IMG/VR virus record: IMGVR_UViG_3300025770_000008
Coordinates: 1-64,000 of that record
Origin: a virus
Direction: 5' to 3' (one strand)
Length of the DNA stretch: 64,000 nt
Of the stretch, positions 1 through 64,000 are shown one piece after another. Under the pieces are notes generated by a model, which searched no databases, was not told where the DNA came from, and saw only the letters and a program-made list of their open reading frames with translations. Positions within the stretch are counted from its first letter, which is position 1; each line of letters begins with the position of its first letter. The translations under genes were made by a program, and so were the position numbers.

Positions 1-58
1 GGGGGGGGGTGTGGGTCTCGTGCCCGCACCCCACCACCACCACAACCGCTAACGCGGT

Positions 59-73
59 TATTAGCCGCTAATA
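59..73. promoter_or_regulatory. TATTAG-CTAATA dyad operator, copy 1
   Basis: Perfect dyad TATTAGCCGCTAATA just upstream of the first promoter. It is one of about 18 dispersed copies in the window. Binding by a phage regulator is inferred from its symmetry and its placement between genes. Confidence 0.7.
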
Positions 74-80
74 GCGGGGT

Positions 81-119
81 GCAAAACGAAGGGGGTTTTG
101 AGGGATAAGAACTATGAAC
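81..119 (+). promoter_or_regulatory. Phage promoter, GCAAAA / GGGATAAGAACTATG type
   Basis: The site reads GCAAAAC, a spacer, then TTTTGAGGGATAAGAACTATG. The same arrangement recurs about 20 times in the window, each time ahead of a gene group. It reads the two following small genes. Confidence 0.75.
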
Positions 120-131
120 AAAGGAGTCTAT

Positions 132-230
132 ATGGAGCCCAATCTCCTGCTTCATCTGGGTCTTGCCCTCATCTTCACCCCTTTCGGGCTGTACGCAGCC
201 CTCAACGAGCTGGACAAACGGTCCAGCTAA
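132..230 (+). CDS. Small membrane peptide, 32 residues
   Basis: A 32-residue peptide (MEPNLLLHLGLALIFTPFGL, then a short charged tail) starts six bases after a clear AAGGAG. A single hydrophobic segment fills the first two thirds, so it is probably an inner-membrane peptide. It is the first gene of the promoter at 81-119. Function is unknown. Confidence 0.6.
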   Translation: MEPNLLLHLGLALIFTPFGLYAALNELDKRSS

Positions 231-259
231 GCTCCCGTCAGGGAGAGAAGGGAGACGCT

Positions 260-829
260 ATGCGTCTCATGCCCCGTCGTCTCATCAACCTGGAGGCCCC
301 GCCCAAGGCGGTGCCGGCCGAAACCTCCAACCTCGACCGTCTCTTCCGAGAGATGGGCGAGACCCTCCTCCCGTTCGGGGAGGAGTTCATGGTCGCCGCC
401 ACGGCGGCGATGTCGGTGTGCGTGGCGGAGTCCCCCCGGGGACTGCTCACGGGGCTCCGCGCCCTCCGGTGTGAGACCGGCATCGCTGAGCTGCTCGCGC
501 ACGACACGCGGGAGGAGCAGCTCCTCTACATGCTCCTCATCCTGGAGCTGGACGCGGGCGCGGTCGTGGCATTCGCCGCGGTCGAGGTCTGGGACTCCCA
601 GCAGCCCACGGCCTGGGAAACCCTGGGCTGGACCGCGGACCAGCGGGCCTACGTCGAGGGGCTGTGCGCGACCTTCGACGACGACGAGGAGGTCGAGCTG
701 GTCCCCGTCGAGCTGAGCCGCCTCAGCGGGCGGCACCGGTCCGCCGAGGACGGCGGGTTCACCTACGTGGTCAGCGAGACGAAGGAAGGCAACACCCGCC
801 GCTGCACCTTCGTCCCGACGCCTGTGTAG
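260..829 (+). CDS. Hypothetical protein, 189 residues
   Basis: The start is the ATG at 260, preceded by GAAGGGAG. The protein has a basic N-terminus, a long helical, hydrophobic middle (about residues 40-120) and an acidic stretch near residues 130-140. I recognise no family. It follows the small membrane peptide on the same transcript and ends before a double hairpin. Confidence 0.7.
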   Translation: MRLMPRRLINLEAPPKAVPAETSNLDRLFREMGETLLPFGEEFMVAATAAMSVCVAESPRGLLTGLRALRCETGIAELLAHDTREEQLLYMLLILELDAGAVVAFAAVEVWDSQQPTAWETLGWTADQRAYVEGLCATFDDDEEVELVPVELSRLSGRHRSAEDGGFTYVVSETKEGNTRRCTFVPTPV

Positions 830-838
830 TCTTCGAGC

Positions 839-890
839 CGGCCGCCCTTCGGGGCGGTCAGCGCAACAGCCCCTCCTGGGCTCGTTGTTA
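839..890 (+). terminator. Double hairpin terminator
   Basis: GCCGCCC-TTCG-GGGCGGT is followed by a second stem, AACAGCCC with GGGCTCGTTGTT. Hairpins followed by a pyrimidine-rich TTCTTA or TTGTTA stretch end most + strand units here. Confidence 0.6.
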
Positions 891-895
891 CCTAC

Positions 896-932
896 TGCAA
901 AACCAATGGGCCTTTTTGGGATAAGGACTACG
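896..932 (+). promoter_or_regulatory. Phage promoter with 5-prime stem-loop
   Basis: TGCAAAACC, then CTTTTTGGGATAAGGACTACG. The transcript start is followed at once by a perfect 7-bp hairpin (ACAGGAG-ACTTAA-CTCCTGT, 934-953) and a second one (CCCTC-AAT-GAGGG). Confidence 0.7.
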
Positions 933-984
933 TACAGGAGACTTAACTCCTGTCTCACCCCTCAATGAGGGAGAGGAGTCTGAG

Positions 985-1386
985 ATGTCTTGGTTGAAGG
1001 TCTTTGGTGGCGTGGTCGCGGGGGCCGCGGTAATCGGCACGGCGGTGGCGCTCGCGGACGAAATCGAGAAGCTGCCGGAGCCGCCCCGGCCGAACCCGTT
1101 CCTGCCGCCGCCGAGGGCGGTGGTCGTGCGGACCGTCGTGCTCGGGACGCCGAGCACGTTCGAGGCACGCAATGCCAGGAGGCGGGTGGAGTACGCGGAG
1201 GAGGACGTGCGCTCGGCGGAGCGCGCACGAGACCGGGCGGAGCGGCTGTACTACGGCGCCCGGTCGAGTGCCTTCCAGGACGTCTACCTGACGTCGCTGG
1301 AGGACGCGCAGCAGCGACTGGTAACGGCTCGCCGGAGCGCGAGCCGGGCACGGTCGGACCTCCGGCAGGCGCTGCTCGGAATCTAG
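985..1386 (+). CDS. Membrane-anchored coiled-coil protein, 133 residues
   Basis: An N-terminal hydrophobic helix (about residues 5-25, VFGGVVAGAAVIGTAVAL) is followed by a proline-rich linker and then a long Arg/Glu/Ala-rich coiled coil (about residues 60-130). This suggests a single-pass membrane protein with a helical domain. It is alone on its transcript, between the promoter at 896 and the hairpins at 1391. Function is unknown. Confidence 0.7.
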   Translation: MSWLKVFGGVVAGAAVIGTAVALADEIEKLPEPPRPNPFLPPPRAVVVRTVVLGTPSTFEARNARRRVEYAEEDVRSAERARDRAERLYYGARSSAFQDVYLTSLEDAQQRLVTARRSASRARSDLRQALLGI

Positions 1387-1390
1387 TCTT

Positions 1391-1440
1391 CGCCTCCCTA
1401 CGGGGAGGGGTCGTGCGCCCTTCGGGGCGCGCTTCATTAC
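1391..1440 (+). terminator. Double hairpin terminator
   Basis: Two stem-loops, CCTCCC-TACG-GGGAGG and GCGCCC-TTCG-GGGCGC, are followed by GCTTCATTA. They end the unit at 985-1386 and abut the end of a convergent gene. Confidence 0.6.
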
Positions 1441-1611
1441 CTACAACGTGATTACGGTGACTGAGCCCCGCCCGTCGTCCTCGTCTTCGTCCCCATACAG
1501 GTCGATGATGATTACCCGAGGGGCCTCGGGCTTCTTCTCTTCACTTGCCTCGCGGTACTGCGGGGCTTCCAGGTCCAGGTAGAGCCTTGGGCGGTCTTCT
1601 GCGTCATGCAT
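1441..1611 (-). CDS. Small acidic protein, 56 residues
   Basis: Begins MHDAEDRPRLYLDLEAPQ and ends SVTVITL. The ATG is preceded by a perfect AAGGAGG at the usual spacing, which is the main support. A very acidic GDEDEDDG segment lies near residue 42, after a VIIIDL strand. No family recognised. It converges on the unit at 985-1386. Confidence 0.6.
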   Translation of the reverse strand: MHDAEDRPRLYLDLEAPQYREASEEKKPEAPRVIIIDLYGDEDEDDGRGSVTVITL

Positions 1612-1648
1612 ATCGAACCTCCTTGCCTGCCTACCATTCTACTACGTC

Positions 1649-1686
1649 GCAAGAACGTGGGGCGTATTTGGCATAAGAACTATGAA
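1649..1686 (+). promoter_or_regulatory. Phage promoter, GGCATAAGAACTATG type
   Basis: GCAAGAACG, spacer, then TATTTGGCATAAGAACTATGAA. It reads 1768-2363 and probably the genes beyond, since no terminator is seen before 4168. Confidence 0.7.
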
Positions 1687-1767
1687 GAACCCTTGTCACG
1701 CTACGCGTGCAGGTACTTTGCCGTTCGCATGTCGCGATACGGTCATTTTTTAGGAAAGGGATGCCAC

Positions 1768-2106
1768 ATGGAATTCTTGATTGAAGCGCCGCACCTGCCG
1801 GGGTGGAGCAAAGAGACCCTGCTCGACCGAGCAGCGGATGAGGTCTTCCGGGATGATGAGGCGCGAGTCCTTGTCTCACAGAACCTGGGACGGGGTTACG
1901 CGGCGGCTTGGCGGACAGACATCGGGGATGCCGACACTGTCCTGCGAAGCATCACGCGTGCGCACATCTTCTTCTCCCGCGCGAGTGATGAAGCGAAGGG
2001 TACTCCCACCAACCCGGAGTTCCCCGGCTGGGTGCACCAACGCTTCTACGCCGGCTCCCAGCTGGTTTATGAGTGCGCGGTGCCCGGCCGCCGAGACATC
2101 ACATGA
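1768..2106 (+). CDS. Hypothetical protein, 112 residues
   Basis: ATG at 1768 follows TAGGAAAGGG. This soluble protein begins MEFLIEAPHLPGWSKE and has no recognisable domain. Its stop overlaps the start of the next gene (ATGA), so the two are probably translationally coupled. Confidence 0.65.
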   Translation: MEFLIEAPHLPGWSKETLLDRAADEVFRDDEARVLVSQNLGRGYAAAWRTDIGDADTVLRSITRAHIFFSRASDEAKGTPTNPEFPGWVHQRFYAGSQLVYECAVPGRRDIT

Positions 2107-2363
2107 GGCTTCTCCGAAATCTCCTGCCTTGGGCGTTCTCCCTTGCGATCAGTATCCTGGTCGCAACGGTGACGTCGGCTTGGGTCTACGCCTGCATAGG
2201 TGTCTGGACCGCGGTAGGGCTGCAGTTGGCCGCGAAGGACTACATCCCCTTCTACGCTCTTTGCTGGACGGGGCTGCTCTGGCCTGGGACGCTTCTGTCC
2301 TTCCTTGGTGGTCTCGTCCTCGGTCTTTGGCAGCTCCATCAACAAGACACGGACGGGGACTAG
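2103..2363 (+). CDS. Small membrane protein with two or three helices, 86 residues
   Basis: Three hydrophobic stretches (about residues 8-30, 32-45 and 50-75) make it an integral membrane protein. The tail, HQQDTDGD, is acidic. It overlaps the upstream gene by ATGA. Function is unknown; size and topology would suit a holin or superinfection-exclusion protein, but nothing in the sequence decides this. Confidence 0.65.
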   Translation: MRLLRNLLPWAFSLAISILVATVTSAWVYACIGVWTAVGLQLAAKDYIPFYALCWTGLLWPGTLLSFLGGLVLGLWQLHQQDTDGD

Positions 2364-2433
2364 CCGTCCCGCGTTCCCCCTTGCGCGGGTACAACGCCCG
2401 CGTAAAATTACCCGAAGCGAAAGAAGATAAAAA

Positions 2434-3294
2434 ATGTCTGTGAACCTCCACATAAGCGAGCACGCCCTGGAGCGTTTCCGTGAGCGCTACGACAGCGAAG
2501 CTGACGGAAAGGCCATGAGGGCCGCCTTCAACATGGCTGTCTTGGTCAGGAACGACCTCGTCGCTGTCGCCACTGGGCTCAAGAAGCGAGAAAGCCCGGA
2601 CAGTGAGTACTTCCACTACAACAACGGCATCTTCGTCGTGAAGCCCCCTGGCATCCCTGAGAGTGGGCGGAAGGTCGTCGTGACCTTCCTCGCCCTGAGC
2701 GGGACCCAGTGGGCCATGCTGGATGGGCGTAGGAGCACTCCGACCGAGTGCACCACCGAGACGCACATCCTGACGGCGCCTGAACTCAGTAGCCGCGGGC
2801 ACTCACGCTGGCGGCAGCGCATGTTCAGGGAACTGGTGTCGCCGTGCCTCACGGGCGACTGCCCCCTGAACAACGAGAAGGTCCGCGGGTGTGAATACGC
2901 CCGGCTCATGCGGCTCTTCAAAGAGGGCGATGTGCCTTTCAAGCGTGTCAACAACCACGAAGTCATCATCAACCCGGAGGGGGACTGCCCCCTTCAACTC
3001 ACTTGGAGAAACGGCGAAATGGAACTCACCCACAAGAACAACCTGCCCAAGCACGCCACCCCGCAGTTCGCTGCGGAGGAGCGCATCCGTGAATTGATGG
3101 GAAGCACAGCGAAGGTCATGTGGGACTCCACCCCGCCGTCCATGCGGGAGGACTTCTACAGCGTGGTCATCGGTAGCACCCCAATGAGCTTCTCGGGCCC
3201 GTCGGGTCCAGAGCTTCACTGGGAGCATGCCGGAATCAGAATTTACTGGTTCCGGCACCGAATACACGTTTGCTCGCTTCGGCGAGCTGCCTAG
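2434..3294 (+). CDS. Hypothetical protein with N-terminal HALERFRER motif, 286 residues
   Basis: The N-terminus (ISEHALERFRERY) resembles the short His-Ala-x-x-Arg-Phe-x-x-Arg helix seen at the start of many small phage and toxin-related proteins. The rest is unrecognised; it has scattered Cys (CLTGDCPL, GCEYA) and a WRNGEMELTH beta-rich segment. The ATG at 2434 follows an A-rich GAAGATAAAAA leader. Confidence 0.7.
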   Translation: MSVNLHISEHALERFRERYDSEADGKAMRAAFNMAVLVRNDLVAVATGLKKRESPDSEYFHYNNGIFVVKPPGIPESGRKVVVTFLALSGTQWAMLDGRRSTPTECTTETHILTAPELSSRGHSRWRQRMFRELVSPCLTGDCPLNNEKVRGCEYARLMRLFKEGDVPFKRVNNHEVIINPEGDCPLQLTWRNGEMELTHKNNLPKHATPQFAAEERIRELMGSTAKVMWDSTPPSMREDFYSVVIGSTPMSFSGPSGPELHWEHAGIRIYWFRHRIHVCSLRRAA

Positions 3295-3310
3295 ACCACA
3301 GGAGAAGAGA

Positions 3311-4168
3311 ATGCGCGAAGACATGCGCTACAAAGTCATCGAGCGGGGGCGCTTCGGTGACAATTCCAACCACTCGTCGAAGAGCCGGCGCCGGACGTTC
3401 CGGGGGCAGAGCGACGCCACGAACAAGGGCCGCATGCGGCCTGACTGGCGGGACTGCACCGGCTACGACCGGAAACAGCTCAGCGACACCCTCAACCCGC
3501 TGGTCCGGTACCTCCGGTCCTGCGTCAACCGGCAGTGGGACGCTGTGTGGTCCGAGATTTGTGCGGACCTCCGCGCCGGGTCGACCATGACCCAGCACGT
3601 GCGGGACCACATCACCGGCGACATCGTCACGCTCCACGTGGTGATGGACGGCAAGACGCCCATCAGCCTCCCGACCGAGAACGGCGGCGGGGGGAGCGTT
3701 GTCTATGGTTTGTGGGTCCACCCCACCAACGGGGTGCTGCGCTTCAACCAGAAGCCGCGTCGGTACCGTCGCGCGCCCACTCAGCCCTTCGCCACCCAGC
3801 GCGGGTGCCGCATCGTCGGTGACCTCCTGCTGGAGGAGGTCGCCGGAGTGTGGTTCATGTGGGACCTCGTTCCCGTCGAGGAGTCGCCTAACTACCGGGA
3901 GTCGACCCTGCAGCAGACGGTGGAGTCGAAGCGGTCGTGGCAGGCGAATGTCGTTCGGGGGCACACGTACCCCACTTCGGCCACCAGCCGCTACGTCAGC
4001 TGCGGTCGTCTCGGGATGCAGATTGCGACCCGGAACGACAACTGGAGCAACCGGCCCATGAGCGAGGTTCGGTTCGGGAACCTCCAGAACGAGTACGGCC
4101 GTCAGGCCGTCTGTCTCAACAAGCGGCAGATGAGCAAGAAGCAGAAGGCTCGCCTTCTGCCGTCGTAG
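3311..4168 (+). CDS. Hypothetical protein, 285 residues
   Basis: The start at 3311 has GGAGAAGAG upstream. The N-terminal 60 residues are very basic (SSKSRRRTFRGQ). A helical segment (LVRYLRSCVNRQWDAVWSE) follows, then a beta-rich region ending KKQKARLLPS. The basic ends suggest nucleic acid binding, but no family is recognised. A 9-bp hairpin (GCAGAAGGC with GCCTTCTGC) lies in the last codons. Confidence 0.7.
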   Translation: MREDMRYKVIERGRFGDNSNHSSKSRRRTFRGQSDATNKGRMRPDWRDCTGYDRKQLSDTLNPLVRYLRSCVNRQWDAVWSEICADLRAGSTMTQHVRDHITGDIVTLHVVMDGKTPISLPTENGGGGSVVYGLWVHPTNGVLRFNQKPRRYRRAPTQPFATQRGCRIVGDLLLEEVAGVWFMWDLVPVEESPNYRESTLQQTVESKRSWQANVVRGHTYPTSATSRYVSCGRLGMQIATRNDNWSNRPMSEVRFGNLQNEYGRQAVCLNKRQMSKKQKARLLPS

Positions 4169-4177
4169 GCGAAAGCC

Positions 4178-4210
4178 GAGGAGGGGTGGGCCGCAACCCG
4201 CTCCTTCTTA
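4178..4210 (+). terminator. Hairpin terminator
   Basis: GAGGAGGGGTGGG pairs with CCCGCTC and is followed by CTTCTTA. It closes the operon that begins at 1649. Confidence 0.5.
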
Positions 4211-4211
4211 G

Positions 4212-4439
4212 CTACAGCACTTCCTCACGACCGTCCCGCGCTATGAACACGATGTGCGGGTACACATGCCCCTCCCTGGACTCCTTCTCCCCGCAGGCAG
4301 GGCACGCGTACGGCGTCGAGCCCAGCTCTCTCAACGACCAGTTACTCCGGTCGAACCCCACACACTTCATCTCTTCTCCGCAGTCACAGAACAGCCGCCG
4401 CTGCACAACTTTCCCTGTGACCTGCTGGACCGTGCTCAT
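4212..4439 (-). CDS. Zinc-ribbon protein, 75 residues
   Basis: Two Cys pairs, CDCGEEMKC and CPACGEKE, flank a short spacer and form a typical zinc ribbon (about residues 18-50). A beta strand (YPHIVFIARDG) follows. Such ribbons often bind nucleic acid or serve as a structural fold. It is transcribed against its neighbours. Confidence 0.7.
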   Translation of the reverse strand: MSTVQQVTGKVVQRRLFCDCGEEMKCVGFDRSNWSLRELGSTPYACPACGEKESREGHVYPHIVFIARDGREEVL

Positions 4440-4476
4440 GCCAACGCTCTCTGATGGTGTGCCCCGTTGTACCAGT

Positions 4477-4491
4477 TATTAGCCGCTAATA
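4477..4491. promoter_or_regulatory. TATTAG-CTAATA dyad operator, copy 2
   Basis: TTATTAGCCGCTAATAA is extended by one base pair on each side. It lies between divergent genes and 18 bases upstream of a promoter. Confidence 0.7.
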
Positions 4492-4508
4492 ACCGCGAGA
4501 AAACCAGT

Positions 4509-4541
4509 GGCAAGAACAGACCGAAAAGAGGCATAAGGGTC
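4509..4541 (+). promoter_or_regulatory. Phage promoter, weaker variant
   Basis: GGCAAGAAC, spacer, then GAGGCATAAGGGTCCTG. The core ATAAG is kept but the AACTATG part has changed. GTAG-loop-CTAC can pair just downstream. Confidence 0.5.
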
Positions 4542-4601
4542 CTGTAGTTATGGGGCTACGGTTACCAACCAACGCCCATTCTCTAACGAAAGGTGGCCGC
4601 C

Positions 4602-4694
4602 GTGCTGCCCGACCCCGGGACCTTCTGGTCCCACATCTTCGCCGCCTCGGTCGTCTTGCTCTTCCTAGTCGTTGTGTGGCTAGGGGACGAGTGA
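4602..4694 (+). CDS. Small membrane peptide, 30 residues, GTG start
   Basis: GTG at 4602 follows GAAAGGTGG. The 30-residue product has a hydrophobic core (IFAASVVLLFLVVVWL) ending in GDE, so it is a single-span membrane peptide. It is the first gene after the promoter at 4509. Function is unknown. Confidence 0.5.
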   Translation: MLPDPGTFWSHIFAASVVLLFLVVVWLGDE

Positions 4695-4716
4695 CCCCAA
4701 CAACCTACGAGCATCA

Positions 4717-4992
4717 ATGCCCGACTTCACCGATGCAGACTACATTCGGCTCTTCAACGACGAAGGCTTTGTGGGGCGTCTACAGCCTTACATCGCCGAC
4801 TTCCTACTCAACCACCTGAAGGTCGACCTGAGCTACACACTCCGCGACGACGACTCTCCCGGCGGGGCGTACATACAAATCAACCCCGAGATGACTTTAG
4901 ACACCAGCATGGGCACGCGCTACCTTCCCGGTGGCGGGGTACGCATCCCGATCAGCGACATCAGCGCCCACCTCTTTCACCAGGACCGGTAA
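4717..4992 (+). CDS. Hypothetical protein, 91 residues
   Basis: An acidic soluble protein (MPDFTDADYIRLFNDEGF) followed by a beta-rich half. Its TAA stop overlaps the ATG of the next gene (TAATG). No family recognised. Confidence 0.65.
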   Translation: MPDFTDADYIRLFNDEGFVGRLQPYIADFLLNHLKVDLSYTLRDDDSPGGAYIQINPEMTLDTSMGTRYLPGGGVRIPISDISAHLFHQDR

Positions 4993-5198
4993 TGGACATT
5001 CCGCCGACCGCACTCGGGCTCGACATCGACTACAGGTACTGGGAGCGCCGTGTAATCGAGTCGCTAGGGGTGCCCTGGAACTTCTTCTTCGGGGACAGAG
5101 TGGCGAAGGTGGCGAGCTTCGGAGCCCCCGGAGGCTTCGGGAGTGCGCCCGTGCCTGCACCACCCGGCCCACCGCTCGACTACCATGTGGACGTATGA
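4992..5198 (+). CDS. Small protein with C-terminal YHVDV tag, 68 residues
   Basis: Ends LDYHVDV, one of about 18 proteins here with the His-x-Asp C-terminal motif. A Pro/Gly-rich linker (residues 44-62) separates the tag from the body, as if to expose it. The start of the next gene lies inside the last codons. Confidence 0.65.
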   Translation: MDIPPTALGLDIDYRYWERRVIESLGVPWNFFFGDRVAKVASFGAPGGFGSAPVPAPPGPPLDYHVDV

Positions 5199-5404
5199 GC
5201 GACATTGCATTCAAAGGCACCCCCAGCCGTAAGTACCGGCGCGGTAAACTCTGCAGGGTTCCCCGCGAAGTCCTTTACCCTGACGGGTCCAAGTGGACAG
5301 AGGCCAGCCGCCACGAAGTCCCCTTCACAGAAATCAGCTCCATCCGCATGAAGAAGCTACCCACGCTAGAGCCGGCGGAGCCCGAGTACCACACCGACGT
5401 CTAG
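5195..5404 (+). CDS. Small protein with C-terminal YHTDV tag, 69 residues
   Basis: Begins MSDIAFKGTPSRKYRRGK and ends EPEYHTDV. The body is basic and the tail acidic. It overlaps the upstream tagged gene by ATGA. No family recognised apart from the shared C-terminus. Confidence 0.65.
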   Translation: MSDIAFKGTPSRKYRRGKLCRVPREVLYPDGSKWTEASRHEVPFTEISSIRMKKLPTLEPAEPEYHTDV

Positions 5405-5421
5405 CCGGGGTGTACGTAAGA

Positions 5422-5455
5422 AATGGGGCTGCGCGAGTCGCGGCCCCATTCTTAG
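5422..5455. terminator. Hairpin terminator between convergent genes
   Basis: ATGGGGC-(13 bases)-GCCCCAT followed by TCTTA. It lies between a + strand unit and the 3-prime end of a - strand unit. Confidence 0.6.
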
Positions 5456-5467
5456 CTGGCACCTCGG

Positions 5468-5776
5468 TTACCCGCCGAGGCTATCCAGTATCGTCTTGGC
5501 CTCTGCCATGTCGTCGTAGTTGGGGTACTCCACCCCGAAGAGGACAAACTCCTCTTCGTCCACCACGTCCAGCTGTACCGCGCCGTCTCCGGTCAGGCCG
5601 ACACTGAGGCTGCACCAGTAGTCGGGGAACTCCTCGCTTGACGAGGAGAAGAACGCGGTATCCGCCTCGACAACGAACTTTCTGAAGACCAGTCCTATCG
5701 AGACAGCCTTAGCGTGGGCCGACCTCAGCATATCGAGCCTCTTCGTGAGCTTGTCCAGCTCCGCGAGTGGGTTCAT
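5468..5776 (-). CDS. Hypothetical protein, 102 residues
   Basis: The N-terminal half is helical and coiled-coil-like (MNPLAELDKLTKRLDMLRSA); the C-terminal half is acidic and beta-rich. Last gene of a three-gene - strand operon; its start overlaps the stop of the gene at 5773. Confidence 0.65.
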   Translation of the reverse strand: MNPLAELDKLTKRLDMLRSAHAKAVSIGLVFRKFVVEADTAFFSSSSEEFPDYWCSLSVGLTGDGAVQLDVVDEEEFVLFGVEYPNYDDMAEAKTILDSLGG

Positions 5777-5958
5777 TCCGTCTCCTCTGCGTGATGCAAC
5801 GAGTCCACCAGCTCGGCGATGAACACTTGCTCTGCCCTTGGATGCCGCCCTTTGTGGGCCAGCGGTACCTTCGCGATTAGAACCCCAGCCTCCGTTTCTG
5901 CCACGAGCTGGTCCCCGCCTTCGTGGGCACTCGCGGTATCGAACCGCAGCGTGACCAT
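5773..5958 (-). CDS. Hypothetical protein, 61 residues
   Basis: I chose the start MVTLRFDTASAHEGG because GAGAGGA lies nine bases upstream; a longer reading from 5988 is possible. The body is mostly beta. Middle gene of the - strand operon. Confidence 0.55.
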   Translation of the reverse strand: MVTLRFDTASAHEGGDQLVAETEAGVLIAKVPLAHKGRHPRAEQVFIAELVDSLHHAEETE

Positions 5959-6008
5959 CAGTCTTTTCCTCTCACTACCCCTGCGCACCTACACCCTCCG
6001 TCTTTGGC

Positions 6009-6458
6009 CTAGACATCCGTATGTACCTCATCTACCAAGCCTAGCGTAGGCTGTCTCCCGTCGGCATACGGCGGACCGACCGTAAAGAGGATTACATAGC
6101 CGCCGTCTTCCTGGGCCTCCACCGTGAAGCTCCTGCCCGTAGGCTCACACCGCCAAACGCGGGCACGCTTCGCCCACCCCGTCAGAAGGGCCTCCATCTC
6201 CTGGACCGAGCCTTGGCCCGCGGGGTTGTCGGGCGACTCACCATCTAGGCTCCCGTACTCGTCTGAGAAGTGCTCGTTCCACATCTCCGCCAAGTGCGCG
6301 CTGGTGTTTTCGACCCACTCGGCAGACACCACTAACGGTGCGTACTCCTCGACGATGTATACCAACCCTGTGACCGCGTTGACCGACTCCAGCACGTCGC
6401 TGATGGACTCTAAGTACTCCTCGAAATCGCTCAGACCGTAGCAGAACTGCTCCGCCAT
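6009..6458 (-). CDS. Tagged hypothetical protein, ends EVHTDV, 149 residues
   Basis: An acidic protein with an N-terminal helical region (FEEYLESISDVLESV) and a beta-rich end. The C-terminus EVHTDV matches the His-x-Asp tag. It is the only clear tagged protein on the - strand, so the tag is not just a by-product of + strand gene overlap. Read from the - strand promoter at 6489. Confidence 0.7.
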   Translation of the reverse strand: MAEQFCYGLSDFEEYLESISDVLESVNAVTGLVYIVEEYAPLVVSAEWVENTSAHLAEMWNEHFSDEYGSLDGESPDNPAGQGSVQEMEALLTGWAKRARVWRCEPTGRSFTVEAQEDGGYVILFTVGPPYADGRQPTLGLVDEVHTDV

Positions 6459-6469
6459 CTTGCTCCCTT

Positions 6470-6484
6470 TATTAGCCGCTAATA
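6470..6484. promoter_or_regulatory. TATTAG-CTAATA dyad operator, copy 3
   Basis: TATTAGCCGCTAATA lies between the - strand start codon at 6458 and the - strand promoter at 6489, in the untranslated leader. Confidence 0.7.
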
Positions 6485-6488
6485 CGGC

Positions 6489-6508
6489 TCACCGCCTTAT
6501 ACCGAAAA
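6489..6508 (-). promoter_or_regulatory. Phage promoter, GGTATAAG type, - strand
   Basis: The reverse strand reads CTTTTCGGTATAAGGCGGTG, matching the GGTATAAG subtype used at 31410, 38660, 40130 and 48487. It is back-to-back with a + strand promoter. Confidence 0.5.
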
Positions 6509-6509
6509 G

Positions 6510-6545
6510 ACGCAAGAGTCAGCCGCTTTTGGGCATAAGCTTCAA
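6510..6545 (+). promoter_or_regulatory. Phage promoter, GGCATAAG type
   Basis: CGCAAGAG, spacer, then CTTTTGGGCATAAGCTTCAAG. An AGCT-TCAAGT-AGCT hairpin can form right at the transcript start. Confidence 0.6.
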
Positions 6546-6578
6546 GTAGCTATTACCCCAACTGGAGGAGCCCCGCAT

Positions 6579-6779
6579 ATGAGCCTGTGGAACGCAGACG
6601 GCACGCGCTGCACCTGTGCCGACTGCCGCGACGAAGAGGACCAGTTCCAGTACGACACGTGGGACTGGGCCCAAGCACGACGGAAAACCTTCGCCGCGAA
6701 GAAGCGCGCACGGGACTACGGGGTGCCCGTTATCGTAGCCACGCAGAAACGAGAAGAGGAAATGCACGTCGATGTTTGA
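6579..6779 (+). CDS. Small Cys-rich tagged protein, ends EMHVDV, 66 residues
   Basis: An N-terminal CTCADC motif could bind metal. A basic helix (QARRKTFAAKKRARDYG) follows, then the tag EEEMHVDV. GGAGGAG precedes the ATG. The next gene starts inside the tag codons (ATGTTTGA). Confidence 0.65.
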   Translation: MSLWNADGTRCTCADCRDEEDQFQYDTWDWAQARRKTFAAKKRARDYGVPVIVATQKREEEMHVDV

Positions 6780-7062
6780 CGAGATAGTGACCGCGGCTCG
6801 AAGGGCACGGAACGCTGCGGCCAAGCAACGCAAGCAAGCCGCCCGCGAAAAGAAGGAAAGACTCGCGAAGGCCGCCGCGATTGGGGGCACCCACAAGAAG
6901 GTCCTGGTGGGCGGTTCTGAGGAGAACCACCGCGCGTGGTTGGCCCAGGTCGCGAGCGACATCCAGCGGTGCGAAGACGAACACTTCCTGGCTGTGGTCG
7001 AGGACCGCATCGAGGAAGAGGCCCGCCTCAGGGACCCCGACGCGATGCACGCGGACCGCTAG
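6772..7062 (+). CDS. Basic coiled-coil protein, ends AMHADR, 96 residues
   Basis: The N-terminal half is a highly basic helix (RRARNAAAKQRKQAAREKK) and the C-terminal half an acidic helix. The end, DPDAMHADR, looks like a degenerate tag. It starts within the tag codons of the upstream gene. Function is unknown; the basic helix could bind nucleic acid. Confidence 0.65.
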   Translation: MFDEIVTAARRARNAAAKQRKQAAREKKERLAKAAAIGGTHKKVLVGGSEENHRAWLAQVASDIQRCEDEHFLAVVEDRIEEEARLRDPDAMHADR

Positions 7063-7064
7063 GC

Positions 7065-7379
7065 ATGGACCCAAGCGTCTTTGAGCCTCTCCCAGGCCAA
7101 TGGCTATCCAGTTACACCGCCGAGGGCATAAAGTGGGCCTACAGGCTACCTGGGCTCTCCCCTGGCGAAGCTGTAGACGCTGCCCTGGTGTGGCACCACA
7201 GCCTCAGCCGTAAGCTCCCCTACGACGTAGCCATTGTGCGCCACTCCCACCGTGGCAGCCTCGTACTCATCACCACACTACTCACTGGTGTTCCATGCCC
7301 TACCCAACTCTCCGCACTTGGACCGACCCCGACCACATCACCCGCACATCCTTTATGGACGGACAACAGTGTCTCGTGA
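7065..7379 (+). CDS. Hypothetical protein, 104 residues, overlaps the next gene by 85 bases
   Basis: Begins MDPSVFEPLPGQWLSSYTAE. The coding character looks good to about residue 77 (SLVLITTLLTGVP). The last 27 residues are low in order and lie over the start of a second good frame at 7295. Either the overlap is real or a frameshift joins the two; see findings. Confidence 0.5.
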   Translation: MDPSVFEPLPGQWLSSYTAEGIKWAYRLPGLSPGEAVDAALVWHHSLSRKLPYDVAIVRHSHRGSLVLITTLLTGVPCPTQLSALGPTPTTSPAHPLWTDNSVS

Positions 7380-7435
7380 CACTCCAGCCCTGGGACCTCA
7401 TCCAGCTCGCCCGCAGTGAGCACATCGACGTATGA
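7295..7435 (+). CDS. Tagged small protein, ends EHIDV, 46 residues
   Basis: Begins MPYPTLRTWTDPDHITRTSF and ends ARSEHIDV, carrying the shared tag. It lacks a good ribosome-binding site, which fits translation coupled to, or fused with, the gene at 7065. Confidence 0.5.
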   Translation: MPYPTLRTWTDPDHITRTSFMDGQQCLVTLQPWDLIQLARSEHIDV

Positions 7436-7473
7436 ACGTAAAACGTCCACATAGACGAATAGGCCCAAAATGA
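7432..7473 (+). CDS. Possible 13-residue minigene
   Basis: MNVKRPHRRIGPK is overlapped by ATGA at both ends: its start with the stop of the tagged gene, its stop with the start of 7470. The basic peptide may act only to pass ribosomes on. Support is positional. Confidence 0.3.
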   Translation: MNVKRPHRRIGPK

Positions 7474-8054
7474 CCCTTGCTGAACTCGACTTCTTTTCCG
7501 CCCTCCGCCACAAGGACTCAATCTCCCCCGCACCGCCCGAAGAAGCGGGAAACAGCCGCACGCCTCGGAAGGCCAGGGGCGCAGGCTCAGGGAGCCTGTA
7601 CCTCCAACCAGAGCATGGTCTCTACGCCGTCTGGCACGACCAGCACCCCGAGGAGTGCGAATTCATCACGGCCGCCAACTACCTCGACGCCGTGGTCTAC
7701 GGGGAAGACTATCTGGACATCGACGAAAAACACATGCGGGTCAGCTGGGTCGCCTACACCTTCCAGGAGGTGCTCCACCCCAGTAGCGAGCTGCGTTGGA
7801 ACGCCGCCATCTCGGCCATCAACGGCGGACCCACCGACCCCGACGAACCCGAGCGAGCCCGCGCTGGCTGCCTCATCCTCAACGTCGAACTCGACGAGTT
7901 CGATGACAACGACGGCTTTGGCTGGGTCTGGAGCGTCACGGGCGCGACAGAGCGCGATGGGTACAGCGGGACCAAAGAAGGTGCCAAGGCCCTCGCTGAG
8001 CGCGCGGCCAAGGCGTGGCTCAACAACTCCCTCAGCGTCTTCCCGTCGACATGA
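7470..8054 (+). CDS. Hypothetical protein, 194 residues
   Basis: After a disordered N-terminus (residues 1-45) comes an ordered acidic domain with WxxY/F-rich segments (GLYAVWHDQHPEECEF, RVSWVAYTFQEV). No family recognised. Its stop overlaps the next start (ATGA). Confidence 0.65.
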   Translation: MTLAELDFFSALRHKDSISPAPPEEAGNSRTPRKARGAGSGSLYLQPEHGLYAVWHDQHPEECEFITAANYLDAVVYGEDYLDIDEKHMRVSWVAYTFQEVLHPSSELRWNAAISAINGGPTDPDEPERARAGCLILNVELDEFDDNDGFGWVWSVTGATERDGYSGTKEGAKALAERAAKAWLNNSLSVFPST

Positions 8055-8461
8055 GTGAAGACCACAAGGACCGCCGAGAAGTCAACGGCACCATCCCCCT
8101 CAGTCTCACGGACCTCATCAACCTCCAAGGCGGGAAAGCCTTCTTCGAGTACATCCGGAAGCAGCTGCACGAGCCGGAGCTGGAGGGCATCAAGTACGAG
8201 CCCGGATGGCCAACCGACAACGGAGACCCTGTGCTCCACGTAACCGGCTGGGCGCCGGCCGGACCCAGGACGATGACCGCGCTCTACAAGGTAGTCATCC
8301 TCCAGACGATTCGCCTCGAAGGAGAACTGGAGCTAACCCACCCCATCGGGCGGGACCCTGACGACAGCTACTTCGACGACACCGACCCGCGCTTCACTGA
8401 GGATGTGGAATTCTACTCAGCTGAGTACATCATCACGCGAGTGGACGAGGAGGGCGAGTGA
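8051..8461 (+). CDS. Hypothetical protein, 136 residues
   Basis: An acidic soluble protein beginning MSEDHKDRREVNGTIPLSL. A helical segment (GGKAFFEYIRKQL) is followed by a beta-rich acidic C-terminus ending RVDEEGE. Coupled by overlap to both neighbours. Confidence 0.65.
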   Translation: MSEDHKDRREVNGTIPLSLTDLINLQGGKAFFEYIRKQLHEPELEGIKYEPGWPTDNGDPVLHVTGWAPAGPRTMTALYKVVILQTIRLEGELELTHPIGRDPDDSYFDDTDPRFTEDVEFYSAEYIITRVDEEGE

Positions 8462-8670
8462 GCAACAAGAACCAAACCCCCGAGATGCAGCGGGTGACTG
8501 CCGAGGCGGCCAAGGCCGCGTTCGAGGGCAACACCCCCGCCAAGGCCGAGGCCACAGAGACCTGCGTCCGGTGCAGTGGCCCCGCGACCGAATTCAAAGA
8601 CGAACTCTCCAAGCGGGAGTACGCCATCACCCGCTTCTGCCAGGAGTGCCAGGACGGCTATTTCGGCTGA
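8458..8670 (+). CDS. Zinc-binding protein with two CxxC pairs, 70 residues, GTG start
   Basis: CVRCSGPATEF and CQECQDGYFG form two CxxC knuckles about 27 residues apart, a small treble-clef or ribbon-like metal site. GTG overlaps the upstream TGA (GTGA). Function is unknown. Confidence 0.65.
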   Translation: MSNKNQTPEMQRVTAEAAKAAFEGNTPAKAEATETCVRCSGPATEFKDELSKREYAITRFCQECQDGYFG

Positions 8671-8672
8671 GG

Positions 8673-8687
8673 TATTAGCCGCTAATA
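8673..8687. promoter_or_regulatory. TATTAG-CTAATA dyad operator, copy 4
   Basis: GGTATTAGCCGCTAATACC has 9-bp arms. It overlaps the stop codon of the - strand gene at 8682. Confidence 0.7.
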
Positions 8688-8816
8688 CCGGGGCTTCTTG
8701 GCGAGTGCTTGCCGCCGCTTCTGCACGACGGCTTCCTTGAGCAGTTTCTTGAGGAAGTCGCGGCGTGTCCCTGCGCCCAGTACCAGCCCCGTAATCGACC
8801 CTGTTTTCTTCCGCAT
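8682..8816 (-). CDS. Small basic protein, 44 residues
   Basis: MRKKTGSITGLVLGAGTRRD, then KKLLKEAVVQKRRQALAKK, is strongly basic and helical and could bind nucleic acid. The TAG stop is supplied by the dyad. AGG lies close to the ATG, so initiation may be weak. Confidence 0.45.
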   Translation of the reverse strand: MRKKTGSITGLVLGAGTRRDFLKKLLKEAVVQKRRQALAKKPRY

Positions 8817-8834
8817 TCCTAGAGTCTACCAGGG

Positions 8835-8872
8835 TGCAAAAGCGGTAGTGCTTTTGGGGATAAGAACTATGC
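8835..8872 (+). promoter_or_regulatory. Phage promoter with conserved leader
   Basis: TGCAAAAGC, spacer, then CTTTTGGGGATAAGAACTATG. The leader carries GGGC-AATTAC-GCCC and GCAGC-TGA-GCTGC hairpins before AAGGAG. The same leader design recurs at 13733 and 29891. Confidence 0.75.
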
Positions 8873-8928
8873 ATAGGGGCAATTACGCCCATTTCATCCA
8901 CGCAGCTGAGCTGCAGAAGGAGTCAACT

Positions 8929-9900
8929 ATGCCGGCCATTATCGTTCGCGTGACGAACTCGCCCGAGCAGGTCCGCAAGTTCGTAGCGCAGGGCTTCTGC
9001 CCTGTGGAGTGTTCCATCGGCGGGGAGTCCATCACGGACGACCTGCAAATGGACCACCACGGGGCGCTCTCCCACCTGGAGAGCGTCGCTCTCCGCGCCT
9101 ACCGCGACCACTACGGCGCGCGGCGCGAGGACCCACGCTTCGTCATCGTCGGGCAGCCCGACGCGGACGCGACCTTCGCGGTCGCGTCTCTCGCGGGAAT
9201 CCTCCCGCACCCGCAGGCGGACGTCTCCGCCCTGCCGCCCCACCTCCACCGGGGCGCGCAGAAGGACCTGACCGAGTTGGCGGCGCTCATCGCGAAGGTG
9301 GACACGGACCCCATCGGGTGGGACCTGTCCGAAGAGGAGGGCGGCGACGTCGTCCTCACGTGGAACGCCCTGACCGCGGGCGCCCCGCAGACCTCGCTGT
9401 CCGGCGAGATGGGGGTGGGCCTGTGGAAGCAGCTGGTATCGGGTCACCCGGCCCACCGGCCGCTGCTGGCGGCGGGCCTCACCACCGAGGCTGCGCGGCG
9501 GGAGGCGGCAGCGGCAGAGGACGTCCGTCAGGACCATGCCATCGGGTTCGTCGAGGCGTCCCGAACCTGGGGCTTCGATGTCTGGTACTCCCGGCTGCAG
9601 GGGACGGGCTCGGCGAACGAGGCGAAGGGCTGGCTGCGCCCGGTGGTCATCGCTCGGGTCGCGGCGACCAGTGGCATCACCGTTGGTTGCCCCAACGAGG
9701 CGGTCGCGGAGGAGATGTTCGGCCCAGGCGGCCTCAAGAACGTCTTCGAGGCGTTGGGCGAGGTCACCAACGCCCCGGGCTGGGGTGGTCGCGAGGCCAT
9801 CGGTGGTGGGCCGCGCGGCGTGGAGCTGAGCATCGAGCAGCTCCACGCCGCGGTGAAGCTGCTGCGGGACCTCTACGCCGAGCAGCGCCTCGCCCGCTGA
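8929..9900 (+). CDS. Putative DHH-like phosphoesterase, 323 residues
   Basis: Residues about 38-45 read DDLQMDHHG, and about 30 residues on QPDADATFAVASL resembles the metal-binding D-x-D-(G/A)-x-x-(S/A) motif of DHH-family phosphoesterases. The order (DHH first) is unusual and the GGH motif of the DHHA1 domain is not obvious, although GGGPRG occurs near residue 295. If it is a member it is divergent or permuted; hydrolase activity is inference. AAGGAG precedes the ATG at 8929. Single-gene unit with a strong leader, so probably highly expressed. Confidence 0.6.
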   Translation: MPAIIVRVTNSPEQVRKFVAQGFCPVECSIGGESITDDLQMDHHGALSHLESVALRAYRDHYGARREDPRFVIVGQPDADATFAVASLAGILPHPQADVSALPPHLHRGAQKDLTELAALIAKVDTDPIGWDLSEEEGGDVVLTWNALTAGAPQTSLSGEMGVGLWKQLVSGHPAHRPLLAAGLTTEAARREAAAAEDVRQDHAIGFVEASRTWGFDVWYSRLQGTGSANEAKGWLRPVVIARVAATSGITVGCPNEAVAEEMFGPGGLKNVFEALGEVTNAPGWGGREAIGGGPRGVELSIEQLHAAVKLLRDLYAEQRLAR

Positions 9901-10027
9901 CCGCCCGGTTCCATCGGCACTCACACACTGCCGTCATCCGTGTGTGGCTCCCCGAATGCATGACTAGGCTGGTCGTGCCTTCCGGGAGAGTGTCTGTGTC
10001 TAAACCACCAGGAAGAGGGAGAGAGAT

Positions 10028-10471
10028 ATGTTTCGCGCAATCGTAGCGTGGATTATCGAAGGAATTGAGGAGGCGCTGCGGCGCCTCGAAAACTGGAACG
10101 AGCGCCGAGTGGCGCTCTCCGAGGTGCGAGAGGAGCGGACGGAGCAGATGCGCCGGCTCAACGCCCGGCTGGTGGGGTCATTCAGCGACCTCGTCGAGGT
10201 CGAGGCCCGGCTACCGCGCGAGGCCCGAGTGGTCTGCGAGGTGAAGGCGGCGGAGCTGGAGTGGCCGCTGGCCATCGCGCGAGCGAAGCAGGTCAGCGAT
10301 GGCTGCCTGCTCCGGGCGGCGGAGCTGGAGGTGAAAGCCTCCACGGCGGCCACCCACGGCACGGCCGGACTGTGCCGTGTCGCCGACCTGCGACGGCGTG
10401 CAAACGTGCTGCGAGAGGCAGCCGTGAGCATCCCCTCGCTAGCCCGCGCAGCACAGCACCTCACCGCCTAA
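10028..10471 (+). CDS. Coiled-coil protein, 147 residues
   Basis: An N-terminal amphipathic or weakly hydrophobic helix (MFRAIVAWIIEGIEEAL) is followed by almost unbroken Glu/Arg/Ala helices. Similar in style to the proteins at 985 and 13828. GAGGGAGAGAG precedes the ATG. A hairpin (CACACAC with GTGTGTG) lies in the preceding gap. Function is unknown. Confidence 0.65.
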   Translation: MFRAIVAWIIEGIEEALRRLENWNERRVALSEVREERTEQMRRLNARLVGSFSDLVEVEARLPREARVVCEVKAAELEWPLAIARAKQVSDGCLLRAAELEVKASTAATHGTAGLCRVADLRRRANVLREAAVSIPSLARAAQHLTA

Positions 10472-10472
10472 G

Positions 10473-10521
10473 TCCCCGCGTCCTGCGGGGGCAGCGCTGC
10501 CCTTCCTGGGCGCGCTTCTTA
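10473..10521 (+). terminator. Double hairpin terminator
   Basis: CCCCGC-GTCCT-GCGGGG and GCGCTGCCC with GGGCGCGC, followed by TTCTTA. Confidence 0.6.
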
Positions 10522-10523
10522 CC

Positions 10524-10560
10524 TGCAAGACCCCTACATGTTTTGGGCATAAGGACTATG
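10524..10560 (+). promoter_or_regulatory. Phage promoter with 5-prime hairpin and structured leader
   Basis: TGCAAGACC, spacer, then TTTTGGGCATAAGGACTATG. ATGGAGG-AACTCG-CCTCCAT forms a 7-bp hairpin at the transcript start. Further stems (CGTGC with GCACG, GGACC-ACTTGA-GGTCC) fill the 100-base leader of the lipoprotein genes. Confidence 0.7.
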
Positions 10561-10664
10561 GAGGAACTCGCCTCCATCAACCGTGCCCGAAGGGGTTAAG
10601 CACGGACCACTTGAGGTCCACAACCGGCACTCCGCACTGCGCGGGTGCTACAAGGAGGTGCGCC

Positions 10665-11180
10665 ATGCGTGCACTCGTTTATCTGTTCATCCTCGCTGGG
10701 ATTCAGGGCTGCGATGCCCCGGAGCCCGGTCTGCCCGGCGTGACCGAGCGGACCTTTTTGGTCAAGAACGTCGGGCAGGCGTTGACCCAACCCCAACTGA
10801 GCATCGTCACCGGTATCCCCGGCTCGACGAGCCCGGCGCCTGTCGAGTACATCGACGAGGCGTACAAGTGGGGGATGGACAGGATCCTCCCCCAGAAGGG
10901 CAGCCCGGACGACATCGCGCTCGTCGTCGGCTGGAATGAGCTACCGGGGACCAAGGTCGCCTTCACCAACAAGGGTGAGGGGGTCGTCATCCAAACCCCG
11001 GTCGGGGGAGCGTCGACCAACGACGTCCACGTGCCCACGGAGGAGGGGCGCTACATCCCGGGGCAGCGTCTCCATGTCGAGGGGTACATCCCGCAGGAAA
11101 TCACCCACGAGCAGCTGATGGCGCTCAAGGCCGACATCGCGGCGCTGAGTGAAGCCATAACCGAGGGGTACGTACCGTGA
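10665..11180 (+). CDS. Putative lipoprotein, 171 residues
   Basis: The N-terminus MRALVYLFILAGIQGC is a short lipoprotein signal with lipobox LAGIQGC-like cleavage before Cys16, predicting a lipid-anchored periplasmic or outer-membrane protein. The mature part is beta-rich with an acidic helical tail. AAGGAGG precedes the ATG. Its stop overlaps the GTG of the next, also exported, gene. Phage lipoproteins often block superinfection at the envelope; that role is inference. Confidence 0.7.
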   Translation: MRALVYLFILAGIQGCDAPEPGLPGVTERTFLVKNVGQALTQPQLSIVTGIPGSTSPAPVEYIDEAYKWGMDRILPQKGSPDDIALVVGWNELPGTKVAFTNKGEGVVIQTPVGGASTNDVHVPTEEGRYIPGQRLHVEGYIPQEITHEQLMALKADIAALSEAITEGYVP

Positions 11181-12883
11181 GGCTGCTCACGCTTCTCTTC
11201 CTCGCGGGCTGCTGCGGGAACGGGTTGGAGTACAGCGTCAACGGGGGCGCGTGCATGCCCGCCCCTGGAGCGGGGGAGTTTCGTGGTGACCAAGGGGACA
11301 TCTGCGACCCCCGCCTCGCGCACAGCGAGGTCGAGGCCGACCCCTTGGTGGCTGGCTACGGCTGGAAGGTGGTGACCCGAGCGGGTGACTGCCGCGGCTC
11401 GTGCACCGCCGTTACAGGGCGGTTCCGGTCTTGGGTGCAGAACACCCGAGTTGGTCTGGTGGACATCCCCATCCTGACCCACAGCTTCTCGTGCACGGTG
11501 CTGGATGCAGCGCCAGACGAGGGGGACCTGGGCAACATCTTGCCCGTGTGCGCCGAGGAGAACGAGTACGTCATCCTCGAAGGCGAGGGCGGGGTCATCC
11601 TCTACCCGGAGGCGTGCTTGGAGTTCCCCCTTGGCCAGTGCCCTGCTGGTGTTGGGGCTCCCGTGGGTAACGTCGGTGCGTGCGCGCTCCAGCGTTGTGC
11701 CGACATCAACACGTTCGACCTCGGTCCCGGGGCGGCGTGTGGTGACGGGGGCATCAACATCGCCGCGGGTGGTGAGGATGGCGGCATGCCTGCTGTGGCC
11801 GAGATGGAGGAGGCCGTCTCGTGTGAGGAGGCGAAGGACGTGGCTTACGCCGCGGCCCTCAACAACCTGCCTGGGGACGTTGGGCAGCGAGCGGGGTCGT
11901 TCCTCTACAGCATCATGTACGAGGGCGACCGCATCGACCGCGAGGGTGACCCCAACGCAGCCCTCTTGGCGTGGCGCGAGTTCGAGATATTCGCGTGCGA
12001 CCTGCTCATCATCCTCAACAACCCTGAGCTGCCCGGCTCGGGGAACGTCTTCTGCTCGAACGCCGGGGGCAATCCCCGTGTGCCCCTCTACAGGACGCAA
12101 GCCACCGACATGGTGGTCCCGCCCGCGCTGTGGAGACGGATGCTGCTCGAAGGCGAAGACATGGACCCCGATACCGCCGTGGTCCACCTGCCTGCTGGGC
12201 GGCGTCGATACGCCGATGGGCTCGTCCGAGACCGAGGGCCTTGGCCGGATGCACGCGGAATCCTCTGCGAGCATGACCGGGGCTGGGACTCGTGGAACGA
12301 GATTATCGAGATGAAGTACACGACGCCGACCTTCGACCCCTCGGAGTGGTGCCTCGAAATCGACATCAACGACGCCGATGACCTGCGTCGGGGCATGTGG
12401 GCGTGTGAGCGCTGGTACGGTCGGGCTACCCAAGCCCAGGACTACCTCGCGCACGCGCTCGTGGAAACCACCGCAGGGCGGCACACGGACGTGGAGTACT
12501 GGTTCGGGCGAGGCCCTTCCGACGACTTCGCCCTTCTCATCGGCGCTCTCCCCGAGCAGTTTGCCCACCCAGAATTCGGGCGGCTTATGAACACGCCGAA
12601 AATCATCCCCATCCCGGGGCTGAACGAGATACCCGTCTACTTCGCTGACCGCATGGTCGGGGCGGGTGAACGGGGCTTGCTGCACCCGCCCATCGAGCTG
12701 GGGCTGCAAGGAGGCGACCTGGGTGACCTCATCGGTCGCGAGCTGGACCGGCGCATCTGGCCCGAGATGGCTGCCGACGAGGCCATCACGAACTTCAACA
12801 AGCAGTGGCGGTGTGGGGCTCCTGGCTCCCGACCGGACATCCGTAATTGTGCGGACTACCACTTCGACCTCTGGACGCTATAG
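11177..12883 (+). CDS. Large Cys-rich putative lipoprotein, 568 residues, GTG start
   Basis: Begins MRLLTLLFLAGCCGNG, a lipobox-type signal with Cys at 12-13. The mature protein has about 20 Cys (for example DCRGSCTAV, CAEENE, CALQRCAD), consistent with disulphides in an oxidising compartment. Many Trp/Tyr-rich segments occur in the C-terminal half (DSWNEIIEMKY, WACERWYG). No family recognised. It is the largest gene of region 1 and sits in a three-gene exported-protein operon. Confidence 0.7.
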   Translation: MRLLTLLFLAGCCGNGLEYSVNGGACMPAPGAGEFRGDQGDICDPRLAHSEVEADPLVAGYGWKVVTRAGDCRGSCTAVTGRFRSWVQNTRVGLVDIPILTHSFSCTVLDAAPDEGDLGNILPVCAEENEYVILEGEGGVILYPEACLEFPLGQCPAGVGAPVGNVGACALQRCADINTFDLGPGAACGDGGINIAAGGEDGGMPAVAEMEEAVSCEEAKDVAYAAALNNLPGDVGQRAGSFLYSIMYEGDRIDREGDPNAALLAWREFEIFACDLLIILNNPELPGSGNVFCSNAGGNPRVPLYRTQATDMVVPPALWRRMLLEGEDMDPDTAVVHLPAGRRRYADGLVRDRGPWPDARGILCEHDRGWDSWNEIIEMKYTTPTFDPSEWCLEIDINDADDLRRGMWACERWYGRATQAQDYLAHALVETTAGRHTDVEYWFGRGPSDDFALLIGALPEQFAHPEFGRLMNTPKIIPIPGLNEIPVYFADRMVGAGERGLLHPPIELGLQGGDLGDLIGRELDRRIWPEMAADEAITNFNKQWRCGAPGSRPDIRNCADYHFDLWTL

Positions 12884-12892
12884 GAGTAGACA

Positions 12893-13360
12893 ATGATTGG
12901 GAAAATCCTGGCAGCGGTTCTCGCGTTAGGCGTCCCGGGTGGGGTGCCTACCGAGGAATTGGGGCCGAGCATCAGCTTCCTCCGCGTGCCCGACGCGGTG
13001 ATGGACCTCAACGTGCGGAAGACCCTGATGGGTCATCCGCTCATCGTGAAGCACCCGGTGCACACTGACGTGCGTATCGGGCTCAGCGTCAACCACTCGG
13101 CCAGCCGGGTGTGGGTGCATGCCTGGAATGTGCGGACCGGGGACTTCGGCGGGAAGCACATCGGGTCGAGGCGACAGGTGTACGAGCAGGTGGCGCTGCT
13201 CAGCCTGGAGCATGGGTGGGCGTTCCAGTCCATCTCCGGTGCCCCGCTCGCCACCAAGGCGGATTGGGGCGACTTCCTCGGCCGGGTGTCGGCTGCATCG
13301 GCCCACGTCCCGCCATACGACCCGGTGGAGATTGAGCGGGTCCTCAAACAGCAGCGTTAG
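12893..13360 (+). CDS. Putative secreted protein, 155 residues
   Basis: N-terminal signal-like segment MIGKILAAVLALGVPGGVPT, cleavage probably near residue 20. The mature part carries His-rich beta segments (KHPVHTDVRIGLSVNHSASRVWVHAW). Third gene of the exported-protein operon, ended by the hairpin at 13368. Confidence 0.65.
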   Translation: MIGKILAAVLALGVPGGVPTEELGPSISFLRVPDAVMDLNVRKTLMGHPLIVKHPVHTDVRIGLSVNHSASRVWVHAWNVRTGDFGGKHIGSRRQVYEQVALLSLEHGWAFQSISGAPLATKADWGDFLGRVSAASAHVPPYDPVEIERVLKQQR

Positions 13361-13367
13361 CCGCTGC

Positions 13368-13400
13368 GGGCGTCCCCCTTCTGGGGGGCGCCTGTTCTTA
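13368..13400 (+). terminator. Strong hairpin terminator
   Basis: GGCGTCCCCC-TTCT-GGGGGGCGCC followed by TGTTCTTA. Confidence 0.65.
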
Positions 13401-13401
13401 C

Positions 13402-13440
13402 CTGCAGAACAGGGGGGCGTTCTTGGCATAAGAACTGTGA
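13402..13440 (+). promoter_or_regulatory. Phage promoter reading a non-coding region
   Basis: TGCAGAACAG, spacer, then TTCTTGGCATAAGAACTGTG. A GGAGGC-ACTA-GCCCCC hairpin follows at once. No long gene lies between here and the terminator at 13702. Confidence 0.65.
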
Positions 13441-13700
13441 ACGGAGGCACTAGCCCCCCAGTAGGAGTGCGATTGTGAAGTGCTAAACCACCAGTCAGCC
13501 GTGTCTTGTCCCTAGGGGTAAGAACGGGTAGGGGGTAAAGGAAGTGTGTGCTCGGTCCGCACCGAGATCCCCAATGACACGGGGTGGAGTTAAAGTTCCC
13601 ACCGCTTCGGCGGATGCGAGAATCCGGGAACAACAAACCACAGGTCCGGCGCCCTGACGTCGTTAACAGCGTAGCCCCCCTCTACGCTTCAGTGGTGTGC
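13441..13700 (+). ncRNA. Candidate structured RNA with a three-codon ORF
   Basis: No long gene lies here, although a promoter and a terminator bracket it. Stems seen: GTGTC (13501) with GACAC (13576); CTCGGT-CCGC-ACCGAG (13551); CCGC-TTCG-GCGG (13602) inside GTTCCC (13595) with GGGAAC (13626); AGCGTAG with CTACGCT (13668). At 13475 a ribosome-site-like AGTAGGAG precedes GTG-AAG-TGC-TAA. RNA identity is inferred; no known family matched by eye. Confidence 0.5.
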
Positions 13701-13701
13701 T

Positions 13702-13728
13702 GAGAAACCCCTCCTGGGTTTCTTCTTA
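13702..13728 (+). terminator. Hairpin terminator
   Basis: GAAACCC-CTCCT-GGGTTTC followed by TTCTTA; ends the candidate RNA transcript. Confidence 0.65.
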
Positions 13729-13732
13729 GCCC

Positions 13733-13772
13733 CTGCAAAACACGGGGTGTTTTTAGGGATAAGAACTATGAA
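13733..13772 (+). promoter_or_regulatory. Phage promoter with conserved leader
   Basis: TGCAAAACACG, spacer, then TTTTTAGGGATAAGAACTATG. The leader repeats that at 8835: GGGC-AATTAC-GCCC, then GCAGC-ATT-GCTGC, then AAGGAG. Confidence 0.75.
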
Positions 13773-13827
13773 CAGGGGCAATTACGCCCATTTCATCCAC
13801 GCAGCATTGCTGCAGAAGGAGTCTTCT

Positions 13828-14256
13828 ATGAACGGTCACACGACCAACCGAATCGTCCGCGCCGCCCTGGCTCTGGAGGCGGCGGAGGCGCTCGCCGAGC
13901 AGGCGAGCGCCGCCATCATCGACGCGGAGGACGAGGCGAAGTTCGCCCGCGCGGAGCTGCGCGAGGCGGAAGAGGAGGCGGAGGAGGAGGCGCGAATCGC
14001 CACCTCCTCCGTCCAGGACGCCCTGCGCGGCCTCTTGGCCGCGCACGGCGTCGAGGATGTCCGGCTCGCCGGGCAAATCTCGGCCGAACTGGCGCAGACG
14101 CTCACAAGCGTCGTCGCCGCGCAGGACCTCTCGCCGCTGGGTACGGGGGGGTGGAGCGACGCCAGCCTCACGCTGGCGGGGGCGCTCGCCGGCGTGCGCC
14201 GCAAGGCGTCGCGGCGCTGGGGGGCGTGGTCATCGGGAGGCAAACGCTTCACATGA
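13828..14256 (+). CDS. Coiled-coil protein, 142 residues
   Basis: Residues about 10-70 are an Ala/Glu heptad-rich helix (EDEAKFARAELREAEEEAEE), followed by a small helical domain and an Arg/Lys-rich tail. AAGGAG precedes the ATG. It is coupled by ATGA to a 40-residue Arg-rich peptide. Function is unknown. Confidence 0.65.
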   Translation: MNGHTTNRIVRAALALEAAEALAEQASAAIIDAEDEAKFARAELREAEEEAEEEARIATSSVQDALRGLLAAHGVEDVRLAGQISAELAQTLTSVVAAQDLSPLGTGGWSDASLTLAGALAGVRRKASRRWGAWSSGGKRFT

Positions 14257-14375
14257 TCGCGCGCTGGTGCAGCCTCGTGCGGATGGCTATACGTCATCCG
14301 CGCGTGGCTGCACGAATTATGCGGTGGCGTTGGCGCATATGGCGCCTTCGCCGGAGATTGGTAAGGGGCTGCTAA
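14253..14375 (+). CDS. Arg/Trp-rich peptide, 40 residues
   Basis: MIARWCSLVRMAIRHPRVAA continues into an Arg/Trp-rich segment (RWRWRIWRLRRR). It resembles a cationic amphipathic, membrane-active or nucleic-acid-binding peptide. The ATGA overlap with the upstream gene supports translation. No homologue recognised. Confidence 0.45.
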   Translation: MIARWCSLVRMAIRHPRVAARIMRWRWRIWRLRRRLVRGC

Positions 14376-14413
14376 GGCAGCAGAAGGAGTTTCTATTGGT
14401 GGGAGCCCGAAAA
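14376..14413 (+). other. Leader-like remnant, hairpin plus AAGGAG without start codon
   Basis: GCTGC-TAAG-GCAGC then AGAAGGAGTTTCTATTGG mimics the conserved leader that elsewhere ends AAGGAGTCTTCTATG; here the start codon position reads ATT. It is probably the remains of a lost gene. Confidence 0.4.
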
Positions 14414-14451
14414 GTGCAAAACAAGCACCTCTTTTGGGGATAAGAAGTATG
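14414..14451 (+). promoter_or_regulatory. Phage promoter reading the large non-coding region
   Basis: TGCAAAACAAG, spacer, then CTTTTGGGGATAAGAAGTATG. A GAGGT-ATTAC-GCCTC hairpin follows. The next gene does not start until 15215. Confidence 0.7.
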
Positions 14452-15214
14452 GAGGAGGTATTACGCCTCGCCCGTCTCTAACACCGCTTAACACGGGAGG
14501 GAAAGATGAGACACTAAACAGCAGGTACCTCGGGTAAAACCGGGGGCTGCGCCGGTCCGCTCCCTAGCCCCGAGGGGCATGGTGAGCGGGTAGCCGGGTT
14601 CAACCGCTAGCCGACGTCCCGAAGGCGCGGGGGCCAGAACTGCTGTGATGAGCAGCGATGGCCCCGGCGCTAGGGACGGACGCGAGGGTGCTGTAACGGG
14701 TACAGTCCGCATGAGCGGGCTAAGGAGACCATCAATCTCCGAACCGGGTGAAGCATTCCGAAAAATAGGGCAGTGGCTATCAGGAGCCTGAAAGTGCGGG
14801 TTCAAGTCCCGCCTGTCCTTCCAACTCTAGAGCTTCCCCTTTGACGCAGTCGCCCGCCCTTCGGGGTCGGTGGTTCAAAGGGGTTGAGCGCCGGCAACCC
14901 GCACAGGGCAATGCATTAACAGGCGCTCGATGCTCCGCCCCGCCTCCTCGGCTGCAATGGGGTGGCGGGGCACTCATTTCTATGGGCCTCCCAAATGAGG
15001 CGAACCGGAACACCTGCACCCAGCAGGCCCGGGGGCCGTGCACAGCCATCTGTGCCTGGGTAGGCCGTACTGAGCGCGCAGAGCGTTTTCCGGTCGGGGG
15101 CTGCATGACTATCGGGTTCACGCCCGAGGTTGTGCGGCCCTTTTCTTTCTCGTCTCGGCGCCACGCGCCACAACTTTTACAAAGCCATCTAACCCAACTA
15201 ACGAAAGAAGAGCA
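14452..15214 (+). ncRNA. Large structured non-coding region of about 760 bases
   Basis: No gene is apparent; stems are abundant. 14555-14568 pairs with 14669-14681 (13 bp, one bulge). Inside lie GCCC-CGAG-GGGC and GGGGCCA (14630) with TGGCCCC (14659), which encloses CTGCT with AGCAG. Downstream are CTGTA-ACGGG-TACAG, CCGC-ATGA-GCGG and GGAGA with TCTCC. After the tRNA-like module come CCCCTTTGA (14836) with TCAAAGGGG (14875), GAGCGCC (14886) with GGCGCTC (14922), and GCCCCGCC (14937) with GGCGGGGC (14964). A possible ATG-AGA-CAC-TAA lies at 14506 after GGGAGGG. It is close in size to giant phage RNAs such as GOLLD, but no family is assigned. Confidence 0.6.
14767..14823 (+). other. tRNA-like module ending in CCA, no anticodon arm
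   Basis: AGGGCAG (14767-14773) pairs with CTGTCCT (14813-14819, one G-U pair) and is followed by T and CCA. A perfect T arm (GCGGG-TTCAAGT-CCCGC, 14796-14812) precedes the 3-prime acceptor strand. Between them only 22 bases remain, holding one GGCT-ATCAGG-AGCC hairpin, so there is no room for separate D and anticodon arms. I could not find another 5-prime acceptor strand upstream that pairs as well. Confidence 0.5.
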
Positions 15215-15358
15215 ATGAGCCCCGAGAACCTGGACCTTTTGTCCGGTGTCCTACTCTTTGCCCTCGCCTTCGGTCTCGGCTTCGTGCTGGACGAGGGCGG
15301 CGAGGCTGTGAAAAAACTCCCCATCGTGGAGAGGGCACGAAAGGCCCTCGACCCGTGA
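15215..15358 (+). CDS. Small membrane protein, 47 residues
   Basis: MSPENLDLLSGVLLFALAFG, then VLDEGGEAVKKLP: one hydrophobic helix (residues 8-24) and a charged tail. GAAAGAAGAG precedes the ATG. First gene after the large structured region. Function is unknown. Confidence 0.55.
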   Translation: MSPENLDLLSGVLLFALAFGLGFVLDEGGEAVKKLPIVERARKALDP

Positions 15359-15362
15359 TGGG

Positions 15363-15395
15363 AGAACGCGCGCCCCACCCGGGCGCTCGTTCTTA
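15363..15395. terminator. Hairpin terminator between convergent genes
   Basis: GAACG-CGC-GCCC-CACC-GGGC-GCT-CGTTC followed by TTA. Confidence 0.6.
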
Positions 15396-15396
15396 G

Positions 15397-15582
15397 CTAG
15401 TCCTGTTGTGCGCGCAGCTTGGCGTTCTCTTTGGTGAGGACGTCGTTCATCATCCGCATCTGAGAGATTGCAGGCATGAGTTTGTCGCGGCTATCGAGGC
15501 CCATCATTGCCGCCAGCCTGTCCAGGTGAACGACGTGCTTCTGCGCCCGCTGCCGCCAGCGCGCTGTAGACGAGTTGCTCAC
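15397..15582 (-). CDS. Hypothetical helical protein, 61 residues
   Basis: Begins MSNSSTARWRQRAQKHVVHL and ends in a short coiled coil (MNDVLTKENAKLRAQQD). Basic N-terminus. It overlaps the upstream - strand gene at 15579. Confidence 0.6.
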   Translation of the reverse strand: MSNSSTARWRQRAQKHVVHLDRLAAMMGLDSRDKLMPAISQMRMMNDVLTKENAKLRAQQD

Positions 15583-15896
15583 AGCGGCTCAGGCAGGAGG
15601 TCACTAAGAACCACGCTCACGCGTGCTTCAGGGGACTGCATGCTCAAGCACTCATCGACACAAGCACGCTCCTCCGGCGTGGGTGTCCGCAGGTAAACCA
15701 CCTGTATCACCGAGAGCCCACGGCATTGGTCCGCTTCTTGGCGCACCTGCCACCGCGCCTCGTACTTCTCCGTCTCGGGGTTCCACACGCTCAGCTGCAG
15801 CGCAACGAGCGGCGACGGCTTCTCCCACCAGCGCTCGCGCATGCGCTCAAGGCTCTCTGGCGAAGGCTCCAGTACGACAGACATCTCGGTCTCCAT
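15579..15896 (-). CDS. Hypothetical protein, 105 residues
   Basis: Beta-rich, beginning METEMSVVLEPSPESLERMR, with WW near residue 23 and two Cys (CVDEC). No family recognised. The dyad at 15897 abuts its start codon, so repression from that site is plausible. Confidence 0.6.
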   Translation of the reverse strand: METEMSVVLEPSPESLERMRERWWEKPSPLVALQLSVWNPETEKYEARWQVRQEADQCRGLSVIQVVYLRTPTPEERACVDECLSMQSPEARVSVVLSDLLPEPL

Positions 15897-15911
15897 TATT
15901 AGCGACTAATA
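15897..15911. promoter_or_regulatory. TATTAG-CTAATA dyad operator, copy 5
   Basis: TATTAGCGACTAATA, with the two half-sites intact and a changed centre. It lies between a - strand start codon and the + strand promoter at 15921. Confidence 0.65.
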
Positions 15912-15920
15912 CTCAGCCTA

Positions 15921-15960
15921 CCGCAAAAGGGGAGGGGCTTCTTGGCATAAGAACTATGGA
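15921..15960 (+). promoter_or_regulatory. Phage promoter, GGCATAAGAACTATG type
   Basis: CGCAAAAGG, spacer, then CTTCTTGGCATAAGAACTATGG. Confidence 0.7.
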
Positions 15961-15993
15961 AGCAACCAACACCCTAACCACCAAGGAGAATCA

Positions 15994-16128
15994 TTGAACT
16001 GCTTCACCATGGCCCTTTGGGTCCTGCTCACGGAGGGGGGAAAGCTCGTCGTCATTCGGTGGCGTCCATTCCCTCACTTCGGCGTACGGCCGTCTGCGCC
16101 GCACCACCTTCGCCGCACACATGCGTAA
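15994..16128 (+). CDS. Possible small protein, 44 residues, TTG start
   Basis: TTG at 15994 sits seven bases after AAGGAG. Product begins MNCFTMALWVLLTEGGKLVV and ends in a His/Arg/Pro-rich tail. It fills the space between promoter and the next gene. Start codon choice is the main doubt. Confidence 0.4.
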   Translation: MNCFTMALWVLLTEGGKLVVIRWRPFPHFGVRPSAPHHLRRTHA

Positions 16129-16138
16129 GGAGCGCATC

Positions 16139-16171
16139 ATGCAGAAGCGGCGACTGAGAGGGTCCCCATGA
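16139..16171 (+). CDS. Possible 10-residue minigene
   Basis: MQKRRLRGSP has AAGGAG at good spacing, and its stop overlaps the next start (ATGA). It may be a leader peptide for the gene at 16168. Confidence 0.35.
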   Translation: MQKRRLRGSP

Positions 16172-16635
16172 GCGCGGACCCACCGATGCCGAAGGCCCGC
16201 AGCGTGACCCTCACGTTCAGCCGAGAGCGGCTGCTCTTCCACCACTTCGACCGTGAGTTGCGGGCGTCGGAGTGGGCCTGTCGTGCCCGCACCATCCAGA
16301 GCCACTACCGCATCTTGGTGTGTGCGGGCGTGGACATAGTGCTGCGGGCTGGGATGCTCTCGGCTGAGTCAGGGCTGGTCGAGTATTTGCCCAAGGAGGA
16401 CGAGGCCGAATCGTACCGGTTCAACCTCATGCTCCCGCCTAAGCTTGTGCGACGGCTGGAGACCCTCCGCAGGCAGATGAACCGGACGCGACTCCGGTAT
16501 TTCAGCCGGGAGCTGACGACCCCGCAAGCGACGCGGGTGGCACTGCTGACCGGCCTTGAGCTGTACGTCACGAACGGCTACGACGTGCTGCTCGTCCTCC
16601 AGACGGCGTCTTGGTACGACACCGTCTTCTCATAG
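16168..16635 (+). CDS. Tandem ribbon-helix-helix-like protein A, 155 residues
   Basis: Two repeated units are visible. Each has a beta strand of alternating residues, a helix and a second helix: about residues 10-55 (SVTLTFSRERLLFHHF ... ILVCAGVDIVL) and 83-135 (YRFNLMLPPKLVRRLETLR ... VALLTGLELYV). The strand-Pro-helix-helix layout fits ribbon-helix-helix (MetJ/Arc) DNA-binding folds. Similar architecture at 16768, 17351 and 20892. A DNA-binding regulator is inferred. Confidence 0.6.
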   Translation: MSADPPMPKARSVTLTFSRERLLFHHFDRELRASEWACRARTIQSHYRILVCAGVDIVLRAGMLSAESGLVEYLPKEDEAESYRFNLMLPPKLVRRLETLRRQMNRTRLRYFSRELTTPQATRVALLTGLELYVTNGYDVLLVLQTASWYDTVFS

Positions 16636-16636
16636 A

Positions 16637-16690
16637 TGAACGCGTAAAAGCGTTCGGGCTCTGACCCCCTTCGGGGGGTCATCCCTTTTT
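16637..16690 (+). terminator. Two hairpins ending in a T run
   Basis: GAACGC-GTAAAA-GCGTTC, then GACCCCC-TTCG-GGGGGTC followed by ATCCCTTTTTA; a good intrinsic terminator. Confidence 0.7.
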
Positions 16691-16696
16691 AGCCCC

Positions 16697-16731
16697 CGCA
16701 AAGCGCCCCTGCTTCTTGGCATAAGCGCCTT
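16697..16731 (+). promoter_or_regulatory. Phage promoter, GGCATAAG type
   Basis: CGCAAAGCG, spacer, then CTTCTTGGCATAAGCGCCTTGG. Confidence 0.65.
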
Positions 16732-16767
16732 GGACAAAGCCCCGACTACACTACCCAGGAGGCACTA

Positions 16768-17340
16768 ATGGGAGCGCTCACATTCAAGCCAATCCAGCTC
16801 TACACCACTGACCCCAGGCTCGCCAAGGCCCTGCGGGGTTTCGCCGAGAGGCACAAAGCTTACTTCCCTCACGCTGACATGGACGAAGCGATGCGGGCGC
16901 TGTTGAACTACGGGGCGGCGCGTCTTTGCTTCGGCTTCAACCCTGACGCCCCCAGGTTAGCCCTTAAATCCGCGGTGGATGAAGACTGGCGGGCCGAGAA
17001 CGAAAGCCCCGGGTACACCTACTCGCCCCCGACTCTTTACCTCCCCATCCGGATGTACGCCCGGCTGGACGCGCTGCGTGTCTGCTTGAACCGCCAAGCC
17101 CTCTCCCGGAGCATCGGCGACCTCACGCGCGCCATCATCGGGTGGGCAGAGGGCCACACCACTAGGGGCAACTTGAGTGCCTACGAAATTCACGCCGACC
17201 CCAAGGCTGCGGCCCACCTCTTCGCCTGCCACGCACAGGGCGACCAGTCGGCCGCTACAAGCCTGCCCGCCACGGGTGAGGCGACCTTCGCAGACGTGGC
17301 GTTCGACTACGTCGCCGCCCTCAAGCCCCAAAGCCTCTAA
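16768..17340 (+). CDS. Tandem ribbon-helix-helix-like protein B, 190 residues
   Basis: Unit 1 (about residues 3-55): FKPIQLYTTDPRLAKALRGF and then a helix ending LLNYGAARLC. Unit 2 (about residues 88-135): TLYLPIRMYARLDALRVCLN and SRSIGDLTRAIIGWAEG. The second unit closely follows ribbon-helix-helix spacing. It shares the LL-x-YGAA-x-LC segment with the next gene, so they are paralogues. AGGAGG precedes the ATG. Confidence 0.65.
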   Translation: MGALTFKPIQLYTTDPRLAKALRGFAERHKAYFPHADMDEAMRALLNYGAARLCFGFNPDAPRLALKSAVDEDWRAENESPGYTYSPPTLYLPIRMYARLDALRVCLNRQALSRSIGDLTRAIIGWAEGHTTRGNLSAYEIHADPKAAAHLFACHAQGDQSAATSLPATGEATFADVAFDYVAALKPQSL

Positions 17341-17350
17341 GGAGCGCCTC

Positions 17351-17947
17351 ATGTCTGCCCCGCACTACGCCGCCTTCTCTTGCCGTGACCCCCAACTCAT
17401 GGCCGAGCTGAAGCGCTACCGCGTCGATTACCACCAGACCTTCGACGACACCAACCCTGGCGGCCCCTTCTACACACTACTTCACTACGGGGCGGCACAT
17501 CTGTGCCACGGCTACGACATTCCGCGGATGGTGCGTGTCGAGGGCCGGGCGCTACTCCTGGGCCACGCCCAAAACGACTTCATGCGGGAGCTTCGGGGCA
17601 GCGCCTCCTGCGAATACGTGACCTTGCGGATACCTGACGGGACGTACCGCGGGTTGCAGGCGTTGCGGGCGTGGCTGAACGTCTACCACCCGGGATCGAA
17701 GGTCCGCCTCTGGACGGCAGAGACCGTGCTGCGCATGCTGGTCCGGGCGGGCTTGGAGATGGTCCGTGGCCGTGGAGCGAGCCCGCAGGTCGTGGTTAAT
17801 TCCCCCCGCGTCCGGATCCACCTCCACGAAATCCGCCCGCATGAGTTGGCGCCAGCACGGGAGCCCGAAGGCGTCCTTCTCGGCGAGGCCCCCAGCACCA
17901 ACCCCCTCGTGTTTCTCGATGCCATCAAGGAGCGCAGCGCATGCTGA
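17351..17947 (+). CDS. Tandem ribbon-helix-helix-like protein C, 198 residues
   Basis: Paralogue of the gene at 16768: unit 1 ends LLHYGAAHLCHGYD, unit 2 reads YVTLRIPDGTYRGLQALRAW and then a helix ending MLVRAGLEMV. A C-terminal extension (about 50 residues) has no recognisable fold. AAGGAG lies ten bases before the ATG. Its stop overlaps the next start. Confidence 0.65.
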   Translation: MSAPHYAAFSCRDPQLMAELKRYRVDYHQTFDDTNPGGPFYTLLHYGAAHLCHGYDIPRMVRVEGRALLLGHAQNDFMRELRGSASCEYVTLRIPDGTYRGLQALRAWLNVYHPGSKVRLWTAETVLRMLVRAGLEMVRGRGASPQVVVNSPRVRIHLHEIRPHELAPAREPEGVLLGEAPSTNPLVFLDAIKERSAC

Positions 17948-18207
17948 GCATCACCCGCACCGGCAACATCTACCTCATCGGCCCTGGCTGGCGTTGCGAC
18001 CTCAGTAACCCCGAGTCTGAGCCCGAAGGCTTCACCGTCCGCCACGTCAGCCTCAAGGAAGTCTATCCGGGCAACCGGGAATTGATGCAGGCCCACACGC
18101 TACAAGAAGCGAGCGGGCTGACCCTCAAGCAAGCTCTCTTCTGCGTCCACAATCTCCTCTGGCTGCTCGCAATCGCCGATGGCGACATGCGGCAGGTAGA
18201 GATGTAG
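17941..18207 (+). CDS. Hypothetical protein, 88 residues
   Basis: Beta-rich start (MLSITRTGNIYLIGPGWRCD) and a helical end (TLKQALFCVHNLLWLLAIAD). No family recognised. The ATG lies within the last codons of the upstream regulator-like gene, indicating coupling. Confidence 0.6.
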   Translation: MLSITRTGNIYLIGPGWRCDLSNPESEPEGFTVRHVSLKEVYPGNRELMQAHTLQEASGLTLKQALFCVHNLLWLLAIADGDMRQVEM

Positions 18208-18208
18208 C

Positions 18209-18223
18209 ATCAGTCACTAATAC
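18209..18223. promoter_or_regulatory. Degenerate TATTAG-CTAATA dyad
   Basis: ATCAGTCACTAATA keeps only the right half-site intact. It lies directly after a stop codon, like the full copies. Weak copy. Confidence 0.35.
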
Positions 18224-18250
18224 TCAAAGGGACCAAGCCATGGAGGCTGC

Positions 18251-18550
18251 GTGAGCTACAAAGTCGACGAGCACGTCTTACTTGCGGGGCGTACTTACCG
18301 GGTCACGAAGGTCGAGTCTCGCGGGGCGTTCTGGGACCGGATTCGTCTGGTCGACGTAGCTGCCCCACAAGACGAGTTTGAGAAGACCGCGATGGAGTTA
18401 GCGGTCTACGGCAAGACTGACTACGACTGCGAGGTGTGCCGGAACTTCGCCAACAACTTCACCCCAAGGGATGTGCCTACCTTCGAGGAACCGCACCACC
18501 CCGACTGCTCCATGCACGACGACATGGTGTTCATCAAGGGGGCCGAATGA
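18251..18550 (+). CDS. Hypothetical protein with Cys/His sites, 99 residues, GTG start
   Basis: GTG follows GGAGGCTGC. The N-terminal half is an SH3-like beta barrel (DEHVLLAGRTYRVTKVESRG); the C-terminal half has CEVC and HHPDC that could bind zinc. An ATG-GAG-GCT-GCG-TGA five-codon frame overlaps the start. Function is unknown. Confidence 0.6.
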   Translation: MSYKVDEHVLLAGRTYRVTKVESRGAFWDRIRLVDVAAPQDEFEKTAMELAVYGKTDYDCEVCRNFANNFTPRDVPTFEEPHHPDCSMHDDMVFIKGAE

Positions 18551-18574
18551 ACACAGCCATGAGGAGGACGACTG

Positions 18575-19033
18575 ATGAAGAAGGTTACCAGTCCGAGTAA
18601 GCCGAATAAGCCCAAGATGCCGAAGCTGCCTTCGCAGACGCTCAGTCTCCCGGGGCAGCAAATCGACTTGCGCTACTCGTCCCCGACGTTGCGGGGCGTG
18701 ATGGAATTCCACCAGCTCACGGCTGACGAGCTACTCGACTTGCCCATCAAAGAAGTGGACACGTCGGACTACCACGACTGCCACACGACCATGACGACCA
18801 TGCTCCAGATGCCCCCTCGGGAGATAGCCAACGAGCGGTTCGACGTGGAGATGGGTGAGTACGAGAAGCGGATGGTGACGTACAACCGCAAGCTCACTAT
18901 CTACGAGGCCAAGCTCGCCATCTACGAGGTGGAGCGGGCCAAGTATCTGGAGTGGAAAGAATACGCTGCGGAGCAGAGGGACCTGCGTCAGCTCGCTAAG
19001 CTCAAAGCCCAATACGAAAGAGCGGAAGAGTGA
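18575..19033 (+). CDS. Hypothetical protein with coiled-coil tail, 152 residues
   Basis: Pro/Lys-rich N-terminus (SPSKPNKPKMPKLPSQ), an ordered middle with YHDCHTTMTTMLQMP, and a long charged coiled coil at the C-terminus (TIYEAKLAIYEVERAKYLEW). GAGGAGG precedes the ATG. Last gene of its operon. Confidence 0.65.
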   Translation: MKKVTSPSKPNKPKMPKLPSQTLSLPGQQIDLRYSSPTLRGVMEFHQLTADELLDLPIKEVDTSDYHDCHTTMTTMLQMPPREIANERFDVEMGEYEKRMVTYNRKLTIYEAKLAIYEVERAKYLEWKEYAAEQRDLRQLAKLKAQYERAEE

Positions 19034-19043
19034 GCAGCGCCAT

Positions 19044-19058
19044 TATTAGTCGCTAATA
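19044..19058. promoter_or_regulatory. TATTAG-CTAATA dyad operator, copy 7
   Basis: TTATTAGTCGCTAATAA lies two bases before the promoter at 19061. The centre differs but the arms are intact. Confidence 0.7.
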
Positions 19059-19060
19059 AT

Positions 19061-19099
19061 CCGCAAGGCTTGGGGTGCTTTTTGGCATAAGAACTATGA
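19061..19099 (+). promoter_or_regulatory. Phage promoter, GGCATAAGAACTATG type
   Basis: CGCAAGGC, spacer, then CTTTTTGGCATAAGAACTATGAA; a CTCGC-CCCAT-GCGAG hairpin lies in the leader. Confidence 0.75.
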
Positions 19100-19183
19100 A
19101 CCCTGAGTTCGCACCTTCTCGCCCCATGCGAGGGGGCCAACACCACGCACATCTGCCCAACTACTTACCCAGGAGAGCAATTA

Positions 19184-19633
19184 ATGGGACTTCCCGACCA
19201 CGCATTCGAGGTATTCGACAAGGGCAATCCTCGCGAGCGCAAATGCGGTGACGACCTCACCGACGAGGACATCCAAGACCTCTACACTTACTACATGAGC
19301 GGGCGCCGCTGGGACTTCAAGGACAAGCCCTACGTCGTCGAGTGGCACGAGGACAAGCCGCACCAAGTCATGATGCGCGTCTTTTGCCGGCTGTGGCGGG
19401 CCGAGCACCCCCAGCTCCCCGAGCAAAGCGCCGTCAGGGCAGACATCAAGGCGAGCACCCTCGGCCTCGGCAAGCACGTTAGCGTGCTGTACGGGGTGGG
19501 CGGGGCGTACGAGGGCGGGGATAATGAAGCTCCCAATCCCGTCATTCAGTCCACGCTCACGTACTGGTACCTGAAGGGCAAGGCGGACGCGCTGGTGGAG
19601 GCCGCACTCCCGCAGGAGCACACGGATGTCTGA
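19184..19633 (+). CDS. Tagged hypothetical protein, ends QEHTDV, 149 residues
   Basis: An acidic N-terminal domain (LTDEDIQDLYTYYMSGRRWD), a central helix (VFCRLWRAEHPQL) and a C-terminal helix before QEHTDV, a member of the His-x-Asp tag set. AGGAGAG precedes the ATG. The next gene starts inside the tag codons. Confidence 0.65.
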   Translation: MGLPDHAFEVFDKGNPRERKCGDDLTDEDIQDLYTYYMSGRRWDFKDKPYVVEWHEDKPHQVMMRVFCRLWRAEHPQLPEQSAVRADIKASTLGLGKHVSVLYGVGGAYEGGDNEAPNPVIQSTLTYWYLKGKADALVEAALPQEHTDV

Positions 19634-19787
19634 GCCGGCCGGTGAAGAGCGGGAGACGTGCCCAGCTTGCGGCTCCGACGACATAGACCTCCCAGACCCG
19701 CCCGGCTGCGGCCACGAGGCGTACTGCAACACGTGCGGGCACGAGTGGGACTGGGAAGGGGACCAACATGAGTGCGATGACGTCTGA
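19626..19787 (+). CDS. Zinc-ribbon protein, 53 residues
   Basis: CPACGSDD and CNTCGHEW are two CxxC knuckles about 26 residues apart with an intervening CGH, typical of a zinc ribbon. Ends QHECDDV, a distant version of the C-terminal tag. It overlaps the tagged genes on both sides. Confidence 0.6.
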   Translation: MSEPAGEERETCPACGSDDIDLPDPPGCGHEAYCNTCGHEWDWEGDQHECDDV

Positions 19788-20082
19788 GGAGCTGTTCAAC
19801 CGGGGCGTAAGGGATGGTGACTGGGACGATGAGCGTGAAGAGCGCGCCATCGCAATCAGCGAGTACCTCAACGAGCTGGACATGGTCCTCGGCGATTACC
19901 CGGATGACTGCTCCTCGGACATCCTCGAAGCAATCGACAATATGTGCGGCGGCTACGTCATGGAGGACTTCAGCCTGGACCCTCAGAGCGTCCAGGACTC
20001 CACCGGCCGCTGGTTCCAGCACGCGGGGCACATCCCGAAGGCGCCAACCGGTGCAGACGACGAAATGCACGTAGACATCTAA
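19768..20082 (+). CDS. Tagged acidic protein, ends EMHVDI, 104 residues
   Basis: Highly acidic, helical N-terminal half (DDEREERAIAISEYLNELDM) and a flexible Pro/Gly segment before DDEMHVDI. Starts within the preceding zinc-ribbon gene. No family recognised. Confidence 0.65.
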   Translation: MSAMTSEELFNRGVRDGDWDDEREERAIAISEYLNELDMVLGDYPDDCSSDILEAIDNMCGGYVMEDFSLDPQSVQDSTGRWFQHAGHIPKAPTGADDEMHVDI

Positions 20083-20091
20083 GGAGTGAAC

Positions 20092-20499
20092 ATGACCCCC
20101 AAGCAACTCGCAGCTGCTGTCGCCAGCGCCGATGAACTCAACGACTTCCTCCGAGCGTTCGCGTCGAGGCTCATCTGCAGCAAACACCCCGCTACGCGTC
20201 AGTGGGGTTACGGCCTGGAACTCAGCTCCTGGGTGCCAGAAGGGGACAGCCACATCGAGCTGACCTTCTGCCCCATTGACCGTGATGCCAGCCTGTCCTA
20301 CCTCACCGTCAGCTTGAATGAGCTGCACATGACACTCGACGACATGGTGGCGTTCTGCGCGGCTGCCCATGAGGCTGAGAAACAGGCCATCAGAAAAAGG
20401 AAGGAGGAAGAGAAGGAGCAGCGCCGGCTCAACGAGCGCAAAGAGGCCATACGCCTTTTGAAGCGGCACCCAGACCTCGGCATGCCTTCGGACGTGTAG
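20092..20499 (+). CDS. Hypothetical protein with coiled-coil tail, 135 residues
   Basis: The start is ATG 20092, six bases after AAGGAG. An ordered alpha/beta domain (residues 1-95) is followed by a charged helix (KQAIRKRKEEEKEQRRLNER). Ends MPSDV, perhaps a remnant of the tag. Confidence 0.6.
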   Translation: MTPKQLAAAVASADELNDFLRAFASRLICSKHPATRQWGYGLELSSWVPEGDSHIELTFCPIDRDASLSYLTVSLNELHMTLDDMVAFCAAAHEAEKQAIRKRKEEEKEQRRLNERKEAIRLLKRHPDLGMPSDV

Positions 20500-20535
20500 G
20501 GGCTTCAAACACCACAGAAACCAGGAGAACAGCGC

Positions 20536-20871
20536 ATGCACCTGACCTATAACGGCCAAGACGTGGAGTTCGAGGACTTCGACGGCGGCGAACTCATCAA
20601 GGTCAACCTCAACAGCACCGGCGACCCCAACGGCGAAGGCATCTGGGCCATGCTCCGCCCTGAAGACAAGAAGACGTACGACAACGACGAGTCTCACGGC
20701 GAGCTGGTCGTGGCTTCGCTTCGCAACACGTCATTTTCCGGCATCCCGTGGGGCTCCTTCATCATCGCGGAGACCCGCGGGTCGAAGCGGCCCGTCTGCA
20801 ACCTCAGCCACATGCAGGCGAACAAGGAGACCCTCTCCTCCGCGCTGGCTACGGCCAAGACCGGCGATTAG
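20536..20871 (+). CDS. Hypothetical protein, 111 residues
   Basis: Beta-rich N-terminus (MHLTYNGQDVEFEDFDGGEL) and a helical tail. CAGGAG precedes the ATG. No family recognised. Confidence 0.6.
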   Translation: MHLTYNGQDVEFEDFDGGELIKVNLNSTGDPNGEGIWAMLRPEDKKTYDNDESHGELVVASLRNTSFSGIPWGSFIIAETRGSKRPVCNLSHMQANKETLSSALATAKTGD

Positions 20872-20891
20872 CCGCCAAACAAGGAGATTCC

Positions 20892-21362
20892 ATGTCCGCC
20901 AAGATCAACATCCGCCTGGACGGGGCGCTCTACCACGCCTACTACACCGCCCGCCCCGGCTTCGTCGAGTCGGTCTACTGCCCACCCCCAGTGAATGACC
21001 GCCGGAAGAACATCGCCGATGCGACGTTCCTGCGGTTTCTGCTGGCGGCTGGCGACCACCGGTTCAGCACCGAGGGGCTACTGGCCCTCATGGGGCGGCT
21101 CCCGAACCTGCCCGATGGGGACCCTGACGCGATGACCACCTTCACCATCGGCCTTCCGCCGTGGGCAAGTACGGCTATCCGGACGCTGAAGGAGCGACTC
21201 ATCCGCTCGCACATCGGGGCGTACATCGCTCCCTCGACCCTCAGCGTGGCGCGTACACTCGTCTCAACTGGCCTGGGGCAAGTCCTGGTCCAAGACCTCG
21301 ACGATGTGGCTCGCCCGCTCTTGCTGGCTGGTCGCACTCTCAAGTACGCGGTGGCCGCATAG
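20892..21362 (+). CDS. Tandem ribbon-helix-helix-like protein D, 156 residues
   Basis: Fourth member of the set begun at 16168. Unit 1 starts KINIRLDGALYHAYY; unit 2 reads TFTIGLPPWASTAIRTLKER with a second helix (STLSVARTLVSTGLGQVL). AAGGAG precedes ATG 20892. A DNA-binding role is inferred from the fold-like pattern only. Confidence 0.6.
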   Translation: MSAKINIRLDGALYHAYYTARPGFVESVYCPPPVNDRRKNIADATFLRFLLAAGDHRFSTEGLLALMGRLPNLPDGDPDAMTTFTIGLPPWASTAIRTLKERLIRSHIGAYIAPSTLSVARTLVSTGLGQVLVQDLDDVARPLLLAGRTLKYAVAA

Positions 21363-21404
21363 CCTCCCGCAACCACTAACCACTGAAGCGAAGGGAAAGT
21401 AACC

Positions 21405-22790
21405 ATGTCCAGCACTAGGATTGTCGGCGCCGGCCGAAACAAGCGCGTCATCACGACGCATGCCGAGGACGACCGTAAGTGGCCGAGGTTTCACGAGAAC
21501 AACTATGTCGATACGGCCATGACCCTGGTTGCCTCCCGCATCGTCGGGGACGACGGCGCGGAAACCTACATCACCCCTGAGCACCTGCCGGCCATCGTCC
21601 ACCCCAACAGCACCGCCGTCGACCGCCTGATGTGGGCACACGCTATCTTGAGCGGCCTAGACCTGGACCTCGACAGCCTGCAACCGCTCACTGAGCGGAG
21701 TGGGCTGCCTGAGGCCATCCGCGCCGCGCTCGTGGCGGCCGACTTGTACGAGGTCCCCGTGGATGCTCTTGGTGCCGGGCTCGATGACCTCTTCGACGGT
21801 ATTGGTCGCTACATCTTCACGTCAGGTGCGTGGGACACGATGACCTCCACCCAGCAGTGGACTGACCACATCTGGGCCATCTACAACAAGGCTCAGAAGG
21901 TGCTCGACGACATCGACGGCATTCCTCCGCTCGCGGCGCCGTCGATGTTCATCACAACGGAGAAGCCTCTCGTCTTCCAGCTGCTCGGCCCCTCAGAGAC
22001 CTCGGAGTGGATGCTGATGGACACGCTTCCGAGTCCCCTGCTCTGCGGGGCTCTTCGCCGGGCGGCTTCGGTCGAACACGCCGAGAGCTTTGACCACGCC
22101 CTGATGAGCATCTGTGGCTTTGTCGTCAACGAGAACAGCGTGGTAGCGTTGGCCCTCGTCGGTGAGCGCGCTTCGATGGGGGTGCTGACCGTCCGGGTAG
22201 TGTCCATCTTCCGAGATGGCGAGTGGTCACGCAAAAGCCCGATACTCTGCCTCGCCGTCTATTCGCTCCTCCAGCGCATCTACTACCGCCGGGGCGAAGT
22301 GGTAAAGACGCGGGCGTCGTTGCGTGAGAGGCGTGCGTGGAAGAAGCGACCGGTGTGTCCCCGGACGATGCCGAAGCCCTTCTACCGGGTGAGTGTCTCT
22401 ACCGCACTCTCCCCTCTCCCAGGGGTAGCCCAAGCGGCGGACTACGGCTGGGCAGACAGCGAAGGCAGTGGTGAGGGACCCGACCGCGGCGAACTCATCT
22501 ACCAGCACTCGGTGTCTGCCCACGAGCGGCTCTTCATCCGCCGCGGGAAACTGGCCAACCTCGACAGTGCGAAGCGAGCGCGGCTGGTGGAGCTGGAGTA
22601 CGCGCTCATCACCGATGGGCACCTCCCCGAGTACGTCCAGGAAATGCTCCAAGCCGAGAGCCGTGCCAATCGTGGTATTGGTCCTCGGGAGGGTGATGAG
22701 TGGATTGCCTTCAAGACCGTCCGCGTCAAACGGCACCTGCGGGGGCCTGATGGCTCGCCGTACATTCCCTCAACCCGAGTCTTGGAGTAG
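21405..22790 (+). CDS. Hypothetical protein, 461 residues
   Basis: No domain recognised. Mostly alpha/beta, acidic in the first 150 residues, with a central Leu-rich helix (LCLAVYSLLQRIYYRRGE), a basic segment (TRASLRERRAWKKRP) and a helical end. One of the largest early proteins. GAAGGGAAAG precedes the ATG. Last full-size gene of the 19061 unit. Confidence 0.65.
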   Translation: MSSTRIVGAGRNKRVITTHAEDDRKWPRFHENNYVDTAMTLVASRIVGDDGAETYITPEHLPAIVHPNSTAVDRLMWAHAILSGLDLDLDSLQPLTERSGLPEAIRAALVAADLYEVPVDALGAGLDDLFDGIGRYIFTSGAWDTMTSTQQWTDHIWAIYNKAQKVLDDIDGIPPLAAPSMFITTEKPLVFQLLGPSETSEWMLMDTLPSPLLCGALRRAASVEHAESFDHALMSICGFVVNENSVVALALVGERASMGVLTVRVVSIFRDGEWSRKSPILCLAVYSLLQRIYYRRGEVVKTRASLRERRAWKKRPVCPRTMPKPFYRVSVSTALSPLPGVAQAADYGWADSEGSGEGPDRGELIYQHSVSAHERLFIRRGKLANLDSAKRARLVELEYALITDGHLPEYVQEMLQAESRANRGIGPREGDEWIAFKTVRVKRHLRGPDGSPYIPSTRVLE

Positions 22791-22793
22791 GTC

Positions 22794-23018
22794 ATGGCTT
22801 ACGGCAGCAACTTCCCCGAATGGGCGAAGTTCATGGACGAGTTCCTGGTGCGAGAGCGCACCCAGGTGCTACGGGATGACGTCCTTCCCCTCATTTCCGC
22901 GGGTGGCGGGGGGAAGGACACCGTCGACCTCAAGATCAAGAGTTGGCTACAAGGCGGGTACGAGCCGGTCGTCTTGGCCACAGAGCCCGCAGACCAAGAG
23001 ATGCATTTCGACGAGTAA
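22794..23018 (+). CDS. Tagged small protein, ends EMHFDE, 74 residues
   Basis: MAYGSNFPEWAKFMDEFLVR begins a helical domain; a GGGGKDT loop and a WLQGGYEPVV strand follow. Ends DQEMHFDE, one residue past the usual tag pattern. Three bases after the previous stop. Confidence 0.6.
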   Translation: MAYGSNFPEWAKFMDEFLVRERTQVLRDDVLPLISAGGGGKDTVDLKIKSWLQGGYEPVVLATEPADQEMHFDE

Positions 23019-23022
23019 TCAG

Positions 23023-23151
23023 ATGGGACGGACCCGCCGCTGGCGAATTGTCCCCAGTACAGTGCCTGTACGTGCTGACCTCCCCGCGCTGGTCCAAGGT
23101 AGGCATAACACCGCCTACTGCGCTACGAGGACTTTCCGGGTCTCGGAGTAA
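23023..23151 (+). CDS. Possible small basic protein, 42 residues
   Basis: MGRTRRWRIVPSTVPVRADL and then QGRHNTAYCATRTFRVSE. Basic and beta-like. No clear ribosome site; it starts four bases after the upstream stop. Moderate doubt. Confidence 0.4.
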   Translation: MGRTRRWRIVPSTVPVRADLPALVQGRHNTAYCATRTFRVSE

Positions 23152-23165
23152 CCCCTCCCGTTCCT

Positions 23166-23312
23166 AAATATAACGTGCAGAGGCTCAGGGTATGACATGC
23201 GCCCTGAGCTAAGGGGAGCTTCCCGTCCCCCACACCTTGAGGCGCTCTAACGTCTCAGCAGCGGTGCTACACGCTGCATAGGTGTGGGGAGCGGGGGCTG
23301 GTATTTCCGCCC
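23166..23312 (+). ncRNA. Candidate structured RNA
   Basis: GCTCAGGG (23183) pairs with CCCTGAGC (23202), and CCCCACACC (23228) with GGTGTGGGG (23281). The latter encloses GCAGCG with CGCTGC, making a three-way-like layout. No coding sequence seen. It could also be the 3-prime end of the upstream mRNA. Confidence 0.4.
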
Positions 23313-23315
23313 CAT

Positions 23316-23330
23316 TATTAGCCGCTAATA
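23316..23330. promoter_or_regulatory. TATTAG-CTAATA dyad operator, copy 8
   Basis: ATTATTAGCCGCTAATAAT, with arms extended to 9 bp, abuts the GCAAAA box of the promoter at 23332; a bound protein would cover the promoter. Confidence 0.75.
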
Positions 23331-23331
23331 A

Positions 23332-23369
23332 TGCAAAACACGTGGCCGTTTTGGGGATAAGAACTATGG
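23332..23369 (+). promoter_or_regulatory. Phage promoter, GGGATAAGAACTATG type
   Basis: TGCAAAACACG, spacer, then GTTTTGGGGATAAGAACTATGG. Confidence 0.75.
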
Positions 23370-23401
23370 ACAGACAACCTACTTAACCGAAGGAGTTCGA
23401 C

Positions 23402-23884
23402 ATGCATTGGGAAGACCCCAAGGTAGCCGCCGAGATGGCGGACGAGAAGCGCCGAAACGCGGCGCAGGCGAAGGCGTTCAACCGCCTTCACGCAGGACAG
23501 GAGCGAGGCCGCCTGGAGCGGGCCGCGCAGCAGGGGGGAGAGGCGGCCGAGGCCGCCCTGGCCGAGTGGCTGGGCGGCCCCGAGGGCGTCGCTTTGGCGG
23601 CGTGGGAGGCAGAAGAGGCGGCGAAGGGGGCGGCGGCGGAGAAGAGGACGGCCGACCGCAAGGCCGACCTGCGTGCCCGCTGTGAAGCGGGCGTGACGAA
23701 TGCCGAGGAGGCCAGCGCGCTCCTCCACTCCGTGCAGGCCGACCTGCACGGGGACTTCGATGCACGCCCGCTGCTCCGTGCAGTGGTGGGCCGGATGCTG
23801 GTCGTCCACCCGTGCCCCCCGGGCGCGGTGCTGACGGCCGCAGGAGAGGCTGCAGCCATCTGGTTGCAGTTCGACGAAAACTAA
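23402..23884 (+). CDS. Ala/Glu-rich coiled-coil protein, 160 residues
   Basis: Residues 1-105 are a long Ala/Glu/Arg helix (LERAAQQGGEAAEAALAEWL), followed by a small helical domain. Style matches the proteins at 10028 and 13828. AAGGAG precedes the ATG. Single-gene unit; function unknown. Confidence 0.65.
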   Translation: MHWEDPKVAAEMADEKRRNAAQAKAFNRLHAGQERGRLERAAQQGGEAAEAALAEWLGGPEGVALAAWEAEEAAKGAAAEKRTADRKADLRARCEAGVTNAEEASALLHSVQADLHGDFDARPLLRAVVGRMLVVHPCPPGAVLTAAGEAAAIWLQFDEN

Positions 23885-23923
23885 CTAATCGCTGCTAACT
23901 CGGGACATAGTGCCTAGGGAGAG

Positions 23924-23953
23924 GGGTGGTGGGAACACCGCCCTTTCTTCTTA
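23924..23953 (+). terminator. Hairpin terminator
   Basis: GGTGGTG-GGAA-CACCGCC followed by CTTTCTTCTTA. Confidence 0.65.
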
Positions 23954-23959
23954 GCCCCC

Positions 23960-23994
23960 CGCAAACGCGCGCCCCTTTTAGGCATAAGCCCTAC
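23960..23994 (+). promoter_or_regulatory. Phage promoter, GGCATAAG type
   Basis: CGCAAACGCG, spacer, then CTTTTAGGCATAAGCCCTACG. Confidence 0.65.
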
Positions 23995-24043
23995 GAGCCC
24001 GTCAGGGTATAACTCCCGCACAGCCACACCAGGAGCCTCCCTC

Positions 24044-24325
24044 ATGGACGACGATGGTCGAATCCCCTACGACGACGGTGAAGAAGAGTTGTTTCCCTTC
24101 ATCGGGGGCCCCGACAACGCCACCGTCTCTCAACGCCTCTACACCGCCTTCATAGCCTGCGACCACGGAGACGAATGCCCGCTCTGCGAGGCCGGCACTG
24201 TGTCGCTCTCCGACCTCGGGGTACTTACCTGTCGCGGCGAGTGCGGCTACGACCACGTCCGCATCGACGCCGGCCCCAAGCCGTGGCCTCGCCCCAAGCC
24301 CGAAGAGATGCATGTCGACTATTAG
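24044..24325 (+). CDS. Tagged zinc-ribbon protein, ends EMHVDY, 93 residues
   Basis: CPLCEAGT and CRGECGYDH form a zinc ribbon (about residues 47-72) after an acidic N-terminus. A Pro-rich linker (GPKPWPRPKPEE) precedes MHVDY; the final Tyr codon and TAG stop are part of the dyad at 24320. AGGAG precedes the ATG. Confidence 0.7.
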   Translation: MDDDGRIPYDDGEEELFPFIGGPDNATVSQRLYTAFIACDHGDECPLCEAGTVSLSDLGVLTCRGECGYDHVRIDAGPKPWPRPKPEEMHVDY

Positions 24326-24334
24326 CCGCTAATA
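24320..24334. promoter_or_regulatory. TATTAG-CTAATA dyad operator, copy 9
   Basis: TATTAGCCGCTAATA supplies the TAT-TAG end of the tagged gene at 24044 and lies just upstream of the next ribosome site. Confidence 0.7.
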
Positions 24335-24354
24335 ACGGCAAGGAGAACAAACCC

Positions 24355-24831
24355 ATGACTGACGACGACAGAAACCTACTCGATTTCTGGCAAGACAACG
24401 GCTTCGACGGTGCAGACCGCGGCCTCCCCATCTACTTCACCAACAGCGACGATTGGTGGGAGCGCAACCACAACCACATTCAGTGGGCGTTCCCTATTCC
24501 CGAGCCCAGCCGTGCTGTGCCCGCCAGCCCTGCCGCCGCAGATGACTTCTACGACGAGATGAAGAGCAATCCGCTCATGCAGGCTCGCCTCATCATGCTC
24601 ACCGGGCGCTTCCTCTCCTTCCTGGAGAACTCGCATGAGTGGGTCAACGAGTACGACCACAACCATCTCCGAATCACGAGGGTGATTCGGTGCCTCGCTC
24701 TGTGCGGCATGGACGAAATGGCGAGCACCGTCTACAAGTTCGCTTACAACCAGATTGGCGGCACCGTGCCAGAGGACACCGTGGCTTATTGGCGAGCTGC
24801 GCTGTCGTCGCATGTCGTGACGGTTCGATGA
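24355..24831 (+). CDS. OGFr-like domain protein, 158 residues
   Basis: The segment LLDFWQDNG, then DDWWERNHNHIQWAFPIPEPS, followed by ARLIMLTGRFLSFL, matches the pattern of the opioid growth factor receptor conserved domain (F/W-x-x-D ... E-x-x-H-x-x-I-Q-W-x-F-P ... M-L-x-F). Bacterial and phage members are known but their role is not. AAGGAG precedes the ATG. Identification is from pattern recall and needs a profile search. Confidence 0.65.
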   Translation: MTDDDRNLLDFWQDNGFDGADRGLPIYFTNSDDWWERNHNHIQWAFPIPEPSRAVPASPAAADDFYDEMKSNPLMQARLIMLTGRFLSFLENSHEWVNEYDHNHLRITRVIRCLALCGMDEMASTVYKFAYNQIGGTVPEDTVAYWRAALSSHVVTVR

Positions 24832-25133
24832 GTAAACCGACACCTGAAGAGATGCTGACCGCCCTCCGCACCATCAGGCGGAGCGTGGGTCATTCCGACC
24901 CCGACTTGGGCATCGTGGCAGCGCGGATTGGCGTGTACTTGCGGAGCAGGGCAGGGTCGGATGGCCGTCTGCACCTCCTGTACGAAACGTGCCTTGCCGG
25001 CGGCTACCTCCCTCAAGCCAGCAGCGCCCCTGCCTGCTCATGCGGCCAACCCGCCATCAGCGGGGGCTACTGCGGTAACTGCTGGGATGGAGGGGGAGGG
25101 CCTTCTGGGTCCATCGGGGGGATGCCGGGATGA
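24828..25133 (+). CDS. Zinc-binding protein, 101 residues
   Basis: A helical N-terminus (TPEEMLTALRTIRRSVG) and a C-terminal CSC-x8-GYCGNC cluster followed by a Gly-rich tail. ATGA overlap with the OGFr-like gene and with the 22-codon gene after it. Confidence 0.6.
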   Translation: MSKPTPEEMLTALRTIRRSVGHSDPDLGIVAARIGVYLRSRAGSDGRLHLLYETCLAGGYLPQASSAPACSCGQPAISGGYCGNCWDGGGGPSGSIGGMPG

Positions 25134-25198
25134 CTGACCCTGACCTCGTATTCGCACGTCGAGCCGTAGCGTGCGCCGAATACCACATCGATATCTAG
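25130..25198 (+). CDS. 22-residue tagged peptide, ends EYHIDI
   Basis: The peptide is MTDPDLVFARRAVACAEYHIDI: a short helix plus the His-x-Asp tag and nothing else. The start overlaps the upstream stop (ATGA); the next gene follows within 8 bases. It may show the minimum functional form of the tag. Confidence 0.5.
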   Translation: MTDPDLVFARRAVACAEYHIDI

Positions 25199-25205
25199 GA
25201 GCCCC

Positions 25206-25481
25206 ATGAAGCAAGCCACCGACAACCTCTCCGAGCCCGAAACCCACTACGTCTGGCGCGAACTCGTGCATGTCGACGGCGAAGACCGTCTCCTCTACCC
25301 CTGGCGCAACCCGCACAAGCACGAGCACCCCTTCGTGGGCCTCTTCGCCTCGAAAGAAAAGGCCATCGAGGGTTTGGACACCTTCGGGGCAACCGATGAG
25401 GCCGCCGAGAGCGGCTGGATTCTGTGCCGCGCCACCGAGACCCCTCTGCTGCGCCTTGCGCCTGACGAGGACGAGACATGA
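25206..25481 (+). CDS. Hypothetical protein, 91 residues
   Basis: A mixed alpha/beta protein (VWRELVHVDGEDRLLYPW) with His-rich HKHEHPF and an acidic end. Ribosome site TAGGAG. Its stop overlaps the next start (ATGA). Confidence 0.65.
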   Translation: MKQATDNLSEPETHYVWRELVHVDGEDRLLYPWRNPHKHEHPFVGLFASKEKAIEGLDTFGATDEAAESGWILCRATETPLLRLAPDEDET

Positions 25482-25981
25482 AAGAGACCTACCTCGTTTA
25501 CGCCAACTCGGCCACCCTCCGGGGCGGCCCCGCCACGATTCCCATGACAGGCTCAGGGGGCCAAGCCTTCTCCACGCCCATCGTAGACTGCACTGCTGAC
25601 GGCGAGCCCAGCCACGTATGGCCCCTTGCCTTCGTGGGCCATGAAGACGACATGTTCTTCCTGTCCCGTGGAATAGCCGACGAGTGCGGCACAATCCAAG
25701 AAGCCCGCGACTTCGTGTCCGACTGGTGGCGCGAGCGGGAGGCTGAGGACGAGCACAAGGGTGAGCGCTTCTACGTCGTTCGCTGCAGCTGGGACCCCAT
25801 CCGAAACCACAAGGACTGGCGGGTCTGCGACATGCGGCGCCACGAGAACCCCAACCTGAACAATCAGGTCTGCATCCATGCCACAAAGGTGGGCGCAACC
25901 GCCTGCGCTGAGGTGCGGGAAAACGCGGATGCCAGCATGAACGACAACGCCGATGGGGCGGCTTGCACCCACTACCGCTAG
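25478..25981 (+). CDS. Hypothetical protein, 167 residues
   Basis: Begins MKETYLVYANSATLRGGPAT and contains an acidic helix (IQEARDFVSDWWREREAEDE) and scattered Cys/His in the second half. No family recognised. Coupled by ATGA to the gene upstream. Confidence 0.65.
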   Translation: MKETYLVYANSATLRGGPATIPMTGSGGQAFSTPIVDCTADGEPSHVWPLAFVGHEDDMFFLSRGIADECGTIQEARDFVSDWWREREAEDEHKGERFYVVRCSWDPIRNHKDWRVCDMRRHENPNLNNQVCIHATKVGATACAEVRENADASMNDNADGAACTHYR

Positions 25982-25988
25982 GAAAGCC

Positions 25989-26144
25989 ATGAGTAAGGAC
26001 ATCAAACTCCCTCAAAGACGCGGCCTGCCCCCATTCCCTGAGTGGGCAGAGCCGCACCTCGTAACCTTCGGGGCCATCCCCGTTGACCCACGCAGTGACG
26101 ACGATGTCGAAGACGTGTTACGGGACCTAGAAAGGGACAGCTAG
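25989..26144 (+). CDS. Small hypothetical protein, 51 residues
   Basis: MSKDIKLPQRRGLPPFPEWA followed by an acidic tail (DDDVEDVLRDLERDS). TAGGAAAG precedes the ATG. Its stop shares a base with the next GTG. Confidence 0.55.
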   Translation: MSKDIKLPQRRGLPPFPEWAEPHLVTFGAIPVDPRSDDDVEDVLRDLERDS

Positions 26145-26500
26145 TGAAGCTGCCGAGACTTGGGTGGGAAGACCCGCCAATGAGAACCCCCGTGGCCATC
26201 GCTCGCGCCGAGATGGTCCTAAACATCCACAACTGGGAGAAGGAAGAGTGGCTCTTCAGCGAGGGGCTCGTCCCCGGGCGCACCCAGAGCTTCTACGAGT
26301 ACAAAGGCCCGTTGGACTGCATCGTCTGGATTGACCGGGAGGACAACGGCGCACTGACCCTAATCGCCATCGTCCAGACACCCTCAGAGGAAGACGATGG
26401 CCAAGAGACCCTTGAGCTGACCGAAGCCACCCTGGTGGACATCCCTGAGCTGCTCGGTAAAGCCATTGCCTACAAAGGCACCCTACTAGGTGAGCCATGA
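26144..26500 (+). CDS. Hypothetical protein, 118 residues, GTG start
   Basis: GTG overlaps the upstream TAG (TAGTG). The protein is alpha/beta with a beta meander (DCIVWIDREDNGALTLIAIV). Its stop overlaps the next start. Confidence 0.6.
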   Translation: MKLPRLGWEDPPMRTPVAIARAEMVLNIHNWEKEEWLFSEGLVPGRTQSFYEYKGPLDCIVWIDREDNGALTLIAIVQTPSEEDDGQETLELTEATLVDIPELLGKAIAYKGTLLGEP

Positions 26501-26736
26501 ACGACGCCGAAGAAGAAGAAATCCTCAACTGGGACGCCACCATCGGTAAGAGGGCTGCGGCTGCGGAAGCTGGGAACAAGCTAGCCATCAACAAGAGGCA
26601 GCTCCGGCGTCTGAACTGGGGGTTCGCTTGGAACGGCACGTACGTGGCTCGAAGGGCACCGAGAAGTGCCCCTTGGGCCAATCAGCATCGAAGTGACAGT
26701 CACCGAAGCCGAAGACGAGTGATACCGTGTCCGTGA
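26497..26736 (+). CDS. Hypothetical protein with probable +1 frame disruption, 79 residues as read
   Basis: Coding character is good to about residue 52 (NWGFAWNGTYVAR) and then turns into Arg/Ser-rich sequence. The +1 frame is open from 26615 and gives a natural-looking end (PISIEVTVTEAEDE, stop at 26720-26722). Either a +1 frameshift or an inserted base near 26645-26655 is likely; see findings. Confidence 0.45.
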   Translation: MNDAEEEEILNWDATIGKRAAAAEAGNKLAINKRQLRRLNWGFAWNGTYVARRAPRSAPWANQHRSDSHRSRRRVIPCP

Positions 26737-26773
26737 AGCCCGAATCGGGGCCGCTAACGGATACGGAGTGACG

Positions 26774-28228
26774 ATGAAAACCGCAATCATGACCCTGCTG
26801 ACCTTTGGCCTCTTGGTCGGAACCGCGAGCGGGGACCCCTGGCCCGCTGAGACGTGGGAGACCTCTACCAACCTCACCGAACTCGACGACGGCTTCGGTA
26901 GCGACGTGTCGGGCGCGCACTTCAACCCGGTCACCAAGCGCTTATGGGTTGCCGACAATGGCGGCCAATTCGTCGCCATGGTCCCAGACGGTGAGGGCTC
27001 GTATGTCGTCGACTACCAGGACGAGGCGCGGGCCTACTGGAAGTCTGGTGGTGACTGCGAGGGCATCACCCAGGTCGACTACAACGAGAACAGCGTCTAC
27101 ATCATGGCGGAGCGGGAGCACCTCATCCGCAAGTACGACACGTCCCAATACGGGGACGTGAAGCTGCTGCACCAGTGGAACATCCGCCCGTTTGTGCCGG
27201 CGTACAACGGAGCTGGTCCTGAGGGCATCGCTTTCGTCCCTGATGAGTGGCTCGCCAAGTCCGGCTTCACGAAGCCTGACGGCACGGCGTTCCCCAAGTC
27301 GAGCAACGGCATGGGCGGCTTGATGCTCGTTGCTCACCAGAACGGGGGCAAGGTCTACGCATTTGACCTTGGTGTCGACAGCGACGTGGTCAGCTTCATC
27401 GGTGCGTACGGCACCAACACCCGTGAGTCATCGGGTCTGGAGTTCAATCGCTCAAGCGGCAAGCTCTACGTCTGGCACAACGTCGGCGGGAACTCACTGG
27501 AGGAGGTGAGCCTCAAGTCGACCAACGGCACGTTCGACTCGCTCCGCACTTGGGCTTCGCCGAAGGGGGGCAACCTGGAGTGCATCGCCATCATGGGTAA
27601 CCTCCTCGTCCTCTGTGACGACAGCAACGCCAACGGCTTCGCTCTCATGCTCTACAAGGAGTGGCGTGTCGACACCGTGGTCCTCGACATCCGGGTAGCC
27701 GCGGGTCGTGACGATGCTGAGGAGCGCAGTGGTCGTATGTCCCTCGGCAGCAGCGACTTGGAGCTGACGCAGGACAAGCAGTTCAACCAGTACATCGGGA
27801 TTCGCTTCCGCCGGCTTCCGATTCCGGCTGGGGTCAAGATCGCCAAGGCGTATATCCAGTTCAGCACTGGTGAGCCCAACAAGCCGATGAAGATGGCTAT
27901 CCATGGTGAAGCCGTTCCGAACTCCGCCGTTTTCAGTCGAGACCGCGACAACATCAGCGGCAGGGTGAAGACCGCGGAAGCCATCGAGTGGGTGCCTGGG
28001 ATTTGGCAGACCCGAGCCCCGCCAGAGGACCAGCGAAGCGCCGACATCTCGGCATTGGTGCAGGCCCGTGTGGACGCCCCCGGGTGGAAGCCGGGCAACG
28101 CCATGTCGTTCATCATTAGCTCTGTGGAGGCTGGTGGCTTGCGCCTCGCAGTCTCCACCAACGGTGAGGTCGGCAAGGAGCACAAGCACGCACCCCGGCT
28201 TCACATCGAGTACGACCCCGCTCCCTAA
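26774..28228 (+). CDS. Secreted beta-propeller-like protein with C-terminal DNRLRE-like domain, 484 residues
   Basis: Signal peptide (MKTAIMTLLTFGLLVGTASG) and an exported two-domain protein. Residues about 25-300 have repeated strands of the SdiA-regulated/esterase-like propeller kind (DFxPVTKRLWVADNG, GLEFNRSSGKLYVW). Residues about 305-484 resemble a DNRLRE/CBM-like sheet domain (IPAGVKIAKAYIQFSTGE ... DISALVQ ... LHIEYDP). Such domains are common in myxobacterial and planctomycete surface proteins, so this may be a host-derived gene. A GTG at 26768 is an alternative start. Confidence 0.65.
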   Translation: MKTAIMTLLTFGLLVGTASGDPWPAETWETSTNLTELDDGFGSDVSGAHFNPVTKRLWVADNGGQFVAMVPDGEGSYVVDYQDEARAYWKSGGDCEGITQVDYNENSVYIMAEREHLIRKYDTSQYGDVKLLHQWNIRPFVPAYNGAGPEGIAFVPDEWLAKSGFTKPDGTAFPKSSNGMGGLMLVAHQNGGKVYAFDLGVDSDVVSFIGAYGTNTRESSGLEFNRSSGKLYVWHNVGGNSLEEVSLKSTNGTFDSLRTWASPKGGNLECIAIMGNLLVLCDDSNANGFALMLYKEWRVDTVVLDIRVAAGRDDAEERSGRMSLGSSDLELTQDKQFNQYIGIRFRRLPIPAGVKIAKAYIQFSTGEPNKPMKMAIHGEAVPNSAVFSRDRDNISGRVKTAEAIEWVPGIWQTRAPPEDQRSADISALVQARVDAPGWKPGNAMSFIISSVEAGGLRLAVSTNGEVGKEHKHAPRLHIEYDPAP

Positions 28229-28242
28229 ACAAGGAACCGCCC

Positions 28243-28560
28243 GTGCACATGCTCAGTCCCGTGCCCTTCCGTGAAGCTGGTGCGGAGACTGCGGTCTACC
28301 TCACCGCTTGGCGTGTCTTCCTCCTCCTCGACTGGCCTTGGCCCATAGAGCCCTCCCTCCGCAAAGACGGCGCCCTGTCGTTCCGCGGAGGCACCCACCA
28401 CGCACACCTCACCGTGTGGTGCAGGGACGACGCTGGCTCATGGGAAACCATGGTTGACGGCCAACGCATCCTTCAAGGCAAGTTCAAGTTCGTCTTCCCC
28501 GAGTGGTACGGCTTAACCCAGCTGCGCCGCGCAATCGAACTCACCCACTACACCGGATGA
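28243..28560 (+). CDS. Hypothetical protein, 105 residues
   Basis: GTG at 28243 has AAGGA at seven bases; an ATG at 28249 is the alternative. Trp-rich alpha/beta protein (VFLLLDWPWPIEPS, HLTVWCRDDAGSWETM). No family recognised. Confidence 0.6.
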   Translation: MHMLSPVPFREAGAETAVYLTAWRVFLLLDWPWPIEPSLRKDGALSFRGGTHHAHLTVWCRDDAGSWETMVDGQRILQGKFKFVFPEWYGLTQLRRAIELTHYTG

Positions 28561-28563
28561 CCA

Positions 28564-28830
28564 ATGAAGAGTGACTACGTAGTAGAGCGGGACTACAGCG
28601 AGACCCGTATGCGGCGACTCCTGGCCCACCGCTCGGACAAGCTCAACGACCTCTGCAACGACCTCAGCGTGGTTATCTCGCTGCTAACCACGAGCCCTGT
28701 TTCAAAGCCGCGGCACCTCGTAGCCGGCGCGCACCAAGCACGTGCCATCGTCTCCAGAAGCGTTGCCGCGCTACGGCGCATTGCCGACGAAGACCTCGGC
28801 AACAAAGCCACCAGCGAGTGCGACCCCTAG
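28564..28830 (+). CDS. Helical protein, 88 residues
   Basis: All-helical, with a charged first half (YSETRMRRLLAHRSDKLND) and a second long helix (QARAIVSRSVAALRRIADED). No family recognised. Last gene of the long operon from 23960; convergent with the pair of - strand membrane genes. Confidence 0.6.
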   Translation: MKSDYVVERDYSETRMRRLLAHRSDKLNDLCNDLSVVISLLTTSPVSKPRHLVAGAHQARAIVSRSVAALRRIADEDLGNKATSECDP

Positions 28831-28833
28831 CGG

Positions 28834-29199
28834 TCAGCCGCCCTTCTTGGACTCAGGCGCCACCTGATGGTACTGCTGGAGCAAGTTCTCCAGCTCGTCC
28901 ACCTCCCTGAGCATCTCTTGACGCTTATCCACCTCGCCCGGCGGCGCGGGAGGGGAGGGGGCCATCAAGAGCGTGGCCTCGCGCAGCTCAGCGAGCTTCA
29001 CCAAGAGCACCGCACGCCCCTCATTGGTCTTGAGCATCTCCAGGAAGCCCCGCACGCGACCGGGCTCCTCCACGATGATGGGTGCCTCGGGCGTGACGAC
29101 CGGCGCTGGCTGGGCTTTGGCACCTAGCGTGGTCGTGTAGAGGAAGATGCCCAGCGACCCGTAGACGATGAGACTGGCGAGTAGAATTTGCCGAATCAT
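28834..29199 (-). CDS. Membrane-anchored coiled-coil protein, 121 residues
   Basis: An N-terminal helix (ILLASLIVYGSLGIFLYTT) anchors a Pro-rich linker and a C-terminal coiled coil (KRQEMLREVDELENLLQQY). Signal-anchor plus periplasmic helix is spanin-like, but no partner lipoprotein is present. Overlaps the gene at 29196. Confidence 0.6.
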   Translation of the reverse strand: MIRQILLASLIVYGSLGIFLYTTTLGAKAQPAPVVTPEAPIIVEEPGRVRGFLEMLKTNEGRAVLLVKLAELREATLLMAPSPPAPPGEVDKRQEMLREVDELENLLQQYHQVAPESKKGG

Positions 29200-29417
29200 G
29201 GTGTTTCCCTCAACTTAACGATGAGCTTCACGGCCTGCTTCTGGATGTCAGCGCAGACCTCAACCTGTTGCCCCATCGTAGCGTTTTCAACGCGCAGGGT
29301 GGCCGCCTCAGTCATGTTGCCCCAACCCCACCAAACAATCAGGCCGAATGCCGACATGAAGCCGAGCACGACCTTTCTCTTCATTGCGACCGGAAGAGCC
29401 TCAGTATCGCCACTCAT
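29196..29417 (-). CDS. Small membrane protein, 73 residues
   Basis: A hydrophobic segment (VVLGFMSAFGLIVWWGWG) preceded by Lys/Arg and followed by a helical domain with one Cys. Paired by overlap with the gene at 28834, so they probably act together at the inner membrane. Confidence 0.6.
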   Translation of the reverse strand: MSGDTEALPVAMKRKVVLGFMSAFGLIVWWGWGNMTEAATLRVENATMGQQVEVCADIQKQAVKLIVKLRETP

Positions 29418-29454
29418 CTGCCATTACTCCCGATAGTCACCCACAGGATAACCC

Positions 29455-29889
29455 ATGCCTAAGAAGAAGCCCGGCGCGAGCACCGCCTGGGCAGACAACG
29501 ACGTTCAATTCCCCCGCCTACTCGCCGAGCTACGTGCGGCCATCGCGCCGGACACCGACATCATCGCCGAGGTCGCGGCGTCCATGGACCTCACCACCGC
29601 TGAGGTGCACACCCTGTTCATTCGCGCCGAGAAGCGGTGGGAGGAAATCAAGGAAGAGCTGGCGCTCGACAAAGTCAACTGGGACGTCCAGCTCTGCTAC
29701 ATCCTGCGCCACGAGGGCTGGCACTCGGAGGACGTGGTCGTCCAAGCCAAGACCGCGGAGCACGCCGCCGAAGTCGCCCTCGACGCCGCTTGGGGAAAGG
29801 TCGACACGTCCAGCGTGGTGGAAATCGCGGTACTCCATGTGAGCGCTGAGGACGAAGCGGAAGGCGACGGCATCAACCGAGAGGACTAG
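29455..29889 (+). CDS. Hypothetical protein, 144 residues
   Basis: N-terminal Lys-rich tail, then a helical region (LTTAEVHTLFIRAEKRWEEI) and a DWDVQLCYILRHEGWHSEDV segment, acidic C-terminus. No family recognised. Confidence 0.6.
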   Translation: MPKKKPGASTAWADNDVQFPRLLAELRAAIAPDTDIIAEVAASMDLTTAEVHTLFIRAEKRWEEIKEELALDKVNWDVQLCYILRHEGWHSEDVVVQAKTAEHAAEVALDAAWGKVDTSSVVEIAVLHVSAEDEAEGDGINRED

Positions 29890-29890
29890 C

Positions 29891-29930
29891 TGCAAACCCG
29901 CTAGTGCTTTTTGGGATAAGAACTATGAAC
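29891..29930 (+). promoter_or_regulatory. Phage promoter with conserved leader
   Basis: TGCAAACCCG, spacer, then CTTTTTGGGATAAGAACTATG. Leader with a GGGGGC-ATCTAC-GCC hairpin and GCAGC-GTT-GCTGC, as at 8835 and 13733. Confidence 0.75.
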
Positions 29931-29978
29931 GGGGGCATCTACGCCTCCCAATGCAGCGTTGCTGCAGAAAGGTTCGAT

Positions 29979-30230
29979 ATGTCTAGTTACAAGGGGGAGC
30001 TGGTTGGCTCCGCCGAGGGTCTCGAAGGGTGCCGTCGCTCGGAGGTCGTCGGCGAGCTGGAGTACTTGCTCGCCGATTGGCGGGAGCACGGCCAGTTGCT
30101 GGACCGCGGCACCTATCCCTCCGGGGAAAAGGTGGCGCCGGGAGAGGTTGCGGCGATGCTCCAGCACCGCCTCGACCTCCGGGTGTCCATGGCTGCGTGC
30201 CGTGACCGCCTTCAGAACTACACCGACTAA
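29979..30230 (+). CDS. Helical protein, 83 residues
   Basis: Charged helices (SEVVGELEYLLADWREHGQL and VAAMLQHRLDLRVSM). AAAGG precedes the ATG at 29979. Single-gene unit. Function is unknown. Confidence 0.6.
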   Translation: MSSYKGELVGSAEGLEGCRRSEVVGELEYLLADWREHGQLLDRGTYPSGEKVAPGEVAAMLQHRLDLRVSMAACRDRLQNYTD

Positions 30231-30254
30231 TACTGGTCGGTGTGGTCAATGGGT

Positions 30255-30281
30255 GCGGGGGCTTCTCCCCGCGCTCTTCTT
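30255..30281 (+). terminator. Hairpin terminator
   Basis: GCGGGG-GCTTC-TCCCCGC followed by GCTCTTCTTA. Confidence 0.65.
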
Positions 30282-30288
30282 AGCCCCC

Positions 30289-30328
30289 TGCAAAACCACC
30301 CCCCCTTTCTAGGGATAAGAACCATAGA
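30289..30328 (+). promoter_or_regulatory. Phage promoter, GGGATAAGAACCATA variant
   Basis: TGCAAAACCAC, spacer, then CTTTCTAGGGATAAGAACCATAG. AGGC-AATTAC-GCCT replaces the GGGC/GCCC stem of other leaders: a compensating change. Confidence 0.7.
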
Positions 30329-30374
30329 GGAGGCAATTACGCCTACTCAACCAACACAACAGAAGGAGGCAGAA

Positions 30375-31337
30375 ATGCCCATCATCGCAGCCGCATTTGC
30401 GGCACACGCCCACCGCTTCCAGAAGCGGAAGGGCGACGGGTCAGCCTACATCTGCCATCCCCTCCGGATGGCGGCTGCCCTCAAGGCGGCTGGGGCCGAC
30501 GAAACCACCATCATCGGCGCGCTGCTCCACGACACCGTGGAGGACACCGACGTCACCCCGGAGCAGCTCCGGGCCGAGTTTGGTGAGCACGTTGCCGGCA
30601 TGGTAGCGGAGCTGACCGACGACAAGGAGCTGAGCAAGGAGTTCCGCAAGGAACTGTGCGTGACGCATGCCCCGGAACTCTCCGGTGGTGCCGCCCTCGT
30701 CAAGCTCGCTGACTGCCTGGACAACCGGGCATCCATGAACCCTGTGCCGCAGGGGTGGAGTGACGAGCGGCGCGACGAGTACTGGGCGTGGACGGAGCGG
30801 GTCATCCGCGCCGTGCTCACCACGCCCAGGTGTACCGGATGGGCTGACGTGGCCCACTGCCTGTTCCACGCGTCCATCGACCCGCTGCGTGGCGCCTTCA
30901 TGGGCGCCATTCAGCGCAGGAGAGGCGAGGTGGAGGCCCCGCTCAGTCCCGAGGCCCTCCGGGCTGGACTGGTCCAGCTCAACGCGGAGCGGGTGGAGAG
31001 CTTGGACCACGCCGCATCGCCGGAGGGCGTCCTCCACGAAATCCGAAGTTCGCTCCCCGGAATCCTCCGGGTAGCCGCTGAGGGAGCGCGGCATGGTCAT
31101 ACCCGGCTGACCATCTCGACCTCGTTGTCCCACGAGTACTCGACGATCTCGTGGGACAACGAGCGGAGGGAGCTGCAGCTGCGGGCTCCCTTCTCGTCGA
31201 GGACGGTGGGTGCTTGCGCCGGCATCCGTGATGCGCTGGCCAAGTTCATCACCGATGAGTACGGGCTGGAGACGCGTCGGTGCGCGAACAGCATCACCAT
31301 CTACTTCAGCGGTGTGCCCCACCCGCTGGGCATCTAA
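30375..31337 (+). CDS. RelA/SpoT-type HD hydrolase (ppGpp hydrolase-like), 320 residues
   Basis: The N-terminal 160 residues carry the HD metal-binding pattern of SpoT/Mesh1 hydrolases: AHRFQKRKGDGSAYICHPLR (His28), ALLHDTVEDT (His52-Asp53, the E-D pair) and LVKLADCLDN (second Asp, near 115-120). These enzymes hydrolyse (p)ppGpp or related nucleotides. No synthetase domain is present. Residues about 175-320 form an extra alpha/beta region not found in Mesh1. It may counter host stringent response during infection. AAGGAGG precedes the ATG. Single-gene unit. Confidence 0.8.
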   Translation: MPIIAAAFAAHAHRFQKRKGDGSAYICHPLRMAAALKAAGADETTIIGALLHDTVEDTDVTPEQLRAEFGEHVAGMVAELTDDKELSKEFRKELCVTHAPELSGGAALVKLADCLDNRASMNPVPQGWSDERRDEYWAWTERVIRAVLTTPRCTGWADVAHCLFHASIDPLRGAFMGAIQRRRGEVEAPLSPEALRAGLVQLNAERVESLDHAASPEGVLHEIRSSLPGILRVAAEGARHGHTRLTISTSLSHEYSTISWDNERRELQLRAPFSSRTVGACAGIRDALAKFITDEYGLETRRCANSITIYFSGVPHPLGI

Positions 31338-31390
31338 GCCCCCGCACTCAGCGGGGCAAGAGCATCCCCTTCGGGGGCGCTGCTCTTTTA
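31337..31390 (+). terminator. Two hairpins ending in a T run
   Basis: CCCCGC-ACTCA-GCGGGG, then AGAGCA-(inner CCCC-TTCG-GGGG)-TGCTCT followed by TTTA. Confidence 0.65.
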
Positions 31391-31403
31391 TTACCGACTA
31401 ATG
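31389..31403. promoter_or_regulatory. Degenerate TATTAG-CTAATA dyad
   Basis: TATTACCGACTAATG keeps nine to eleven of the consensus positions and sits just upstream of the promoter at 31410. Confidence 0.45.
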
Positions 31404-31409
31404 GTCGAA

Positions 31410-31446
31410 CCGCAGACTCGGCCATCTTGGCGGTATAAGGCCGATG
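31410..31446 (+). promoter_or_regulatory. Phage promoter, GGTATAAG subtype
   Basis: CGCAGACTCG, spacer, then CTTGGCGGTATAAGGCCGATGG. It reads the run of small barrel-like genes 31484-32764. Confidence 0.6.
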
Positions 31447-31483
31447 GACCCAAGTACTGCTTTACCTAGGGAGGAGCACAGCC

Positions 31484-31707
31484 GTGAAGAAGGGTGACAT
31501 CGTCGAGCACAGGGAGCGGCAGTACGACAACAGTGGCAACGGCGTGAGGGGGAGCTGCTTTACAAAAACTCCGGCAACGCCACCTACTGGAGAGTCCGCA
31601 TCATCGGCCTCAGTTGGCACCAAGAGGACTGGTGGTGCTCCAGTGCCTTCACCGTCGTTAGCTCCGCCGCTGTTACGACCCCGCCCCAATACCACGAGGA
31701 CATTTGA
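31484..31707 (+). CDS. Tagged barrel-like protein, copy 1, frame broken at a G run
   Basis: GTG start and the first 23 codons (MKKGDIVEHRERQYDNSG) match the next two paralogues. In-frame reading then becomes Pro/Ser-rich. A -1 shift at the five-G run 31548-31552 restores the family sequence (TYWRVRIIGLSWHQEDWW) and the tag PPQYHEDI with stop at 31705. It is either a programmed -1 frameshift, a base lost from the G run, or a sequencing error. Confidence 0.55.
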
Positions 31708-31718
31708 GGGACATAACC

Positions 31719-31967
31719 ATGGCTGACGGATATGCCCGCGGCGACATCGTTAAACACAACTACCGCTGCTACTCCACCGGCAGCGGCACGCCCCTTCGTG
31801 GTCTGCTGCGCTTCATCAGCAAGGACGACAGCGCTCCTGCTTGGCGTATCCAGCGCATCGACATAGACGGTGTCCACGTCGACTACTTCGAGTGGTGGTC
31901 TACCCGGGAGTTCACGTTGGCCGAAGCGCCACTTAGCGAGCGCCCCGAATTTCACGAGGACATCTGA
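31719..31967 (+). CDS. Tagged barrel-like protein, copy 2, ends EFHEDI, 82 residues
   Basis: Pattern GDIVKHNYRCYSTGSGTPLR, a WRIQRIDIDG strand, FEWWSTREFTL, then PEFHEDI. Repeated strands with G-D-x-V at the start suggest an SH3/KOW-like small beta barrel. Paralogue of 31484, 31979, 32226, 32428 and 32648. Confidence 0.65.
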   Translation: MADGYARGDIVKHNYRCYSTGSGTPLRGLLRFISKDDSAPAWRIQRIDIDGVHVDYFEWWSTREFTLAEAPLSERPEFHEDI

Positions 31968-31978
31968 AAGGAGCCGCT

Positions 31979-32233
31979 ATGCCCCGCGACGCATTTGCAA
32001 GGAACGACATCGTCGAACACACCGAACGCTTCTACCCCGACGGCACTCCGCTCCGTGCTCGGCTGGGTTGGCAGAGCGAGAGCGCAAATCCGGGTGCTTG
32101 GCGTGTCCAGAAGCTGGGACAGAACGACGGCATCCCTGCCGACTCCTACGAGTGGTGGTACCACGGGGAGTTCGTCTTCAAGCGTGCTTGGGAGCCGCCG
32201 CCAGCCGAGCCGGAGTTTCACATCGATGTCTAG
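31979..32233 (+). CDS. Tagged barrel-like protein, copy 3, ends EFHIDV, 84 residues
   Basis: NDIVEHTERFYPDGTPLRAR, AWRVQKLGQNDG, YEWWYHGEFVF, then EPEFHIDV: the same order of elements as copy 2. AAAGGAG precedes the ATG. The next gene starts inside the tag (GATGTCTAG). Confidence 0.65.
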   Translation: MPRDAFARNDIVEHTERFYPDGTPLRARLGWQSESANPGAWRVQKLGQNDGIPADSYEWWYHGEFVFKRAWEPPPAEPEFHIDV

Positions 32234-32435
32234 CTTCACGACCGGACAACGTGTCCGCCGACCCAGGCACGTTGACCCCAGCACCTACCGATACGGCACG
32301 CTGTCACACTCCCGCTGGAGTGAAGTAGGCCAAGAGGTCACTTGGCTGGTGTTACTCGAACCTACGGGCCGTGAAACGTGGTGGTACCAATCCCGCTTCG
32401 AGGTTTGCCCCGACGAGTACCACGTCGATGTCTAA
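32226..32435 (+). CDS. Tagged barrel-like protein, copy 4, ends EYHVDV, 69 residues
   Basis: GQRVRRPRHVDPSTYRYGTL, TWLVLLEPTG, TWWYQSRFEVCP, then DEYHVDV. It overlaps both neighbours through the tag codons. More divergent from copies 2 and 3. Confidence 0.65.
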   Translation: MSSFTTGQRVRRPRHVDPSTYRYGTLSHSRWSEVGQEVTWLVLLEPTGRETWWYQSRFEVCPDEYHVDV

Positions 32436-32640
32436 TCCCAAGCCGGGAGACCGGGCCCACCGCAAAGACATGTTCAAACGCCCACAGGAAGCCACGCTGG
32501 TTTCCGCCCACTACAGCGCAGCGGTCGGCATGACCGTTTGGCGAGTCAATCTGGACTCAGGAATGATCTCGTGGTGGAACGAGGGCGACTTTGAAGTGCG
32601 CCCCGGGTTTCTGCACCTCGATTACCACGTAGACGTATAG
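32428..32640 (+). CDS. Tagged barrel-like protein, copy 5, ends DYHVDV, 70 residues
   Basis: GDRAHRKDMFKRPQEATLVS, WRVNLDSGMISWWNEGDFEV, then LHLDYHVDV. It keeps the R-V-x-L and WW-x-x-G-x-F elements of the family. Confidence 0.65.
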   Translation: MSNPKPGDRAHRKDMFKRPQEATLVSAHYSAAVGMTVWRVNLDSGMISWWNEGDFEVRPGFLHLDYHVDV

Positions 32641-32647
32641 GAGGCCC

Positions 32648-32764
32648 ATGCCCAGCGAATACAACAACGGCGACCGGGTCGTCCACCGCCGCAAAGTGTA
32701 CCCAGCAACCACCAGCCCCTACGAAGCCGTCTTGCTCTCCGCCGACTACCACATGGACGTCTGA
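32648..32764 (+). CDS. Tagged barrel-like protein, truncated copy 6, ends DYHMDV, 38 residues
   Basis: MPSEYNNGDRVVHRRKVYPA, then a short strand and SADYHMDV. It keeps the first strand pair and the tag but lacks the middle of the family. TAGGAGG precedes the ATG, so it is probably translated. Confidence 0.55.
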   Translation: MPSEYNNGDRVVHRRKVYPATTSPYEAVLLSADYHMDV

Positions 32765-32767
32765 ACG

Positions 32768-32782
32768 TATTAGCCGCTAATA
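32768..32782. promoter_or_regulatory. TATTAG-CTAATA dyad operator, copy 11
   Basis: TATTAGCCGCTAATA lies three bases after the stop of the truncated tagged gene and just before the next ribosome site. Confidence 0.7.
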
Positions 32783-32793
32783 GGGAGAAACGA

Positions 32794-33099
32794 ATGAACG
32801 TAACAATCACCACCCCCCGCAGTGGCGGACTCCAGACTGAGTTCTCCATCGAGCAGAACATCCGCCGTTGCATCGACGACGGCATGCTCGGTGAAGACGC
32901 GCCCGGTCACAGGGTGGACGTCGAGGTCAGCTTCGTAAACGACCTCCGGGAAATCCCCACCGAGTTCTCCGACGTGTTCGCGAACAGCAGCATCCCCGAC
33001 GCGGCGTACACCGTCGCGTGCAGCATGGAAGACCCCGAACGTCGAGCGCGTTGGTTAGCGCTCTTCGGCATGGAAGACGAGGAGGCCGACGATGCCTGA
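32794..33099 (+). CDS. Hypothetical protein, 101 residues
   Basis: Beta-rich N-terminus (MNVTITTP) and an acidic helical C-terminus (DPERRARWLALFGMEDEE). GGGAG precedes the ATG. Overlaps the next gene by eight bases. Confidence 0.6.
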   Translation: MNVTITTPRSGGLQTEFSIEQNIRRCIDDGMLGEDAPGHRVDVEVSFVNDLREIPTEFSDVFANSSIPDAAYTVACSMEDPERRARWLALFGMEDEEADDA

Positions 33100-33523
33100 G
33101 CCGAAGCTACACAGCTGGGTTCAATTCACCTGGCAGGACAAGGTAGAGACCGGCTTCGTTGCACGCCGCTATAGCGCGGAAGAGGCGGAGGCGGTCGTAA
33201 TCGTACCAACGCTTGTGCGGCCCATGGCCGACGAGAACGGCCACATCCCTGGCTCGTACCAAGTCGCTTACGACGAGCTGACCGCTGTCGACACACCTAC
33301 CGTTGTGCTGTCGGACGGGGGTAACCCCTGCGACAACCCCGTGCCGGGCGCTGTCCCCATGGGGTACGTGTGGTGCGAGAGCTGCGGAGACATCCACGAA
33401 ACAAACGACGAGAACTGCGCGGTCAACCACGTAGAGTTCGCCGACGTAACAACCGAATGCTGGCATGCGCTCATGCTCGCTGGCCCCTGGCACTCAAAGG
33501 AGGGTGCATCACAATGGCACTGA
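33092..33523 (+). CDS. Hypothetical Cys/His-containing protein, 143 residues
   Basis: N-terminal SH3-like strands (HSWVQFTWQDKVETGFVARR), then CESCGDIHETNDENC, a likely zinc site near residues 95-110. No family recognised. It overlaps both neighbours. Confidence 0.6.
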   Translation: MPEPKLHSWVQFTWQDKVETGFVARRYSAEEAEAVVIVPTLVRPMADENGHIPGSYQVAYDELTAVDTPTVVLSDGGNPCDNPVPGAVPMGYVWCESCGDIHETNDENCAVNHVEFADVTTECWHALMLAGPWHSKEGASQWH

Positions 33524-34107
33524 CAATCATCATTCAGGCGGCGGGTGAGCAGGCCGACGCGGCTCACGAAGCGAACATGAAAAAGCATCTTCGGCGTGAG
33601 GCCGAGCGGTGGGTGGGTGAGGGCATGGTCGACCGTATCGAGGTTAACCCCATTCCGACCCTGACCGCTGACGACAAGCTGGTCGAAGCGGCTGAGGCGG
33701 TCCGACAGGCGTTGATAAGCGGAGACACCCTGGAAGAGCTTGAGGTGGCCTACCCCGACTTCGCCGAGTTGGTGAAAGAGGTCGCCGAGGTTGCCAGCAT
33801 GGCCCTCACGCAACACGGCATGGTCGACCGTATCTGCGCCGACTGCGGCGCCGACGCCACGTCCGGCGGGGAGGTCACCACTGGTCCGGTAGTTGCTATC
33901 TCTTGGACCGTCGAAGACATCACGGATGTCTACGATCTCAGTGATGAGGACGCCGAGGCGTTCCTCCAGAGCGCCAAGTCTGCGCTGCAAGACCGCAGCG
34001 TTAGCCTCGGGTGGGACGTGCTGGAGGACTGTGCGCGAGAGCAGGAGATCCGGCGCTGTGACGAGATCTCCGAAGACGACAACGACGCCACGAAAGAGAG
34101 GACCTGA
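33514..34107 (+). CDS. Hypothetical protein, 197 residues
   Basis: ATG 33514 follows AAAGGAGG. Mostly helical and acidic, with one CADCGAD site. Its stop (TGA) overlaps the next ATG. No family recognised. Confidence 0.65.
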   Translation: MALTIIIQAAGEQADAAHEANMKKHLRREAERWVGEGMVDRIEVNPIPTLTADDKLVEAAEAVRQALISGDTLEELEVAYPDFAELVKEVAEVASMALTQHGMVDRICADCGADATSGGEVTTGPVVAISWTVEDITDVYDLSDEDAEAFLQSAKSALQDRSVSLGWDVLEDCAREQEIRRCDEISEDDNDATKERT

Positions 34108-34328
34108 TGGGTCAGCGCGTCCGTATCCGGCTCTCCGCATTCACCAGGGTGGAGTTCGTCAAAGAGGTGGAGGTCGACGACGCCACCGCCAACAACCCGC
34201 AGGCCCTTCAAGACCTCGCCCAGCGGGTGTGGGATGAGACCGACGGCGGGGAGTTCTTCGATGACACGGACTACTGGGAGAAGGGATCGATCAGGGCCGA
34301 GGTCATGGAGGAGGGTGAGGATCTGTGA
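34107..34328 (+). CDS. Hypothetical protein, 73 residues
   Basis: MGQRVRIRLSAFTRVEFVKE begins a small alpha/beta protein ending MEEGEDL. Coupled to both neighbours by 1-4 base overlaps. Confidence 0.6.
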   Translation: MGQRVRIRLSAFTRVEFVKEVEVDDATANNPQALQDLAQRVWDETDGGEFFDDTDYWEKGSIRAEVMEEGEDL

Positions 34329-34636
34329 GCTACTTCAACAAGACCGGGCGAACGGGCGAGTGGTACGTCACAGGGGACTGCAACCCCTACGACTACGAAG
34401 AGGAAGCCGCCGTCGCCGACGCCGACTTCTGGACGGACCCGGAGGGGTACGTCGCCGGCCACGCCACTGAGTACGACGCTCCCGTACCTGAGCTGCGGGA
34501 ACCTCCAGGCAGGGTGCCCCACCCCATCATCAAGGCGGTCAACCGGTTGACCGCTCGGGCTGACGCAGACGCCGCCGATGGTGGTGACGACAGCGATGGC
34601 GGGCACCGGGTGGTGCGTGTTGGAGAGGGCCAATGA
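34325..34636 (+). CDS. Hypothetical acidic protein, 103 residues, GTG start
   Basis: Tyr/Asp-rich N-terminus (YVTGDCNPYDYEEEAAVADA) and a disordered Asp/Gly-rich tail. Overlaps on both sides. Confidence 0.55.
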   Translation: MSYFNKTGRTGEWYVTGDCNPYDYEEEAAVADADFWTDPEGYVAGHATEYDAPVPELREPPGRVPHPIIKAVNRLTARADADAADGGDDSDGGHRVVRVGEGQ

Positions 34637-35103
34637 AGTACCCCCGGAACCGCAAGCTGCTCGACTTCCACACCGCCGAAAACGCCTTCATCAACCACGT
34701 CACCGTCGAAGAGCCATTAGAGGTAGACGGCGACGTGGCGCCCGTCTTCGATGTCCCCATCCCCCGAGACGTTGAGACCGATGACGTCGAAGCGCTCGCC
34801 ATCAAGCTGATGCACGTCGCCGACGACATGCGCCCAGCCTGCGTGATGCTCTCGCTGAGCACGGGCCACATGCCGAGCAACGACCCCGACTTCGGGGACC
34901 TACGAACCATTGAGAGCACGGGGAAGCTGGGCAGCTACGGCTACCTCGTGTTCGTCCAGGTACTGGAGGCGGATGAGTTGGGCGAGCATTTGCCTGAGTG
35001 GCTCATCCCCGTGTGGAAGATGGCCCTCGAATGCGGTGCCCGCCTCATCGAGTTCGACCGCGACGAGAACGTCTACGACCACCTGCCGAAATACGAGTGG
35101 TGA
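34633..35103 (+). CDS. Hypothetical protein, 156 residues
   Basis: Acidic alpha/beta protein beginning MKYPRNRKLLDFHTAENAFI, with an amphipathic helix (EALAIKLMHVADDMRP). No family recognised. ATGA overlap upstream. Confidence 0.6.
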   Translation: MKYPRNRKLLDFHTAENAFINHVTVEEPLEVDGDVAPVFDVPIPRDVETDDVEALAIKLMHVADDMRPACVMLSLSTGHMPSNDPDFGDLRTIESTGKLGSYGYLVFVQVLEADELGEHLPEWLIPVWKMALECGARLIEFDRDENVYDHLPKYEW

Positions 35104-35104
35104 C

Positions 35105-35140
35105 ATGACGCGATGGTTGGGCTCGACCAATGCGCGGTAG
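35105..35140 (+). CDS. Possible 11-residue minigene
   Basis: MTRWLGSTNAR starts two bases after the upstream stop, and its last codons overlap the start of the zinc-ribbon gene at 35130. It may only carry ribosomes across the junction. Confidence 0.3.
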   Translation: MTRWLGSTNAR

Positions 35141-35288
35141 CGTATTCACCAAGTGCAGGTGCCCCAAATGCCACCGCGAGCAGCGCACAGGCTTCAGCAC
35201 TGACCCGAAAAACCAGTACTTCAAGCCAATCTGCCGCTACTGCGGGAAGGGCACCTTGGTACCCGCGGAGAAGTTGAAGTTGAAGTAG
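35130..35288 (+). CDS. Zinc-ribbon protein, 52 residues
   Basis: CRCPKCHRE and CRYCGKG give two Cys knuckles about 28 residues apart in a very basic protein ending EKLKLK. This is a typical small nucleic-acid-binding ribbon. Too short for most gene callers. Confidence 0.6.
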   Translation: MRGSVFTKCRCPKCHREQRTGFSTDPKNQYFKPICRYCGKGTLVPAEKLKLK

Positions 35289-35309
35289 GAAAGAAGCAAG
35301 GAATACGTA

Positions 35310-35537
35310 ATGGCTACTCCGCCCAAGTTCAGCAGAAGCACCTACAAGCGGGGGCCTCTCGTCATCCACGCTCGAACCGACGAGGGTGCCAGTGCCTGCA
35401 ACAAGACCCTGGACGTCCACGACTCTCACGTCCCCGCCGAACGGGTGGGCCCTGAATACATTTGCCTCCGCCAGCCCTGCAACCGCCTCTGGCGAGAAGA
35501 GCTTGAGCGGCTAGACCAAGAGGAAGAGAAGTCATGA
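35310..35537 (+). CDS. Hypothetical protein, 75 residues
   Basis: Basic N-terminus (FSRSTYKRGPLVIHARTDEG), two Cys (CNKT, CLRQPC) and an acidic coiled end (EELERLDQEEEKS). ATGA overlap with the next gene. Confidence 0.6.
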   Translation: MATPPKFSRSTYKRGPLVIHARTDEGASACNKTLDVHDSHVPAERVGPEYICLRQPCNRLWREELERLDQEEEKS

Positions 35538-36040
35538 GCAACATCGGAGAAGACGTCTACGAGGAGCTGCTCGGCCCTGAAGACGACCTACCCGAGGTCC
35601 AGGTCAGCACGGCGCCCGAGCAGGAGCCGCAGAAGGAGGCCCGCTCCATCTACTACCGGATGCTCCTCATTGGCTGGGACGGGCTCAACAAAGAGCTACG
35701 CAACCTCACTCGTGAGATGGGGGGCTATTACGCCGGTCACAGCGGTAGCAAGCTCTGCAGACTCTGCAGAACATCACCAACTCAGCAGCACCGCTCGACC
35801 TGCCCCCTCCTAATCGTTGACCGCGCGCGGCGGGCCGTCGACCGCGCCATCCAGGAGCGGGAGCCCTTCTACAAGGAGTACGCGGTCCTGCAGACAGTCG
35901 TCAACGACGTGTGGCAGAACGACGCACCGAACTGTGTCGCCTGCGGGGGTGCGCAGGGGACCTGCCGACCCCCTTGCGCCCTGGTCCAGATGACCGGAGC
36001 CTTGAAGCGCTTCCGCCACTTCTTCGAGGCAAGGGGATGA
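35534..36040 (+). CDS. Zinc-site protein, 168 residues
   Basis: CRLCRTSPTQQHRSTCP and CVACGGAQGTCRPPC are two Cys-rich clusters (about residues 75-92 and 133-148) separated by a long helix. An acidic disordered N-terminus precedes them. This may be a two-site zinc fold. ATGA overlap downstream. Confidence 0.65.
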   Translation: MSNIGEDVYEELLGPEDDLPEVQVSTAPEQEPQKEARSIYYRMLLIGWDGLNKELRNLTREMGGYYAGHSGSKLCRLCRTSPTQQHRSTCPLLIVDRARRAVDRAIQEREPFYKEYAVLQTVVNDVWQNDAPNCVACGGAQGTCRPPCALVQMTGALKRFRHFFEARG

Positions 36041-36546
36041 GCCTCCTGCCAGCCCTTACACCCATAGACACCCCGGTGGGTTACTACGACAGCGCGCATA
36101 CCCCTGCACCCACGGCCTTCACCGCCTGGGTGGAGGTCGATGGGCCGGACTCCCTCCAGCCTTCCATACACCCCGCACACACCGCCCCGCGGATGTTGCT
36201 CTTCCCTGATGCGTCCGACTCCAGTATCCCCCGCGTCTTTGCTCGTGTCGTGCTCGACACCTACGGTGACCAGGGGTACACCCTCGCCCTTGACAAGGGC
36301 GAACGTGTCCAGATGACTGATGGGGTGTGGTTCCATATGGTGGAGGGCTCGGACCTTATGGCCCGTATCCCGCTAGTGATGGGCCGCGAAGCGCCCACGT
36401 ACCGCGCCTACCTCCACGCCGCCGATGAGGCTGATGACCACCCCCACCATCCGCATCCGCTAGGCCCTTGGCGACTGGTCCTCCCCACCAAAACCGTCAC
36501 GAAGCCCGAGAAAGAGGGCGCCGACGAGATGCATCAGGATTATTAG
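36037..36546 (+). CDS. Tagged protein, ends EMHQDY, 169 residues
   Basis: Beta-rich protein with a His-rich loop (DDHPHHPHPLGP) near residue 145 and a charged linker before EMHQDY. The terminal Tyr codon and stop come from the dyad at 36541. No family recognised. Confidence 0.65.
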   Translation: MSLLPALTPIDTPVGYYDSAHTPAPTAFTAWVEVDGPDSLQPSIHPAHTAPRMLLFPDASDSSIPRVFARVVLDTYGDQGYTLALDKGERVQMTDGVWFHMVEGSDLMARIPLVMGREAPTYRAYLHAADEADDHPHHPHPLGPWRLVLPTKTVTKPEKEGADEMHQDY

Positions 36547-36555
36547 CGGCTAATA
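36541..36555. promoter_or_regulatory. TATTAG-CTAATA dyad operator, copy 12
   Basis: ATTATTAGCGGCTAATAAT, with 9-bp arms; it forms the last sense codon and stop of the tagged gene at 36037. Confidence 0.7.
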
Positions 36556-36623
36556 ATGCGTTAGCTTTGTGAGGTATGGCCGCTACTCGGTCACACCCCC
36601 GCGCAACCGTGTACCCTACTAAT

Positions 36624-37079
36624 ATGAAACGGCTAATCCGATTCCCGAAGCCTGTAGGTGTTGCTCAACACTTCTGGGACTCGGCTATCCGGGACTACCA
36701 CGAGCCGCCCAACGACATCATCGAGCTAACGCAGTACCTGCTGCGTCTTCGCAACCGCGCCCCCAAGGCTGAGGTGCACTTTGACGCTGCTACATGGGGA
36801 CCTGCGGGTGAGAACGTACGCTTCTGCCTAAGGGCTTCAAGAGTCGAGACAGGCCGGCTTGTAGTGGTGTTCCGCATCGGGCGGAGACCACTGCACTACC
36901 GGGCCTACAAGGACCACGCCATCTTTTCCGAGGGGCTCATCAGCCTCCCAAACGCCAAGGAGGCGCTGCGTTGGGGCGCCACGGCGCTCGCTACACGCGC
37001 GCGGTTCCCGGCCAACCCACAAGGACACCAACATGGCCCAGTACAACAACGGGCGGAGACCCCACAAAAGCACCCCTGA
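36624..37079 (+). CDS. Hypothetical protein, 151 residues
   Basis: I start at MKRLIRFPKPVGVAQHFW; an upstream ATG at 36576 would add 16 atypical residues. Neither has a strong ribosome site. Alpha/beta protein with Arg-rich strands (FCLRASRVETGRLVVVFRIG). The last 15 residues overlap the next gene. Confidence 0.55.
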   Translation: MKRLIRFPKPVGVAQHFWDSAIRDYHEPPNDIIELTQYLLRLRNRAPKAEVHFDAATWGPAGENVRFCLRASRVETGRLVVVFRIGRRPLHYRAYKDHAIFSEGLISLPNAKEALRWGATALATRARFPANPQGHQHGPVQQRAETPQKHP

Positions 37080-37377
37080 GCGGTACACCAATAGCGACCT
37101 CGACCGGCTGGACGCGCATGCTGCCGACCTACGGACCTCGGGACCCGGCCCTTGGCGGGAGCTAATCCACCGTGCGGGCGAGGTCTACCTCTGCGATGCT
37201 GACGGGGATGCCCTGCTCCGGTTCGCGAAGGATGCCCCCGACGAGCTTGTCGACCTGCTCGGCAATCTCAGCCCGAACCTACTGCGGCAGCTCATCCACG
37301 AGGCGCTGCTGTGGCGTGAGTACGTCCAGGGTCGGGTGAGGCCCGCGGACGCAGGAAACAACGCCCACGTGGTGTGA
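37033..37377 (+). CDS. Hypothetical protein, 114 residues
   Basis: AAGGA precedes the ATG. Basic N-terminus (YNNGRRPHKSTPERYTNSD) and two helices (LRQLIHEALLWREYV). Ends before the terminator at 37386; last gene of region 1. Confidence 0.6.
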   Translation: MAQYNNGRRPHKSTPERYTNSDLDRLDAHAADLRTSGPGPWRELIHRAGEVYLCDADGDALLRFAKDAPDELVDLLGNLSPNLLRQLIHEALLWREYVQGRVRPADAGNNAHVV

Positions 37378-37385
37378 ACGGAGAA

Positions 37386-37420
37386 GTCAGGGGGGAAGTG
37401 AGCGCCCCCCTGTTTCTTAG
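37386..37420 (+). terminator. Strong hairpin terminator
   Basis: CAGGGGGG-AAGTGAGCG-CCCCCCTG followed by TTTCTTA, between convergent units. Confidence 0.7.
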
Positions 37421-38362
37421 CTACTGCAGCGCCTTGAGCGGGTTAGCCAGCGGGATGTTGGCGAGGCTCAGGGCGGTTGAAGCGTGGCGAGCCTGGGGTA
37501 TCGCCGCTGAGGCCAAGTTCAGTAGCGTAGGCGTAATCGGGCTCTCACCCACCGTGGCGAGCGCATCACGGACTGGCTTGCGTTGGCTCTTGCGTTCGAG
37601 CGCCCGCAGCAACCCATGGAACGGGTCACCTTTGCCGAAGTCCGGCTTGGGCCGCGAGGGAACGTACGCGGTATTCCCCAGCGAGAACGCCGCTGAGCCC
37701 TTCTCCTGCCCGGTGAGCAGCTGCAGGAGGGACCGCGGCGACGGCCGGATGTCGACCTGACCCGCCTTTCCTCCCAACAAGAGCTTCTTCAGCTGCTTCT
37801 GCCCTCGTCCACCCAGTAGGCGTTCCTGGCGGCTCGCCTTACTAGCGGCTTGGCCGATACCCATATGGGCAAGGCCAACACCCAGGTCTTTCCCAGACGC
37901 CAGCAGCAGCCGCTGCAGCATTTCCGCGGGGTCCTTCGGCGCAGCCATGGCTGAGAACGCCTGCGTCCCAATGCTGTCCCCCGTCTCCAGTGCTTTGGAC
38001 GCCCCCTGCAGCTTGAGCACCCGCTTAGTGGCCGCGAGCTGACGCCTGTTGGAGAGCTTCCTGGCGGCCTTCATCGTCCGCCGAACGGTGTCCGCCTCGG
38101 TGATAAGCCCAGGAATGGTCGTAACCGCCCGACCCGTCGCTGCCTCAGCAGGGCTACCCCCCGCAATCGAGATGCGGTCGGCGAGCAAGTCGAACAGCCT
38201 ACGGGGCTGCCGAAGAGGCGTGGGCAGAGCCTTGTACGAGGCCGCTTGACCGACCGCTCGGCCCACCTGACTGAGTGGTGCGACCTCTCCGTAAAGGAGC
38301 TTCCGGAGCTTCCCGGCTAGGCGGCCAATACTGGCCTGCTTCTGCATTTCTGCGGCGTCCAT
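37421..38362 (-). CDS. Basic helical protein, possible virion-internal protein, 313 residues
   Basis: Ala/Leu/Lys/Arg-rich throughout, with an N-terminal amphipathic helix (MDAAEMQKQASIGRLAGKLR) reminiscent of, but not the same as, the segment shared by the three proteins at 61493-62610. No enzymatic motif. Being lone, - strand, basic and helical, it resembles packaged virion proteins; this is inference. Confidence 0.6.
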   Translation of the reverse strand: MDAAEMQKQASIGRLAGKLRKLLYGEVAPLSQVGRAVGQAASYKALPTPLRQPRRLFDLLADRISIAGGSPAEAATGRAVTTIPGLITEADTVRRTMKAARKLSNRRQLAATKRVLKLQGASKALETGDSIGTQAFSAMAAPKDPAEMLQRLLLASGKDLGVGLAHMGIGQAASKASRQERLLGGRGQKQLKKLLLGGKAGQVDIRPSPRSLLQLLTGQEKGSAAFSLGNTAYVPSRPKPDFGKGDPFHGLLRALERKSQRKPVRDALATVGESPITPTLLNLASAAIPQARHASTALSLANIPLANPLKALQ

Positions 38363-38538
38363 CTCAACCTCGTCGTGGCCTCCTCAGTGTACCCCACAAA
38401 GGGGGGCCACCGAACCGACTCAAATTGTGTACTAATGCGTACTACGTGCCCGTTTTGGAGCCGATTTAGCCCTCGTAGCTAAGAAAAGCAACACCCACAT
38501 GTGCTCCGCCTGAGTACAGAGACACACAGAGTATCTAC

Positions 38539-38658
38539 ATGCTTGAGTACTACATTCCGGGGGGTCTGTTGGCCCTCGGCGTCGTTGTTGGCGCCATTCA
38601 CCTGCTCCTGCTGAAGCGCAAGCGGGATAACCTCCCTGCAGCCAAGACCGACCGCTAG
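38539..38658 (+). CDS. Small membrane protein, 39 residues
   Basis: MLEYYIPGGLLALGVVVGAI, LLLLKRKRDN: one span with a basic cytoplasmic tail. No clear ribosome site. The gap before it (38363-38538) holds repeated GTACT/GAGTAC words but no gene that I can support. Confidence 0.45.
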   Translation: MLEYYIPGGLLALGVVVGAIHLLLLKRKRDNLPAAKTDR

Positions 38659-38659
38659 T

Positions 38660-38699
38660 CTGCAAGTACTGGCAACGGAACGGTATAAGAGCCGTGAAG
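38660..38699 (+). promoter_or_regulatory. Phage promoter, GGTATAAG subtype, reading a candidate small RNA
   Basis: TGCAAGTACTG, spacer, then AACGGTATAAGAGCCGTG. No convincing gene follows before the terminator at 38864. Confidence 0.6.
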
Positions 38700-38864
38700 C
38701 AGAGGGCTTAGCTGGCCCACTGCACGGGTACAGGCTGTACCCGCCCCAAGTCCCGTGGGGTGTTCCCGTGTCGGGACTTTCATTCAATCTCGGGGACAGG
38801 GCCCGACTCGCCAGTGAGGACGACCATGGAGGTCCCCTACGGTGTGGTCGGGCCTTTCTTTTTG
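38697..38864 (+). ncRNA. Candidate small RNA with terminator
   Basis: Successive stems: GGGTAC-AGGCT-GTACCC (38727), AAGTCCCG (38748) with CGGGACTT (38772), GGCCCGAC (38800) with GTCGGGCC (38847), then TTTCTTTTTG. The last stem plus T run is a terminator. About 165 bases from promoter to end. It is antisense to the 3-prime end of the gene at 38837. Confidence 0.5.
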
Positions 38865-39154
38865 TACAGATGCGGCGTCACGTCTGTGCCTGGAGGGTGC
38901 ATCGACGAGGTAAGGAACGACATCACCAGGGGCTTGCCGTTCTTAGTGCTCACTACCGCGAAGGAACCATCACGCATTTTGACGTGGTTGACTCCCATCG
39001 GGATGGTGTTGCGGCGCAAGCGCCTACGTAGCTTGAGTAGGTCGCGGTTGTTCAGGCTGGTCCGCTGCTTCAGCCGCAGGACCTCGTGACGGACTCGACG
39101 GCGGCGAGTATTAGTGACTAATATCGGCCGGGGCTGTTTAATCTTCCCATTCAT
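38837..39154 (-). CDS. Very basic protein, 105 residues
   Basis: Residues 15-55 are dense in Arg/Lys (NTRRRRVRHEVLRLKQRTSL, LLKLRRRLRRN); the rest is beta-like. It starts inside the upstream gene (MNGKIKQPR). Probably nucleic-acid binding. The dyad at 39109 lies inside its coding sequence. Confidence 0.55.
   Translation of the reverse strand: MNGKIKQPRPILVTNTRRRRVRHEVLRLKQRTSLNNRDLLKLRRRLRRNTIPMGVNHVKMRDGSFAVVSTKNGKPLVMSFLTSSMHPPGTDVTPHLYKKKGPTTP
39109..39123. promoter_or_regulatory. TATTAG-CTAATA dyad, copy 13, within a gene
   Basis: TATTAGTGACTAATA has intact half-sites with a changed centre. It lies in the 5-prime part of the - strand gene 38837-39154. Confidence 0.5.
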
Positions 39155-39425
39155 CACAGACCAGCATAGCACCGACCTGATATTTGAACTTCTCGCACAC
39201 CCCGCGGTGCACGTGGGCTTTGTTACCCAGGTACCACGCGCATGAGCTGCACTTCTGCCCCATACGCGAGAGCGGGAAGAGCCCTGGGGGCTTACGCCTT
39301 CGTCCGGCTACGGGATGGCTAGACTCTGCCCGACGCTCCTCGATTGACAGCCTTGCGGGACGCTCGGCGGGTGTACTGCCGGCGAGCTTCCGTTCCAGCT
39401 CCTCACGTTTCGATTTCTTAGACAT
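39138..39425 (-). CDS. Small Cys-rich metal-binding protein, 95 residues
   Basis: The C-terminal CSSCAWYLGN, GVCEKF and VCDEWED pattern is common in small phage proteins with a four-Cys metal or iron-sulphur site. The N-terminal 50 residues are basic and probably disordered. Start chosen at MSKKSKREEL. Confidence 0.6.
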   Translation of the reverse strand: MSKKSKREELERKLAGSTPAERPARLSIEERRAESSHPVAGRRRKPPGLFPLSRMGQKCSSCAWYLGNKAHVHRGVCEKFKYQVGAMLVCDEWED

Positions 39426-39454
39426 CCAAAACCCTAACACGCGGACAAAAACAC

Positions 39455-39877
39455 ATGGTGGGCAAAAAGCAGCCCAAGTACGAGCCCAACTGGCGTGGTC
39501 GCGTCCTCGCGCTCCTGGAGGAGCTGGCGGAGTACTACTGGTTCATGAACGAGGCTGGGATGCTCTTCAATGACCCCGAGCCGGACGAAGACGACCTCGA
39601 TGACGACTACGAGTACGAGGGGGTTGTTCAATTCGCGTACAACCGCCACAAGGAGTCCTGTGGCGAAGTAGCCAATGACGCCGGGCTCGCTTTCTGGCAG
39701 ATTGCTCCGGATGACTTCGGCTTCTCCCAGGACGAACTGAAGGTGCTCTTCTACACCGCCGGGCTACATAGCGAGGGGCTCGCCTACTTCATGAGCCAGC
39801 CTCTCGGCAAGACTGCCGGGGTCTACTGGAGTGCTTGGTTGCGGGAGAAGCTGGAAACGTACCTCTTGCCCGAATGA
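39455..39877 (+). CDS. Hypothetical acidic protein, 140 residues
   Basis: Acidic insert (NDPEPDEDDLDDDYEYEG) between a helix (VLALLEELAEYYWFMNE) and a C-terminal aromatic-rich region. Divergent from the gene at 39138. ATGA overlap with the next gene. Confidence 0.6.
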   Translation: MVGKKQPKYEPNWRGRVLALLEELAEYYWFMNEAGMLFNDPEPDEDDLDDDYEYEGVVQFAYNRHKESCGEVANDAGLAFWQIAPDDFGFSQDELKVLFYTAGLHSEGLAYFMSQPLGKTAGVYWSAWLREKLETYLLPE

Positions 39878-40140
39878 CCGATATGCCGGAGAGCCCATAC
39901 AAGACCCGCCTTAGCCCACGCGGCAAAGTGCTGCGGGCTGAGGTAGCCTGCTCACGCGACCCGCGCAAGCCAGGGTCGAGCGCACATCGTAAGAGGCTCA
40001 CCTGCACCAGCTGTGGCTGCGCCATCCCTCCCGAGACCCCCGAGGGTAGCTACCAGCTGTTTTGGAGCGACGGCTCGGGCATGTGTAGCCAATGCGTTCA
40101 ATACTTCCTCAAAGACTCTCCCGGCCCCTACGCAAAGTAG
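39874..40140 (+). CDS. Zinc-ribbon protein, 88 residues
   Basis: CTSCGCAIP and CSQCVQYF knuckles are about 28 residues apart (residues 49-80) after a basic N-terminus. The promoter at 40130 begins in its last codons. Confidence 0.6.
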   Translation: MTDMPESPYKTRLSPRGKVLRAEVACSRDPRKPGSSAHRKRLTCTSCGCAIPPETPEGSYQLFWSDGSGMCSQCVQYFLKDSPGPYAK

Positions 40141-40167
40141 CCGCCTGCTTGGGTATAAGCCCAATGC
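40130..40167 (+). promoter_or_regulatory. Phage promoter, GGTATAAG subtype
   Basis: CGCAAAGTAG, spacer, then CTTGGGTATAAGCCCAATG. Confidence 0.6.
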
Positions 40168-40204
40168 TAGGGGAGCCCTAGATACTTCTTACTACGAGGA
40201 CCTC

Positions 40205-41206
40205 ATGCCCCCGACTATCGTCGTCCGCTCCAGCACCCGCAATTCCTTCAACATCAAGTGTGGTACTGGATCGAGTATCCGGCTCTCCTTCCACCGGGAC
40301 CAGTCCTGCGCGCACTACTCCCTACGTCGTTGGCGGAGTGGTGCGCCTGCAAGCACCCTGATATCTGCGGGCTGCCTAAACGCCCGCGTCGCACAGCTCC
40401 TCGCTACAGAGACCGGGGCTGGGATTACTCTTGACGGTATCCGCTTCTGGCTGAACTCAGCCTGGGAGGACGCAGAAGGCGAAGAGCGCACACGGTTGCT
40501 CTACGCGACGGGGAGCATCAATCCCGCTTCCGCGGCAGACATGCGTGATGCCACCGACAAGCTGCTGGACAGCTTCGCGCCGACCACGCCGTACTGCTCC
40601 GACTGGCCTCTTGACGTACTCGATGCCATGGGGCCTACGTCCAGGGACACTTGGCCCACTCACGCCACGATGTGTTGGGATCTCCCCACGGTTGAGGGAA
40701 CCGAGTTCCGCCTAGGCGGCTGGTTCGACCAGCAGGTCACGGTGACCCGCGAGGTCCTGTCTCGCACGTACTGGTCCCTCTTCAGCTCTGTGTGCCGCCC
40801 TAATGTGGTCGGTTCGGCCCACGCGTTATTGCGGGACAGCCCCACAGAGGTGAACGCGAAGGTCCTGATGGACCAGTTCGTGTTGCGGACACCGACCTTC
40901 GTGTTCCCCAGCATCGTCGCCTGGGATGCTGACGCCGAGCGGGCGACCTTTCGTTACAGCTGCTTCACCACTCCCAGCGGGGCGATGCTCGGCTGGGTGG
41001 CTCCGATGCTGTTCAACGCCTGGAATCGGGTCTTCACCCCCGGCAAGCACCCGACCCTCCGGCACAATCACCACCTCTCCTGTCTCCGTCAGACGGATGA
41101 CAGCGTCGGAGACGATTTCGACTTCCTGAACATCAGCCAACGGCTGCTCTCGCATGCGCTCCCTTCTCGTGTAGACCAACTGGTCGCCCCAACCCGGGCG
41201 GCCTGA
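40205..41206 (+). CDS. Hypothetical protein, 333 residues
   Basis: GAGGAC precedes the ATG. Mixed alpha/beta protein without recognised motif; scattered Cys and Trp (NKCGTGSS-like start, WFDQQVTV, WDADAERATF). The only large gene of its transcript. Function is unknown. Confidence 0.65.
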   Translation: MPPTIVVRSSTRNSFNIKCGTGSSIRLSFHRDQSCAHYSLRRWRSGAPASTLISAGCLNARVAQLLATETGAGITLDGIRFWLNSAWEDAEGEERTRLLYATGSINPASAADMRDATDKLLDSFAPTTPYCSDWPLDVLDAMGPTSRDTWPTHATMCWDLPTVEGTEFRLGGWFDQQVTVTREVLSRTYWSLFSSVCRPNVVGSAHALLRDSPTEVNAKVLMDQFVLRTPTFVFPSIVAWDADAERATFRYSCFTTPSGAMLGWVAPMLFNAWNRVFTPGKHPTLRHNHHLSCLRQTDDSVGDDFDFLNISQRLLSHALPSRVDQLVAPTRAA

Positions 41207-41228
41207 TCGATACAAGAAAAGAGTTCAC

Positions 41229-41393
41229 ATGCTTCTGATCGCTAAGGAAATGCTCAAGTACATCGGACTGGCTATTCTCCAGTACGCAATCCCCTGGCTC
41301 GCCGATTGGGCGACCGAGACCGTGACCGAGAAAATCACGGAATACGACTACGGCCGCTTCCTCGAACTCAAGATCGAGCTGAAGCTGCCCTAG
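41229..41393 (+). CDS. Small amphipathic or membrane protein, 54 residues
   Basis: MLLIAKEMLKYIGLAILQYA begins a moderately hydrophobic helix, followed by a charged helix. AAGAAAAGAG precedes the ATG. Function is unknown. Confidence 0.5.
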   Translation: MLLIAKEMLKYIGLAILQYAIPWLADWATETVTEKITEYDYGRFLELKIELKLP

Positions 41394-41467
41394 TAGCCTA
41401 GAGGACCCCAAGACCAAAAATGGGGATGTGCATCGAGTGCGCCCGAAGCTGATCCAAACCTTGACGT

Positions 41468-41512
41468 GGGGCGGCCTCGCCCCGCTGAGAGCGCGACTCC
41501 TCGCGTTTCTTA
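41468..41512 (+). terminator. Hairpin terminator between convergent units
   Basis: GGGGCGG-CCT-CGCCCC-like stem, then CGCGA-CTCC-TCGCG followed by TTTCTTA. Confidence 0.55.
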
Positions 41513-42022
41513 GTTACCCGGATTATTAGCCGCTAATACAACCGCGCCAAGGCACTGCTGCTGCATCGTGCAGCGGTTCGGGGTCTTGCACTCACCCTCC
41601 AACTTGCAGCCCTCTTCTTCGAGGTCATCGTCCGCAGCCGCGGCCAGCATGCTCTGGGCGAGCTGGGTCTGCTCCACCTCACTGAGTTTGTCCTCCACGC
41701 AGTCCACCGGGCTCGCGCCCTCAACGAAGCGCCAGTAATGGATGGGGGCCATAGCAGAGAGGCCGAGGAACGACTTGGTGTCCGCCATCAGCGCTTTGAA
41801 GGCTTCCTCGTCACCCGCGATGTGTGCCCTAGCGAGGGCCGCCAACCTGCCCTCAAGCACTGCCTGCTTCTGGTACAGCTCCAGTTTGGCGTGGTGCAGG
41901 TTGAGGATGTAGCTTGCCATCAGCTCCAGGCGAACGGCGGGCTCCTCGTTCTTGTTCGCGATCATCGCGAGAGCGCGCTCCTCCGAAATGGAGACAGGCC
42001 CCTCGTACCCCTTGTCACTCAC
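41510..42022 (-). CDS. Hypothetical protein, probable virion or assembly gene, 170 residues, GTG start
   Basis: GTG at 42022 (MSDKGYEGPVSISEERALAM) follows GGGAGAAG and overlaps the upstream stop. Mainly helical (LELMASYILNLHHAKLELYQ), with Cys near the end. The last codons contain the dyad at 41524. Last gene of a ten-gene - strand operon. Confidence 0.6.
   Translation of the reverse strand: MSDKGYEGPVSISEERALAMIANKNEEPAVRLELMASYILNLHHAKLELYQKQAVLEGRLAALARAHIAGDEEAFKALMADTKSFLGLSAMAPIHYWRFVEGASPVDCVEDKLSEVEQTQLAQSMLAAAADDDLEEEGCKLEGECKTPNRCTMQQQCLGAVVLAANNPGN
41524..41538. promoter_or_regulatory. TATTAG-CTAATA dyad, copy 14, within the 3-prime end of a gene
   Basis: TATTAGCCGCTAATA encodes part of the last residues of the gene at 41510; the site also lies near the convergent terminator. 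Confidence 0.6.
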
Positions 42023-42350
42023 TTTCTTCTCCCGCCGCTTCGTCGCCTTGCTTGTCTTCCGCCGCTTCTTCTTCAATGTCGAACTCCATCTCCTCCATCT
42101 CCGCCAACGCCGCCTTCGCGGCCTTCAGGTGCGGGAGCACGCTAGCCAACAGGAATGGCGCGTCGTGAATAGGGAGCATCTGCAGGGGCGGGGGCATGTA
42201 GCCTGTGCCTATCTGGTCTACGGGCACTGAGGCTGGGACGCCGCCCTGATGAATCTTCGTCTGCAGAACACCAATCAGGCTCTCCCACGCCCGAACTGCT
42301 GACCGACGTATCTCCAGCTCTTCAACGATTTCTTTGAGGGTCTTCATCAT
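42015..42350 (-). CDS. Hypothetical helical protein, 111 residues
   Basis: N-terminal helix (LKEIVEELEIRRSAVRAWES), a Pro/Met loop and a strongly acidic coiled C-terminus (EEMEFDIEEEAAEDKQGD). Overlaps both neighbours in the - strand operon. Confidence 0.65.
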   Translation of the reverse strand: MMKTLKEIVEELEIRRSAVRAWESLIGVLQTKIHQGGVPASVPVDQIGTGYMPPPLQMLPIHDAPFLLASVLPHLKAAKAALAEMEEMEFDIEEEAAEDKQGDEAAGEESE

Positions 42351-43042
42351 GCTCTCAGCAGCGCCAGGATAGCGGACGACACCGACTTACCTGCCGCAGT
42401 GTCCTTGATGATTCGGGCTCGCTGGTAGTAGACCTGTTCTCGGTCACGGGCCTCTTCGAGCTTGGCCTTGTACTCGGGCAGCCAGTCATCGCGGGTGTTC
42501 ATCTCACGACGAGCAATCTGCATCCCGTTCAGCTTCTTCTCCTTGACGAGGTACAGGTCCGCGTCACCCTCCAAGGCATCCCAGTGTCGAGCCAGGGCAT
42601 CTGCCAGCTGCTCAAGGGGCAGGCTGTACCCCACCGAGTCAGGCAGCTCACGCCACACAGCCTTGGCGAAGCACTTGGGGCAGGCTGTCTCCCCCGCCAT
42701 GTACGTGTGCAGCCGCATGCGCGCTGACGCGGGCCACTTCTCGGGCGCAGTAAACGCGCCGAGTTCCGTGATGGCCTTGTCCTCTTCCGGCGTCAGGTCG
42801 AGGCTCTGCATGGCGCTGTGGCCCAGACAGCCATCCACGGCACACCAACGCACCAGCTCGTCGCTGAACCCGAAGCCCTTGGCAGACTTCTTCCAAATCT
42901 GCACACCCATGAACGGGTTGGTCAGTGGCCCTCGGTGCAGGTAGTTCACCTGCAGTGCCCACGTCGCTTTCTCGACAGGGTCAGGGAACATCAGCTTGAT
43001 GGCGGCCATCTCATCGCTGGCGCCTGCCCCGAAGATTTTCAT
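42347..43042 (-). CDS. Hypothetical protein, 231 residues
   Basis: Mixed protein with CAVDGCLGH and ETACPKCFAK Cys pairs (about residues 68-75 and 120-126) that may hold zinc, then a helical tail (YKAKLEEARDREQVYYQRAR). No family recognised. Tail or baseplate assembly role possible from the operon layout only. Confidence 0.6.
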   Translation of the reverse strand: MKIFGAGASDEMAAIKLMFPDPVEKATWALQVNYLHRGPLTNPFMGVQIWKKSAKGFGFSDELVRWCAVDGCLGHSAMQSLDLTPEEDKAITELGAFTAPEKWPASARMRLHTYMAGETACPKCFAKAVWRELPDSVGYSLPLEQLADALARHWDALEGDADLYLVKEKKLNGMQIARREMNTRDDWLPEYKAKLEEARDREQVYYQRARIIKDTAAGKSVSSAILALLRA

Positions 43043-43821
43043 CGCCGCGTACCCCTGCGGCTACCGCCCACCGGACCCACGTGCTCGTTCCACTTCTCTG
43101 GCTGTGGCTGCGGGAGCTTAATTGAGTAGCCCTTCCCGTCTGCGGTCGTCGCCCCATCAGGGATGACCCCGAGCTTGTCCTCGCCACTGCGGGGGAGGTT
43201 GGGCACCCCCAGCGCCTTCCTAGACCGTGCCGGACGCCGCGTCTTGACCGGCTGGGCTGGGGCGTCAGCGGTGCTGTTCTCCTCAATGATGGCCTCAACC
43301 TCATCGATGGGCAGGTGGTCCAGCTCAGGGGCCGCTGCGATGGCCGCCGCTTCCAAGGGAGGCTGACCCGTCGCCTTCAGCTGCGCCGCCACGATGCGCA
43401 CGCGGTCCTGAATGGGTAGCGTGGTCGACGGTTGCGCCGTCAGCCACAGCTCATGCACGCAGGCCATCAGGATGGCGCGGAAGGAGTAGATAGCCTCCTG
43501 CAGAACAGCGCCTTGGATGGTCACCTCCCACAAAAAGCCGAGCTTCCCCTCCTTCACCATGAATCGCTGGCAGATTTTGAAGTTGAGGCCGTACCCCGAG
43601 TCGAAGTTGAGGAGCAGCTCCAGCATTTGCTCCCATCGCCCGTTGTCGAACACCCGCATGAGCGCAAACGCCGTGTCGTGGCGGACACCGCCCTGCAGGT
43701 ACTCGATAAAGGGCTCTTCGCCCACACCCGGCATCGCTTCCAGCGACTGCCGCATTTCCAACACAAGCCGTTCCATTGCTTGCTCCTGTGTTTCTCGAAG
43801 GTGATCTACTCGGCGCTTCAT
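43039..43821 (-). CDS. Hypothetical protein, 260 residues
   Basis: Start chosen at MKRRVDHLRETQEQ, which overlaps the upstream stop by ATGA. The ordered helical domain spans about residues 10-165 (ALMRVFDNGRWEQMLELLLN). The C-terminal 90 residues are acidic, then basic and low-complexity. Probable structural or assembly gene by context. Confidence 0.6.
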   Translation of the reverse strand: MKRRVDHLRETQEQAMERLVLEMRQSLEAMPGVGEEPFIEYLQGGVRHDTAFALMRVFDNGRWEQMLELLLNFDSGYGLNFKICQRFMVKEGKLGFLWEVTIQGAVLQEAIYSFRAILMACVHELWLTAQPSTTLPIQDRVRIVAAQLKATGQPPLEAAAIAAAPELDHLPIDEVEAIIEENSTADAPAQPVKTRRPARSRKALGVPNLPRSGEDKLGVIPDGATTADGKGYSIKLPQPQPEKWNEHVGPVGGSRRGTRR

Positions 43822-44354
43822 TCGTACAACAGCACGGCGCCTGCGCGGGATTCGGAAATCGATGAGGACGTCAGCCGCGCCCCGAATACCACTGCTCGGT
43901 CTGGCGGGACGTGCCTCTCCTCGATTTGGCGAAGGCGCACGTTCATGAAGTTCTTGTCGTCCGTCACTCCACCCACGGGGGGCAGGGCCACCATGTCCGG
44001 CATCCCCACCCACTCTCGGAAGCGCTCAAGCGAAGAGCATACGATGAACGTAGGCACGAGCCCCTGAGTTGACAAGTGAAGAAACGCTCCGGCGATGTTG
44101 GCCAGCGCGTGCTGGTTCATACCCGGGCGCACCTCCTTCAAGCTCAGCCGACTGAAGGCAGCGCCTACGTCCTCCCGGTCCCCGGCAAGACCCATCTGGG
44201 TGTCTTCCATCCCCTCGGGCTTCCAGGTGGCCTCGATGCCGATACCTGGGCGGAGGACAAGCTGTAGGAGTTCCTTCTCCAGGGCCGCGTGGACCAGCTC
44301 AATCACGCCCAAAGACGAGGGCGGCCAGTCATACGTGGACGTTGTTTGATTCAT
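43818..44354 (-). CDS. Hypothetical protein, 178 residues
   Basis: Alpha/beta protein beginning MNQTTSTYDWPPSSLGVIEL, with a central helix (VRPGMNQHALANIAGAFLHL). No motif recognised. Four-base overlaps on both sides. Confidence 0.6.
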   Translation of the reverse strand: MNQTTSTYDWPPSSLGVIELVHAALEKELLQLVLRPGIGIEATWKPEGMEDTQMGLAGDREDVGAAFSRLSLKEVRPGMNQHALANIAGAFLHLSTQGLVPTFIVCSSLERFREWVGMPDMVALPPVGGVTDDKNFMNVRLRQIEERHVPPDRAVVFGARLTSSSISESRAGAVLLYE

Positions 44355-45016
44355 AGTTGCTTCACGGACATGCTGTCCTCTTTCTCCTTGAGGCTCTCCA
44401 CGTACGTGACCATCACCTCTGTCATGCTGACTCCGTGCTTGGCCGCGTAGCCCTTCAGCCAGCGGTGTAGCTCCTCGGGCAAACGCACCTGGAACATCTT
44501 CTTTCTACCTATGTACGTCATCAGCGAGTCCAACGGCCTCCTTACTTCTACTCCCGGGTGCATCCAACCCGAGTACCTGTACCCGTCCATGAAGGCGACC
44601 ACCCACCAGCGTTCGGTCTTCCTGAAGGGCGTAGGAACTACCCGGGTCTCCCACAACACGTCGCGAGAATAGACTGGGTGTCTGTACGTTTTCCTCACCG
44701 CGGTCCCGATGGACGAAGCCAGCTTGGCTAGTACTAAGCCCCGACGTGTCGTGCGGTAGAGTGTCGCCCCTACCGTTGTTGGTCTTCCGCGCTGCCACAC
44801 ATTCTGGAGCCACGTAACGTGGACGCGCGGGGGCGCGATTGACCGGCATCGAGAGCATCTCGCCCCGTAGGTCAGGCTGACCGTCCGCTTGAAGCACACT
44901 CCGCACGTCCAAAACTCCCTAGAACTGCGGGACCTTTGGAGAACCGTCGCTTTGTGTCCTCTGCGCGCCTGCTGCCTGAGGAACTCTCTCCCGGCGAGCT
45001 TGCGGCGGCGCGGCAT
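44351..45016 (-). CDS. Zinc-ribbon plus ribbon-helix-helix protein, 221 residues
   Basis: Start at MPRRRKLAGREFLRQQ, four bases after GGGGGGT-AACC. CGVCFKRTVSLTYGARCSRC (about residues 40-60) is a zinc ribbon in a very basic N-terminal half. The last 50 residues (FQVRLPEELHRWLKGYAAKH, SMTEVMVTYVESL) are a good Arc/MetJ-type ribbon-helix-helix. Likely a DNA-binding regulator inside the - strand operon; overlaps the upstream gene by 98 bases. Confidence 0.65.
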   Translation of the reverse strand: MPRRRKLAGREFLRQQARRGHKATVLQRSRSSREFWTCGVCFKRTVSLTYGARCSRCRSIAPPRVHVTWLQNVWQRGRPTTVGATLYRTTRRGLVLAKLASSIGTAVRKTYRHPVYSRDVLWETRVVPTPFRKTERWWVVAFMDGYRYSGWMHPGVEVRRPLDSLMTYIGRKKMFQVRLPEELHRWLKGYAAKHGVSMTEVMVTYVESLKEKEDSMSVKQL

Positions 45017-45290
45017 GGTTACCCCCCAGTACCTCCGCAGCCGCCTGGGGCGACATTGGGGGCGTCTCTTCCATCTCTGGTAGTGCGAAGCTCGCCAACA
45101 CCGCGTCCACCGTCTCGGCGATGTCCACCTCCACGGGAATGTCGAAGACCTCACCATCAGGCGCAGTCATCAACGTCAGTGTGGCCACCTCTGTCTGGTC
45201 GGGGTTTCCATCCTCGTCAATGTAGATACGAGTCCTGCCCACGCCGATGACCATCAAGGCGCGGGGGTAGATCCCAGCTTCTTCGCTCAT
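44919..45290 (-). CDS. Hypothetical protein, 123 residues
   Basis: Acidic beta-rich body (YPRALMVIGVGRTRIYIDED, VATLTLMTAPDGE) and a disordered Ala/Pro/Gln tail that overlaps the next gene. No family recognised. Confidence 0.6.
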   Translation of the reverse strand: MSEEAGIYPRALMVIGVGRTRIYIDEDGNPDQTEVATLTLMTAPDGEVFDIPVEVDIAETVDAVLASFALPEMEETPPMSPQAAAEVLGGNHAAPPQARRERVPQAAGAQRTQSDGSPKVPQF

Positions 45291-45586
45291 TCTGTCCTCC
45301 GAATTCGGATGGGCCCTTGAGCAAACGCTCTAGTCATGGCTGTCTGCATCCGTCCCTCAACCTGCTTCTTAATGTCTGTCAAGAAGGGGAGCAACGCGGA
45401 ACGATACTCTCCCAAGAACTCCTGTTGCGCACTCTTGTCGCCGGCCGCGGCAAGTACGCAGGTCTTGTAGTACTCCTGCTCCCACCTGTACCGCTGCACA
45501 ACGACACACGCGGCCTCCCTCAGTGAGCCGGGCTCCGGGGGCTCCCCTATCGTGTCAAATAGGAGGTTGGCCCGGTGCCATCCCAA
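45287..45586 (-). CDS. Hypothetical helical protein, 99 residues
   Basis: MGWHRANLLFDTIGEPPEPG, then helices (LREAACVVVQRYRWEQEYYK). No family recognised. Overlaps the following gene. Confidence 0.6.
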   Translation of the reverse strand: MGWHRANLLFDTIGEPPEPGSLREAACVVVQRYRWEQEYYKTCVLAAAGDKSAQQEFLGEYRSALLPFLTDIKKQVEGRMQTAMTRAFAQGPIRIRRTE

Positions 45587-45594
45587 GGGAGACC

Positions 45595-46356
45595 TTATCC
45601 ATTTTTTAGGAGGTCGAAGTCGTCCTTGAACAGCTGCTCGACGCGGTCATCGAACCAACCCAGGTTGACCAGCATCAGATTGATGAGGTGCTCAGGCAAC
45701 TTCAGGAATTGCTCGACACGAGCGGCAAGCAGTTGCTCATCCAGCTCCTTCTTCTCGTTGTAGGCCGGGGGGTACTCAGCACCGTTGATGGCCATGACCG
45801 CCAGCGCGAGACGTGCGTAGCCGTTCCAGGTCTGTGCCTCACGACCGCGCGGGTAGCGAGTCATAGCCACCCGCTGGGCGAACCACGTCTCGGAGCCTAT
45901 TAGCGACTGATAAACGACATCGAGCCGCTCGCTAAGAATCGGCACCTGCTGAATCACCCGACCACTGGTCAGGAGGTCCGAGAAGTCGCCCAGGTCCTCG
46001 CAACGTGCCTCGACCTGCTTACGCACCTCTGGTCGGTCGTACGCAGTGTACGAGTACACGACGGTGCTGGTGTCCTTCTCCTTCTCTTCCTCTTCCCGCG
46101 CCTTCTTGACCTCCTCGGGAATCTCCCCCAGGTCCACGCGACCATCATCTTCGGGCTCGGCCTCCAATGCCGCAGCATCACGAGCGTACCCCTGGATGGT
46201 GCTTCGCATCTGTGGAGAGAGTGGTCGTGACGTCGGGGACTCAACCGGAGCTGCAGCCGGGACAACCGGTTCGGCCTTTCTAGCCCGCTCCTTCAGGGTG
46301 GCCACAGTCACAGGGGCCGCAGCCTCTTCAGGCTTGGGCTTCTTACGAGATGCCAC
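45595..46356 (-). CDS. Probable tail or baseplate assembly-type protein, 253 residues
   Basis: A disordered charged N-terminus (residues 1-95, with EEVKKAREEEEKEKDT) precedes a helical domain of about 150 residues (ETWFAQRVAMTRYPRGREAQ, LALAVMAINGAEYPPAY). The single-helical-domain-after-tail design resembles phage tail-assembly chaperones and T4 gp26-type proteins, but this is layout-based inference. Confidence 0.55.
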   Translation of the reverse strand: MASRKKPKPEEAAAPVTVATLKERARKAEPVVPAAAPVESPTSRPLSPQMRSTIQGYARDAAALEAEPEDDGRVDLGEIPEEVKKAREEEEKEKDTSTVVYSYTAYDRPEVRKQVEARCEDLGDFSDLLTSGRVIQQVPILSERLDVVYQSLIGSETWFAQRVAMTRYPRGREAQTWNGYARLALAVMAINGAEYPPAYNEKKELDEQLLAARVEQFLKLPEHLINLMLVNLGWFDDRVEQLFKDDFDLLKNG

Positions 46357-46579
46357 GCAGTACCTCAGCTTTCTTGCAGCCGCGACAGGTGAACGAATCC
46401 CAGTTCTTCCTGGCGGCGTATGTCAAACACGCGTCGTAGTCATTGCAGGCGAAAATCCGCAGTAAGCGGATACGAGTGAGCTGTTCCTCCAGCACGGTAT
46501 AAGGCCCAATCTTGTTCTCCGCCGCCGCAGCCTTGCCGCGACGGTTCGCCTCGTACCTCCAGATCGTCTCCTGAACCAT
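46343..46579 (-). CDS. Hypothetical Cys-containing protein, 78 residues
   Basis: First gene of the - strand operon. CNDYDACLTY and FTCRGCKKAE could form a four-Cys metal site. AGGAGG lies 13 bases before the ATG, longer than usual. Basic N-terminal half. Confidence 0.55.
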   Translation of the reverse strand: MVQETIWRYEANRRGKAAAAENKIGPYTVLEEQLTRIRLLRIFACNDYDACLTYAARKNWDSFTCRGCKKAEVLRGIS

Positions 46580-46641
46580 AAGCGCTTGGCTTCCTCCTAC
46601 GGTCCCTCAGCAGTATATCATTCTGTACAAGATTGCTAGAT

Positions 46642-46678
46642 AAAAAGAGAGGGGGTCCCCCGCCCCCTCCACTTTTTA
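46642..46678 (-). terminator. Strong intrinsic terminator (both directions)
   Basis: On the - strand GAGGGGG-CGGGGGA-CCCCCTC is followed by TCTTTTTAT; on the + strand the stem is followed by CCACTTTTT. It ends the two-gene unit 48340-46690. Confidence 0.7.
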
Positions 46679-46689
46679 CGGCCGCGGTG

Positions 46690-47505
46690 TTACCACCACT
46701 TGCCGTTCATCGTGTTGGCACAGTACGCCAGCCGCTGCTCCGGGGCCTCCGTTTTCGAGGAGACCATATGAACCGGACGAAGCAGCGACATCAGATGCAG
46801 GTACGCGCGCTCACGCCCGAAGCCCTGCTCCAAGCAGTGCATATATTCGTACGCGATGTCTGCGTAGGTTCCAGTGCCCTCCACCGGGACGAGAGCCAGC
46901 CTGTTGTTCACGAACTGGAGTCGTTCGGCGGCGTCCTGCCGGACCCGCTGCACCCGTGCGCGGCGGAGCTGCTCCCGTGCGCGCGGGGTATCCTCGTCTT
47001 CGAGTCCTTCCTCTGACTCCCCTTCCTCCTCGTCGATTTCAATCTCATACTCCTGCCTGACCCACATTGTCGCCGGGTCCCACCAGGACGTCAGCATCTT
47101 CCGGTGGTGCGGCAGCTCCCACGGGCGCCACATGTCATGCACCTGGACACACACCCCCCACTCCTGCCGGTGAACCATGCCTTCAGGGCCACTTGGGAGA
47201 AACGTACGGTTGCTGTGGACGATCAGCGTACTTCCCTTCTGTGTGGCCCGACTATCCACTGCCCCGTGGAAGTTGGGCATCACACGCGTGACCAGTGGGG
47301 TGAGTACCGGGTACTTCCGCGAGAGCAGGTGCGCGAGTATGTACACGTACACGCCCCGCCCCACCGTGTCACCAAGCTGAAGGCAGAGCGCTCGTAGCGT
47401 CTCCGGGGCGACGACACCACGGACATGGTTGCCCCACGCATAGCGCGTTGCGCCGAAGACGGCGCCGCTGTCGAGGAGGCGGCGGTCCTGTCTACTCTGC
47501 GGCAT
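46690..47505 (-). CDS. Hypothetical protein, 271 residues
   Basis: Start MPQSRQDRRLLDSG, with GGGGAG seven bases upstream. Aromatic-rich alpha/beta N-terminal 150 residues, an acidic segment (EIEIDEEEGESEEGLEDEDT), then helices. No family recognised. Virion assembly role possible by position. Confidence 0.6.
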   Translation of the reverse strand: MPQSRQDRRLLDSGAVFGATRYAWGNHVRGVVAPETLRALCLQLGDTVGRGVYVYILAHLLSRKYPVLTPLVTRVMPNFHGAVDSRATQKGSTLIVHSNRTFLPSGPEGMVHRQEWGVCVQVHDMWRPWELPHHRKMLTSWWDPATMWVRQEYEIEIDEEEGESEEGLEDEDTPRAREQLRRARVQRVRQDAAERLQFVNNRLALVPVEGTGTYADIAYEYMHCLEQGFGRERAYLHLMSLLRPVHMVSSKTEAPEQRLAYCANTMNGKWW

Positions 47506-48340
47506 GGTGTGACTCCCCACGAGCGCCTCCGAGGGCCAACAGGGTCCTCAGCACGTTCGTAACGGTGTCGCCGCTGTCTGGGTCGACTACCTCCTCCGTC
47601 TCCGTTCGCACCTCGAACATCTCGTCCACGCGAGCGTTGACGAAACCATCACTGAACATGCGGTGCACCTCCATATAGCTGGCGCGCTGTTCCTCCATCT
47701 GCTCCCGAAGTCCTGGGAGGGTTTCCTCCAGGTGTGTACGTGTCTGCCCACGTGTAAGGCCCTGGACGGATTCGCCCGCGGTCATACGGACGCCCGTGTC
47801 CAACTGCTGCAGCATCGCCAGCAAAGGGTCTCGGAGATTGGCCAGCTTTGCGTGGAGCGCCTTGGTAGTGAGGTCCTCCACAAGGCGGACCACGCTGGCA
47901 CGCAGTTCCTCCACGCCCGGAACGATGGGGCTGAGGTTACGCATGCGCTCGTGCAGCCTGTGGTACTGGTTGGCCGTGAGCATGAGCAACGGGCCGTTCA
48001 GTTGGCCGTCCGGGTCGATCAGCACCGGGAGGTCTGTCCGCTGCGGCACTTCGATAGCCGGGGGCGGGACAATACCCTCGCCGTCGAGGCGCGGGGTGTG
48101 CTCAAACGCCGGGACCGAGTTGTCGGGTGTGGTGGTGGCCGGCGTCGCCTGCTGGAGCACCATGGCACTCAGCACCTCCAGCACATCCACGTTCTGCCCG
48201 CCCATACGAGCAGTGATGGTTGCCTCGATTCCCTCCGCCGGAACGGCGATGCCATTCAGCGCTGCCGCCATTGCGAAAAACTGCCCGAAAGCGTCGTCAC
48301 TCTCCAACGTGGCGGGAGTAACTAGAACTTTGTTACGCAT
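47492..48340 (-). CDS. Hypothetical helical protein, probable virion gene, 282 residues
   Basis: Begins MRNKVLVTPATLESDDAFGQ; residues 100-250 are mainly helical (YHRLHERMRNLSPIVPGVEE, EETLPGLREQMEEQRASYME). First gene of the unit read from 48373. No family recognised. Confidence 0.6.
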   Translation of the reverse strand: MRNKVLVTPATLESDDAFGQFFAMAAALNGIAVPAEGIEATITARMGGQNVDVLEVLSAMVLQQATPATTTPDNSVPAFEHTPRLDGEGIVPPPAIEVPQRTDLPVLIDPDGQLNGPLLMLTANQYHRLHERMRNLSPIVPGVEELRASVVRLVEDLTTKALHAKLANLRDPLLAMLQQLDTGVRMTAGESVQGLTRGQTRTHLEETLPGLREQMEEQRASYMEVHRMFSDGFVNARVDEMFEVRTETEEVVDPDSGDTVTNVLRTLLALGGARGESHHAAE

Positions 48341-48372
48341 CTGTATCCCTTTTCCTGGGGTGTACTAACCTT

Positions 48373-48405
48373 CTGGGTACAAACGGCTTATACCAATAAG
48401 CCCCC
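48373..48405 (-). promoter_or_regulatory. Phage promoter, GGTATAAG subtype, - strand
   Basis: The reverse strand reads GGCTTATTGGTATAAGCCGTTTG, about 50 bases before the start codon at 48340. It is back-to-back with the + strand promoter at 48487, with a dyad between them. Confidence 0.55.
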
Positions 48406-48431
48406 GCCATCTGCCCTGATATACACGTTGG

Positions 48432-48446
48432 TATTAGCGGCTAATA
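48432..48446. promoter_or_regulatory. TATTAG-CTAATA dyad operator, copy 15
   Basis: TATTAGCGGCTAATA lies midway between the divergent promoters of the - strand virion-type block and the ubiquitin-like operon, where it could control both. Confidence 0.7.
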
Positions 48447-48486
48447 ACCGCGGGGGTTTCCGACGAACCGGGGTGTACATCATGTA

Positions 48487-48524
48487 GTACAAAAAGAGGG
48501 GGTTACACGGTATAAGAGCGCTGG
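48487..48524 (+). promoter_or_regulatory. Phage promoter of the ubiquitin-like operon, GGTATAAG subtype
   Basis: GTACAAAAAGAG, spacer, then TTACACGGTATAAGAGCGCTGG; the start codon follows about 35 bases later. Confidence 0.6.
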
Positions 48525-48558
48525 TTAGGACCGAGTTACCCCCACTCTGTAAAGGGAG

Positions 48559-49032
48559 GTGTTGAAAACATTAGTTGATCTGAGCGCGCTTTATTACGCA
48601 TGGCAGGACATCAAACGTCTGGAGCCCCGGTACAGCCAGGCAAGACTTGACTACGGCGACCTCGTAAAAGCCGCACAAGACAAGGTCTTCGGACCAGACC
48701 ACACAGAACCTGTTTGGGGCGTAACCACTCGCATACGCCCTGGAGCCCAGACCAGCTTCCTACAGAGGCTGAACGCACGCGGATGGGAAGTCTGCTTGCG
48801 AAACGCTCGGGTGAGCGGTCACTCAACGCCAGTCGCCGCAAGGCTGGCCCAAGTGGCAACGCTTCACCCCGGAGAGCGCATCCTCTGTATCTCGCCCGCC
48901 ACGCACATGGACGAGGTACTCAGCTGGCTACAGCCGGACCGGATTACCGTAGCCTTCTTCGCAGACGGCTTCGAGACCACGCACCCCGACAAGCTCGTTC
49001 TCAACGAGCTGCTGTCCGGATGCACGGCGTAA
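48559..49032 (+). CDS. Possible NYN/PIN-like protein, 157 residues, GTG or TTG start
   Basis: GTG at 48559, or TTG at 48562, follows AAAGGGAGG. VDLSALYYAW resembles the first strand and Asp of NYN/PIN nuclease domains, and RILCISPATHMDEVLSWLQ followed by ITVAFFADGF resembles the last two strands. The second and third catalytic acids are not obvious, so it may be inactive or another Rossmann-like fold. First gene of the ubiquitin-like operon. Confidence 0.5.
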   Translation: MLKTLVDLSALYYAWQDIKRLEPRYSQARLDYGDLVKAAQDKVFGPDHTEPVWGVTTRIRPGAQTSFLQRLNARGWEVCLRNARVSGHSTPVAARLAQVATLHPGERILCISPATHMDEVLSWLQPDRITVAFFADGFETTHPDKLVLNELLSGCTA

Positions 49033-49346
49033 CCGCCCATCGACTGCTTCCCTTCAAGACCACATCGCTTCTCGGGGTTGGCCCGGGTCGCACATTGAAA
49101 CTCATCCGCAGGTCGGTCACTATTGACGGACTTGCACGCCTGACCTATGGGGGACTGGTACACACCGCAGAAGTCCTGAACGAAGATGCGCCATTGACGG
49201 CCGTGCTTACAACCACAGACACTTCCCCCCCGACGTACACGTACATGCTCAGCTTGCAGGGTGAAACCGCAGCCGCAGCAGAGAAAGAACTCAGAAAATG
49301 GATAACCTCAAGAACCTCGACCCCTCCGACGCCAAGGCCGCTCTGA
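49020..49346 (+). CDS. Hypothetical protein upstream of the ubiquitin-like gene, 108 residues
   Basis: ATG 49020 overlaps the upstream stop by 13 bases. Beta-rich with a Lys/Glu helix near the end (ETAAAAEKELRKWI). The last 16 codons overlap the ubiquitin-like gene. No family recognised; a partner of the modifier system is possible by position. Confidence 0.55.
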   Translation: MHGVTAHRLLPFKTTSLLGVGPGRTLKLIRRSVTIDGLARLTYGGLVHTAEVLNEDAPLTAVLTTTDTSPPTYTYMLSLQGETAAAAEKELRKWITSRTSTPPTPRPL

Positions 49347-49720
49347 AGGCCATGGACCGCGACCAGAAGGCGGCCTACGCGTCGCCCTGGACCAGCAAGA
49401 CGGGCATCTCCGCGTGGATCGAGGACCTGTCGCGCTTCACCTCGGCCAACACCACGACCGCCGCTGTGTCGAGCGGTGGCGGCAGCGGTGGCGCGTCCCG
49501 GGTCATCATCGACCGCGCCGGAAAGCGCAAGTTCGAGGTCGAGGCCGAAGCCGGGGTGAACCTGTTCCGCCTCTTGGCGGACAACAACGTCAACATCAGC
49601 GAGCGCGAGGTCTCCGTCATCAGGCCGGACATGTCCTCGACGATGGCCTCGAACACCACAACCCTCTCCGCGGGCACGTTCCGCGTTCAGGTGTCGCAGA
49701 AGGTGGAGGGCGGCTGCTAA
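49298..49720 (+). CDS. Ubiquitin-like modifier ending Gly-Gly-Cys, 140 residues
   Basis: Residues 1-65 are a helical and flexible N-terminal extension ending in a Ser/Gly linker (SSGGGSGGAS). Residues about 67-140 show the beta-grasp order: strand RVIIDRAG, strand KRKFEVEAEAG, helix VNLFRLLADNNVN, strand, loop, then the last strand TFRVQVSQKV leading to EGGC. A C-terminal Gly-Gly with one extra residue is the form expected of a ubiquitin-like precursor trimmed by a JAMM peptidase, then activated by an E1. E2-, JAMM- and E1-like genes follow. An intrinsic terminator directly downstream suggests it is made in excess. Activity is inferred. Confidence 0.8.
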   Translation: MDNLKNLDPSDAKAALKAMDRDQKAAYASPWTSKTGISAWIEDLSRFTSANTTTAAVSSGGGSGGASRVIIDRAGKRKFEVEAEAGVNLFRLLADNNVNISEREVSVIRPDMSSTMASNTTTLSAGTFRVQVSQKVEGGC

Positions 49721-49752
49721 GAGCCCCTTCCCGCTGCCTCACCGGTAACTAG

Positions 49753-49785
49753 AAGGGCGCGGGAAACCGCGCCCTTTTTCTATTT
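49753..49785 (+). terminator. Intrinsic terminator after the modifier gene
   Basis: GGGCGCGG-GAAA-CCGCGCCC followed by TTTTTC. It lies between the modifier gene and the enzyme genes of the same operon, so it would attenuate the enzymes relative to the modifier. Confidence 0.8.
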
Positions 49786-49798
49786 GAAGGAGATACCT

Positions 49799-51151
49799 TT
49801 GCGCATCGGCCTCATTGGCTTAGATGCGGGGGCAACTGACCGCGAGGTCGTGCAGGCCCTCGTTGACCGCTACAATACCGCCGCCAAAAAGGCGGGCACC
49901 GGGCTCACCCGCATGGTCGTCAACCTCCAAGCGGAAGCTGACGCCTTTCCCAATCTTATCGCCGACGCGATGGTGAAAACCGACGACGGAGAAGAAGCCA
50001 TCGCGGCGGCGAAGGTCGCCAAGGAAGCCGCACTCGAACAAAAGGCGCTTGCGGACGCTGACGTACTTGCCCTGCAGCAACGCGTATCGACCGCCAAGCG
50101 TGACGGAGAGCGGGCGGCCAGCAACCTTAGTGACGCCCATACCCAACTGCTACAGAACCAGCAGGCACACAGGCACGCCCTGAACCTGCTCCAGCGGCAC
50201 AACAGCAACCAAGCAAAGGTTGCGAAGCGACTGGGTGCCCTCAAGACCCGCATCGAAGCGGGTATGCCCTACCCCGAGGAAGACGAGAACGTCGGATACT
50301 TCCTGGCCCTCATCGACCGCCGGGCTGGAATCACCGTCATCGACCGGCCAACCTTCCTGGAAGTGTCCTTCCGCACCAAGCGCATCACACGCACCTGGGC
50401 GGAAACTTCGGAGGATGGTACGTGGCCCATTGATACCTACTTCCCCCGGCTCTCCGTGCGCATCCGACTGAACCAGGGGAATGTCTCTCGGCACGCGGGG
50501 GCGTACATCACTCCCTTTATTGACGAGCCCGTCGACCTTCTGACCGCCGGTATGGACTACTTCATGCCACATGCGAACAGCGGGGGCAGCCTCTGCTGTG
50601 GAAGCACCGGCTCGTCAGAGCTGCTAGACCACATGTCTGACGGGCGGTGGTTGGACGCGGCCATCCTGGTCTGCCACCTACTCAGTCACTACAACCACGC
50701 GGACCCGTACCTTGCGCTGAGCAACTGGACGGACTGCCACACGGACGAGGACGAATGTCCCTGTGGTCGTGGGGCGCCACACACCGCGAACGCTTGCCGC
50801 ACACCGCGCTGTTTTGTCTGCGCAGACACACTCCCTTCTCCCAAACCCGGGCAGACCCCCACAGTGGCGCACACCAACTGCCTCCGAACCGAAGCCAAAC
50901 GACAGGGCAACCCGTTTCCAGACGCCAAAGGCATCTGCGGGCAGCCCATCTTTCCCGACCTCCTCGGGTCGGCCGACACGAATCTCCAGCTGACCCAGAA
51001 TCTGGGCGGCCTACTCGAAAGGCTCAAGACGCGTTATGAGCGGAACCAAAACCGCGACAGCGGCCGAATTGAAGTTCACCCTGCCTCCCCTCCGATTCAA
51101 GCAGCAGGTCATGGATCGGATGATGCAGCTGGTCCGCACCTCCAACGGTGA
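49799..51151 (+). CDS. E2-like conjugating protein with coiled coil and Cys-rich tail, 450 residues, TTG start
   Basis: TTG 49799 is set by GAAGGAG five bases upstream. Residues 1-55 are a small alpha/beta segment, 65-150 an Ala/Glu/Lys coiled coil. Residues about 165-305 fit a UBC fold: strands, a Pro turn, then PHANSGGSLCCG (H258-x-N260 and Cys266/267), like the HPN...C active site of E2 enzymes, followed by a Trp and a helix (LDAAILVCHLLSHYNHADPY). Residues 313-361 have Cys/His pairs (CHTDEDECPC, CRTPRCFVC, H-x-x-C), a possible RING-like or ribbon zinc domain. Its last 116 bases overlap the JAMM gene. Assignment is by motif, not alignment. Confidence 0.7.
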   Translation: MRIGLIGLDAGATDREVVQALVDRYNTAAKKAGTGLTRMVVNLQAEADAFPNLIADAMVKTDDGEEAIAAAKVAKEAALEQKALADADVLALQQRVSTAKRDGERAASNLSDAHTQLLQNQQAHRHALNLLQRHNSNQAKVAKRLGALKTRIEAGMPYPEEDENVGYFLALIDRRAGITVIDRPTFLEVSFRTKRITRTWAETSEDGTWPIDTYFPRLSVRIRLNQGNVSRHAGAYITPFIDEPVDLLTAGMDYFMPHANSGGSLCCGSTGSSELLDHMSDGRWLDAAILVCHLLSHYNHADPYLALSNWTDCHTDEDECPCGRGAPHTANACRTPRCFVCADTLPSPKPGQTPTVAHTNCLRTEAKRQGNPFPDAKGICGQPIFPDLLGSADTNLQLTQNLGGLLERLKTRYERNQNRDSGRIEVHPASPPIQAAGHGSDDAAGPHLQR

Positions 51152-52622
51152 ATGCAGTTGGGCATGCGTCTGCGCGCCCAACGATGCCCGGCTCATCGTG
51201 GACATCATCGTCCCGAAGCAGGAAAACACCCGGGTCAGCACGATCTTCGACACGAAGGACGTGATGGCTCTGTGCGAGTCCGCCGGGTACACCATGGAGC
51301 GGCTCGTCGTGTGGGGCCACAGCCACGACGTCATGGAGTGCTTCTTCAGCGGCACTGACATCGCGACCGCCAAGAAGCTGGAGTGGGACATCCAGTACAG
51401 CCTCGTGCTGAACAAGAAGGTGGCGGCGAAGTACTTCGCCGGCAAGCCCATCCTGAAGGCGGACTACTACCTCCGCCTGGATATCTTCTACATGGGGCTG
51501 AACTTCACGGTCGGGGAGAAGCTCGAATTTTCCATCGACGTGGACGTGTCGTCGGAACTCAGCTGGGCGCAAATCACCCTGGAGGAGCAGGCCAGCTACG
51601 GGACTGCCCCCGTGACGGTCTACAAGCAGAAGAACCACGGGACCCCTGGGGCTCGTCCCGCCTACAACCACGCCACGGCGCGGCGGCTCGGGCTCACAGA
51701 CGATGACGACAGCAGCTACTGGCCCCAGTCGATGAACGGGCTGGTGGCAGCACATCGGGCTCGGCACGGCGGGAGTAGTGGTCCTTCCCAGCGTCACCTC
51801 CCCGCAGACCTCGCGGTCCTGCTGAGCTGGTCTGCGAACGCGCGCAGCAAGTCGGCCATCGACCTTCGGGAAACTCTGCCCTACATGGCCCACGTCCTCT
51901 ACTACGAAGGCTTCCTCAAGCCCTCGGACCTGGAGGGGCTGGAGAAAGCCGTCAAGGAAACCAGCCTCGCGGCCAACAGTGTCGACGAGTGGCACCTGCT
52001 CGATGCCTTCTGCAAGCAGGCCAAGGAGCGCGGGTCAGTCCTCAGCTGGTCTCAGACCGACTCCGAGTTCGAGATCATCGTCGCCAGCGAGTACAAGCGG
52101 GTGCAGTGCACCTACGACGACGCGAGCGGCTGGTGGATGGCGGGGGCGTCCGTCCACGGTCGGCGCGTGCTCCACGATGTGGACAAGGCGATGGACGGGA
52201 CCGAGGCGAACATGGCCGGCGGCTTCTGGAAAGCGAGGCCCATCGGCATCATGTGGGAGAAGCGCCCGCCGGAGTACATGGCCACCGGCTGCCTCTCCAA
52301 GAACCTCCGCGTCCGCGCGGGGCAGACGACCATCAGCATCTGGATGGGTGTTGGTGGGAAGAAGGCCCTAGACCAACTCAAGGACAACGAGTACGGCCTC
52401 GTTGCCATCGTCCCGGACAGCCTCGAAGCGGAGGGCTGGGCCGAGCTTGGGGCGCCTCGGGGTGAGGTGGCCACTCAGCCTCCGACGCCCGAGCCGGAGC
52501 CCCCGCTGGAGCTGCAGGAGGTTGTTGACGCGGAGACGGGGGAGGTCACGGCGGTGCCTCCGAAGAAGACCACCAAGAAGAAGACCACCAAGAAGAAGAC
52601 CACCAAGGAGGCAACGGCATGA
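51036..52622 (+). CDS. JAMM/JAB peptidase with large C-terminal region, 528 residues
   Basis: The N-terminal domain has Glu39 (NGECSWACV) and WGHSHDVMECFFSGTD, a perfect JAMM motif (His95-x-His97-x7-Ser105-x2-Asp108) that binds catalytic zinc. JAMM enzymes cut after the Gly-Gly of ubiquitin-like proteins, so it may mature the modifier or remove it from targets. Residues 150-490 are unrecognised and far longer than a minimal JAB protein. The last 20 residues are three KKTTK-type repeats. Stop overlaps the E1-like start (ATGA). Confidence 0.85.
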   Translation: MSGTKTATAAELKFTLPPLRFKQQVMDRMMQLVRTSNGECSWACVCAPNDARLIVDIIVPKQENTRVSTIFDTKDVMALCESAGYTMERLVVWGHSHDVMECFFSGTDIATAKKLEWDIQYSLVLNKKVAAKYFAGKPILKADYYLRLDIFYMGLNFTVGEKLEFSIDVDVSSELSWAQITLEEQASYGTAPVTVYKQKNHGTPGARPAYNHATARRLGLTDDDDSSYWPQSMNGLVAAHRARHGGSSGPSQRHLPADLAVLLSWSANARSKSAIDLRETLPYMAHVLYYEGFLKPSDLEGLEKAVKETSLAANSVDEWHLLDAFCKQAKERGSVLSWSQTDSEFEIIVASEYKRVQCTYDDASGWWMAGASVHGRRVLHDVDKAMDGTEANMAGGFWKARPIGIMWEKRPPEYMATGCLSKNLRVRAGQTTISIWMGVGGKKALDQLKDNEYGLVAIVPDSLEAEGWAELGAPRGEVATQPPTPEPEPPLELQEVVDAETGEVTAVPPKKTTKKKTTKKKTTKEATA

Positions 52623-53308
52623 GCGAAGAACCCAACTACCACGCGCGGTACTCCACAGTGCTCGACGTCAAGAGCGCCAAGGAGCACGGCATCCTGGTCA
52701 TCGGGGCGGGGTCCATCGGGAGCTGGCTGGTCCGGGCGCTGGTCCGCACCGGATTCGAGAACGTCACGGTGATGGACTTTGACGTGGTCGACAACGTCAA
52801 CGTCTACCCGCAGGGGTACGGCCTTGGTGACGTAGGCTTGGACAAGGTCGAGGCACTATACGAGGGCATCGGGGCGACTCTCGGCGTCGAAATCAAGCCG
52901 GTCGTCGACAAGTTCGAGTCGAAGGAGCAGGTGCCGGAGGGCACCAGCTACATCATCCCCGCGGTCGACTCGCTGGCAGTCCGGCAGCAGGTGTTCGAGC
53001 AGGCGTGTCTTCTGCCCGCCACCGAGCTGGTGCTGGATGCCCGGATGGGTGCTCGGCACGGTTCCATCCACGCGGCCTGGATGGAGGACACGGAGGGGGT
53101 TTTCGAGCGGTACCCGCTGTCGTTCGACGCGACCGGCGTCTCCCCGCTGCCCTGCACCGAGCGCAACACCCCATTCTGCGGGATGATGATCGGTGCCGCG
53201 TTGGCGGGGTACGTCACCAGCGCCTTTCTTGGCGAGCAGGAGAAGCTGTATCAGCGCTACAACTTCTCGCTGTTCAACCCCGCTGGCCTCCTCATCTCGG
53301 TCGACTAG
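52619..53308 (+). CDS. ThiF/E1-like activating enzyme, 229 residues
   Basis: A Rossmann nucleotide-binding start (GILVIGAGSIGSWLVRALV, GxGxxG at 29-35) is followed by VMDFDVVDNVNVYPQ, the Asp-x-Asp and Asn/Gln pattern of E1-type adenylation domains. Asp117 lies in IIPAVDSLAVR. A late Cys (LPCTERNTPFC, Cys179) is placed like the E1 thioester cysteine. It would adenylate the modifier C-terminal Gly and pass it to the E2-like protein. No extra domains, so it is of minimal ThiF/MoeB type. Confidence 0.85.
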   Translation: MSEEPNYHARYSTVLDVKSAKEHGILVIGAGSIGSWLVRALVRTGFENVTVMDFDVVDNVNVYPQGYGLGDVGLDKVEALYEGIGATLGVEIKPVVDKFESKEQVPEGTSYIIPAVDSLAVRQQVFEQACLLPATELVLDARMGARHGSIHAAWMEDTEGVFERYPLSFDATGVSPLPCTERNTPFCGMMIGAALAGYVTSAFLGEQEKLYQRYNFSLFNPAGLLISVD

Positions 53309-53311
53309 CCG

Positions 53312-54028
53312 GTGGCCATAGAAGTTGAGCTGGAGCCGCTCTTCCGCTCCGCAATCGTCCCCGCCTTTGAATTCCGGTATTTCCCGGAGGACAGAGAAGG
53401 CGCGCGGCTTCCCCCCATCGACATACACTTCGTAAGGAGCGTGCTCGACGGGGAGGCCGTGTACATGGGGGTGCCCCTGGACAAACGGGGGTTCGCGCGG
53501 GCTCGGGGAGTCATCATCATGAAGCCGGACGCCATGATGATAGGCCCCCGTGCGTTGAGCTATGTGCTCAGCGGGGGTTGGGCGCCCAATAACGCCACAG
53601 AGACCAGAGCCACCAACCGCGGTGCCAAGGATAGGTTGTTCACGACCTTCTGGCAGGCGCTGATGGCACACGCAACGAACAAGAGCGCTCAGGGCCCAGC
53701 AGTACTGGGAAAGACCCTCAGCTCATACCTCCAGGTCAATGTCGACGTGGCGGAGGGCGTGCTCTCATCTGACCAGCTTGAGGATCTGCGAGACCTCAGC
53801 TGCCCTCAATGGCTCGCAGACGCCCTGGTTCACGCCGGGGTGGTCCCAGTCATCAATCCCAGCGATGTCGCGAACCGCTTCATCAAAGGCGCCCACACCA
53901 CCGGGCCGTGGAATGCCCACGCGGACACTCAGGTCGCGTCCTACAGCGTCACTATCGGGGTGACGCAATACCTCAAGAGGCACTCCATCACCTACCCGCC
54001 CTACCAGGGTCGTCGTATTAGCCGCTAA
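53312..54028 (+). CDS. Hypothetical protein, last gene of the ubiquitin-like operon, 238 residues, GTG start
   Basis: GTG 53312 follows the E1-like stop by three bases. Alpha/beta N-terminal half (LFRSAIVPAFEFRYFPEDRE, RARGVIIMKPDAMMIGPRAL) and helical second half. Not recognised; it could be a target adaptor or another ligase part by position. Its TAA stop lies inside the dyad at 54016. Confidence 0.65.
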   Translation: MAIEVELEPLFRSAIVPAFEFRYFPEDREGARLPPIDIHFVRSVLDGEAVYMGVPLDKRGFARARGVIIMKPDAMMIGPRALSYVLSGGWAPNNATETRATNRGAKDRLFTTFWQALMAHATNKSAQGPAVLGKTLSSYLQVNVDVAEGVLSSDQLEDLRDLSCPQWLADALVHAGVVPVINPSDVANRFIKGAHTTGPWNAHADTQVASYSVTIGVTQYLKRHSITYPPYQGRRISR

Positions 54029-54030
54029 TA
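54016..54030. promoter_or_regulatory. TATTAG-CTAATA dyad operator, copy 16
   Basis: GTATTAGCCGCTAATAC marks the left border of the mirror-repeat cassette and includes the stop codon of the gene at 53312. Confidence 0.7.
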
Positions 54031-54050
54031 CCGGCTTGACCCACACAGAG

Positions 54051-54214
54051 CGTGGTGACCACAAATCATTGTGGTCACCACGTTCAATGATTTCAGGTAC
54101 TTAGCCGTACACACTCTGTGGGTGACCACAATTTTGTGGTCAGCACCTCTAATGATTCTGCATACTTAGGCCCGTTGTAGAAGTATTAGAGGTGACCACA
54201 AGGTTGTGGTCACC
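54051..54214. repeat. Left inverted-repeat array (IR-motif-IR-motif-IR)
   Basis: Three inverted repeats share TGACCACAA-(2-4 bases)-TTGTGGTCA: 54051-54082 (perfect 14-bp arms), 54121-54147 and 54191-54214 (11-bp arms). Between them lie two direct copies of AATGATTYNGNNTACTTAG (54086 and 54151). Strong candidates for protein-binding sites, such as a centromere, origin or operator array. Confidence 0.85.
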
Positions 54215-54244
54215 CCCAGAGCCCGCACACACCTGGGACGAGAA

Positions 54245-55327
54245 ATGCCCCATCGTGAGTTTTCGTTCCTTTCTCCCTCGAAACCGGACACCGTTCACAT
54301 CAAAATCAGTCGCAGTTCTGTCCTAAAACGGCCTCCAGAAATAGAGTTCTACGACCCAACTGACGATACGTACTGGGAAGAGGGCTCGCTTTCAACGAAG
54401 GATACGGGGCGGATTCTGCAGTGGACGCACATTCCAGCCTCGCGGCTGGTAGCCGTGCACCTGCCCTACCGCGTCGCCTGCCCAGAGGTGTGGGCGGGGC
54501 TCCAGAAACTGAACACCTACAAGACCCTGCCCCCGGCAGTGGTCCTGGTCCCCAGCCTCTACACCAACTTCCTCTCTGCTCTACAAGACTTCACACTCTC
54601 TCCTGAGCAGTTCACTACGTTCAGACAACGTATGTTTGACCAGTACCTCTGGGAGGCTGAGGAGCTGGTCTACGACGCGGGGGTGTTCTTCCGCGAAGCG
54701 GAGGCCCTGCAGCGCCTACTCTCTGACTGGCTGGCAGATGCACGGAACGTCAGGAGCACCGTTCTCGGGCTAACGCCCGTTGCTGACGAGGGAGTGATAG
54801 CGGCTACCGAAACTAACATTACTGAGCTAGAAGCTGAGAGAGTACAACTCATCTCAGGTATCTCAGACTTGCAGGGGCGCTTCGCTCACGCCCTCGCAGC
54901 GCTACGTCTCGCAGACCGTCTGCAGATGAAATCCTCCTTTGACCAGATAGCTGCGCTGCTTGGGCGAGTAAATGCCGTAAACCTCATCAACCTGCAGGTA
55001 GAAGCAATAAGGCAGACAGAACTTGCGTCCTCTTCGAGGGACGCACGGATGGTGGCCGACCTCGCCGGGGAGCTGCGGGTTCTGGCCCAGAGCTACCCCG
55101 CGCTGCGCTTCCTCACCGTCGAGGCAGATGACGTGGTCCTTCGTTTGGGTGTTGTGGAGATTCGCCTTAAAGAACAAGGACTTGAGATAAGAGGGGACGT
55201 TTCCACCCTCAGAAGCCTCCGAATTAAGAGCGAAATACAGCCAGTTGCGGACGTAAACACGGCCAGAACTAGGCTGGCTTCTATAAAGAGGCGCAAGCGC
55301 GACGGGGCGAACACACCCAAGGGGTGA
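54245..55327 (+). CDS. Hypothetical protein between mirror-image repeat arrays, 360 residues
   Basis: ATG 54245 follows GGGACGAG. An N-terminal beta-rich domain (residues 1-110) is followed by a mainly helical middle with coiled coil (TETNITELEAERVQLISGIS) and a basic end (SIKRRKRDG). Its start lies 30 bases after the left array, and its stop codon lies inside the right array. It may bind the repeats and control its own transcription; no DNA-binding fold is recognised. Base use looks more AT-rich than its neighbours, suggesting separate acquisition. Confidence 0.65.
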   Translation: MPHREFSFLSPSKPDTVHIKISRSSVLKRPPEIEFYDPTDDTYWEEGSLSTKDTGRILQWTHIPASRLVAVHLPYRVACPEVWAGLQKLNTYKTLPPAVVLVPSLYTNFLSALQDFTLSPEQFTTFRQRMFDQYLWEAEELVYDAGVFFREAEALQRLLSDWLADARNVRSTVLGLTPVADEGVIAATETNITELEAERVQLISGISDLQGRFAHALAALRLADRLQMKSSFDQIAALLGRVNAVNLINLQVEAIRQTELASSSRDARMVADLAGELRVLAQSYPALRFLTVEADDVVLRLGVVEIRLKEQGLEIRGDVSTLRSLRIKSEIQPVADVNTARTRLASIKRRKRDGANTPKG

Positions 55328-55488
55328 CCACAACCTTGTGGTCACTTGCAGACTGCAACTAATGCAGCTAAGTGCCTGAAATCATTGACTTCGCTGACCA
55401 CAAAGTTGTGGTCGCCTCTAAAACCTCTAGCCCTGAAGGGGCGTAACTACTCGGAATCATTCAGAACACCGACCACAAAATTGTGGTC
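55324..55488. repeat. Right inverted-repeat array, mirror image of the left
   Basis: Inverted repeats GTGACCACAA-CC-TTGTGGTCAC (55324-55345), TGACCACAA-AG-TTGTGGTC (55395-55413) and GACCACAA-AA-TTGTGGTC (55471-55488). The AATGATT motif appears between them in the opposite orientation (55367-55386 and 55443-55461). Confidence 0.85.
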
Positions 55489-55536
55489 ACCCCTCTAAAC
55501 CCTCCAAAAGTACACATGGCAGCTAGCCACGGTCCC

Positions 55537-55551
55537 TATTAGCCGCTAATA
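55537..55551. promoter_or_regulatory. TATTAG-CTAATA dyad operator, copy 17
   Basis: CTATTAGCCGCTAATAA marks the right border of the mirror-repeat cassette, matching the copy at 54016 on the left. Confidence 0.7.
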
Positions 55552-55557
55552 ATTTTT

Positions 55558-55576
55558 GTTTCGCTGACCGCGAAAC
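55558..55576. promoter_or_regulatory. GTTTCGC-TGACC-GCGAAAC dyad upstream of the ParB-like gene
   Basis: Seven-base arms with a five-base spacer. The half-site GTTTCGC is close to the parS half-site GTTTCAC; this could be an operator for the ParB-like protein encoded 80 bases downstream. Confidence 0.5.
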
Positions 55577-55656
55577 CACCTGCTAGAGTGCTCGACGTCG
55601 GGGCAAACACGCCGCCCCTGACGCACTTGAACAGGTCAGAAAGGACCATTCCTACA

Positions 55657-56958
55657 ATGAGTGAGCAGACCGAAAACACCGCCTCGGCGGAAGCCGCAGC
55701 CCCGGTTCCCGCCGCTGGCACGGGGGCTGAGTCCTCTGGCCCGTCGATGGACCAGATGTGGGTGCCCCTGGACGCAATCGAGACCGACAAGATCGAGAAC
55801 CTCCGCGGTGGTGAGACCGCCCCCGAGTCCCTGGCGCGCAGCGTCTGGGAAGCTGGCACCGGCCACAGCCAGCACCTCATCTCCCCGCCGCAGGTCATCA
55901 CGGTCGTGCAGACCAGTGACGACGGCGAGGTGATGGTCGACGACGACGACAACGCCATCATCGAGTCCATCCACCTCGTGGCGGGCTTCCAGCGCGTCGC
56001 AGGCTTGCGCACGCTGCGCCGGATGATTGCGGAGCACAACCAGCGCGTCGCCGACGAAACCATCGGCGAGATGGAGAAGGACGAGACGTACCTCTTCCGC
56101 AACGGGGATGGCGTCATCACCGTTGAAATCGAATTCCAGTACGACGATGTCCCCGTGGTCTTCACCGAGGCCACTGAGCTGACCCCCGACGTCGTGGGCT
56201 GGGCGCACGACCTCAACCTCGCCGAGAACCTCGCTCGCACGGGCCTCAACCTCGCGTCGGAGATTTCCGGTGCGGAGAAGCTGCTCGCCGGTGGGCGGAC
56301 CCAGACCCAGGTGAGTGCGCTGCTGGCGAAGTCCCAGGCGACGGTGTCGCAGTACCACAAGGTCGCGTCCAAGACGCTGCCGGAGTACCTCGACGCCATC
56401 CGTGACGGGTCCATCACCCTGAAGCAGGCCCTCGCGGTGGCCAGTAGCAAGGACATGTTCAAGAAGGACGGCACGCCGAACCGCACGGCCCAGAAGGCCG
56501 CGCTGGCGAAGCTGACCTCCGACAAGAAGGCCGCTCGCGACATCGTGGAGAAGGCCAAGACGAAGCGGACCACGGGTGAGGTGGCGAAGTTCGCCGCGGA
56601 CCTCACCTCCGACGCCTGCTACACCGACATGGACGACGACCGCCGGCAGGCCATTCTGGCGACCTTGGCGTGGTTCAACATGGGCTGCGATGAGAACGCG
56701 CTGGTCTACGGCGTGACGGACGACATCGACCTCGCGGTCATCCCGAAGCCGAAGCCGAAGAAGGAGGCCAAGCCCAAGAAGGTCGCCGCGAAGAAGACCA
56801 CGAAGAAGGCCGCGAAGAAGACCCCGCGCAAGCGTTCGGCCAAGAAGGTTGACGCCGCTGCCCCCGCGAGCGAGGCGGCTGCACCGGCTGGCGAAGAGGC
56901 GGCGCCCGCTGCCCCGGCCAAGCGCAAGCTGCGTCGGAGCAGCAAGGCCGCAGAGTAG
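55657..56958 (+). CDS. ParB-like DNA-binding protein with lysine-rich tail, 433 residues
   Basis: Residues about 32-195 fit the ParB/Srx N-terminal domain: HLVAGFQRVAGLRTLRR stands for the ParB G-E-R-R box (here GFQR, 110-113), and HDLNLAENLARTGLN for the N-x-x-R-x-x-L box. Residues 203-262 are the ParB helix-turn-helix (GRTQTQVSALLAKSQATVSQ, then LPEYLDAIRDGSITLKQALA). Residues 365-433 are a histone-H1-like Lys/Ala/Pro tail. ParB proteins load on parS DNA and use CTP; with GERR altered, activity is uncertain. It may recognise the arrays at 54051-55488. AAGGA precedes the ATG at 11 bases. Confidence 0.75.
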   Translation: MSEQTENTASAEAAAPVPAAGTGAESSGPSMDQMWVPLDAIETDKIENLRGGETAPESLARSVWEAGTGHSQHLISPPQVITVVQTSDDGEVMVDDDDNAIIESIHLVAGFQRVAGLRTLRRMIAEHNQRVADETIGEMEKDETYLFRNGDGVITVEIEFQYDDVPVVFTEATELTPDVVGWAHDLNLAENLARTGLNLASEISGAEKLLAGGRTQTQVSALLAKSQATVSQYHKVASKTLPEYLDAIRDGSITLKQALAVASSKDMFKKDGTPNRTAQKAALAKLTSDKKAARDIVEKAKTKRTTGEVAKFAADLTSDACYTDMDDDRRQAILATLAWFNMGCDENALVYGVTDDIDLAVIPKPKPKKEAKPKKVAAKKTTKKAAKKTPRKRSAKKVDAAAPASEAAAPAGEEAAPAAPAKRKLRRSSKAAE

Positions 56959-56973
56959 AGCCCACCAACAGAG

Positions 56974-58581
56974 ATGAGCGCCAAAGAACAGCTTGGCGTG
57001 TATCTCGACGCTGCGTACCCGGTCCTCGCGATTCAGTCGCACGAAGAGGACCGGGTCGAGGCAGCCATCCTCGAACACATAAGGAGTGGAGACGAGGTGG
57101 AGAACGGCCGCACGGCCGTGGTCCGCTGGTCGTTGAGCCAAGCTGTGCAGACCTTGTACAGCCCCGAGCCTGATAAGGCCGTTGACGACAACTCGGTGAA
57201 GTCCCCAGTAGGTGCCCTGCAGTACATCAACTCCCGCCTCGATTCGAGTGGTGGGCAGGTTGATGCGTGGGTCTGGATACTGAGGGACTTCTGCCATTTC
57301 CTTACTACCGGGAATGCCTACCCAATCCTCCGGCAGCTGAAAGATATAGCGCAGAAGATATCGACGCAGGGGTTGCCCCACAGCATCATCATCGTTGACG
57401 CTGAGGTGAACATCCCCAAACGGCTAGAGAAGACCGTCACGGTCATGCACTGGCCCCTACCAACCCGTGAAGAGCTGACCGACATCGTGACGATGTACGG
57501 GGACAGCCAAGAACTTGAGCTAACACCCGTCCAGGTGTGGGAGGTCAGCGGGGCCTCACTGGGTCTGACTATTCATGAGGTCGGTAACGCCCTCGCCAGC
57601 AGCTTCTGCTCAACCGGCCGCTTCGACCCGCGGATAATCACGGCAGAGAAGAAGGGCATCATCAAGCGGAGCGGGTTCCTTGAGTTTTGGGACTCTTTGA
57701 ACGGTCTTGAGTCCGTGGGTGGCATGGGCACCCTCAAGAGCTGGCTGGGGCAGCGGAAGCTTGCTTTCTCGCAAGAAGCGAGGGAATACCAGCTGCCTCT
57801 CCCCAAGGGGCTGCTACTTGTCGGGGTTCCCGGCGGTGGCAAGAGTTGGGTAGCCAAAGCCATCGGCGGCGAGTGGAACCTCCCCGTGGTCCGACTGGAC
57901 CTGGGCAAAATCATGGGCAGCTACCTCGGACAGTCCGAGAAGCAGCTCCGTGAGGCGCTTCAGCTTGCTGAGGTAATCAGCCCTTGTGTGCTCTGGGTGG
58001 ATGAGCTTGAGAAGGGTATGGGCAGCGGCGGCGGGGAGAGGGACGGAGGTACCTCGGACCGCGTCTTCGGCACATGGTTGACGTGGATGCAGGAGAAGAC
58101 CTCTCCCGTGTTCGTGGTGGCCACGGCGAACGACGTGTCAAAGCTACCGCCTGAAGCCCTGCGCGCTGGTCGCTTCGACAGCATCTTCTTCGTCGACCTC
58201 CCCAACACCGTCGAGCGCAAGGAGATTCTCTCGATTCACCTCCGTGCTCGGGGGCGGGATGGGGGGAACTACGACCTCGACCTCCTCGCTCAGAAGAGCG
58301 CGGGCTACACGGGGGCGGAGATAGAGACCCTCATCGAGAGCGCCATGTTCTCCGCCTTTGCTGAGAGCCGTGAGTTCAACGAGAACGACATCATCGCTGC
58401 CCAAACAGTAGTGGTGCCTATCTCACGGACGATGAAGGAGAAACTGGAGAACCTTCGCTCGTGGGCGGAGGGCCGAGCCGTATACGCTACGGCGCCTGAA
58501 GAGGATGCTGTCCCTGCCGGGCCTACCGGTACTCGCGTCGGGCGGCTCAAACGAGGAAGTCGAGGAAGAAGGACTCAATGA
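56974..58581 (+). CDS. Ycf46-like AAA+ ATPase, 535 residues
   Basis: C-terminal AAA+ module: Walker A GVPGGGKSW (284-292), Walker B CVLWVDELEK (338-347), sensor 1 in VATAND (about 386), and ALRAGRFD (Arg finger region, 396-402). The N-terminal 240 residues (SHEEDRVEAAI, then VHWPLPTREEL-like features) match the long N-domain of Ycf46-type ATPases rather than FtsH or Cdc48. ATP-driven remodelling of proteins is the expected role. In bacteria this family is often found with DUF1257 and DUF2997, both encoded just downstream. Confidence 0.8.
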   Translation: MSAKEQLGVYLDAAYPVLAIQSHEEDRVEAAILEHIRSGDEVENGRTAVVRWSLSQAVQTLYSPEPDKAVDDNSVKSPVGALQYINSRLDSSGGQVDAWVWILRDFCHFLTTGNAYPILRQLKDIAQKISTQGLPHSIIIVDAEVNIPKRLEKTVTVMHWPLPTREELTDIVTMYGDSQELELTPVQVWEVSGASLGLTIHEVGNALASSFCSTGRFDPRIITAEKKGIIKRSGFLEFWDSLNGLESVGGMGTLKSWLGQRKLAFSQEAREYQLPLPKGLLLVGVPGGGKSWVAKAIGGEWNLPVVRLDLGKIMGSYLGQSEKQLREALQLAEVISPCVLWVDELEKGMGSGGGERDGGTSDRVFGTWLTWMQEKTSPVFVVATANDVSKLPPEALRAGRFDSIFFVDLPNTVERKEILSIHLRARGRDGGNYDLDLLAQKSAGYTGAEIETLIESAMFSAFAESREFNENDIIAAQTVVVPISRTMKEKLENLRSWAEGRAVYATAPEEDAVPAGPTGTRVGRLKRGSRGRRTQ

Positions 58582-59426
58582 GAACGTACCGGACGGGGCT
58601 CGGCGTATTGGACGCCGTAGTCGCGGGCGGACTCCGTCCGGGCGTACTCGCCATGTGGGGTATGCCTGACTCGGGTGTATCCACGCTGGGCAGAGCCATC
58701 CTGAAAACAGCGCGGCCAGAGCCTACCGGTCTGGTCGCCACAACCATCCCCGACCCCAGGTGGCTCCGCCAGCTGAGGGTCGACCCAATCATCGCCGTCC
58801 CCGGTACCGGGGAGCTTGGCTTCGAGACGGCCTACCACATGCTGAAGGAGGGAGTGCGGGTCGTCCTGATTGACCACCTCCCTGGACTGGTGACCTCCGC
58901 GACCTCCAACACCGCGCTGTGGGCGCACGTCCCGTACGCAGAACGGCGGCTAATAGACCAGGGGCTCTCCATGCTCCGGTCCACGGCTAAAGCCGTTGGC
59001 GCCCTCGTTGTGGTCGCAAACCAGATGCGCTGGAGCATGGAGCATGGCATCCACCCCTACCTGCACGACACCGTCAGCTGCCATATGGACCACGCCATCG
59101 AGATGCAAAAGGGGTCCTTCAGGACCATCTACGGCCAGCTCGCTGAGCAACGGGCGCGGGTCCGCCTGCTCATAGCCAACGGCCGCACCCGAAAGGACGC
59201 GGAGACCAAGGTGTCCATCTGGCCGCGGCGGGGAATAGACGAGACATACGAGCTGCTCATGTACCTGCAGCACACCGGGCTCTTCCTACGCGTAGGGGCT
59301 TGGTGGAAGGACCCCGTAACCAACACCAACTTTGGTCCGGGCTACCGGGCCGCAAGAAACCAACTAGCGCGGAAACGTGCTCACTACATAAAGGCGCTGG
59401 ACGAATGGAAATCGAAATCATCGTAG
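58578..59426 (+). CDS. RecA-like protein lacking the Walker A lysine, 282 residues
   Basis: The start TGLGVLDAVVAGGLRPGVLA and GMPDSGVST (28-36) align with the RecA/UvsX P-loop, but the invariant Lys is Val34. VRVVLIDHL is Walker B-like. WAHVPYAERRLIDQGLSMLR followed by VGALVVVANQMRWS resembles RecA loop L2 and its N-Q-x-R switch. The C-terminal 90 residues resemble DNA-binding parts of phage recombinases. Loss of Lys suggests it binds but may not hydrolyse ATP. Overlaps the AAA gene by ATGA. Confidence 0.7.
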   Translation: MRTYRTGLGVLDAVVAGGLRPGVLAMWGMPDSGVSTLGRAILKTARPEPTGLVATTIPDPRWLRQLRVDPIIAVPGTGELGFETAYHMLKEGVRVVLIDHLPGLVTSATSNTALWAHVPYAERRLIDQGLSMLRSTAKAVGALVVVANQMRWSMEHGIHPYLHDTVSCHMDHAIEMQKGSFRTIYGQLAEQRARVRLLIANGRTRKDAETKVSIWPRRGIDETYELLMYLQHTGLFLRVGAWWKDPVTNTNFGPGYRAARNQLARKRAHYIKALDEWKSKSS

Positions 59427-59587
59427 ACAGGAACGGCAACGCCACCATGGAGGTCAGCGGCGTCGTCGGCCCTGCCTGTGAGCAGGTGACCGAGGCCGTC
59501 AAGGCGGCGCTCGATGGTGCCGGCTGGGACGAAGACAACAAGGACGAGTACTACGAGGTGGCTGTCGAGACGGGAGTCCAGGTTTGA
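59405..59587 (+). CDS. DUF2997 family protein, 60 residues
   Basis: MEIEIIVDRNGNATMEVSGV, GPACEQVTEAVKAALDGAG matches the DUF2997 pattern (I-x-I-I-I-x-x-D-G-x-x-x-x-x-V-x-G-x-x-G-x-x-C). The family is small, conserved and of unknown function, usually beside Ycf46 and DUF1257 genes. It starts inside the end of the RecA-like gene. Its stop overlaps the TTG of the radical SAM gene. Confidence 0.75.
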   Translation: MEIEIIVDRNGNATMEVSGVVGPACEQVTEAVKAALDGAGWDEDNKDEYYEVAVETGVQV

Positions 59588-60258
59588 CCAACCCCCTTTC
59601 CTACCGAACAACCGGAGACACCCTGCGGGTCCGTGGCATCAACACCAGCTTCAACGTCAACGGCCCCGGGAAACGTCTGGTGGTCCACTTCCAGGGCTGC
59701 GACCTGGGCTGTGGGGGCTGCTTCAACAAAGAGCTGTGGTCGGTGAAGGCACGGACAGGGGTAACCGCCTACCAGACGGACTATTCCGCTCGGGAACTCC
59801 TCCGCCGCCTCGATGAGGAGGAAGCGGAGGGAATCACTTTCTCCGGTGGCGAGCCTTTCCAGCAAGGCGAGGAGTTCCTGACCCTGCTGGCGCTGTTGCG
59901 CACACGGCGTGGGGCTAGACAGGCCCCGAACATCGTGGTCTTCACCGGGTACACCCTGGAGGAGCTGGACGGGTTCTTCCCCCAGGGCCTGAAAGAGCTA
60001 TTGATGACGCACATTGACATGCTCATCTCTGGCCGGTTCGAGATTGCGAATCGGCTCATCGAGGGGGACACCTACGCCTCCTCCAGCAACCAGCGGGTCA
60101 CCCTCTTCGGGGAGAGGTTCAATGACAGCGACCTGAAGCGCCATTTCTCTGTCGACGTCCTGGTAGACTCAACAGGGGGCGCCCTCATCACCGGCTTCCC
60201 GGCCGACAAGGTACTGCGGGAGATTAAAGACCCCGCCACGAGAAAGAAGAGCCTGTGA
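59584..60258 (+). CDS. NrdG/activase-type radical SAM protein, 224 residues, TTG start
   Basis: HFQGCDLGCGGCFN contains C39-x3-C43-x2-C46, which binds the [4Fe-4S] cluster that cleaves S-adenosylmethionine. GITFSGGEPFQQ is the SAM-binding GGE motif. Length and the following VVFTGYTLEEL are typical of NrdG and pyruvate-formate-lyase activases, which put a glycyl radical on a partner. No glycyl-radical enzyme is in the window, so its substrate may lie elsewhere or be a neighbour. Confidence 0.85.
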   Translation: MTNPLSYRTTGDTLRVRGINTSFNVNGPGKRLVVHFQGCDLGCGGCFNKELWSVKARTGVTAYQTDYSARELLRRLDEEEAEGITFSGGEPFQQGEEFLTLLALLRTRRGARQAPNIVVFTGYTLEELDGFFPQGLKELLMTHIDMLISGRFEIANRLIEGDTYASSSNQRVTLFGERFNDSDLKRHFSVDVLVDSTGGALITGFPADKVLREIKDPATRKKSL

Positions 60259-60659
60259 GCAAGTACGTACGCATAACCGTTCCTCGCCTGACCGACCTCG
60301 ACCTGCTGAAGCGCACCCTGGTCAAGCTCGGCTTCCCCGATACCGAGATTCAGGACGTCCAGATGCGGAAGCACCCGGGCCTCAAGGTCGACAAGAGCGT
60401 GTGGGGCGGCATGCTCCCCATCACCTTCGAGTTCGCGGAAGCGCAGAGCACCTTCGAGTGCTGCGGAGACGAGGACGACGGCCCGCGGATTGCTCGGTGG
60501 CTCCACCGTGAGAACCCGCTCTACTCGCACCGCCGGTTTCCAGACGGCTTGGCGCAGTGGTACACCCTCACCGCGGCCATAGAGGCCCTGGAGTCGGAAG
60601 GGCTCTCCACGGAGCTGCGCGCAGAAGAGGGTGGTAGGCTTCGAGTGCTGGCCGCCTGA
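60255..60659 (+). CDS. DUF1257 (Ycf35) family protein, 134 residues
   Basis: MSKYVRITVPRLTDLDLLKR, TLVKLGF and a C-terminal AAIEALESEGLS match the DUF1257/Ycf35 family (S-x-x-x-x-I-x-x-x-I-x-D-x-x-x-L-x-x-x-L-x-x-L-G). Function unknown in chloroplasts and bacteria. GTG/ATGA-type overlap with the radical SAM gene completes a five-gene operon. Two Cys (FECCGDEDD) lie mid-protein. Confidence 0.75.
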   Translation: MSKYVRITVPRLTDLDLLKRTLVKLGFPDTEIQDVQMRKHPGLKVDKSVWGGMLPITFEFAEAQSTFECCGDEDDGPRIARWLHRENPLYSHRRFPDGLAQWYTLTAAIEALESEGLSTELRAEEGGRLRVLAA

Positions 60660-60682
60660 GCCCCCCTGGTCGGGCGTCCAGT

Positions 60683-60722
60683 TGAGGGGGGAGGGACTAT
60701 AGCACCTCCCCTCTCTTTTTTT
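60683..60722 (+). terminator. Strong intrinsic terminator
   Basis: GAGGGGGGAGG-(10 bases)-CCTCCCCTC followed by TCTTTTTTT; closes the operon begun at or before 56974. Confidence 0.8.
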
Positions 60723-60736
60723 ATTAGCCGCTAATA
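60722..60736. promoter_or_regulatory. TATTAG-CTAATA dyad operator, copy 18
   Basis: TTATTAGCCGCTAATAA directly follows the terminator and is 12 bases before the lysis-type gene at 60748. Confidence 0.7.
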
Positions 60737-60747
60737 ATGGAGGTGAC

Positions 60748-61077
60748 ATGCCCTCTTGGCTCAAGACGATTTTCTGGTGGCTCCTCATCGGCTTCATGCT
60801 GGTGGCGGCGGTCTTCGCATGGCGTTGGTACCGGGCCTCGCTGGACCAACAGAAGCGGGGCATCAAGGCGAAGCGGGACGTGGCGGAGGAAAAGCACAAG
60901 CTCCGGCTCACAGAAGCCCAGAAGGAGGAGAGCACCCTGCTCCAGGCCATCTGGACCGAGTACAACCACATCCATGCGCGACTGGCCGCGGAAGAGAAAG
61001 AGGTCGACGACGCTATCAAGGGTGGGCCGGTTGAGCTGGCCAAGTTCTGGAACGACAACCTGCTGGGGAAAAGCTGA
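60748..61077 (+). CDS. Rz-like inner-membrane spanin candidate, 109 residues
   Basis: An N-terminal transmembrane helix (IFWWLLIGFMLVAAVFAW) followed by a long charged coiled coil (KRDVAEEKHKLRLTEAQKEE). This matches i-spanin topology. Spanins fuse the inner and outer membranes at lysis in Gram-negative hosts. GGAGGTGAC precedes the ATG. Its stop overlaps the next gene. Confidence 0.65.
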   Translation: MPSWLKTIFWWLLIGFMLVAAVFAWRWYRASLDQQKRGIKAKRDVAEEKHKLRLTEAQKEESTLLQAIWTEYNHIHARLAAEEKEVDDAIKGGPVELAKFWNDNLLGKS

Positions 61078-61481
61078 TGCTACGTACCTTCACTGCCGTC
61101 TTACTCGCCGTGAGCCCGGCCCATGCCTACGCCCAAGGGGTTTGCACCGAGGCCATGCCGGTGACCACGCCCTGTGAGGGCCTACTGCTTCCGCACGCTG
61201 AGGCAAGCAGGGCCGCCAAATGCCTGCACACCCGCCTACCCGAAGCCGCCGCTCAGCTAGGGGAGTGTGTGGCTGAAGGCGAGGTAAAGGACATCAGCTA
61301 CCAGAAGCAGCTCGACTCCTACAGTGACTTCAACACCCGCCTCAGCGGGTTGCTGGACAAAGCGCTGGAAATCCCCGACACCAACTGGTGGGAGTCGGGG
61401 GGCTTCATCTACGGTGCGGGGGTTGTGACCGGCATGGCGGTCGTCTTGAGCGGGGCCTGGACGCTCTCGAAGCTGAATTAG
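61077..61481 (+). CDS. Exported protein with C-terminal membrane helix, 134 residues
   Basis: Signal peptide (MLRTFTAVLLAVSPAHAYAQ), four Cys in the mature part (VCTEAMPVTTPC, CLHT, ECVAEG) and a C-terminal hydrophobic helix (IYGAGVVTGMAVVLSGAW). Together with the gene at 60748 it looks like a lysis pair, though it has no lipobox as a classical o-spanin would. Confidence 0.6.
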   Translation: MLRTFTAVLLAVSPAHAYAQGVCTEAMPVTTPCEGLLLPHAEASRAAKCLHTRLPEAAAQLGECVAEGEVKDISYQKQLDSYSDFNTRLSGLLDKALEIPDTNWWESGGFIYGAGVVTGMAVVLSGAWTLSKLN

Positions 61482-61492
61482 CTCGCAGGTCG

Positions 61493-62143
61493 CTACTTGT
61501 TCAGCATCTTCATAGTGAACCGCGCTTGGCCCTTCTCCTTGCGGAAGCCCTTCGCCTTGTCCCGCCACTGTCGAGCCGAGGCGGTGTTTTTCCGGCTCTG
61601 CCCCTTCCAGTACCGTGCGTTGGAGAGGCTCCCAGCGGCCTGGTTTCCGCTCTCCCTCATGTAATTCTTCCGGTTCGCCTTGAAGATGGCATCCGACGAC
61701 GCGGCGCTGTCAACCAGCCGCTTCGACTGCCGGCTCGCAGCCATCGCAGCCCTGTCAGCACGCTTGCCGCGGTAGTACTGCTCGGAATGGCGGAGTGTCA
61801 TCCCACCGCCCTCGTGCTTCGGGCCAGCGGTCTTGTTGAGCGGCACACCGTACCGATTCGTTTTGGACCGCGCCGGCATGGGGCTAGGGCGGACACGAGG
61901 ACCGTCAAGCCCTTTCGAGAAGGCGAGGTTCTTGACCCCCCGACTTATCCGGCCCGGCACAGCGCCTGCGCGAGCCATAACCCCGATCTTACCGGAACCA
62001 GAGAGTGGCGCCTTCTTGAGTTGGGTCAGGTTTCTGCGAGCGTGTGCAGGGCGCATGCGCCCTGGAATGGTGGGCTCACCCCCGCCTGCGGAATAGGGAG
62101 CAGCGAGCTTCTCAAGGATGGCGGCTCTGCGGGTGTTGTTCAT
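61493..62143 (-). CDS. Basic protein with shared N-terminal segment, 216 residues
   Basis: Begins MNNTRRAAILEKLAAPYSAG. Residues 2-15 match the next two genes (x-A-R-K-A-A-I/V-L-E-K-L-A-A). The rest is very basic, rich in Arg, Lys, Ser and Gly, without a fold I recognise (ARYWKGQSRKNTASARQWRD). Candidate packaged or DNA-bound virion protein whose N-terminus acts as a targeting signal. Confidence 0.65.
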   Translation of the reverse strand: MNNTRRAAILEKLAAPYSAGGGEPTIPGRMRPAHARRNLTQLKKAPLSGSGKIGVMARAGAVPGRISRGVKNLAFSKGLDGPRVRPSPMPARSKTNRYGVPLNKTAGPKHEGGGMTLRHSEQYYRGKRADRAAMAASRQSKRLVDSAASSDAIFKANRKNYMRESGNQAAGSLSNARYWKGQSRKNTASARQWRDKAKGFRKEKGQARFTMKMLNK

Positions 62144-62367
62144 GTCAGACCGATCTTTACTCGGTTGTAGTCGCCCTTACGGAACTTATCCCGGAGCGCT
62201 TTTGTGAACTCTTCCTTGCTCTGCGCGGGCGGCTTCGCAACCGGGGGCTTCGTCGGGACCTTCTTCGGGACCTTCTTCGGGGTCTTTTTTACGGCGGCGC
62301 GGACCAGCTTAGGCAGTATACCCGCGGCGAGCTTCTCCAAGATGGCGGCTTTGCGTGCGTTCGTCAT
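62140..62367 (-). CDS. Small basic protein with shared N-terminal segment, 75 residues
   Basis: Begins MTNARKAAILEKLAAGILPK, then repeats of KKxPKKVPxKPP in the middle and a small helical end. The Lys/Pro repeats resemble histone tails. Overlaps the neighbour by ATGA. Confidence 0.65.
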   Translation of the reverse strand: MTNARKAAILEKLAAGILPKLVRAAVKKTPKKVPKKVPTKPPVAKPPAQSKEEFTKALRDKFRKGDYNRVKIGLT

Positions 62368-62376
62368 TAAACGTCC

Positions 62377-62610
62377 TCAGGGGTTCCACTTGTGCCCGCT
62401 CGTTTCCACCCCCAACCGCTTTTCTGCCTCATGCTGCGCTTTAGTAGGGGAGCCAGCACGGAGCTTCTTCCGGAGGTCGCTGCCGTACCAACTACGCCCG
62501 ACAGGGGTGCCGAGGATGCTGACTGGGTTGTCTGCCACCCAGACACGCTTTGACTTCTTCTTGTCCGCGGCGAGCTTCTCAAGAACGGCGGCTTTGCGTG
62601 CGGGGGTCAT
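62377..62610 (-). CDS. Small basic protein with shared N-terminal segment, 77 residues
   Basis: Begins MTPARKAAVLEKLAADKKKS; after the shared segment comes a compact region (VSILGTPVGRSWYGSDLRKK). Third member of the group. Overlaps the holin-like gene by ATGA. Confidence 0.65.
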   Translation of the reverse strand: MTPARKAAVLEKLAADKKKSKRVWVADNPVSILGTPVGRSWYGSDLRKKLRAGSPTKAQHEAEKRLGVETSGHKWNP

Positions 62611-63020
62611 GGTCCACCTGCGGGGGCCAGGATAGCTGGAGCATCCTCGGGCATGACCCCCTGAGCGCCACCGGAAGCGCCCATGCCGTCCATGTACGCC
62701 AGCTCCTCGTTGAGCATGGCGTCGAACTCATCACCGGTGAGGTCCGGCCACTTCTTCTCAATCATGCCCCACAGGAGCTTGGCCTTGTCGATGCCAGCGC
62801 CCTCGGGGTCGGCCTTGAGCTGCTTCGCAGCCATCTCCTCCAGACCGCGGGCACCATTGCGGATGCCCAGGCGAATCTGCTCTTCCTGGCGCTCGGAGAT
62901 GTCCAGCTTGAAGCGCGCCTTCACCCACTGGTAGCCCAGTCGGGCGATGATGATGGCCGCGATCTCCAAGATAGGGAGAAGATACGAAGCTGCGGTCGAG
63001 CCAAGTGTTGCCCAATCCAT
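62607..63020 (-). CDS. LLH-type holin-like protein, 137 residues
   Basis: N-terminal transmembrane helix (AASYLLPILEIAAIIIARLG), a conserved-type helix (ERQEEQIRLGIRNGARGLEE) and a C-terminal domain (KWPDLTGDEFDAMLNEELAY). The layout matches the Phage_LLH holin family, although such proteins may also be tail-associated. Gly/Pro-rich tail. AGGTC precedes the ATG. Confidence 0.65.
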   Translation of the reverse strand: MDWATLGSTAASYLLPILEIAAIIIARLGYQWVKARFKLDISERQEEQIRLGIRNGARGLEEMAAKQLKADPEGAGIDKAKLLWGMIEKKWPDLTGDEFDAMLNEELAYMDGMGASGGAQGVMPEDAPAILAPAGGP

Positions 63021-63071
63021 TTCAGACCTCCAAGTCTTTCAACTGACGAAGGGGGAGCCCTTCAGGCGAGC

Positions 63072-63854
63072 TTAGACGAGACGGCCGCCGTGGTAGCCGC
63101 CGGTCGCATCAGGGGCCAAGAAGGTCTCAGCCAGCTGGAGCTGGGCCAACCGGATGGGCTGGATGCGCTCGTACTGGATGGCAACCGACTCCTGCATGAC
63201 CAGACCCTGGGCGTCGACCGCCATCGAGTGCTGGGGAATCATGCACTGCTCCAGGTACATCGACGCGACGTTGTTCTCCTGGTTGTCCTTCATGACCAGC
63301 AGGAGCCCGATGGGCTGGCTGAACAGGTCGGACGCCAAGTTCAAGAACATGTTGTCGTAGCCCGGGGGCACCTTCACCGAGTGCAGGCTCGGGCTCCGTC
63401 CGCCGGCAGCGCCGGTCAGGAACGGATTGACGCCAACACCACCAGACTCGAAGAGTGGGCGCACCTGATGGGCGTCCACGTTCGCGTCGGCGCGGGTGTC
63501 GTAGTACGCGGTCAGGCAGCGCAAGAGCGACGGCCCGTGGTACATGATGCGCCCGAACGAAATCTGGCCCACGCTGCGGCCGGTCATGAAGTACGACCGC
63601 TCCGAGCCCAGCTCGAAGATGCGCGTGATGGCCTGATTCTGGCTGAGAGCCCAGTTCTGGGTCATGCCGATGGGGAACACCAGCGTCTCAGCGAGGTTCG
63701 GGTCACTTCCCTCACCAGCGGGCAAGCCCACCTGGGAGAAGAAGGGGGGTCCTGCACAGATGAGGACGAACTTTCCGTTGAGGAAGTTCCCCTCAGGGAT
63801 GCCGCCCTGTACGTGTGTGGAGTACGGCTTCCACCCTGCGAGTCCCTCAGCCAT
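63072..63854 (-). CDS. Virion structural protein, probably tail, 260 residues
   Basis: Contains MTQNWALSQNQAITRIFELGSE-type and YFMTGRSVGQISFGRIMYHG segments of the kind found in virion proteins of large tailed phages (interaction of a beta barrel with a long loop). A tail tube or baseplate role is possible. It ends ATGGYHGGRLV. AAGGA lies upstream. Identification rests on general resemblance. Confidence 0.6.
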   Translation of the reverse strand: MAEGLAGWKPYSTHVQGGIPEGNFLNGKFVLICAGPPFFSQVGLPAGEGSDPNLAETLVFPIGMTQNWALSQNQAITRIFELGSERSYFMTGRSVGQISFGRIMYHGPSLLRCLTAYYDTRADANVDAHQVRPLFESGGVGVNPFLTGAAGGRSPSLHSVKVPPGYDNMFLNLASDLFSQPIGLLLVMKDNQENNVASMYLEQCMIPQHSMAVDAQGLVMQESVAIQYERIQPIRLAQLQLAETFLAPDATGGYHGGRLV

Positions 63855-63899
63855 TTCCTTAGGCTCCTTCTTCAGCTCTCTTTGAGTCTACGATTCTAA

Positions 63900-64000
63900 C
63901 TATTGTCAGCCAAGGCTTGGCTGAGCGTACCCAGAGCCTTCTTGCGTTCTGTCAGCTTCTTGAACCAGCCGGGGCCGGGCTGTGAGGGTGGAGCGCCATA
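63900..64000 (-). CDS. C-terminal end of a gene cut by the window edge
   Basis: The last 32 residues are visible, from YGAPPSQPGPGWFKKLTERK to the end at LSQALADN, with TAG at 63900-63902. The gene is upstream in the same - strand block as the structural protein at 63072. Family not determinable from this part. Confidence 0.5.

Follow-up and report, generated by a model that had tools for sequence, protein, structure and literature searches.

A six-residue C-terminal tail shared by small, mostly unrelated proteins of a tailed phage and its possible role as a docking signal

The stretch analysed here, referred to as the window, comprises bases 1 to 64,000 of a 142,974-base IMG/VR virus record (IMGVR_UViG_3300025770_000008), the remaining bases of which were also analysed. 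The record contains tailed-phage genes, namely a terminase, a match to a head maturation protease, a DNA polymerase, a DnaB-like helicase and a UvsX-like recombinase. With a codon-usage caller, 189 genes were called over the 143-kb phage genome; their start sites are likely to be partly wrong, and their ends are fixed by the stop codons. About 21 small phage proteins, which are otherwise unrelated, share the six-residue tail E-Y/M-H-x-D-V/I, named here the tag, and all tagged ends quoted in the preliminary description were found where it had placed them. A position-specific score was built from 21 tails, in which H and D were required and positions -6, -5, -3 and -1 were left free. The 18 tagged called genes scored 12.4-22.1 and all other genes 5.3 or less, a gap that is descriptive, as the same tails were used to build the score.

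The tagged genes lie on the plus strand unless stated otherwise. A 68-aa protein with the tail PPLDYHVDV is encoded at 4992..5198 (tag score 18.6), and the gene at 5195..5404, whose start lies within the preceding tag (GTATGA), encodes a 69-aa protein ending in EPEYHTDV (21.8). On the minus strand, a 149-aa protein carries the tail VDEVHTDV (6009..6458; 18.4), followed on the plus strand by a 66-aa Cys-containing protein ending in EEEMHVDV (6579..6779; 21.9) and a 96-aa protein with the divergent tail PDAMHADR (6772..7062), which had been listed as a weak case and is a real member according to its score of 12.4. The 46-aa ORF at 7295..7435 ends in ARSEHIDV (14.5), and a second in-frame HIDE-stop lies downstream at 7462. 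Further along the window are a 149-aa protein with the tail LPQEHTDV (19184..19633; 17.7), a 104-aa acidic protein ending in DDEMHVDI (19768..20082; 22.1), a 74-aa protein ending in DQEMHFDE (22794..23018; 17.3) and a 93-aa Cys-rich protein, zinc-ribbon-like by eye, with the tail PEEMHVDY (24044..24325; 20.9). The single-sequence fold of the protein at 19184 reached a pLDDT of only 38. The tail CAEYHIDI at 25130..25198 (plus strand) belongs to an ORF of only 22 aa, which is probably a gene remnant. A 169-aa protein encoded at 36037..36546 ends in ADEMHQDY (19.9). The palindromes TATTAGCCGCTAATA and TATTAGCGGCTAATA overlap the 3' ends of the genes 24044..24325 and 36037..36546, respectively; both Tyr-ending tags overlap the repeated palindrome TATTAGCSGCTAATA, which may be the reason for their terminal Tyr. 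A motif search of the whole genome yielded three more tags beyond the window, with ends at 119499, 119734 and 120305 in record coordinates.

The barrel family occupies 31484-32764, a cluster that arose by duplication. Its first gene (31484..31707, GTG start at 31484) carries the tail PPQYHEDI; the end at 31707, which had been assigned to a -1 frame, belongs to this barrel gene, which is frameshifted upstream of its tag, the tag frame opening at 31498. The following members end in RPEFHEDI (31719..31967), EPEFHIDV (31979..32233), PDEYHVDV (32226..32435, with its start within the preceding tag) and HLDYHVDV (32428..32640), and a 38-aa truncated barrel ends in SADYHMDV (32648..32764), so that the tag is kept in both the truncated and the frameshifted copy. 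An AlphaFold2 model from six aligned family members predicted a five-stranded barrel with an overall pLDDT of 81, the strands lying within residues 10-70 mostly at high confidence and the tagged tail outside the fold at a pLDDT of about 61-67; the protein at 31979..32233 is accordingly predicted to be an SH3-like barrel of five strands with a low-confidence tail. A search with this fold returned general SH3/chromo/Tudor-like matches, which were weak, none having an E-value <0.001. Apart from this family, the bodies of the tagged proteins are unrelated by BLAST, as the preliminary description had maintained. With a median of 83 aa, the tagged called genes are shorter than the untagged genes of the same regions (131 aa), and their products are mostly acidic to neutral, with a median pI of 5.2 and no clear membrane segment seen in them.

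The shared C-terminal tag is genuine, strongly selected and far beyond chance. Among the 189 called genes, 20 end exactly in H-x-D-x where 0.26 would be expected, and H-x-D-[VI] ends number 13 against an expectation of 0.03. The pattern [EDQ][YMFV]H.D[VIYE] was found 12 times at C-termini of these genes and not once internally, which removes the objection, raised from the outset, that the motif might occur at a similar rate at internal sites. In the six frames of the window there are 20 instances of H.D.-stop, 19 of them in plus-strand frames, compared with about 2 expected for that strand from the frequencies of HxD and of stops. For H at -4 combined with D at -2, the Poisson tail is near 10^-28, whereas the best C-terminal residue pair in related genomes reaches only 10^-6 (G006) and 10^-4 (G010); together with the gene-based counts, this excludes chance or composition as the source of the motif. 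Of the consensus first proposed, [E/D][Y/M/F]HxD, H and D proved invariant among the tagged ends, while E/D is only strongly preferred at -6, as is Y/M/F at -5, the exceptions being EEHIDE, SEHIDV, QEHTDV, DEVHTDV and PQYHEDI. Two candidates were rejected by their score, FHQDR at 4992 (only 3.7) and the HEDK tail of the UvsX-like protein (5.3, too low), whose homologue in G010 ends differently.

The tags are confined to accessory and replication regions, with none among the structural genes. H-x-D-x ends were found in 16 of the 75 genes at 1-37 kb (15 without FHQDR), in none of the 89 genes at 37-119 kb and in 4 of the 14 genes at 119-127 kb (3 without the UvsX-like protein). A repeat resembling a promoter, TGCAAAAC-N18-GG[GC]ATAAGAACTATG, occurs at 0.1-30 kb and at 128 kb, with weaker copies extending as far as 48 kb and others at 104 kb and 127 kb; some tagged genes have it in front of them (at 19084 and 23981), and it is nearly absent from the late region. 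These repeats suggest that the tagged genes are expressed early.

At the nucleotide level, the tags vary freely. Their His codons are CAC in 17 and CAT in 6 cases, the Asp codons GAC in 14 and GAT in 9, the last Val is encoded by GTC, GTA or GTT with GTG absent, and the stop codons are TAG (10), TGA (9) and TAA (4); no conserved column was found in the 30 bases downstream of the tags. GAT is over-used at the tag Asp (9/23 compared with 16% genome-wide), part of which is explained by several GAT codons that provide the start codon ATG for a downstream gene overlapping the tag (GATG). A site in the DNA for start-stop overlap, which had been named as an alternative, is excluded, as there is no conservation at the nucleotide level and such an overlap is not enriched, following 6 of 20 tagged and 22 of 68 untagged genes (Fisher p = 1). 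Since synonymous codons, stops and downstream DNA are free and the overlap is not enriched, selection acts on the protein.

No homologues of the tagged proteins were found in 50,697 phage records or 72,556 plasmid records, nor in three IMG/VR scans with window proteins from the tagged region, two of them tagged. The exact tag patterns gave only apparent chance matches in IMG/VR and 84,980 prokaryote genomes, and in 1.65 Mb of fetched loci, mostly from terminase-related phages, only chance-like matches in stop-broken frames. Relatives were reached by terminase alignment and are phages with a 40-43% identical terminase. These genomes (G005-G012) have syntenic structural genes in common with the phage, G006 and G010 also replication genes, and their head and tail proteins, including terminase and protease, are 40-48% identical. 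The search of related phages suggested earlier thus came out negative in G005-G012: they are without the tag, no substitute C-terminal tag stands above background, and there is no convincing homologue of the tagged bodies, the only match covering 28 residues of the 4992 protein (E = 4e-4). As the relatives have neither the tag nor convincing homologues of its carriers, both are private to the lineage within the collections searched. In a strain comparison, all overlapping contigs, the sole close relatives found, were identical, and the tags covered were only those at 119-120 kb. A literature precedent for this motif was not found within the open-access literature and the narrow search terms used.

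That the tag is read by one partner, as the preliminary description had supposed, is favoured by the selection on the protein, the exact terminal position, the unrelated bodies and the position of the tail outside the barrel. The constant spacing from the terminus across 21 tails, the unrelated bodies and the flexible tail suggest that a free C-terminus is read by one receptor. We regard it as an even chance that the six-residue tail is a lineage-specific C-terminal docking signal, read together with its free carboxylate by one receptor, and rank this docking to a hub above a degron and the degron above a packaging signal. In this mechanism, [E/D]-[Y/M]-H-x-D-[V/I]-COOH would serve for docking, as a short signal carried by a flexible tail. 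A receptor encoded by the phage lineage or the host would bind the tail plus the free carboxylate and so recruit a shifting assortment of small soluble proteins to a single site or machine of the infected cell. Different activities would come from the bodies, such as SH3-like barrels, Cys-rich domains and others, and the address from the tag. The single receptor, the recognition of the carboxylate and recruitment as the purpose are what we infer from these features. Two imperfect copies lie near C-termini, ADYHFDLWTL 3 residues and DDMHMEYSGVWK 5 residues short of the end, and in view of them the dependence on the carboxylate may be less than strict.

Since the relatives possess the conserved head and tail proteins and have no tag, a receptor among these proteins is less likely; the putative receptor is more likely to come from the host or to be a phage protein specific to the lineage. 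No receptor candidate was found among 74 window proteins, for which only three Pfam families were obtained, none of them an obvious peptide-binding domain. The JAB/ThiF genes at 51-53 kb were rejected as tag reader, as G010 has ThiF and weak JAB matches yet no tag. For the majority of small early phage proteins, neither a function nor a homologue is known; with a shared tail, about 20 could be assigned to a single functional class, and a route would become visible by which a phage brings newly acquired proteins into an existing pathway. Were the receptor a host machine, a host hub exploited by the phage would also be pinpointed. It is possible, although we would lean against it, that this lineage has evolved the tag as a private address code. 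Through it, some 20 early proteins, interchangeable among themselves, would all connect to the same hub of the host or the phage, which might be a protease or an unfoldase; acquiring the tail alone would then suffice to add new host-takeover activities.

Sequence alone does not separate such a recruiting function from a C-terminal degron, which we consider unlikely but the strongest competitor of the docking signal. A host or phage AAA+ protease would recognise the tail and clear a class of early proteins on schedule, after the manner of ssrA tags, or tagged adaptors would deliver host proteins to the protease, after the manner of the SspB tail. The exact C-terminal position, the small early-type proteins and the flexible tail fit this explanation, and the phage encodes an FtsH/CDC48-like AAA ATPase (56974-58581), for which, however, the Pfam scan gave no protease domain. 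To our knowledge, none of the known ClpXP degrons, for example LAA, resembles the acidic tail with His, Asp and Val/Ile. SspB docks on the zinc-binding domain of ClpX via its C-terminal tail, but its XB peptide is position-independent (PMC12373786), whereas the phage tag is strictly terminal.

A somewhat smaller chance is given to a signal for virion packaging or ejection, through which tagged accessory proteins would be packed into the head and injected along with the DNA, as are the T4 internal proteins. The best phage precedent is the T4 capsid targeting sequence, a short terminal peptide on variable accessory proteins (PMC9026906), and fast-changing accessory bodies would fit. However, the T4 signal is N-terminal and cleaved, the late structural block is without any tagged gene, and the tag is absent from the relatives, although their head machinery is conserved, with terminase, protease and further head and tail proteins 40-48% identical. 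In addition, the acidic median pI of the tagged proteins contrasts with the basic T4 internal proteins (related ones are called basic; PMC9026906). Among the four roles originally offered, which also include sorting and degradation, assembly and packaging are somewhat weakened by the lack of a tagged structural gene, the promoter-like repeats and the untagged relatives.

An action of the tail in cis on its own translation, in which stalling or inefficient termination would couple neighbouring genes, is highly improbable: the next gene has its ATG within several of the tags, and GAT is over-used, but tagged genes do not overlap the gene that follows more often than untagged ones, several of them have no gene close by downstream, and all three stop codons are used. 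Even more improbable is that the tails have no function and are left over from one 3' gene end duplicated repeatedly: the barrel cluster arose in this way, by duplication, but elsewhere the bodies are unrelated, the DNA around the tag is unconserved, and H and D are invariant despite synonymous divergence.

Compared with known systems, the phage tag shows the features of a C-terminal docking short linear motif in general, with shared terminal residues on unrelated proteins, a frequency above chance and absence from internal sites. PTS1 (SKL) and HDEL/KDEL are C-terminal signals of 3-4 residues on unrelated proteins, the carboxylate of which is read by one receptor; unlike the phage tag, they serve eukaryotic organelle sorting, have other sequences, and their receptor is known. 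The ssrA degrons, added by tmRNA, and the SspB XB tail are likewise C-terminal tails recognised by an AAA+ machine, a candidate reading for the phage tag, whose ends, H-x-D-[VIYER], differ from LAA-like and other Clp C-degrons known to us. SspB, in which a C-terminal tail docks the adaptor on the AAA+ unfoldase, would be the model for a degron or adaptor function, although XB has a different sequence and works anywhere in a protein (PMC12373786).

The T4 capsid targeting sequence resembles the tag as a short terminal peptide on small variable phage accessory proteins with one destination; however, it is N-terminal, has 10 residues and is cut off by the prohead protease gp21, its carriers being found in the virion (PMC9026906), whereas the phage tag occupies C-terminal positions -6 to -1 and has no structural context. 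The C-terminal tip of SSB, an OB-fold ssDNA-binding protein, is also acidic and flexible, with a hydrophobic last residue bearing a free carboxylate, and recruits partners, as is proposed for the phage tag. One protein bears the SSB tip and many partners bind it (PMC10164576), whereas here the tail is borne by many proteins, presumably for a single partner to read; none of the about 20 tagged, mostly unrelated proteins ends in the SSB sequence DDDIPF, and a Pfam scan of ten proteins gave no family, one non-significant match excepted. Although it differs in sequence or position from each system named, the tag is best read as working like the known C-terminal address tags.

Two tags, that is, copies of the C-terminal motif [E/D]-[Y/M]-H-x-D-[V/I], follow each other in one frame with stops between them at window positions 7435-7462, which read HIDV-stop-T-stop-NVHIDE-stop. 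Imperfect tag-like strings, ADYHFDLWTL and DDMHMEYSGVWK, lie 3 and 5 residues from the C-terminus in genes at window 11177-12883 and, in coordinates of the whole record, genome 135570-136304, and both rank among the top three internal matches by tag score.

Several families of DNA repeats were also found. The palindrome TATTAGCSGCTAATA is spread over the phage genome, both within and between genes (for example at window 59, 4477, 6470, 8673, 23316, 24320, 32768, 36541, 48432, 55537 and 60722); about 20 copies are exact and over 10 others are close matches. It resembles a binding site of the operator, stoperator or partition type. Five copies of GACCACAANNTTGTGGTC (window 54124-54146, 54194-54216, 55326-55348, 55396-55418 and 55471-55493) surround the gene at 54245-55327 and lie immediately 5' of the ParB-like gene at 55657-56958; the cluster is centromere-like. 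The promoter-like repeat TGCAAAAC-N18-GG[GC]ATAAGAACTATG occurs 14 times on the + strand of the window, including 83-118, 1651-1686, 8838-8873, 13737-13772, 19065-19100, 23335-23370 and 29894-29929, and is present at 128 kb too. A 97-base leader with hairpin-like stretches, whose 3' end lies at an ATG, is found in two copies of 86% identity (window 8835-8931 and 13734-13830) and is a candidate shared 5' UTR.

The terminase large subunit (genome 83237-86107) carries a large intein-like insertion, and HNH-endonuclease matches lie internal to the DNA polymerase (genome 116415-119183). An operon-like gene run at window 51036-60258 includes a weak Prok-JAB match and encodes a ThiF/E1-like protein, the ParB-like protein, an FtsH/CDC48-like AAA ATPase, a RecA-like protein and an NrdG-like radical SAM protein. 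G010, a related phage record without the tag, likewise has ThiF and gives weak matches to JAB.

Follow-up and report, generated by a model that had tools for sequence, protein, structure and literature searches.

A phage gene set that probably encodes a ubiquitin-like conjugation module

Introduction

Ubiquitin-like protein tagging is usually regarded as a eukaryotic trait that a few bacterial defence operons share. The locus described here raises the question of whether a virus of bacteria can encode such a system of its own. A first-pass annotation of a 64-kb stretch of viral DNA (the window) had pointed to four consecutive genes with the hallmark motifs of a ubiquitin-like modifier (Ubl), an E2, a JAMM peptidase and an E1, and had read them as a ubiquitin-like conjugation operon of a type known from bacterial chromosomes. 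The restriction to chromosomes does not hold, since plasmids and ICEs also carry such operons (Iyer 2006, PMC1779556), the plasmid-borne PRTRC cassettes among them. Here we analyse the phage genes, their relatives and the known systems that they resemble.

Results

The IMG/VR virus record from which the window comes is 142,974 b long, and the window covers its first 64 kb. We assign the record to a tailed phage because its capsid gene (genome positions 73794-74990) has 17 relatives in IMG/VR and a distant match to a protein of Salmonella phage Arash annotated 'major capsid protein'. Terminase, portal, DNA polymerase I and helicase genes, named by eye, are readable in the gene calls of the record. 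Judging from the translations, there is an apparent intein in both the terminase and DNA polymerase I (outside the window, at genome positions 83237-86074 and 116385-119183). About 14 copies of the element TGCAAAA-N12-13-TTTTxGGGATAAGAACT lie directly before start codons, all on the plus strand (window positions 102, 918, 1670, 8857, 13425, 13756, 14437, 15944, 19084, 23354, 29913 and 30312; genome positions 128183 and 128791), and the element resembles a promoter or leader specific to the phage.

The four genes are present with the motifs described, adjacent to one another between window positions 49298 and 53308, and the E2-like and JAMM genes overlap by 116 b. The E2-like gene, previously placed at 49799, starts with a TTG codon at 49784. 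The locus reads as follows.

48559-49032, plus strand: g1, 157 aa; in relatives not conserved beside the block
49020-49346, plus strand: g2, small protein directly upstream of the Ubl gene; no family match
49298-49720, plus strand: Ubl precursor, 140 aa; predicted beta-grasp domain at about 66-139; putative mature end ...KVEGG, then one extra Cys
49784-51151, plus strand: E2-like protein, 455 aa, TTG start; coiled coil, UBC-like core and C-terminal Cys-rich possible Zn domain
51036-52622, plus strand: JAMM/JAB metallopeptidase, 528 aa; JAB domain N-terminal (25-124)
52619-53308, plus strand: E1-like protein (ThiF-fold), 229 aa; candidate catalytic Cys179 in LPCTERNTPFC
53312-54028, plus strand: g7, 238 aa; 3 bp past the E1 gene
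54206-55327, plus strand: g8, 373 aa; syntenic in all relatives
55657-56958, plus strand: g9, ParB-like; weak HTH_ParB and phage ParB matches
56974-58581, plus strand: g10, AAA+ ATPase; Pfam AAA 2.5e-28, phrog_8638 3.9e-139
58578-59426, plus strand: g11, RecA-like; RecA 4.2e-4 in the window and 7.9e-14 in relative L057

Direct searches of IMG/VR, INPHARED and PLSDB with genes g4-g6 (counted in the order of the list) gave no matches because the copy in the window is the most divergent. Relatives were reached through capsid homologues and an E1 search of those records, which found an E1 in three capsid relatives, and in all three the whole block is present and syntenic. Scanning with the E1 alignment gave 22 loci. 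In total, eight distinct phage genomes, the window and seven others, share the order Ubl-E2-JAMM-E1-g7-g8-ParB-AAA-RecA-like, and all seven relatives have a gene of about 120 aa at the position of g2. The relatives' ParB-like proteins match parB_part (4.4e-11) and PRTRC_parB (2.5e-7), both below cut-off. HMMs built from the other phages, with the window left out, have as their sole matches in the whole genome the window E1 (3.4e-35), E2 (6.8e-16), JAMM (9e-8) and g7 (1.6e-8), which argues that the gene set is more than a chance assembly. No E1 was detectable in G011 (134 kb), one of the capsid relatives, and the module is thus not essential to the lineage. A genome scan for cellular relatives returned one weak Bacteroidales match.

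Among more distant phages, L066, L068, L069 and L071 carry E2-like, JAMM and E1 genes in one cluster, and L068 and L069 additionally encode short Ubl-like proteins. Next to its Ubl/E2/JAMM set, the L068 cluster (7512-13682) contains two E1-like genes as well as two proteins assigned by eye, one MoxR-like AAA and one vWA-like. In L072, L073, L076-L078 and L098 (one phage of 595 kb) a different E1-like protein lies near a short HTH/HSH-type JAB, and no E2-like gene was found near this pair, which is perhaps a separate sulfur-carrier-like set. The AAA+ ATPase g10 (phrog_8638) is common to Corndog-like mycobacteriophages and to Pseudomonas, Rhizobium and Rhodobacter phages that lack tagging genes. 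ThiF is absent from phages that share this ATPase alone (the Corndog cluster, SM1, L338C, RcMenchie and three large IMG/VR contigs), so the ATPase is not tied to the module.

The two enzymes at the end of the set are recognizable by sequence. The E1-like protein can be assigned with confidence to the ThiF fold on its Pfam ThiF match (6.6e-18, above cut-off), which covers one ThiF domain, and its PDB matches are TcdA, MoeB, SUMO E1 and Cap2. The motifs GxGxIGS and DxDxV together with K76, D117 and C179 are invariant in the eight phages, C179 being the candidate catalytic cysteine from sequence features. The JAMM protein has the motif E, HSH-x7-S-x2-D, and E39, H95, H97, S105 and D108 are invariant in the same phages. 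It matches Prok-JAB at 1.3e-4 on the domain alone, below cut-off, and AMSH and RPN11 weakly; the domain is sub-threshold but real.

The modifier is the weak link of the set at the sequence level, and its assignment builds on position, the KVxGG terminus and a structure model. Family profile searches matched neither the window Ubl nor the E2-like protein to any family, and a sequence-only HMM of the Ubls from other phages failed to recover the window Ubl (E 0.29). The Ubl is a single domain ending in ...KVEGG|C, and G138-G139 are invariant across the eight phages. AlphaFold2 (AF2) predicts a beta-beta-alpha-beta-beta topology with moderate confidence (mean pLDDT 61, about 70 in the domain), and nearly all of the 50 best PDB matches to the model are ubiquitin, SUMO, NEDD8, UBL or sulfur-carrier folds, in agreement with the beta-grasp fold proposed in the annotation.

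The E2-like protein contains the motif P-H263...G268-x2-C271-x-G273, in which H263, G268, C271 and G273 are invariant in the eight phages, in addition to a coiled coil and the Cys-rich tail. The H-x-N that had been noted is present in the window but reads H-x-H in the relatives. The fold was modelled by AF2 on the E2 of relative L062, with a core pLDDT of about 90 and a succession of helix, strands, active-site loop and two helices; the Cys-rich tail gave no confident model. The best PDB matches are the eukaryotic E2s Rad6, UbcH5 and UBE2S, at modest scores (Foldseek E 0.018 to 0.4, TM <=0.44), and among viral structures the model matched a single one below E 0.001, that of a 522-aa viral protein. 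A UBC fold, as had been claimed, is thus likely from this model, in that E2s rank first, while the scores give it partial support. With a beta-grasp modifier, a probable UBC fold and modifier and enzymes in a fixed order in related phages, the three points on which the first-pass annotation had staked its reading, the interpretation as a ubiquitin-like conjugation operon is supported.

The residues that follow the Gly-Gly pair bear on the role of the JAMM protein. In systems containing a JAMM gene these tails vary (C in the window, and I, I, NAC, F, RQ, NA, RRPK... with 22 residues, and GK elsewhere). A sister lineage, made up of Xanthomonas phage PhiXhv-15, L070 and Erwinia phage Ep032, resembles the window set in carrying a Ubl, an E2-like protein and an E1, and in PhiXhv-15 and Ep032 the E2-like protein has HPHM...SLCLG and a Cys-rich tail as in the window type. 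These phages differ in that they have no detectable JAMM gene and their Ubls end exactly in Gly-Gly; no JAB was found anywhere in the records of PhiXhv-15 and L070 by two methods, or in that of Ep032 by one. This is the pattern expected if the JAMM protein trims the precursor, and supports that role. The JAMM-less E1s form one clade (100/99 in the E1 tree), and the correlation therefore counts as one evolutionary change.

Related sets also occur in crAss-like, Flavobacterium and jumbo phages. The annotation had called the set unusual in a phage; it does lie in a tailed phage, but phages other than this one have such sets too. In crAss001 (L080, 3289-7699) the genes gp79-gp78-gp77-gp76, annotated 'hypothetical / metalloprotease / thiamine biosynthesis', encode in the same order a Ubl-like domain, an E2-like protein with H-S-H...C-x-G, a JAMM protein with HSH-x7-S-x2-D and an E1. 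The order recurs in related Steigviridae and in Flavobacterium phage Fpv3, although in cr106_1 (L094) no Ubl-like domain was seen in the gene at that position. By hhalign the crAss JAMM and E1 are homologous to the window type (4.9e-9 and 6.2e-34). For the Ubl and E2, alignments with the crAss or PRTRC counterparts are weak (E at best 0.008), so that the likeness is limited to motif and gene order. The crAss Ubl-like domain differs in that it is N-terminal in a longer protein, which has a KSG motif, and in the crAss-like E2 the Cys-rich tail of the window type was not noted. The crAss-like genes labelled 'thiamine biosynthesis' and 'metalloprotease' (in crAss001 and L091-L095) nevertheless look, from motifs and order, like parts of a ubiquitin-like conjugation set. 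In crAss-like phages the set adjoins primase, uracil-DNA glycosylase (UDG) and exonuclease genes.

Among known systems the closest analogue is the PRTRC (ParB-related, ThiF-related cassette) of plasmids, which by our reading of its gene content corresponds to type 6d of PMC1779556. It shares with the phage set the core order Ubl - E2 - JAB - E1, a ParB gene nearby and a location on mobile DNA, where it adjoins ParB, DnaN or primase, and the plasmid matches of the E1 of relative L039 are largely PRTRC ThiF. Membership was rejected, as all PRTRC cut-offs were missed: for PRTRC ThiF (TIGR03736, cut-off 144.75 bits) the window scores 39.5 and L062 67.8 bits, and for PRTRC ParB (TIGR03734, cut-off 278.6 bits) the window has no match and L057 29.6 bits. 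Prok-E2_D (PRTRC_B) did not match the phage E2, while the positive control L099 gave 9e-52, and g2 has no match to PRTRC protein E, which it resembles in position alone. The phage JAB domain is N-terminal and that of PRTRC C-terminal; the phage E2 has a His before the Cys, unlike the Prok-E2_D type; and the phage ParB gene lies downstream with AAA+ and RecA-like genes, unlike in PRTRC. The E1 tree places the E1s of systems possessing E2 and JAMM in a single group (95/88), apart from PRTRC.

The Bil operon likewise combines a Ubl, an E2, a JAMM peptidase thought to trim the Ubl, and an E1, and is defined by a two-domain ISG15-like BilA and an E2 with CEHH after the Cys (PMC11354881). In contrast, the phage set has a single beta-grasp domain, an E2 with the conserved His before the Cys, and an E1 of 229 aa with one ThiF domain where Bil has a pseudodimer of inactive and active adenylation domains; it is also carried by phages. 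Given these three differing features and no Bil match in PADLOC, membership was rejected. CBASS Cap2 and 6A-MBL have a related E1 fold (NCBIfam 2e-11, PADLOC 1.8e-11) but are E1-E2 fusions, whereas the phage E1 and E2 are separate genes without a cyclase or MBL partner; Cap2 membership was rejected for want of this fusion. The phage set is thus a phage-specific variant of the ubiquitin-like operons and not a member of Bil, Cap2 or PRTRC. Neither a system of this kind nor a ThiF, JAB or E2-like protein is mentioned in the Aravind group's jumbo-phage survey (PMC7824862), and no description of the gene set was found in openly readable crAss-phage papers or of any phage-encoded set in openly licensed literature, although one may exist elsewhere.

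Discussion

Taken together, we consider with a probability of roughly 0.7 that the locus encodes a phage ubiquitin-like conjugation module, with protein conjugation as its likely activity. The chemistry can be outlined from the conserved residues. The JAMM protein would cut the Ubl precursor behind Gly139, taking off one residue or more, and may also free targets of their tag. The exposed Gly-Gly end would be adenylated by the E1, which would carry the Ubl on Cys179; from there it would pass to Cys271 of the E2, whose His263 appears to sit at the place of the eukaryotic HPN motif. The E2 would then attach the Ubl to lysines, its coiled coil and Cys-rich domain possibly replacing a separate E3.

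The same parts could instead serve sulfur transfer, with a ThiS/MoaD-like Ubl, ThiF-like activation and JAMM trimming used for thiolation of nucleotides, tRNA or a cofactor. JAB+ThiS+E1 sulfur operons exist (PMC1779556), the best NCBIfam matches of the E1 are of the ThiF/MoeB type, MoaD/TtuB-like carriers are among the fold matches of the Ubl, and the L068 Ubl weakly matches ThiS and Ub-Mut7C. Sulfur transfer is nonetheless improbable, as no complete set lacks the E2-like protein with its invariant H...C-x-G and the conserved neighbours include no rhodanese, sulfurtransferase or cysteine desulfurase.

If the module conjugates proteins, its likeliest targets may be replication or genome-partition proteins of the phage itself, whose genes adjoin the set (ParB-like, AAA+, RecA-like). 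The suggestion comes from gene context, namely ParB/AAA/RecA here, primase, UDG and exonuclease in crAss-like phages, and ParB, DnaN or primase beside plasmid PRTRC; such context is weak evidence for a target, and we put the proposal forward tentatively, at somewhat below even odds. The eukaryotic parallel would be the tagging of PCNA by ubiquitin and SUMO. The module might alternatively be directed at the host, tagging its polymerase, nucleases or defence proteins, or using the JAMM protein to strip host tags such as Bil from phage proteins. Bacteria do tag phages with Bil (cited in PMC12660748; operon in PMC11354881), and a counter-tagging role has been proposed for the JAMM proteins that Borg elements carry in multiple copies (PMC12660748). 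Against this, a JAMM protein alone would suffice for counter-tagging, yet the phages retain the entire set, including a modifier and an E2 of their own, and the neighbours are replication and partition genes rather than known anti-defence genes, which leaves host takeover or counter-defence rather unlikely. The module could also provide superinfection exclusion, in which a resident phage would tag the structural proteins of its competitors, just as Bil, with the same four activities, serves the host (PMC11354881); the missing PADLOC Bil match, the single-domain E1 and single Ubl, and the constant linkage to ParB/AAA/RecA-like genes make this improbable.

Returning to conjugation by a phage module, tailed phages of diverse kinds, with marine, crAss-like gut and jumbo phages among them, may share an old virus-specific ubiquitin-like conjugation system that modifies replication or partition proteins, a broader proposal that we hold as a possibility falling a little short of an even chance. 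Should the conjugation reading be right, bacterial viruses would run ubiquitin-like tagging of their own, and conserved crAss-like genes now labelled 'thiamine biosynthesis' or 'hypothetical' would gain a function. As crAss001 can be grown, the question is directly testable.
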